A DNA stretch of 25,201 nt from Baffinella frigidus (Eukaryota > Cryptophyceae > Cryptomonadales > Baffinellaceae), in the NCBI GenBank assembly GCA_026770585.1, contig MU646309.1, forward strand, positions 268,816 through 294,016, in the 5' to 3' direction. The notes below the pieces were generated by a model. It saw only the letters and a program-made list of their open reading frames with translations, had not been told where the DNA came from and made no database searches. This document shows, in pieces, positions 1 through 25,201 of the stretch. Positions within the stretch are counted from its first letter, which is position 1, and every line of letters begins with the position of its first letter. The position numbers were made by a program, and so were the translations under genes.

Positions 1-500
1 CCCCCGCAGACGTCGCACCCAGGAGGAGGCTTGGTCTATCGGAGGGCCTCGCAGCGCCCAAGAGGCGTGGTCCGTCGGAGGGCCCCGTCACGCCGACGAG
101 GCTCGATCGATCGGAGGTCCCCGCAGTACCCAAGACAGGGACGAGGCTTGATCTATCAGAGGGCCCCGCAGCGCCGGTGAGGCTTGGTCTGTCGCCCCCC
201 CCCGCAGCCCCCGCAGTCCCCGAAGGGAGGGGTCTCGAGGAGTCGGAGGGCCCCGTAACACCGTGGCGGCTTGGTCTGTCGGAGGGCCCCGTAACGCCGT
301 GGAGGCTCGCGCTGTCGCCCCCCCCCGCAGAAGCCCCCGCAGAGCCCCCCACAGGGGATGCAGGGGACGCAGGGAGGAGGCTTGGTCTATCGGGGGGCCC
401 CGCAGCGCCCAAGAGGCGTGATTTATCGGAGGGCCCAGTAGCACCGAGGAGGATCGAGCTGTCGGGGATCCCCGTAGCGCCGAGGAGGCTTGAGGTGTCG
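1..500. repeat. GC-rich 36-bp minisatellite
   Basis: Tandem units close to GGCTTGGTCTGTCGGAGGGC followed by CCCGTAACGCCGTGG, 36 bp each, interrupted by C-rich insertions at 196-222 and 316-355. The period is a multiple of three, so every frame repeats as a 12-mer. Confidence 0.85.
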
Positions 501-559
501 TTGGCTTCTTGCTGCATCTGCACCCTCTCCCGCTCGCCTGCGTCCCCTGCACCGCCCAA
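1..559 (-). CDS. PH gene exon 11: 12-residue repeat region, open at left edge
   Basis: After AG at 560-561 the minus strand reads LGGAGDAGERERVQMQQEAN, then about 12 degenerate units of a 36-bp minisatellite encoding SLLGATGPSDRP-like 12-mers, with no stop to the window edge (186 codons). Other frames are also open: the plus strand to a stop at 561-563 (RLGLSEGPVTPW units) and a second minus frame (ALRGPPIDQASS units). Coding strand and frame are therefore inferred from phase continuity with exon 10 only. It may equally be a non-coding minisatellite. Confidence 0.4.
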   Translation of the reverse strand, partial: MGGAGDAGERERVQMQQEANDTSSLLGATGIPDSSILLGATGPSDKSRLLGAAGPPDRPSLLPASPASPVGGSAGASAGGGDSASLHGVTGPSDRPSRHGVTGPSDSSRPLPSGTAGAAGGGDRPSLTGAAGPSDRSSLVPVLGTAGTSDRSSLVGVTGPSDGPRLLGAARPSDRPSLLLGATSAG

Positions 560-3500
560 CTGACTTTCAGATGTTCCGAGGTTGACGGGTGTACGGGGGG
601 GGTTTAGGCTGTGGTGCGCCGTCGTGTGTTTGTGAATCTGCGGGGGTGTTGTAACCTTGGTGAGAACCGAGTGTGGCCACACGGTGGACTACGAACCTTT
701 CATCACAAGTCAACTTGCCTGAAGACAATCACCGTGTGGACCTTCTTTTGGAGCAGGCATTTGACTTAAGGCGCTGGCTTTCATGGGGAGTTGACTTAGG
801 CAAAATGTTCGGGCCCCGATTGAACTTGAGAATAGTTCGGCAACCCGACTGGGGCAGCCACACGAGGTTATCCATGCGAACATAATAAAAGTCGAGTGGG
901 GAATTGGCCACGTGGCGCCCACTTTTCGGGCGCCACGTGACCAAACATATAAAAATTACTACACAAACGCTTACAATCGACTTTTATTATGTTCGCATGG
1001 ATAGCCTCGTGTGGAGAGCCACGCAGGATCCTTCGTGGGGGTATTTCGTGGCTGGCATTTGACCCATTGGCTGGCATTTGAGCCATTTTCATATACATAA
1101 TCGACTTTTGAAATATTTTCACCAAAAAAAAACTTTTGAAATACCCCCCCCAACAATCCTGGGTGGCTAGACCTTGCACGAGAGTCTAGGATATGATCTG
1201 GCCTCAGGACGTCCCGGCCAAGGTCTAGCTCTCCACTCGAGAGGTCTAGGGCTAGACCGGTGGCTGCTAAGTGGGGTTAGGAGGCTCAGAGCTGGACCTT
1301 TGGCGCCGTTTCGAGCGACATTAACGTTTTGACCACACGGAAGAAGGCATCCACGCAACGGGCGGTTCGTCGTACAAAAAGAGGGTAAGGCGGTTTCGTC
1401 GTACAAAAGGAGGGTAAGGCGGTTTCGTCGTAGAAAAGGAGGGTCAGAGCTGGACCTTGGGCGCCGTTTCGAGCGGCAGGCCCGCTTCCGAGCCACCCGC
1501 CGAGCATCCCCGACGAACCCTGTGAGGTTATGGGCCTCAGTGAGTCCCCATGCACCCTGAGGTTATGGGCCTCAGTGAGCTCCCAGGTTACGAGTTTCCC
1601 GTACTTCCTCTTGCTTCTCGGCTGCCGTTCAGGAAGAGCGCTGCCCACCGAGACAAAAGTCGAGAGAGGAACGTCTCAAAAGCAAAAGTGGAACCTTCGT
1701 TGACTTAAGGTAACGGTGGAGAACCTGAGGTCGCCTCAGGTTATGAGGTTCGAGGTTGTGTGTGGCGGTGCGGTCCACGCGACGATGCCCTGTGTATCAA
1801 ATTGGCCTGTTTTCAAAGTCAACTCAACCACAAATCTGTCAACTTTGCGCGGATTCCGAACAGCACCCCCGAGGAATCCTGAGGTTATGGGCCTCATGTT
1901 GTGAGCTCGAGTTCCCCGAACGACGGTTAACCACACAGCGGACTTCGAAGAAATTTTGAATAACCCCTAAGCGATAAGACCTAGGACCCTACGGTAGGCA
2001 ACCCGTAGTGACATAGGGGGGTTCCTATGGATAAGGTAACGGAAAGGTGACGATTTGGGCCGAAAATCCCTTCGATGCCCGCTGTGTGGAATGGCATAGC
2101 TCACGTCTTTGAGGCGGGCCCGTCTCTCAAGGCTCATAGACTATTGTATCACTCAACTCAAGGCTCAAGGGCCTGATTTAGGACCCGTGTCGAGAGTAAT
2201 AAAGAAGACGAAGCAAAAGCGCCGTTTGTGAAGGGGGGGGGGCACTCCAGAATGCTGGAGAAACCTAATTACATGTGGGGTTGTAAACATTTGTACCAGG
2301 ATAGGGTATTCCAACCTCGTGACTGTGCTAATTTCGCAAAATTACATGACCAATCTCACGAAAGTTACTACAAAAATGTTACAACTCGCTTTTAAATAGG
2401 CCCCTCTAGCATTCTCGTGTGGGACCGCGCCTCGAAACAGCGCGTTTATCTCTTAAGTACCCATAGGGTGAATATTCACCAAAACCTGTCCTGAGGCGGG
2501 CCCTTCCACTCCTGAGGCGGGCCCGCCACGGGGTCGAGTTTCCGTTACCTTATCCGTAGGAACCCCCCTATGTCCCTACGGGTTGCCTACCGTAGGGTCG
2601 TAGGTCTTATCGCTTAGGGGTTATTCAAAACAACGTCAATTTTTAACGTTTCTGTTGCAAAAAAATGTCAACTTTGTGCACCTGTACTGAGGCGGGCCCG
2701 TTCACTCCCCAGGTGGGCCCTTGAAGTTCTGAGGCGGGCCCATCCCGAGGCCGTTTCTGGAACAAAAAGTCAACTTTTTACGTGTCTGATACAAAACAAC
2801 GTCAACATTTGACGTTTCTGGTACAAAGAAGGACACGTTAGTGTACCTGTCCTGAGGCGGGCCCGTTCCGGGCGCGGGCGCGGGAGGAAGGGAGGGGGGA
2901 CGGGAAGAAGGGCGTGCTGAAGCGCAGCGCGCGGTTTGCCACCTGTATCGGGGGTGAACCACGGCAGGTCATAACTGGGAATTTCAGGACGCAACGGTTC
3001 GTTTCGTGGTACTAAATGGTACGTAGCCACCTATCGACACGAAACTCCTCGTCCTTTCCACGTCCGATCCGAAAACAAAATTTCCGGACCCGGGTACAAT
3101 TTTTTAAAAAGACTTGTATCCTGAAATTCTGACTTGTGGCCTGGCGTGGATCGGGGGTGCATGTGGTGAAATCCTTGTTCGTAACTAGAGCCCGAAGTGG
3201 ACAAGATCGAGGATGCAGTTTGAGCCATTTGGGGTCACGTCCAACTTGGTACTGGGACGTGACCAACGCGCGGTTTGCCGCCTGTATCGATGAGTCCACA
3301 CAGCGGGCTACGAAGGGATTTTGAATAACACCTAAGCGATAAGACCTAGGACCCTACGGTAGGCATCCCGTAGGGACATAGAAGGGTTCCTACAGATAAG
3401 GTAACGGAAACTTGGGCTCTCAGCGGTTTGACGCCTGTATCGGGGGTAAATAAATAGAAGGCGATTTGGCGTCTGTAGAAGGGGTAACGGGACATGACGG

Positions 3501-3871
3501 TTCGTAGGTGATGGAGTAAAAGGTAAACCCGAACGGGGGTGACCGGTGCCGCCACTTAGCAGTGACTGAGGACCTTTTCATCTTGAAATCAAGGTGAAAT
3601 TCCGGTTAGGCTAGAGGGCAATGGATAAGATTATGGTACAAATCGGTAAGATGGACTGTATCCGTGAAGCCCCCGGTGGCTGCTAAGTGGTCAGTCAACC
3701 GCCGCACCGGGAGAGTAGGAAAGAAGAAGAACATAGAGGGAGAGAGAGGGGGGGAGGGAGAGAAAGCGGGGGGGAGAGAGAGAGCGAGCGAGAGAGAGAG
3801 AGAGATACGAGAGAGCGAGAGAGAGCGAGAGAGCGAGCGAGAGAGATACGAGAGAGAGAGAGAGCGCGCAC

Positions 3872-3919
<48 letters not shown>

Positions 3920-3969
3920 AGAGGGAAGAGAGAGAGAGCGAGAGACAGCGAGAGAGCGAGCGAGAGAGA

Positions 3970-4046
<77 letters not shown>

Positions 4047-4563
4047 AGAGAGAGAGAGAACAAAACGTGACTTGGCACTCACCTCCTCGCGATCCCCCGA
4101 TGCGAAATCGCGCGGTTTCGGGGGTGCGTCGCCAGCTGCAAACGTAGCTGCAAACGACGCCGGCCCCGCGCCCCCCTCTGTGTCCCGGGTTTCGGGTTCA
4201 GGGTTCAGGGTTTCGGACCCTACGGTAGGAAATCCGTAGGGACATAGGGGGAGTTCCTACGGATAAGGTAACGGAAAGGTGGCCCGATTTGAGCCGAAAA
4301 TCCCTTCGTAGACCGCTTTGTGGAGAGAGCTCTGCCCAAGCCTCTTGCGTGGCAGGCTTCAGGGTTCCAGGTTTGGGGGCAGCCGCGCCGTTTAGGGTTT
4401 ATGGTTCCGGGTTCCGGGTTCCGGGTTCCGGGTTCCTTTAGAGTTGCGGGTTGCGGGTTGCGGGTTTGGAGGCAGCCGCGCGATGTGACTGGGGGTGGCA
4501 CCGCCCCAGTCTGAGTGATTGAGTGAGTGAGATAGTGTGTGTGTGTGTGTGTGTGTTTGTGAC

Positions 4564-4596
<33 letters not shown>

Positions 4597-5255
4597 GGGG
4601 GCGCCACGCAAACTCGCCAACACGTCGATTGTTATTCGAAATCGTGGTACAAATTTAAAACGCGCTGGTATGAAACGTTTTAAACCTGAGATGGAAGAGG
4701 GTGCGGCGCGCGCCGCCGCGGCCGAGAGGGCTGAGACCCCACGCAAACTCGCTAACAAGTCGATAGTAATTCGAAATCGTGGTACAAATTTAAAACGAGA
4801 TGGTACGAAATGTTTTAAACCTGAGATGGAAGAGGGTGCGGCGCGCGCCGCCGCGGCCGAGAGGGCTGCGACCCACGTTTCTCGCTCGCGGGAGGACGCC
4901 ACCTGTTGAGGGTTTGGGGTTTGGGTTTTGGGGTTTGGGATTTGGGGTTCAGGGTTTGGGGTTTAGGGTTTAGTGTTTAGGGTTTGGGGTTTAGGGTTTA
5001 GGGTTTAGGGTTTAGGGTTTAGGGTTTAGGGTTTAAGGTTAAGGGTTTAGGGTTTAGGGTTTAGGGTTTAAAGTCTAGGGTTTAGGGTTTAGGGTTTGGG
5101 GAGGATGCCACCTGTTGAGAGAGGAAGAAGATTGTGAGAGGAGTGTGAGGCGGAAGGTTTTGGTTAGCAATGGGGGTGAACCACAGCTGCGAGACAGAGA
5201 GATGGGAGATGGGGAGACACGAGAGAGAGAGAGAGCGAGAGAAAGAGAGAGAGAG

Positions 5256-5300
<45 letters not shown>

Positions 5301-5303
5301 CAA

Positions 5304-5359
<56 letters not shown>

Positions 5360-8078
5360 AACACAGAGAAACATAAAGAGAAGGTTCTTGAGGGAAGCCC
5401 GGAGGAGAGAGAGAGAGAGAGAGAGAGGCGGAAAGACATTCGAGAGAGCGAGAGAGCGAGATAGAGAGATGGGAGAGAGAGAGTGATAAGAGAGAGAGAG
5501 AGAGAAAGAGAGAGAGAGGGAGAGAGAGTGAGTGAGATGGGAGAGAGAGAGAGAGAGAGAGATCTGAGAGAGAGACAGCGGGAGGCACGGGAAGGCACCG
5601 AAAGGACAAGCTCCCGGCCGCTCCAGCCTTCCCACACCTGTCAGGGTGCAGGATTCAGGGTTTAGGGTTTAGGGTTTAGGGTTTGGGGTTTAGGGTTTAG
5701 GGTTTAGGGTTTAGCTCACTCTCGTGGCATCAAGCACAACGCACGACTCTGCCAAGACACCTCTTGTGTCACTCGAGAGGAATTGACCTTTCCTGAAACC
5801 AACATGCCAATCACCCTATCCACACAGCGGGCTACGACGGGGTTTTCGGCCCAAATCGGGCCACATTTCCGTTACCTTATCCGTAGGAACCCCCCTATGC
5901 CCCCCTACGGGCTGCTTACCTTAGAGTCCTAGGTCTTATCGCTTAAGGACTATCGAAAATCCCTTCGAAGTCCGCTGTGTGGTCTATGACTGTACCGAGA
6001 AGAGCCAGGAGCGGCCCCGCGTGCTGCTCTGCCGGTACGCAATCCGTAGGGAAATAGGGTTCCTATTTGCCAACCGATTCTCGGCCGAACATCCTTCGTA
6101 GCCCGCTGTGTGGCACCTGATTCTTTCAGTCGAGTGGAATGTACCGAGAAGAGCCGGTGCTGCCTTGGCCGTCTACCGTACTCCAAAACCGTCAGTCAAC
6201 CACCACACATTCCCGCATTTCCAGCCTACGACTTTACCTAAACCATCCTGCCGATCTGCAGGGTGTTGGGGGGGGGGTGACCGAGAAGAGCCAGGAGCGC
6301 CCCCGAGTGCTGCCCTCCTGGTCTACCGCAGTACAATACGTCCAATGCCGTATGCTAGCCAGCCTGATAATTTGCTGTAGGGTGTGACCGAGAAGAGCCA
6401 GGAGCGCCCTCGCGTGCTGCCCTGCCCGTCACGGCCACACACCAATACTATAAGAGGACGGTATTGGGCCTAATTCTCTCAGCCTGATTCTTGAAGTGCC
6501 AGCGTATGACTGTACCGAGAAGAGCCAGGAGCGGCCACGCGTGCTGCCCAGCCCGTCGCGGCCTCTCGACACCCTCGCGCCGCCGAGGTGCAGCACCTGC
6601 GGGGGAGGAAGCCACATTTGTTTCGTTTCGTTGATGCACGGCATTAGGCTACGTACGCTCCTCACTCCCTCTCCCCCTCTCTCTCTCTCCCTCCCTTTCT
6701 CTCTCTCTCTCTCCCTCCCTCTCTCTCTCTCTCTCACTCTCTCCCCTTCCTGGCAAGGAAGCGGCCGCTCGAAAATATCGCGCCCTACGGTAGGAAACCC
6801 GTAGGGTCCTAGGGAGGTTCCTACGGATAAGGTAACGGAAAATCGGCCCCAAATCGGTGGAAAATTCGAGGTGCAGCACCTGCGGGAGGAATCCAGCTTG
6901 ATTTCGTTTCTAGAAGGGGGTGGTTTTGAGAATGATGACTTTTGATTGAGAGATGGCTTTTCCAACTGGTACCAGACTTACCACTCGAGAATGCTGGAGG
7001 ATCCTATTTACATGTGGGGTTGTAAATATTTGTACCAGGATAGGGTGTTCCAACCTCGTGACTGTGCAATATATGCAGAGTTACGTGACCAAGCAACGGA
7101 AGTTACTACACAAATTCCCACTTTTAAAAGCACAGCAGGTTTAAATAGGCCCTTCTGGCGTTCTCGTGTGGTACCAACGGCGCAAGAAATGTGACCAAAA
7201 CGGCTCATAGACTTCTGGATCACTCACTTTCAGGCTAGAGAGTACAACAGAAGAAGAGGAAGCACCTTGAGGGGTGCTGCGCCGTAGCTCCATTCGCATT
7301 CCAAGCGGTAGCCACACAGCGGACTTTGAAAGGATTTTGAGTAACCCACAAGCGATAAGACCTAGGACCTTACGGGTTGCCTACCGTAGGGCCATAGGGG
7401 GGTTCCTACGGATAAGGTTAACGGAAAGGTGGCCCGATTTGGGCCGTAGCTCCATTCGCATTGCAAGCGGTAGAACCACTCGAGGCTAGAAATGTGACCA
7501 TTTTTAAACAGGGATTCGTTTACACGTGAAGGGAAAAAAGGCGGGTAGTAATTTTCACACAAATGGGGGCGTTTGGTCACGTAGCGGGCGGAATTCCGCC
7601 TGCTACGTGACCACGCCTGCCCGTGACTGGTACTAAATTTAACAACCCCACATTTAGAATAGTCCCATTTCTAGCCTCGAGTGGAATGAGAACGTGTTCT
7701 CCGCAACGCTGACAGACTATTCTCAAGTTGACATTCCAGGTTCGCGGTACAACCCCGTCAACTTTGGGGCAGAAAAGAGCCCGGGGGAAGCAGCTTCGTG
7801 AGGGCCGACCGAAGATATTCCCCCCCGGATTCTCGGGGGAAATTCCGGTTGGAATCCATTGCAATAGATAAGATTCTGGTACAAACCGTTTAGATGGACT
7901 GCATCCGTGAAGACCCCGGTGGCTGCTAAGTGACTGTGGGGAGCTGGACTTTGAGGGGTGCTGCGCCGTGGCTCCAATCGCGCTCCGAGCGGAGCGCGAC
8001 TAATATTATTATGCGTTCCCGCAGGTAATCCTTGAGGGGTGCACCCCTCAAGGTGCTCCAGGCTCCGTGTAGCCCGCT

Positions 8079-8128
<50 letters not shown>

Positions 8129-11100
8129 AGCTCTCTCTCTCTCTCTCTCTCTCTCTGGGGACTGGACTTTGAGGGGTGCAGCGCCGTGGCTCCAATCACG
8201 CTCCGAGCGGTAGAACGCGCACGTGTTCTCCTTAACGCGAAGCACCTGATGCCGAGTGATCCTCGTCAATTGTACTGACCCAGATCGAACAGGGTTTCGG
8301 GTTTAGTTAGGGCTTAGGGTTTACAGTTTAGGGTTCTGGGTTCAGGGCCAAGGGGCCCAACGCGCAGCACCTGATCTACGGAGGGCCTTGGGGGGTTATA
8401 TAAAAGTCAATTTCCAAAGATTTTGGAGGAACACGGGCACATCTCGCACGTTTTCTTTGCAACGCACAGCACCTGGTAACGTCAAACCGAATCAGGTCAA
8501 ACCGTTACGATGACATAGGGGGGTTCCTACGGACAAGGTAACGGAAACTCGGCCCGAAATGGGCCAAAAGTCCCTTCGTAGCCCGCTGTGTGGTTGAGGC
8601 GTCTAGATGAACTTTGATCTGGCGGAGTTTCTTCCCCTGTTGTGGAGTGAGGGGAGCGGTAGAACGCGCACGTGTTGTCCGCAACGCGCAGCACCTGATC
8701 CACGGAGGGGGGTTATTCAAAAGTCAACCCTGGGGGGTTATTCAAAAGTCAATTTTCCAAGATTTTGGGAGGAACACGGGCACGTCTCGCCAAAAGTTGA
8801 CAGAAACGGCCTAACGGCTCCAAGAACGGACACCGGGTCACCCTCGATGCCGAGTGTTGGACTCGTCAATTTAATTTCGGAACGAGACAGAATCTGTCCC
8901 GCTATCTTAGGCTCCCCACGCGGACGGTAAGGATGTATATGCTATTTTAGGTATCAAATAATGCTATCTTACGTCTTTTCATCAGGACAGATTCTGGTAT
9001 GTTCCGAGATGAAGTTGTACTATGTGCATGGCTGTTGTGCCGAGTCATGGCGCTTTTAATGTTCAACGGTCACCTGATCACGGCAAACCGAATCAGGCCG
9101 GACCGTTACGCTCGAGTACAACATTTCCGTTACGTCAAGGAATCCACTGTTACCTAAAGTTAAGAGAGGTTCCCCTTTTGCTTTGAGACGTCCCGCTCTC
9201 GACGTTTGTCTCGGTGAGTCCTGAACGGCAGTCGAGAAGCAAGAGGAGCCGTGGTACACATGTTGAGAAACGCTTCCTCCACGCCAGGCTCGTGGGTAGG
9301 GTATTCAAGGCTCGTTCTTGGAGCCATTGGTCGTTGTTGGAGCCATTTTCTCCTGAAAAATGACTTTTGAATACCGTTTTCCCTCGAAAAAAATGACTTT
9401 TGAAGACTCCCCCCTCCAGCCCTGCGTGGTGAGGCGGCTGGATGGACTTTGATCTAATCCCGCCAGTCATTTGTTTTTAATGCTTCGGGGTTCCCAAAAT
9501 CATCAAAAATTACTACACAATTGACCAAATCAGTCACGTCCACGCCTGGACGTGACCAATTGTGTAGTAAATTTCGTTGATTTGGGGAACTCCTGAGCAT
9601 TTAAATCAAATGCCTGACGGGATGAGATCTGGCTGAGTTTCTTCCCTTGTTGTGGAGTGTGGGGTGCGGATGGAAACCGGGCGAAAGCCGAAAGGAGTTT
9701 CGGGTTTCGGGTTTCGGGATTCGGGATTCGGGTTTCGGGTTTCGTTTTTCGGGTTTCGGGTTCAGGGTTCAGGGTTTGAGGTCTGGGGTTTGGGGTCTGG
9801 GGTTTCGGGGTTGAGACCAGGAAACGCTCCCTCCAGAGGCGGACGATTGTGGCTACCGACCTGGGTTCGGGTGTGGGGTTTAGGGTTTAGGGTTTAGGGT
9901 TTGGGGTTTGGGGTTCAGGGTTTAGGGTTCAGGGTTTCGGGTTTCGGGTTTACCAGAGGCGCGAGCGCAGGGATCAGAGTTTCGGGTTTCGGGTTTCGGG
10001 TTCCGGGTTCCGGGTTTCGGGTTCCGGGTTTCGGGTTTCGGGTTTCGGGTTCAGGGTTTAGGGGTTGTTGATGACCAGAGGCGCGAGCGCGATTGCTTCC
10101 TGACCACCCCATGCACCACCTGCCTCAGGGACTGTTCTTAAGTTGACAGGACTGTTCTTAAGTTGTCAACTTAAGAACAGTCCCCGAGGCAGGTGCACCA
10201 CCTGCCTCAGGGACTATTCTTAAGTTGACATGCTGGGTGTGCGGTACAAATCCGTCAACTTTGGAGCGGAAAAGGGGCCGGGTTCACCAAACTGGTGAGC
10301 CCAAATAGACCGACACAGGGCTGGGAAGAGCTTGCACCTGCCGAGGGGTGTGTCAGCCACCAGCCCTCACGATTGGATCAAATCGCCGATGTTAGATTTG
10401 CGATTTACCCTTGATTTACCCTTGCAGAGACCCCGGATCTGGGGTCTCTGCGAGGGCAAATCTCAAGTCTAAAATCGATGATTTGGTCCACTCGGGAGGG
10501 TTGGTGGAGACACAGATGGGTGCGAGTTGGACACAGTCGGGTTGACTGATGATTTTCAACCCAAAAGTTGACGGATTTGTACCACAGCAAAGGGAAGTCA
10601 ACGTCCGTTCTCCTTTTTTTTTAATCACTCTCGATACAGGTCTTAGATGAGGCCCTTGAGCCTTGAGTTGAGTGAAACAAAAGTCTATGAGCCTTAAGAA
10701 ACGGGCCCGCCTCAGAGACAAGAGCCTCATTGTGAGGAGACCAGATTAATGCAGGCAGGTTACGATCCTCAACTGTTCACCACCAACCGGGTTGGTGGTC
10801 ACCATTGGACCAAATCATCGTTTTGAGACTTGAGATTTCACCATTGAACCAAATCATCGATTCAAGACTTGAGATTTACCCTTCCAACGGTGGGTGGACC
10901 AAATCATCGATTTGAGACTTGAGATTTACCCTTGCAGAGACCCCAGGTCCGGGGTCTCTGCAGGGGTACATCAAGGGTAAATCTAAAAATCTAAAATCGA
11001 CGATTTGATCCAATGCACTGCCAGCAGTGAAATTTCGTCCCAAGTTCACTAAGTCAACTGCCCCTGTATCCACAGCCTTAAGTCAATATTGTTGGTCCCA

Positions 11101-12099
11101 GACCCATTGTTGTGTTTTAAAAGGGTCTTTACTACACCCCTGAAATATTCTGGCTGGCAGTGCAATGGTGACAGCTGGTGGCACGATTCAGAGGTTGGCC
11201 ACACGAGAAAGCTAGAGGGGCCTATTGAAAACCGACGTGCTTTTAAAAGTGGGCATTTGTGTAGTAACTTTCGTTGATTGGTCACGTAACTCTGCGAAAT
11301 TTGTGCAGTCACGAGGTTGGAACACCCTATTCTGGTACAAATATTTATAACCCCACATGTAAATAGGATCCTCCAGCATTCGCGAGTGGGTCCTGGTACC
11401 CAACTCATCTCGAAAGATAACTGAATCAGTTCCCTGATTGGCATTTTCATTTAATTAGGCGGCCTGATTAAATTTACTATGCCCTAACTAATTTCTCCTA
11501 TTCAACCTCCTATTGAAAAGGAATTGATTCAGTTATCTTCCGAGATGAAAACGTGCCCGGTTTAGTCATCGCCCAGGTGCAAACGCTGCCCGGATTAGTC
11601 AACAGTCGTACAGGCAATTTCTGGGCATGCTCTGCAGCCATAGGATTTTTCCTGGGAAGGATGACACTTGTAAGTTATATATTCCATACATATATTGTAC
11701 GTTCGTTCGGGAGGGTGCGGGGAGCGCCTAGCTCTGCCTCAGTTAATTAAATGTATTTAATGAGGAGCCAAATGTATTTAATGAGGAGCCCACATTAACT
11801 GAGGCAGAGCTAGGCAGGATCTGGGCTCCTCACTAAATACATTTAAATCAGGACTCTGTAAAAAGCGCTCCAGTACAAAGAGCATCTAACTGTATTTGAG
11901 GAGGAGCCTAGATTAACTGAGGCAGAGCTAGCACCCAGCTCAGGATCCCAGATCTTCTGAGGCAGAGCTAGAGAACCTGCGCGTCCTGAGGACGGTCGTG
12001 GAGAGGGACGAGCTGGCCGCCACGCGGAGAGGAGAGGACGCTCCCACGGCTCTCCTCGCGCGCATCCTCAATGCTCTCGACGCGGCTCTCGCCGTCCAT
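1..12099 (-). CDS. PH-domain protein with C-terminal repeat region, 3'-partial, 11 exons
   Basis: Minus-strand exon model in transcript order: 12099-11977, 10119-10076, 9276-9258, 8245-8168, 6596-6516, 5637-5599, 4902-4821, 4135-4083, 2942-2902, 1519-1456, 559-1 (open at the edge). Phases chain throughout. Residues about 43-149 form a pleckstrin-homology domain: VVHGVVRKQSRSRLW (strand 1), VLRVKENTCAFYRS (strands 2-3), APLK-VLHLGGARVS (strand 4), RSWLFS-VWEGWSGRELVLS (strands 5-7) and the C-terminal helix with the invariant Trp in SSRERETWVAAL. The 107-residue span fits the family. PH domains bind phosphoinositides or proteins at membranes; this one's ligand cannot be inferred. The microexon and everything 3' of the PH helix are less certain. 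Confidence 0.72.
677..739. mobile_element. MITE family A, short copy
   Basis: Begins CCACACGGTGGACTACGAAC and ends ACCGTGTGG, the same terminus as the 140-bp family A copies, but only 63 bp long (internal deletion). Confidence 0.6.
858..1014. mobile_element. MITE with long terminal inverted repeats
   Basis: Ends are inverted copies of about 38 bp: CCACACGAGGTTATCCATGC at the left and GCATGGATAGCCTCGTGTGG at the right, continuing with ATAATAAAAGTCGA. An inner GGCGCCCAC...GGCGCC palindrome is present. No coding capacity. Confidence 0.8.
1456..2942 (-). CDS. PH gene exons 9 and 10 (tentative)
   Basis: Exon 9 (2942-2902) after acceptor GATACAG reads VANRALRFSTPFF plus two bases. Exon 10 (1519-1456) after acceptor CTCACAG completes Pro and reads VRRGCSAGGS, ending GLPLETAPK, donor AAG|GTCCAG. 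Support is phase agreement plus the same signature as secure exons: edge copies in the adjoining introns. The exon-9 start recurs at about 3268-3285, 3425-3440 and 3465-3478; the exon-10 end recurs at 1290-1320. No recognised domain. Exon ends are provisional. Confidence 0.4.
1931..2089 (+). mobile_element. MITE family B, complete copy
   Basis: 159 bp, starting CCACACAGCGGACTTCGAAG and ending CCCGCTGTGTGG. The core carries GATAAGACCTAGGACCCTAC and TTCCTAYGGATAAGGTAACGG. This is the most abundant element here, with four complete and at least seven partial copies. No clear target-site duplication. Confidence 0.85.
2243..2422 (+). mobile_element. MITE family C copy, diverged
   Basis: Shares ATTACATGTGGGGTTGTAAA and GTACCAGGATAGGG with the 6981 copy and ends ATTCTCGTGTGG. 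Its left terminus has lost the CCAC. Confidence 0.7.
3296..3424 (+). mobile_element. MITE family B, right end lost
   Basis: Left terminus CCACACAGCGGGCTACGAAG and core are intact. The right end is replaced by a copy of the PH exon-9 start. Other partial copies: 2536-2629 (-), 4215-4323, 6034-6113, 6783-6860, 7312-7445, 8512-8593, 18174-18213 (-). Confidence 0.7.
3737..4062. repeat. GA microsatellite (PH intron 8)
   Basis: Over 300 bp of GA with GCGA variants; CT on the PH coding strand, beginning about 20 bases after the exon-8 donor. Long Arg/Glu and Ser/Leu open frames here are artefacts of the repeat. Confidence 0.95.
4083..4135 (-). CDS. PH gene exon 8 (linker)
   Basis: Two bases complete the Ala codon left by exon 7, then GDAPPKPRDFASGDREE. 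The donor GAG|GTGAGT is the only textbook-consensus donor in either gene. The acceptor is TTTGCAG; a second TTTGCAG lies eight bases upstream. A CT microsatellite follows the donor. No family match; supported by phase and splice sites only. Confidence 0.5.
4602..4870. repeat. Two-copy tandem duplication, period about 135 bp
   Basis: Each unit contains the 3' end of PH exon 7 (GAGGGTGCGGCGCGCGCC on the plus strand) plus the adjoining intron (TTCGAAATCGTGGTACAAAT). The copies differ at about ten positions. The unit is open on both strands but only the exon part has family support. Confidence 0.85.
4821..5637 (-). CDS. PH gene exons 6 and 7 (PH strands 6-7 and C-terminal helix)
   Basis: Exon 6 (5637-5599) reads VWEGWSGRELVLS, following acceptor CTGACAG, donor TCG|GTGCCT. 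Exon 7 (4902-4821) reads VASSRERETWVAALSAAAA, then RAAPSSIS plus one base. The helix ASS-x-ERE-x-W-x-AL is the most recognisable PH feature, with the invariant Trp. The intron between holds TTTAGGG repeats and a long GA microsatellite. The exon-7 end and the first intronic bases are tandemly duplicated with a period near 135 bp (4602-4870). Confidence 0.75.
4913..5100. repeat. TTTAGGG telomere-like tract (PH intron)
   Basis: Degenerate GGGTTTA/GGGTTTG units on the plus strand, i.e. CCCTAAA on the coding strand of the PH gene. Starts directly beyond the acceptor of exon 7. Further tracts: 5650-5714, 8291-8346, 9694-9780, 9874-9955, 9976-10068. Confidence 0.9.
5201..5580. repeat. GA microsatellite (PH intron 6)
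   Basis: GA with AGAAAGAG variants, CT on the PH coding strand, starting about 20 bases beyond the exon-6 donor. Confidence 0.95.
5820..5982 (-). mobile_element. MITE family B, complete copy, reversed
   Basis: 163 bp, both termini present, core in reverse orientation. It directly abuts the last downstream copy of the PH exon-5 end (from 5991). Confidence 0.82.
6516..6596 (-). CDS. PH gene exon 5 (PH strands 4-5)
   Basis: Twenty-seven codons: VLHLGGARVSRGRDGLG then STRGRSWLFS, following acceptor CCCGCAG, donor TCG|GTACAG, phase 0. Joined to exon 4 it reads APLK-VLHLGGARVS, like PKG-x-I-x-L-x-G-x-x-V in PH domains. Four copies of its 3' end plus GT lie downstream (6381-6418, 6275-6312, 6137-6157, 5991-6031) and one acceptor-side copy lies upstream (about 6868-6890). 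Confidence 0.72.
6981..7171 (+). mobile_element. MITE family C copy
   Basis: 191 bp, starts CCACTCGAGAATGCTGGAGG and ends GGCGTTCTCGTGTGG. A reversed copy of the same length is at 11199-11389 and a shortened one at 2243-2422. Confidence 0.82.
7312..7445 (+). mobile_element. MITE family B, right end lost
   Basis: Starts CCACACAGCGGACTTTGAAA and runs through the core to GATTTGGGCC, then is cut by a copy of the PH exon-4 end (GTAGCTCCATTCGC on the plus strand). Confidence 0.7.
7476..7684. mobile_element. MITE family D copy
   Basis: 209 bp with ends CCACTCGAGGCTAGAAATG and ATTTCTAGCCTCGAGTGG and an inner palindrome around GGCGGAATTCCGCC. Confidence 0.85.
8168..8245 (-). CDS. PH gene exon 4 (PH strands 2-3)
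   Basis: Twenty-six codons, VLRVKENTCAFYRSERDW then SHGAAPLK, between acceptor GCATCAG and donor AAA|GTCCAG, phase 0. It fits the FVLR...L-x-YYRS...D...P part of PH domains. At least three truncated donor-side copies (7940-7990, 7444-7477, 7265-7311) and three acceptor-side copies (8350-8366, 8460-8475, 8650-8693) surround it; only this copy is complete. Confidence 0.72.
8873..9012 (-). mobile_element. MITE family I copy, reversed
   Basis: 140 bp reverse-orientation copy with ends ATTTCGGAACGAGACAGAAT and GGTATGTTCCGAGATGAA. Confidence 0.82.
9258..10119 (-). CDS. PH gene exon 2 and candidate microexon 3
   Basis: Exon 2 (10119-10076) follows acceptor GAGGCAG and reads VVHGVVRKQSRSRL plus TG, the first strand of a PH domain (G-x-L-x-KQ...W). 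Its phase requires a following exon of 3n+1 bases. The only candidate I found is 19 nt at 9276-9258, completing Trp and adding KRFSTC before VLRV, as in W-K-KR-x-F-VLR of PH domains. Its acceptor (GTGGAG) lacks a pyrimidine tract, so the microexon is a proposal. Donor-side copies of exon 2 lie at about 9957-9975. Confidence 0.5.
10355..11020. repeat. Cluster of related hairpin elements
   Basis: Several inverted units share ATCATCGATTTGAGACTTGA and AGAGACCCC...GGGGTCTCTGC palindromic centres. Units run 10355-10508 and 10784-11020, with an unrelated ~110-bp element (10612-10725, reversed) between them that recurs at 2105-2212 and 18657-18770. Confidence 0.7.
11199..11389 (-). mobile_element. 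MITE family C copy, reversed
   Basis: 191 bp reverse-orientation relative of 6981-7171, sharing CTATTCTGGTACAAATATTT and the Y-region GGTCACGTAACTCTGCG. Confidence 0.8.
11406..11547. repeat. AT-rich inverted-repeat element
   Basis: CATCTCGAAAGATAACTGAA at the left pairs with TTCAGTTATCTTCCGAGATG at the right. The AT-rich interior has no open frame. Confidence 0.75.
11725..11935. repeat. Nested inverted repeats with CTAGCTCTGCCTCAG ends
   Basis: CCTAGCTCTGCCTCAGTTAA and its complement bracket tandem AAATGTATTTAATGAGGAGC units; further CTGAGGCAGAGCTAG ends follow at 11913 and 11957. The last abuts the intronic side of the PH exon-1 donor. Confidence 0.75.
11977..12099 (-). CDS. PH gene exon 1 (N-terminus)
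   Basis: ATG at 12099 in a favourable context (GAAAATGG) opens 41 codons starting MDGESRVESIEDAREESRG and ending HDRPQDAQ, then donor CAG|GTTCTC, phase 0, which fits exon 2. Rival readings of the same DNA exist: another minus frame gives an Arg/Ser/Ala-rich, presequence-like peptide (MRARRAVGASS... RRFSSSASED), and the plus strand has an open frame to 12120. I prefer MDGE because of the start context and phase. Confidence 0.55.
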
Positions 12100-12755
12100 T
12101 TTCGAAAACGCCTGGGGTAAGGCTGTCCTTTTTGAGCCAACCAGGAAAAAACGAGGTGTGTACGCGGTGGGGTGTCTTCTTTCACACGGCACAGTACGGG
12201 GGATTCGTTGACGGCGTGTGGTTCGTGGAACCATCGCTATGGTGGGCATCTGTGATGAGAAGGCAGGGCGCGATGGGTGGTTTCGAACCATCTACTGCCT
12301 GTATCATTTCACGTTGGGGCGTTGCCAGACAGCCACGGCGCGCTACAGCCAAGAGATCACCAACTGCAATGACAGAGCAGTACATGTGCGGACAGTCCTG
12401 GGAGAACGACCCCTCACTTTGCAAGGCGTGGGCCCTCTGCCGTGGATGGAGGAAGGTGGAAAAGGTTGATTCGAGGCGCTTGAACGCTGCGCCCTGCGAA
12501 ATCAGTCGCACACAGCCGCAGAGCGGGAACGCACCACGCGCCTGGACGCACTCCCCTCGACCTGGTGTCCGTCCAACCCTCCTTGCTCTCCGTCCCCACC
12601 CGAGGCTAAATTGATCCACAATTTCAAAATCAAAATATTTATGGTCCACAAACGAAAACAAATTTCGTTTGATTTCAGTTAAATTTGGCGAAATTTACCA
12701 AATTGGCCGTCTGAATTTTCGATTTTGGTCAAAGTCAGGGCCTCGCACGTCATCT
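12100..12755. promoter_or_regulatory. Shared head-to-head intergenic region
   Basis: 656 bp separate the two start codons, so both promoters and 5' UTRs should lie here. It is free of MITEs, telomere-like repeats and microsatellites, unlike the surrounding DNA. An AT-rich stretch (about 12610-12720, including AAATATTTATGG) lies upstream of TM9SF. I see no clear TATA box or initiator I could defend. Open frames of up to 160 codons cross this region in several frames on both strands without homology. Confidence 0.5.
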
Positions 12756-13387
12756 ATGGGGCACGCTGGACGCGAAGCGCTGCGGCGCTCGCTCCTTCCC
12801 GTGTTGGTGCTCGCGCTATGCGCGCTGCCACTCGCGGTCGGCTTCTACCTGCCCGGCGTTGCACCTACTGATTATGCCCTCGGTGACGAGCTCCGTGCCA
12901 AGGTCCAACCCGACCCGCCAAAACCACGCCGCAGAAACGCGCTCGGTTTGGCCCTGTGGGGGGGTGCGTAGGAGTTCGAGGTAGTAGATGAGGTGTGGTG
13001 CGAGAGACTGATGCGGTTTGCTGTGCAGGTGGAGGCGCTCACCTCCGTGCGCACCCAGCTGCCGTAACCCTCCCCCCCGCCACCCCCTCCTCTGCCGCTC
13101 TGGATGATCCCGCGGTTTCTCACCTCCAGTTACTTACCTTCCCCCCTCTGGGCCCCCACAACAGGTACGAGTACTATTCACTGCCGTTCTGCAAGGATGG
13201 GGTCCTCCCCCACCCTCCATCCCCACCTTCCCGACACCCCAACCAACCCTCCCCTACCTCAACCGCGGCAACCCTCCTGCAACCAGCGAGCAGCATGCAC
13301 CCGCGCTCGTCCCACACCAGCTGACCTGTCTCCACGTCTCCCTCGCAGATCGATCTCGATTTGCACGAGGCTCTCAACCTCGGCGAG
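12756..13387 (+). CDS. TM9SF: TM9SF exons 1-4: signal peptide and start of lumenal domain
   Basis: Exon 1 (12756-12902, 49 codons) starts at an ATG followed by a basic stretch and a Leu/Ala-rich core ending AVG just before FYLPGVAP, a typical signal peptide with cleavage after about residue 29. Exon 2 (13029-13063) gives VEALTSVRTQLP, with the last Pro split by a phase-2 intron. Exon 3 (13165-13201) gives YEYYSLPFCKDG. Exon 4 (13349-13387) gives IDLDLHEALNLGE. These match the conserved lumenal N-terminus (LTS-x-TQLPY-x-YYSLPFC ... ENLGEVL). Reading straight on from exon 1 runs into a stop at 12969-12971, so splicing is required. These first introns are only 101-147 bp and lack the repeats of later ones. 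Confidence 0.92.
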
Positions 13388-14799
13388 GTGCCTGCCCCTG
13401 CCCAACCCCCACCAGCCTTCTCAGCGCGCCCAAACCGCCTTTTCGGATTCCCTTGATGTCCACACAGCGGACTTCGAAGGGATTTCTGAATAACGCTTAC
13501 GTGATAAGACCTAGGACCCTACGGTAGAAAATCCGTAGGGACATAGGGGGTTTCCTACGGATAAGGTGACGGAAACTCGGGCTCTCAGCGCCCGAAGATC
13601 CATTCGTAGCCCGCTGTGTGGTGTACTGGAATGGCGCAAAATCCCTCCGGTTTCCGACAGGAGCCGGTGCCATTCACAAATCAAGGGACCCGCAAAAGGC
13701 GGGCGGCGCTCGCTCTGATGGGCTAGTGGCAGACATGCGTTGACCTTCCACAGTTGACTGTGGTTCAGATTTAGGGTTTAGGGTCCAGGCACAACCCCGC
13801 TAGCCCAGACCAGCTGTCTGGGCGTCAGCGGGTAGGAGCTGTCGAGCACCCCACCAGCCCCCCCATCGTGCGTGCTCGTTTTGGGTAAGGCTGATTCGCA
13901 CAGGAAGGGGCGCTGATTTTGGACCCACTCGTGGTGTCCCAATGCGAGGGGGTGCACGCGAGAGAGCGAGGATCCCTCACAACCCCTAAACCTGAACCAC
14001 ATCAATTTTTAAGTCATTGCGCGCAGTGGGATCTGACACGCGAGTCGGTTGAGGCTCACAGGGGTGTGCCAGCGCACCACCAGCCCTCCGAGGCGGCTCA
14101 AATTGTGGTCTGGACTTTGAGCCATTTTACCTTGGATCTACCCCAGATCTGGGGTAGATGTCCATCTATTCGACCAATTTGTACCAGTGGGTCGCTTTTC
14201 CAGAAAAGCTCCAGACCACAATTTGAGCAACCTCCGAGGGCTGGTGGCATCGCGTGTCAGCGTGGTTCGGCGTTTAGGGTTGAGGGTTAGCGCATGGTGG
14301 ATGAACCGGGAACAGGGGTGTAGGGTGTAGGGTGTAGGGTGTAGGGTTCAGGGTGTGGGGCTCAGGGTGTTGGGGTTGTAGGGTGTAGGGCGTAAGGTGT
14401 AGGGCGTAGGGTGTAGGGTTTGGCAGGGACGACGCTGTATGGCATTTTTTGTAGTCCCGAGGGGGTTTGCAGTCCCGGGGGACACCCTACACCCTATACC
14501 CTACACCCTACACCCTACACCCTACACCCTACACCCTACACATTTCACCCTACACCATACACCATACACTTGACACCCTACACCCTAAACACGTCTACGC
14601 TAGCTTACCGTCCGTGCTGAGTTTGCACACCACCGTAGGCTTTCCGGGTGCATCCACTTATAGCATTCGTCTACTTCCACTTACGGGGTGCATCAACTTA
14701 TGGGATTCGTCCACTTGACAGGTGCTGCGTGGCTCGCGCATCCTCGACACCCCCTACCAGTTCCGCGTCGGCGTTAACCAGAACTGCAAGATCATGGTG

Positions 14800-14836
<37 letters not shown>

Positions 14837-15002
14837 CCTATCTCTCTCCCTCTTTCTCTCTCTCCCTCCCTCTCTCTCTCCCTCTTTCTCTCTCTCTCCC
14901 TCTCTCTCTCCCTCTCTCTCCCTCTCTCTCTATCTCTCTCTATCTCCCTCCCTATCCCTCTCCCTCCCTCACCAGAACTGCAAGATCACGGTGCCCCCCA
15001 TC

Positions 15003-15075
<73 letters not shown>

Positions 15076-18000
15076 NNNNNNNNNNTCCCCGCACCCCCCC
15101 CACTCCCACCTCCACCAACCTTGCGATGCTACAAACTCTTGCTTACAACCACGCCAGGTCAGAAGTTCAATTTTTGAAGATCGTGTAGTAAAATGACATT
15201 TCGTTCATGTAAAGCTGATTCTACCCGGGAAACACGCCAAAAGTGTTAGGAATTGGAGCTCTTTGCCTGCGCAATCATGTCTTTTAGATGAGAATGTGTA
15301 CCAGACGGAGCCATCTATTGCGAACGAGTGTGTCTGAAAATCCCACTTCTACCCTGGCGCGAAATGCACCACGTAATTCCTCAATCCACACGGTGGACTA
15401 CGAACCTTTCATCAAAAGTCAACTTGCCTCGAGGTAATTAACTTGAAGGATTTTCTGGTGCAATGTGGTCACGTCACCCCTTCAATTCCAGCCCCAGCGA
15501 AACCTTCGTAGCCCACCACGTGGAAAGCAAGTCTATCTCCTAGTTCTGTCCCACTTGATTTGGGCTCCCCGTAAATTCGCCCCCCCCCCCAATTTCACAG
15601 GTGAATTTTGACCCTGCCCCCCCCATGAAATTTACCTGTGAAATTTCGGGGGGGGCGAATTTATGGGGAGCCCAAATCTAAGTGGGACAGAGCTAGATCT
15701 CACGCATGCAGCCCCCGATCGCTGTTGGCACCTGGCCAGGTCACACGTGGGAATTTGCCTAAAGTTGAGTCTGCCTAAAGTTGATGCTGACGCCTAAAGT
15801 TGATCCCGACCGAACCCGCAGTGTCGGAAGGAGTACGACCAGGAGGAAATCCAGGTGCTGATCCCCTCCGAAACTCTAAACCCTAAACCCTAAACCCCAA
15901 ACCCTAAACCCTAAACCCTAAACCCTAAACCCTAAACCCTAAACCCAGAACACTAATTCCTAAACCCCTAAATCCCTGTTGGCAGGCGTTCGCACTCATG
16001 ATCGAGGAGGAGTACCGCGCGCACTTCCTCCTCGACAACCTCCCCATCGCCATGGTGCAACCTCTACACCTCCAACACCCTACACCCTACTCTCTACACC
16101 CTAAAACCTAAAACCTAAACCCTAAACCCTAAACCCTAAACCCTAAACCCTGACCCTCAGCCCTTAACCCCTAGACCCTAGACCCTAGACCCGAACCCCC
16201 GAACCCTGCACCATGAACCTCCCCATCGCCATGGTGCGTCAAACCCTACGCCCCTATACCCTCAAGACCCTAAACCCTAAACCCTGAACCCTAAACCCTA
16301 AACCCTAAACCCCAAACCCTGAACCCTAAACCCTGACCATCCGCCCTTAACCCCTAGACCCTAGACCCGAACCCCCGACCCCAGAACCATAAACCTCCCC
16401 CTCGCCATGGTGTCTCCCCCCCTCCCAGCTCTGCCCCAGTCTATTTCATCTCGGAACATACCAGAATCTGTTCACATGAAAAGGCGTACGATAGCATCAT
16501 TGTATGCCTAAAATAGCATGTACACCCTTGCCTTCGGCGTCGGGAGCCTAAGATAGCGGGACAGAATCTGTCTTGTTCCGAAATTATATTCGCTCTCACC
16601 AATCTGCCCCCCCCGGGACCCCTTCCCTAAGCTCTTAACCCTAAACACTGAACACTCAACACTCAACACTAAACCCGAAACCCGAAACCCGAAACCCGAA
16701 ACCCTAAACACTAAACCCCAACCCGTAATTTGGCAGGCGATCTACCATGAGAACGAGGAGGGGCAGACCACTAAGGCGTACGAGACCGGGTGACCCCCCT
16801 CTCACCCTCGCACGTATTAGCAAGTTGTGTGTAAGACGACTCAATAATACCATTGCGTGTAAGCCAAGCCGACTCAATCATACCGCCCCCCGTCCCTGCC
16901 GCGGCGAAACCCTAACCTGAACCCTGGACCCTAAAACAACCTCAACCATAACCCTGACCCTAACCCTAACCTCAACCCCAACCCTAACCCTCCAAACCCT
17001 ATTGATACCGACCGTTATTGACACCGACCCCAACACGGCCGCCATGCATACCCAACCACGGAGGCTTCAGCATGTAGGGTTCCCCTCTCACCCCCACACG
17101 TATTAGCAAGTTGTGTGTAAGCCGACGAAATAGTATTATTATAATCTAGGGTTATAATTATAACCCTGGCCTGAACCGTCAACCGTCAACCCTACACGCT
17201 GAAGCGTAGCCTCCGAGTGGGGAATGCATGGCGGAGGAGGTGTTGGGGTCGGTAGTCCCCCGTAGGAGAGTTAACTAAACCTGACGCTCGTTTGTAGGAG
17301 AGTTAAACTAAACCTGACGCTCGTTTGTAGGAAAGTTGACTAATCCGGATGTTGGTTCGCAGGTACCCGATCGGTCACGTGATCCACCCCACTGCGCCCG
17401 AGGCTGGCAAGGTACCACTCGAGGCTAGAAATGCGACTATTTTAAATGTGGGGTTCTTAAATTTAGTACCAGTCATGGGCAGGCGGGCGGAATTCTGCCC
17501 GCAACGTGACCAATTGCCCCTATTTGTGTGAAAATTACTACACACCTCTTTTTTTTTCTTCACTTGTAAAAAAAATCATGTTTTAAAATAGTCACACTTC
17601 TAGCCTCGAGTGGTACCACCAACCCTCACGGAGGGACCGAGTCGTCGATTTTAGAATCTCAGGTTGACCCGGGCAGCCAGGCGAATTCGCCTGTGGTGGA
17701 GCTATCTTCTATAGGAATTGGGAAATTGAAAATCGTCGATTTGGTCCCACCGTGAGGGTTGGTGGTACCGCGCAAAGTCAGTCCTAGCTCTACCCGAGTT
17801 TCATCCTGGCTCGTCCTAAAGGCTTTCTATTCACCCTTTTGTACTGGATTTTTGCTCTTAAATACTTTTAAGGACCGCGCAAACGGCTCCAAAGACCTGA
17901 TAGGAATTTCATCTCGGAACATACCAGAATCTGTCCACATAAAAAGGCGTAAGATAGCATCAGTATATGCTTAAAATAGCATATACACCCTTATCTTCGG

Positions 18001-19177
18001 CGTGGGAAGCCTAAGATAGCGGGACATAATCTGTCTTGTTCCGAAATTAGATTGGGCTTGGGGCTTGCCCCAAGACCTCAGTCACAAGCCCTCAACCCTC
18101 AGCCTCAAGCCGCTGTCGAGCGAGTTCGGCACGAAATCAACAGCCAAGGTCGAAACTCGACCTGGCTTTTCTGTAGGAACCCCCTATGTCCCTACGGTAG
18201 GACCTATGGATTACGTTTAGATGGACTTCCCTTCTCGCTTGGCAGCGGCAAGCCCCAAGCCACAGACCACACGGTGGGCTACCAAGGTTTCGTTGGGGCT
18301 GGAATTCAGGGTGTCACGTGACCAAATCGCACCAGAAAATCCCTGAAGTTAATTTTCCTCAAGGCACGTTGACTTTTGATGAAAGGTTCGTAGCCTACCG
18401 TGTAGGCAGCGGTGCACGGCCACACGTGCGTGCGCTTCAACCCGACACACTAAACACTGAACACTACGCACTGAAAACTAATTCCTAAACCCCAACCCTG
18501 AGCGGCAGGGGCAGGGGGCGGTGCATGCCCAGGGGGCGCCGCACGGCCACACTAAGTCCCGGGACTTATCGGCTTTGGCCATTTAGTGAGTTTGACCAGT
18601 TAGTGAGTTTGACCACTTCATGCATGCCCAGGGGCGCGCGCGCAGCGCTAGTCTCTTCTTCTTCTTCTTTGTTACTCTCGATACAGGTCCTAAATCAGGC
18701 CCTTTAGCCTTGGGTTGAGTGATACAATAGTCTATGAGCCTTAAGATACGGGCCCGCCTCGGAGACAGCGCCAGTGAAGAAACCTGACTAACCCTGAACA
18801 GCACGCACCCGAGCAGCAGGGGGCGGGGGCGGTGCACGCGCAGGGGGCGACGCACGGCCACACGCGCATCGTGCTCTTCAACCACCTCCGCTTCACCATC
18901 CTCTACAACGAGGATAAGAACCGCAACAAGGTCAACTTGAGGGTAGTCTAGCTCTGTCCCAGTTCAATTTGGGCTGGTTAGATAGAGCAGAGCGCCCCCC
19001 CCCGAAATTTCACAGGTGAATTTTGACCCCACCCCATGAAATTCACCTGTGAAATTTCGGGGGACATTGAACTCTCTCACGTAGCACTGATCATCTCGAG
19101 GAACGCTGCGTGCAAGTTGCTGTGAGACGTTTCCCGCTCTTGACTTTTGTCTCGGCGGACACCCGTTTTATGTTACG

Positions 19178-19224
<47 letters not shown>

Positions 19225-22200
19225 TTCTCTCTCTCCCTCGCTTTCTCTCTCTCCCTCTCTCTATCTCCCTCTATGTTCTTCTTCTTTCCTACTCTTCCGG
19301 TGCGGCGGTTGACTGCCACATGGTGGGCTACGAAGGTTTCGTTGGGGCTGGAATTCAGGGTGTTACGTGACCAAATTGTACCAGAAAATCCTTAAAAGTT
19401 AATTGTCTGAAGGTAAGTTGGCTTTTGATGTAAGGTTCGTAGTCCACCGTGTGGACTCGGTGCACCACACCTACGTCAACCTCTAGAAGTCAACTCGAGT
19501 TGACTTAGCGCCGGCTAGCCCTCCCAAGCGAACCAAACCGAGGGCATGGCTCGAGCCATTTCACGCCAGTTTTTGACCGAATTTACTAAATTTCCCGCCT
19601 GAAAAATCAGGTGCGCATCGTCGGGTTCGAGGTGGAGCCGTATTCGGTGCACCACACGTACGTGAACCAAGTCGACTTCTCGCAGTGCCCCAACCAGCAG
19701 GTCTCGCCCCTCTCGCCCGCTCCTCCCCCACCCACTTGGAAGCCTCGAGCCTTATCCACACAGAGGGCTACGCAGAGATTGTCCTCTCTCCCTTTCCTCT
19801 TCGCGTGCCTTCCCCTTTCGCCCCCCCCCGCCCCTCCGGTTATTGTGTAGGCAGAACCCGAAACCCTGCACCCGAAACCCGAAACCATAATCAGAAACCT
19901 AGCCCCTAAAACATAAACAGAACCCTAAAAGCTCCATCCGGAGTGACTACCCCAACCCCTAGCTAGAACCCTGAAGCGTCAATCCTGCGCCCTAAACAGG
20001 ACCCTAACCACCAGCCATCCCATGTGGCTCAAATAGTGCTCTGAAAGGTCTTCGATTTTACCTTGGATCGGGGTCGGATCCGACCCCGATCCAAGGTAAA
20101 ATCGAAAATGCCCCAGAGCACTATTTGAGCCACCTCCCAGGGCTAGTGGAAGCCGCGACCCCCAACCCCCAGGCGGGTGCTCCAGTCGTCCCCGGAAGAT
20201 GATTCTTCAACAGAGCTCGATGCATCCTTCGAAGGGCAACCCGTAAACAGACCCTGCACCCTGCACCATCAACAGGCGGGCGAGCGTGGGCTCTGCGCCC
20301 CTGCGCGCGTCCTCCAAAGCCGGTGGGCGAGTGGAGGACGGTGTTGGGATGAGTGACGTGGTGTGAGTGACGTGGCGGCACACACCTACTCCCGAGGCAG
20401 AAGCCCCAACCTCACACCCCCACACAGGCGGGCGAGCACGGCAACAGCTAGGACCCTAAAGCTTCAACCCTACGCCCCAAACAGGACCCTAAGCCGCAAC
20501 CCCCAACCCCCATGCGGGCAACCCGTAAACAGACCCTGAACCCCGAACCCCCAAACAGGCGGGTGAGCACGGGAACTGCAACCTCCAGACGTGCTCCAAG
20601 CAGCACCCGGTGAAAGCTCAACCCTCAACCCTCAACCCTGATCCCTCAACCCTAAACCCTAAACCCTACACCTTAAACCCTATACCCTAAACCCTAAACC
20701 CCGAACCCTAAACCCTAAAACCTAAACCCGAAACCCTAAACCCTAAACACTAAACCATGAACCCTAAACCCTGAACTCGAAACCAGGTGGGGGTCCGCGA
20801 GCAACCGATGATCATCGATCCCCGCCAGAAGGGCAAGACCGAGGTCACGCCCCAACCGAATGATATTCCTTGACCCTACTACACTGCCGGGCCGGAGTTT
20901 TTGTATAATTCAACTCACCTGCGAATGTGTAGTAAACAAGTACCCAATCTGGGTACCTCGTTTCTAAGTTGACAGATTTTGTGGGTGAATTGACTTTTAC
21001 AAAATCTCCGGCCTGGCAGTGTATTATATCCCTAACCCTATTATATCCCTACCCCTTAACCCTATTATATCCCTACCCCGTAACCCTATTATATCCGTAA
21101 ACCCGAACACCTATGGTCATCGACCCCCATCAGAAGGGCAAGACCAAGGTGACGCTTCAACCTTGAAAGCCCTACCCTACCACACAAGGCTGACATTGGC
21201 CTTGTCATAAATGTTGGTTTTAAGGTCGCGTCCAGGATCTGTAGTGAGTTTTTATCAAGTTGGTCACGTAACTCTACGGAATTTCATAGAGTTGCGTGAC
21301 TAGGTGGGGGTCCGCGAGCACCCTATGATTATCGACCCCCGTCAGGAGGGTAAGACCGAGGTCACGCCTCAACCCTAAAAGTCCTACCCTAATCCCGAAA
21401 TCTGAAACCTGAAACCCCAAACCTCAAACCTCATACCTCAAACCTCAAACCCTGTGCACCCTACCCCACTCCCGAAACCCGAAACCCCAAACCCAAGACC
21501 TGAAGCTCGAAACCCGGAACCCCAAACCCCAAATCCCAAACCCCAAACCCCAAACCCCGAACCCCGAACCCCAAACTCTAAACCCTAATGCAGGTGATCT
21601 GGACGTACAACGTGACTTTTCAGCCCTCCCGCAACTGAGCCCCACCACCCTAACCCCTAACCCCTAAACCCCTAACCCCCAAACCCCAACCCCCAAATCC
21701 TATCCCAGGTGATCAGGACATTTGACGCTCAAACCCTGATGTCTAAACCTTAACCCCTCGATGCTAAACCCTAATCGGTATCCCAGGTGATCTGGACGTA
21801 CGACGTGACCTTCCAGCCCTCCAACATCCGCTGGTCCACTCGGTACCTCCCCCTCCCTTCCCACCAGTCCGTTTTCCAGACCACTAGTATTGCAGTTTTC
21901 GGGTCAGCTCGGATTTTGGGTCGGGGTCGGGAGGTCGGGAAATCGAGAAGAAAATTTGATAATTTTTGCGTCCATCTAAAGTTTTATGCCATCGTATGCA
22001 TTGATTTGATGACAAGACGCACACCCCACCCATGACATGTCACATTTTTATCACCTTTTCGATTTTCTTCCTTTCACGACCTCCCGGCCCGACCTTGAGA
22101 AACGAAACGCCGCGTTCTGAAATTCCCGCGTGTGTCGCGGCGTGGTACAGGTGGGACCCTTAAGTGGCCTACTCGCCACTTAAGGGATACTGTATTCCCC

Positions 22201-25200
22201 TGAAAAAGTTGACTGATTGCAACTCTCCGAGCAGGTGGGACACGTACCTGCAGTCGGCCGACGACGCGGAGGTGCCTAGCCCCAAACCCTCAACCCTACA
22301 CCCTACACCCTAAACCTTGCACCCTACACCCTACACCCTACACCCTACACCCTACACCCTACACCCTACACCCTAAAACCTTGGCCCTAAGCCCCAAACC
22401 CCACACCCCACACCCCGAACCCCGAACCCAAAACCCAAAACCCTGAACCCTGAACCCTAAACCTCTAAACCCTAAACCCAAAATGCCAAAGCTGAAAGCC
22501 GAAAGCAGGTGCACTGGTTCGCCATCCTCAACTCGTTCATGCTCGTCATGTTCCTCTCGGGCCTCATCGCCATGATCATGGTAACCACGCCAGAGCGCTC
22601 CAGGGAAACCGACGCCGTATCTCGAGGGAAACCGACGCCTTATCCACGCCAGATCTGGCGTCGTTGACTTGAGTATCCAGGAGATTTCCCCTGAAACATG
22701 TCAAAAGTGGATGTTTCGAGCCCTCTGGCGTGGATGGTTCGCGATCCTCAACTCGTTCATGCTCGTCATGTTCCTCTCGGGCCTGATCGCCATGATCATG
22801 GTAAAGTCAACCCCAGTACAAAAGTCAACCCCAGTAAAAATCGCAAAGTCAACCCCAGCACAAAAAGTCAACCCCAGTGCAAACACTTCCGCCGTTTAAA
22901 CGCGCGTTGCCCGTACTGTAAGATCTGGCTTTTTAAAAAAGTGTACCAGGAAGCGACTAGATGGCTCTGGAAAGGGGTCCTGGGGTCAACTGTTTTGCAC
23001 TGGTTCGCCCTGAACCCTCAACTCTCAACCCTCAATCTTCAAGTCTGGATCCTCAACCCTAAAGTCTGGATGCTAAACCCCAAACTGCATCAAACCAGGT
23101 GCGGACGCTCCGGCGGGACTTCCAGCGGTACGAGAGCAAGGAGATGCTTGAGGAGGGCCAGGAGGAGACCGGCTGGAAGCTGGTACGCCAGAGAGAGAGA
23201 GGGAGAGAGGGAGAGGGAGAGAGAGGGTGGGAGAGAGAGAGAGGGAGAGAGGGAGAGAGAAAGCGAGAGAAAGAGCGAGACAGCGAGAGGGAGAGAGAGA
23301 GGGAGAGAGAGAGGGAGAGAGAGAGGGAGAGAGCAAGGGGATGCTCGGGGAGGGCCAGGAGGAGACCGGCTGGAAGCTGGTACTCTACTGGGTCCACTTT
23401 AGACGTTATTGTGGTCAGCCAAAAGTCAACTCAATGGCAGAATCCTTCAAATCGAAGGATTCCGCCAAAAGTTGACGGTGCGGGCAGGGGAAGTTGACTT
23501 TTGCCATTGCCTCCCTTCAGGTCTAGCGTAGTTAGGGTATCGGGGTTTGTGATTTAGGTTGTTTGCGGTTTAGGGTGCAGAAGTTAGAATCTAGACTTTA
23601 GGGGTTTAGGGGTGATGGGGTGAGAGGAGGGCCAGGAGCAGACCGGATGGAAGCTGGTACGCTGCTGGGTTTAGGTTTATGGATTTAGGGTTTAGGGTGT
23701 TTGAGGTTTAGGATTTAGAATTTCGGTTTAGGGGTTTAGGTCTAAACGATGCTGACAGGTCTTTACTGAACCTTAAAACGTCTGAACCATAACCTTAACG
23801 CGTCCAGAGAGGGCTCGCAAGTGAATGCCGAAATCCTCAACCCTGGAACCCTACACTAGTGGCTACACGTCTGCGCTATTTAGTCGGCTCTGAACATAGG
23901 GCGAATTCACGAATTTATGGCGAATTCACGAATTTAGAGGTGAATTCACTGACTCGAGACGTATAGCCACTAGGTACGTCTCGAGTCAGTGAATTCACTG
24001 CTAAATTCGTGAATTCGCGTTAAGTTAAGAGCCGCGACCAAATAGCGCAGACGTATAGCCACTAGGTGCACGGCGAAACATCCCCGAGTTACCCTCGTAC
24101 CCACCTAGTGTAGGGTTCCAGGGGAAACCCTAAACCCTAAACCCTCGACTGCGCTTTACATTCCTGTGTTCAGGGGTTAGGTTCAGGGGGTTTAGGCCTG
24201 GACCCTAGAACCCGGAACCCAGAACCCGGAACCCAGGAACGTCAAGCGCGATGTACGCCCTGCCGTCCAACCACACAGCGGGCTACAAAGGCATTTTCGG
24301 GCGCTGAGAGCCCGAGTTTCCGTTTCCTTATCCGTAGGAACCCCCCTTTGTCCCTACGGGTCGCCTACTGTAGGTTCCTAGGTCTTATCGCTTAGGGGTT
24401 ATTCAAAATCCCTTCCAAATCCGCTGTGTGGGGGTTCAGCTAACAACTCAACACCTGCATCGCGGGTGGCGTGGCAGGTGCACGGTCACGTGTTCGTAAC
24501 TCGCGATTTACTTTCCTGCATTCCCTCAAACCCTCACACCCGGAACCAGGTGCACCGTGACGTGCTCCGGCAACCGCAGGATATGCTTTCCGGTTGCCTG
24601 GATAAGACAACTACCCCTCCCCCGTAGTAGGCTAGCCCTCAAACCCTCACACCCGAAAATAGGTGCACGGTGACGTGTTCCGCCCGCCCCCCCTCGCCGG
24701 GTGGCTCTCGGTCTTCGTCGGTACCGGCGTCCAGGTTACGAGCCCCGAAACCCGAAACCCGTCTACTTTCGACTGGCTTTACACCAAGTTGACAGGCGTC
24801 AGATTTGACCACTGCCGTTCGTGCAGCCGGGGCCCTGAACCAGGTTGCGACCCCCCCACACACGTCCACTTTCGACTGACTGTGCAGTAAGTTGACGGTT
24901 TTATAGTGTGAGCCGCCCCGCCCCCCCTCGCCGGGTGGCTCTCGGTCTCTTCGAAACGCAGCTGCCGATTTCGCTGTCGTTCCTGATGGTGTTCACGCGA
25001 CCTGAACCCTCACCCCGAAACCCGACACCTAAGCCCCGAACCCCGATAACCTGAAACCCCGAAAAACCCAAACCCTGATCCCGATCACTCTGAGTAGCTG
25101 GTGATTTCGCTGTCGTTTCTGATGGTGTTCGCGTGATGGTGTTCGCGAGACCTTAACCCTCACCCCTCAACCCTCACCCCTCAACCCTCACCCCCCAACC

Positions 25201-25201
25201 C
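12756..25201 (+). CDS. TM9SF: TM9SF (EMP70/nonaspanin) transmembrane protein, 3'-partial, 19 exons
   Basis: Homology-guided exon model: 12756-12902, 13029-13063, 13165-13201, 13349-13387, 14722-14796, 15822-15854, 15986-16054, 16737-16789, 17363-17411, 18844-18930, 19611-19700, 20559-20609, 20787-20843, 21787-21842, 22235-22271, 22509-22580, 23099-23182, 24663-24734, 24962-24988. All introns are GT-AG and all phases agree, giving 390 codons of a family usually near 640. Seen: an N-terminal signal peptide followed by the diagnostic FYLPGVAP, then YEYYSLPFC, LDNLPIAM, YPIGH, FNHLRF, VGFEVEPYS, WTYDVTFQ, the TM1 motif HWFAILNSF, EETGWKLVHGDVFRPP and VGTGVQ. The order matches TM9SF2/4-class proteins. 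These are Golgi/endosomal nine-span proteins implicated in sorting membrane cargo with glycine-rich segments. TM2-TM9 lie beyond the window. Donors are atypical: +5 is G in only 1 of 18. Exon boundaries could shift by a few bases where AG|GT repeats. Confidence 0.95.
13460..13621 (+). mobile_element. MITE family B, complete copy in TM9SF intron 4
   Basis: 162 bp with both CCACACAGCGG / CCGCTGTGTGG ends and the GATAAGACCTAGGACCCTAC core. Close to the copy at 1931. Confidence 0.85.
14077..14247. repeat. Hairpin element in TM9SF intron 4
   Basis: Ends CCACCAGCCCTCCGAGG and CCTCCGAGGGCTGGTGG; inner CTCAAATTGTGGTCTGGA and its complement; an inner palindrome at CTACCCCAGATCTGGGGTAG. Shares ends with 20008-20149. 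Confidence 0.8.
14276..14592. repeat. Opposed telomere-like tracts in TM9SF intron 4
   Basis: GGGTGTAG units (14318-14421) are followed 60 bp later by CCCTACAC units (14483-14592), making an inverted repeat of telomere-like arrays. Most other right-hand tracts face only CCCTAAA. Confidence 0.85.
14722..14796 (+). CDS. TM9SF: TM9SF exon 5
   Basis: Twenty-five codons starting VLRGSRILDTPYQFRVG and ending NQNCKIM match the family segment EVLRGDRI-x-x-x-PY-x-F. Acceptor TTGACAG and donor GTGCCC are both phase 0. The donor is followed at once by a long CT microsatellite. The exon's last 18 bases recur with a donor-like GGTGCC after that microsatellite, at about 14971-14996. Confidence 0.92.
14797..15085. 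repeat. CT microsatellite, 72-base poly-C and assembly gap
   Basis: CT units run from the exon-5 donor to 14970, then a copy of the exon-5 end, then C from 15004 to 15075 abutting ten N (15076-15085). The gap length is probably nominal. Poly-Pro open frames here are artefacts. Confidence 0.95.
15386..15523 (-). mobile_element. MITE family A copy in TM9SF intron 5
   Basis: 138 bp, ends CCACACGGTGGACTACGAAC and GTAGCCCACCACGTGG, opposite in orientation to the copies at 18267 and 19316. Confidence 0.8.
15541..15695. repeat. Palindromic element in TM9SF intron 5
   Basis: TAGTTCTGTCCCACTT...AAGTGGGACAGAGCTA ends, then GGGCTCCCCGTAAATTCGCC and complement, and ATTTCACAGGTGAATTT in the loop arm. 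A diverged copy is at 18947-19076. Confidence 0.8.
15822..16054 (+). CDS. TM9SF: TM9SF exons 6 and 7
   Basis: Exon 6 (15822-15854) encodes CRKEYDQEEIQ. Exon 7 (15986-16054) encodes AFALMIEEEYRAHF followed by LLDNLPIAM, matching the family's I-x-x-EYRVNMILDNLP block. Both are phase 0. The intron between them is 131 bp, much of it CCCTAAA repeats. The last 18 bases of exon 7 plus the donor recur at 16216 and 16392 in the next intron. Confidence 0.92.
15874..16728. repeat. CCCTAAA telomere-like tracts, TM9SF introns 6-7
   Basis: Blocks of CCCTAAA (15874-15962, 16077-16208, 16255-16385, 16622-16728), separated by exon 7, copies of its end, and one family I MITE. Confidence 0.9.
16445..16586 (+). 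mobile_element. MITE family I copy
   Basis: Begins TTCATCTCGGAACATACCAG and ends CTGTCTTGTTCCGAAAT. Almost the same sequence is at 17908-18049 and, reversed, at 8873-9012. Unlike most families here it does not end in CCAC. Confidence 0.85.
16737..16789 (+). CDS. TM9SF: TM9SF exon 8
   Basis: Encodes AIYHENEEGQTTKAYETG, with the final Gly codon split by a phase-2 donor (GG|GTGACC). It joins exon 9 to read ETG-YPIGH, equivalent to the PGFPIG segment of TM9SF2. The acceptor is TTTGGCAG. The preceding intron carries one palindromic element and CCCTAAA tracts. Confidence 0.85.
16800..17240. repeat. Diverged CCCTAA tracts and tandem duplicate, TM9SF intron 8
   Basis: CACGTATTAGCAAGTTGTGTGTAAG occurs at about 16810 and 17097; CCCTAACC-type repeats lie between. 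TAACCCTAGATTATAATA-like inverted sequence near 17145. GTAGGAGAGTTAACTAAACC repeats follow (17272-17345). Confidence 0.65.
17363..17411 (+). CDS. TM9SF: TM9SF exon 9
   Basis: One base completes Gly, then YPIGHVIHPTAPEAGK. The donor is AAG|GTACCA. An inverted-repeat element (CCACTCGAGG...CCTCGAGTGG) begins only three bases into the intron, so the donor GT abuts the element. Another inverted-repeat element follows directly. Confidence 0.85.
17415..17613. mobile_element. MITE family D copy, three bases after a splice donor
   Basis: 199 bp with the same CCACTCGAGGCTAG / CTAGCCTCGAGTGG ends. It starts three bases into TM9SF intron 9 and is flanked by TA on both sides (GTA...TAC), a possible TA duplication. 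Confidence 0.85.
17615..17766. mobile_element. Inverted-repeat element next to the family D copy
   Basis: Ends ACCACCAACCCTCACGG and CCGTGAGGGTTGGTGGT are perfect inverted repeats, with inner GTCGTCGATTTT / AAAATCGTCGATTTGG. Related hairpins lie at 10355-10508 and 10784-11020. Confidence 0.8.
17908..18049 (+). mobile_element. MITE family I copy
   Basis: 142 bp, same length as the copy at 16445, sharing AAAGGCGTAAGATAGCATCA-like and AAGCCTAAGATAGCGGGACA segments. Confidence 0.85.
18267..18406 (+). mobile_element. MITE family A copy in TM9SF intron 9
   Basis: 140 bp, starts CCACACGGTGGGCTACCAAG and carries GTTGGGGCTGGAATTCAGGG. Nearly the same sequence recurs at 19316-19454. Confidence 0.82.
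18844..18930 (+). CDS. TM9SF: TM9SF exon 10
   Basis: Encodes GATHGHTRIVLFNHLRF then TILYNEDKNRNK, matching the conserved Y-x-x-FNHL-x-F-x-x-x-YH block. Phase 0 at both ends. The acceptor is uncertain: a second CAG at 18817-18819 would add eight in-frame codons (GAGAVHAQ). The acceptor neighbourhood is repeated upstream at about 18405, 18501 and 18618. Confidence 0.88.
19170..19265. repeat. CT microsatellite (TM9SF intron 10)
   Basis: CT with TTTCT and CCCT variants. Comparable tracts: 4526-4592 (GT then GA), 6660-6745 (CT), 8084-8157 (CT). Confidence 0.9.
19316..19454 (+). mobile_element. MITE family A copy in TM9SF intron 10
   Basis: 139 bp, starts CCACATGGTGGGCTACGAAG and ends TAGTCCACCGTGTGG; same core as 18267-18406. 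Confidence 0.82.
19611..19700 (+). CDS. TM9SF: TM9SF exon 11
   Basis: Thirty codons beginning VRIVGFEVEPYSVHHTYVNQ and ending FSQCPNQQ. This is one of the best conserved lumenal blocks (ARIVGFEV-x-P-x-S-x-x-HEY). Phase 0 at both ends, acceptor ATCAG, donor GTCTCG. A degraded copy of the TCGGTGCACCACAC part lies upstream at about 19457. Confidence 0.93.
20008..20149. repeat. Near-perfect hairpin in TM9SF intron 11
   Basis: 142 bp that folds on itself almost completely: GATTTTACCTTGGATCGGGG meets its complement around the centre TCGGATCCGA, and the ends are CCACCAGCCATCCCATG / CTCCCAGGGCTAGTGG. Confidence 0.85.
20559..20609 (+). CDS. TM9SF: TM9SF exon 12
   Basis: Seventeen codons, AGEHGNCNLQTCSKQHP, in the position of the family's variable TTCN-x-x-TK segment. 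Phase 0 at both ends. Acceptor-side copies (CAGGCGGGCGAGC) lie at about 20271 and 20424 in the preceding intron. They break down after 15-25 bases, so this is the only complete copy. Confidence 0.78.
20632..20785. repeat. CCCTAAA tract, TM9SF intron 12
   Basis: Mostly CCCTAAA/CCCTACA units, ending at the exon 13a acceptor. Similar tracts run 21365-21590 and 21640-21780 (introns before exon 14), and 22281-22500 (CCCTACA-rich, before exon 16). Confidence 0.9.
20787..20843 (+). CDS. TM9SF: TM9SF exon 13 (copy a)
   Basis: Nineteen codons, VGVREQPMIIDPRQKGKTE, which precede VIWTYDV of exon 14 as PQEV-x-x-x-KE precedes IVFTYDV in homologues. Acceptor AACCAG, donor GAG|GTCACG, phase 0. An equally intact second copy lies at 21304-21360. 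Confidence 0.82.
20878..21023. repeat. Inverted-repeat element in TM9SF intron 13
   Basis: TACACTGCCGGGCCGGAG at the left and CTCCGGCCTGGCAGTGTA at the right, with an inner palindrome GTACCCAATCTGGGTAC. Confidence 0.75.
21304..21360 (+). CDS. TM9SF: TM9SF exon 13b: intact duplicate exon
   Basis: Same length, phase, acceptor (TAG|GTGGGG) and donor (GAG|GTCACG) as exon 13a. It differs from 13a at seven positions, five of them synonymous; the changes are Gln to His at residue 6 and Lys to Glu at residue 15. It could be used instead of 13a, or together with it, which would add 19 residues in frame. A third copy at 21108-21148 has lost a base and its acceptor. Whether 13b is transcribed cannot be seen here. 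Confidence 0.6.
21787..22271 (+). CDS. TM9SF: TM9SF exons 14 and 15
   Basis: Exon 14 (21787-21842) encodes VIWTYDVTFQPSNIRWST plus two bases. Exon 15 (22235-22271) completes Arg and reads WDTYLQSADDAE. The join matches the highly conserved FTYDV-x-F-x-x-S-x-x-xWASRWD of this family, with the split Arg codon (CG|G) supporting the junction. Upstream at 21594 a decayed exon-14 copy carries the same acceptor but stops at 21636-21638. Confidence 0.93.
22509..22580 (+). CDS. TM9SF: TM9SF exon 16: first transmembrane segment
   Basis: Begins VHWFAILNSFMLVMFLSG and ends LIAMIM (24 codons). It is the near-invariant TM1 of nonaspanins (HWFSI-x-NS-x-x-IVLFLSGMVAMIM). Acceptor AAGCAG, donor ATG|GTAACC, phase 0. 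Confidence 0.95.
22735..22800 (+). pseudogene. Duplicate of TM9SF exon 16 lacking an acceptor
   Basis: The 66 bases match exon 16 from its third codon to the end with only two differences, both synonymous, and a donor (GTAAAG) follows. The first two codons and the CAG acceptor are missing. The nearest upstream AG would give the wrong phase. A methionine-start frame at 22669 runs through it as a chimera with repeat sequence. Best read as a non-functional exon copy. Confidence 0.75.
23099..23182 (+). CDS. TM9SF: TM9SF exon 17: cytosolic loop
   Basis: Twenty-eight codons, starting VRTLRRDFQRYES and ending EGQEETGWKL. It matches the loop after TM1 (RTL-x-RDI-x-RYN...QEETGWKLVHGD). Donor CTG|GTACGC. 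A GA microsatellite starts within ten bases. The 3' end plus donor recurs at 23333-23379 and 23625-23655. Confidence 0.95.
23189..23336. repeat. GA microsatellite (TM9SF intron 17)
   Basis: GA with GGGA variants between exon 17 and the second copy of its 3' end; orientation opposite to the CT tracts after exon 5. Confidence 0.9.
23530..23745. repeat. TTTAGGG-oriented tract in TM9SF intron 17
   Basis: GGTTTAGG/GGGTTTAGG units on the coding strand, against the prevailing orientation in this gene; interrupted by the third copy of the exon-17 end. Confidence 0.75.
23842..24122. repeat. Long inverted repeat in TM9SF intron 17
   Basis: CCTGGAACCCTACACTAG at the left and CTAGTGTAGGGTTCCAGG at the right; inside, GCCACTAGGTACGTCTCGAG is the centre and CACGAATTTA units pair with their complement. 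About 280 bp and able to cruciform. Confidence 0.8.
24271..24431 (-). mobile_element. MITE family B, complete copy in TM9SF intron 17
   Basis: 161 bp reversed copy with both termini; it ends shortly before acceptor-side copies of exon 18. Confidence 0.85.
24663..24988 (+). CDS. TM9SF: TM9SF exons 18 and 19: loop end and start of TM2
   Basis: Exon 18 (24663-24734) reads VHGDVFRPPPLAGWLSVF then VGTGVQ, equivalent to VHGD-x-FRPP...LSVF-x-G-G-Q of TM9SF2. Exon 19 (24962-24988) reads LPISLSFLM, in the position of the start of TM2. A second exon-19 candidate of equal length at 25098-25124 (LVISLSFLM, acceptor TAG) is also open, so which one is used is unclear. The next residues (VFA...) should come from an exon beyond the window. 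Confidence 0.85.
25001..25201. repeat. CCCTCAA/CCCTAAA-like tract at right edge
   Basis: Degenerate CCCTCACC, CCCGAAA and CCCTCAA units interrupted by a second exon-19-like copy at 25098-25124. Continues out of the window. Confidence 0.75.

Follow-up and report, generated by a model that had tools for sequence, protein, structure and literature searches.

The window analysed here, a stretch of 25,201 nt of the Baffinella frigidus genome, contains two genes whose introns hold extra, mostly truncated copies of the edges of their own exons, splice sites included. This arrangement raises the question of whether introns in this organism grow by a process that acts at splice junctions, as the original prediction from this DNA proposed, or whether the copies are a product of local duplication in general.

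The first gene, TM9SF/EMP70, was modelled as 19 exons at 12756..24988 on the plus strand, with all 18 modelled introns bounded by GT-AG and the 3' part of the gene lying beyond the window. Its 390-aa product matches the Pfam family EMP70 at E=1.9e-90. Each exon, extended by 10 nt on either side, was used as a BLAST query against both strands of 12601-25201. Altogether we found 20 exon copies at E ≤ 0.05 (19 at E ≤ 1e-3) in 11 of the 19 exons, which confirmed for this gene that exon-edge copies lie in the adjoining introns. All 20 are on the strand of the exon itself and are located in the adjoining intron or, for exon 19, in the DNA just downstream (Table 1). The reversed-sequence control for the TM9SF exons produced four matches, the best at E=0.028.

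Predicted copies were recovered for exon 5 (14971), exon 7 (16216, 16392), exon 14 (21594, 21709), exon 17 (23329, 23624) and exon 18 (24478, 24550). Among the three copies proposed for the exon 10 start, the one at 18501 stood (as 18497-18552), the one at 18405-18442 proved to consist mainly of exon 10 positions 9-40, and that at 18618 gave no match at E ≤ 0.05. The exon 12 start copy at 20424 held, and its companion at 20271 appeared only at E=0.026; the sequence at 19457, taken for an exon 11 start, comes from the exon interior (positions 34-58). Beyond the copies first listed, the search revealed a whole and a partial (21109) copy of exon 13, a 97% copy of exon 16, a whole copy of exon 19, an interior piece of exon 18 at 24917 and, at 22996, a weak match to the start of exon 16. 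As a separate observation, 11 of the 18 exons from exon 2 to exon 19 start with GT right after the acceptor AG, that is, in an AGGT proto-splice context.

The second gene lies on the minus strand and had been labelled PH; no PH domain was found by Pfam in the pieces tried. The four copies of its exon 5 end, the copies on both sides of exon 4 and the copy of the exon 10 end were all confirmed, and two of the three copies proposed for the exon 9 start were found at E ≤ 0.05. The reversed control for these four exons yielded eight matches (best E=0.003). The exons were picked since their copies were visible and are therefore uninformative on frequency. Rows weaker than 1e-3 were left out of the counts, among them two P4 copies of the acceptor type, both on the side expected, one interior P4 copy, two interior P9 copies and an antisense P10 match (E=0.033); also left out, at E=0.001, were interior P4 30-63, P9 78-93 and an antisense match of P9 76-95 at 10700. 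The same gene includes a 136-bp tandem duplication (93%) at 4604-4874 that may hold a small exon, and at 88-603 a minus-strand open frame of 171 aa extends over 76- and 114-nt repeat families, possibly a coding tandem repeat.

Table 1. Exons, exon copies and a local repeat in the window (positions in nt of the window; copies are listed with the exon from which they derive)
Feature	Position	Strand	Basis	Remark
Exon 5 of TM9SF	14722..14796	+	gene model	
Exon 5 end and donor, copy	14971..14996	+	BLAST, E=1.4e-7	behind (CT)n tract
Exon 7 end and donor, copy 1	16216..16237	+	BLAST, unit alignment	whole 179-bp unit repeated
Exon 7 end and donor, copy 2	16392..16412	+	BLAST	
Intron 8 start	16796..16849	+		repeated at 17082-17135; intron-only local repeat from 7 nt past exon 8
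Exon 10 positions 9-40, copy	18414..18442	+	BLAST	adjoins TIR element 18267-18403
Intron 9 end, acceptor and exon 10 start, copy	18497..18552	+	BLAST	
Exon 11 interior (34-58), copy	19457..19481	+	BLAST	adjoins TIR element 19316-19455
Acceptor region and exon 12 start, copy	20234..20296	+		upstream part split by TIR element ~20007-20149
Acceptor and exon 12 start, second copy	20408..20448	+	BLAST	
Exon 13, partial copy and donor	21109..21185	+	BLAST	
Exon 13, whole copy (21304-21360)	21299..21374	+	BLAST	with both splice sites
Acceptor and exon 14 start, copy	21591..21629	+	BLAST	
Acceptor and exon 14 start, second copy	21701..21727	+	BLAST	
Exon 16 from position 7, and donor, copy	22735..22804	+		97% copy; TIR element between copy and exon
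Exon 16 positions 2-26, weak copy	22996..23024	+	BLAST, E=8.3e-4	downstream side, against the rule
Exon 17 end and donor, copy	23329..23383	+	BLAST	behind (GA)n tract
Exon 17 end and donor, second copy	23624..23662	+	BLAST	
Acceptor and exon 18 start, copy	24476..24495	+	BLAST	
Intron 17 end, acceptor and exon 18 start, second copy	24523..24569	+		
Exon 18 interior (21-52), copy	24917..24948	+	BLAST	downstream
Exon 19, whole copy	25096..25136	+	BLAST	
Exon 4 of minus-strand gene	8168..8245	-		copies 8654-8699 (acceptor); 7937-7992, 7264-7311 (donor)
Exon 5 of minus-strand gene	6516..6596	-		copies 6867-6886 (acceptor); 6387-6436, 6280-6315, 6137-6164, 5985-6036 (donor)
Exon 9 of minus-strand gene	2847..2942	-		copies 3264-3289, 3423-3446 (acceptor); 2673-2703, 2484-2507 (donor)
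Exon 10 of minus-strand gene	1456..1519	-		copy 1286-1320 (donor)

Since the 40 kb flanking the window on each side read N, kinesin exons elsewhere in the 382-Mb assembly were used as a sample, comprising 30 loci out of 45 matches. Exon limits at these loci and at those of the chaperonin TCP1 were predicted with a codon score for which TM9SF served as the training gene. Same-strand copies of the locus's own exon were found at E ≤ 1e-3 in 12 of the 29 usable kinesin loci, with one reversed-control match; among ten chaperonin loci, nine of them with an exon model, three of nine exons carry copies, a count made without a reversed control. The copies thus extend to other contigs, beyond this scaffold. 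Several of the kinesin and chaperonin loci share a gene or contig (C506, C101, C23, C94, C6, C39), so that the loci are not independent genes. The overall pattern is uneven, with kinesin loci L034, L035, L045 and L051 almost devoid of local repeats. As seen with L026-L030 and L042, some kinesin genes combine long open frames with a lack of edge copies at E ≤ 1e-3, and other kinesin genes are split into exons of ~100 nt with many copies. Rows of two loci were left out of the counts: L031, which has one antisense match only (E=2e-7), and L054, whose match is a copy of the L047 exon and whose two rows were dropped. A cross-locus control was likewise left out, being confounded by kinesin homology. 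Viral contigs (L001-L004) contain a single 22-nt match to the window, in L004. At L025 (reverse-complement coordinates 374-4789), predicted exons encode repeated cysteine-rich and RCC1-like units, named by eye.

The position of the copies relative to their exons was scored for 68 copies from 26 exons, a table that omits the whole copies of exons 13 and 19 and the weak copy of exon 16 positions 2-26. These rows include 27 copies with an acceptor only, 30 with a donor only and 11 interior copies with neither. All acceptor-type copies are located upstream (27/27) and all donor-type copies downstream (30/30); the chaperonin loci contribute one acceptor and two donor copies, 3/3 on the predicted side, which gives 60/60 for all scored copies with a single splice site. 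Each of them (57/57 and 3/3) crosses the exon boundary, keeps the strand and lies on the intron side, as in junction-crossing tandem duplication. The proposed strict same-side rule therefore holds for single-splice-site copies, but it is not exceptionless: the exceptions are the 11 interior copies among the 68 rows, the whole-exon copies of exons 13 and 19, the weak exon 16 start piece downstream (22996) and the antisense match at L031. In a junction duplication of the tandem type the side order is forced, because the copy still joined to the exon counts as the real one, and random local copy-and-paste would not give the observed order. The homologous segments measure 20-228 nt with a median of 55, in place of the 15-70 bp first estimated.

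Coverage by local direct repeats was calculated for 20 of the 30 kinesin loci. Simple repeats were masked beforehand, as was any intron DNA that recurs at other loci. Local direct repeats cover 43% of exon starts (301/697), 40% of exon middles (486/1202) and 46% of exon ends (315/692), as well as 38% of near intron (1522/4005) and 31% of far intron (12552/40579), the latter with unannotated neighbour exons included. Random placement, in which segments as long as those seen (median 55 nt) were dropped on the observed exons, predicts 45.7 edge copies among 68 where 57 were seen (compared as plain counts), 19.8 interior copies where 11 were seen, and 2.5 whole copies; the two whole copies seen, those of exons 13 and 19, are both outside the 68-row table. 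Edge copies exceed this expectation moderately, and interior duplications, whose effect would be to change the protein, fall short of it.

Could exon edges themselves, for instance through R-loops or transposon targeting, cause breaks, with introns growing from their ends? The edge excess speaks for such a process, as do the local direct-repeat pairs of TM9SF, counted by hand, in which 17 of 27 overlap an exon and three more join two copies. The homology also often stops near the splice site, within 3 nt in 10 of 27 acceptor copies and within 6 nt in 12 of 30 donor copies, the median extension past the site being 12 nt for acceptors and 9 nt for donors. However, exon middles in the 20 kinesin loci are covered about as well as edges and far intron still reaches 31%, and the intron values are probably underestimates, since exon copies, with one conserved partner, are easier to detect. 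Because middle coverage is close to that of the edges and the edge share is near random placement, local duplication appears to be general, and we regard a junction-specific process as unlikely. What stands of the proposed mode of intron growth is that the copies are local, same-strand and side-specific and lengthen introns; its specificity to splice junctions is not supported.

At several loci whole units are repeated, intron included. The exon 7 unit recurs at spacings of 179 and 176, with 149/171 identity (z=10.8) in the first pair. Whole-unit identities amount to 187/207 and 128/143 at L037, 167/174 at L048, 174/237 at L040 and 221/251 at L052 (spacings 252 and 253); a whole-unit repeat is present also at P4 in the minus-strand gene, and the copies at L055 are spaced 145, 177, 192, 177 and 192. 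Counted by hand, 10 of the 33 outermost pairs show whole-unit homology at z ≥ 4 (e.g. L048, the L052 acceptor, L040 and P4); for inner pairs the score is raised by exon sequence that belongs to the next copy. The remaining 23 pairs fall below this value (e.g. exons 5, 10, 12, 13 and 16, the last exon 7 pair, L036, the L039 donor, L043, the L050 donor and P10), and plain tandem duplication is therefore not the whole story. In other pairs the repeat is limited to the exon edge plus a handful of intron bases, and foreign DNA lies between the copies: a (CT)n tract follows exon 5, a (GA)n tract exon 17 and a TIR element exon 16. This copy-filler-copy topology, seen at exons 5, 7 (last pair), 16 and 17 and at L050, fits the pattern expected from a staggered break that is filled in and joined with filler.

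Telomere-like DNA, originally named among the separators of copies, is present in 18 of 57 gaps but is no commoner there than in random 200-nt segments (85/240 and 161/400). With this lack of enrichment, telomere-like filler was rejected as a cause and telomerase repair, as outlined in the excerpt of PMC2246262 consulted, was set aside.

Element-flanked halves of exons could also arise if short TIR elements entered exons and aberrant transposition or excision repair duplicated the flanking exon DNA. TIR elements adjoin copies of exons 10, 11 and 16. In a search that compared the sampled loci and kept the best four matches per breakpoint, the filler matches other contigs up to or within ~1 base of the breakpoint in at least 3 of 55 cases (L039 d64, L055 d15, E16 d7), and matches elsewhere on its own contig at two more breakpoints (L039 u67, u78) among the matches listed. 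Breakpoints also match in several of the 12 exons with copies on both sides (e.g. 97/97 at L037 and 20/21 at exon 18), hinting at single events; the mean absolute difference is 17.2 nt. However, this matching is not significant by permutation (2457/20000; 2208 in the median version), and complementary breakpoints, by which one event would yield both halves, were dropped as a candidate. At the majority of the 55 breakpoints, the adjoining DNA is simple repeat or gives no filler match of this kind. Intron 11 contains a contiguous 134-nt repeat (20446-20579) that, read by hand, corresponds to three pieces, two of them split by the TIR element at ~20007-20149; since the element interrupts a repeat that is contiguous elsewhere, it most simply entered after the duplication. 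A transposon-driven origin is accordingly quite improbable.

Short TIR elements of the type CCAC...GTGG are numerous in the window (e.g. 858-1014, 1931-2089, 7476-7684, 14077-14247 and 17412-17769), where they share introns with other DNA. A repeated dinucleotide (AG, AA, TA, CA) flanks several of them by eye and is absent at, for example, 13460-13621; for the elements that have it, it suggests a putative 2-bp target-site duplication. Intron 9 carries two adjacent TIR elements at its start (17412-17769), 3 nt past the exon, and TA borders each of them.

That the copies are functional decoy or alternative splice sites under selection is very unlikely. They do have GT or AG (by construction in the frame test) and good exon identity, and the exon 16 copy differs by two changes, both synonymous. 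In contrast, 16 of 57 copies lie a multiple of 3 nt from the real site and only one of 57 is in frame and open, which leaves in-frame alternative splicing unsupported; substitutions comprise 36 synonymous and 56 nonsynonymous changes, compared to 23% synonymous expected at random, three alignments being misanchored. The copies look neutral. Exon definition is a natural candidate for why the spliceosome would ignore half-exons, whose partner edge is missing. An assembly artefact, with haplotypes or gap filling joined in tandem, is hardly credible even in a draft with N gaps (one at 15076-15085), given that the copies differ by 0-26%, break off at varied points, are separated or interrupted by elements and are spread over several contigs.

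The pattern is probably the outcome of ordinary, recurrent local direct duplication (homologous part 20-228 nt), shaped by selection and not by a junction process. Two routes may contribute. Units of ~100-450 bp would be duplicated in tandem, and staggered breaks would be repaired by filling in and joining the ends, with filler DNA placed between the two target copies; we infer break repair to be the trigger. Exons are ~100 nt long, so that a segment of 55 nt placed at random will in most cases run across an exon edge. After a tandem-type event, an extra exon end with its donor would fall downstream and an extra exon start with its acceptor upstream, so that the exon would stay whole in the other copy. 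Selection would then retain exon-sparing events and remove exon-breaking ones, TIR elements and simple repeats would insert as well, and filler-plus-edge units would amplify further. Together, selection and this geometry are enough to account for most of what is seen. Counting against local duplication of this general kind are the edge excess (57 vs 45.7), the junction-centred TM9SF pairs, the homology ending near splice sites, the antisense copy at L031 and the loci with hardly any local repeats; the interior copies within introns (11/68) are no direct consequence of tandem duplication either, except where later truncation produced them.

Although no described system had been named for this signature, junction-crossing tandem duplication is already known from a potato RdRp gene, in which, according to PMC4974935, a tandem genomic duplication across an intron-exon boundary gave rise to one new intron. 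The present copies resemble that case in spanning the intron-exon boundary, with whole-unit tandem homology at some loci, and in carrying point changes. Here, however, numerous partial copies are found within the existing introns of several genes, and filler is frequent. The consulted part of PMC3443670 treats tandem duplication as a recognised route of intron gain. Its Rogers-type AGGT exonic duplication likewise involves local exon duplication by splice signals, and 11 of 18 TM9SF exons have GT after AG; in contrast, the copies described here are within introns. The staggered-break intron gain of Daphnia in the same source also leaves an insert with flanking direct repeats, but the repeats here are at least 20 nt long and contain exon edges, and it is existing introns that they enlarge. 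When breaks with protruding ends are repaired, small tandem duplications result (PMC8355091 and PMC5730883, in the portions consulted); these too are short, same-strand direct copies, whereas the copies here often lie apart, with long filler such as elements and simple repeats in between. Introners, as presented in the portion of PMC9860276 consulted, share the presence of TIR elements in introns; unlike them, the sequence copied here is the local exon and not a mobile family. Genome-wide half-exon copies in introns were not described in the literature searched, which consisted of titles and the beginnings of abstracts and left subscription journals mostly outside. The copies are thus a known kind of event at a striking extent.

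If the sampled frequencies (11/19, 12/29 and 3/9) hold, local duplication would be a main source of intron length in this genome. Where local duplication is frequent, the spliceosome must tell genuine exon edges apart from near-identical copies that lie within some hundreds of bases. A bolder possibility, which we advance tentatively and consider doubtful, is that break repair is so frequent that many exons are flanked by silent half-exons with near-perfect splice sites, ignored by means of exon definition, and that two-sided matches are single events in which an intact exon copy lies inside a broken one. If true, the genome would serve as a natural testing ground for exon definition as well as for the growth of introns through duplication. 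At the sampled frequencies the copies would allow tests of both, and they also carry a warning for annotation, as half-exon copies may pass for alternative splice sites or short exons.
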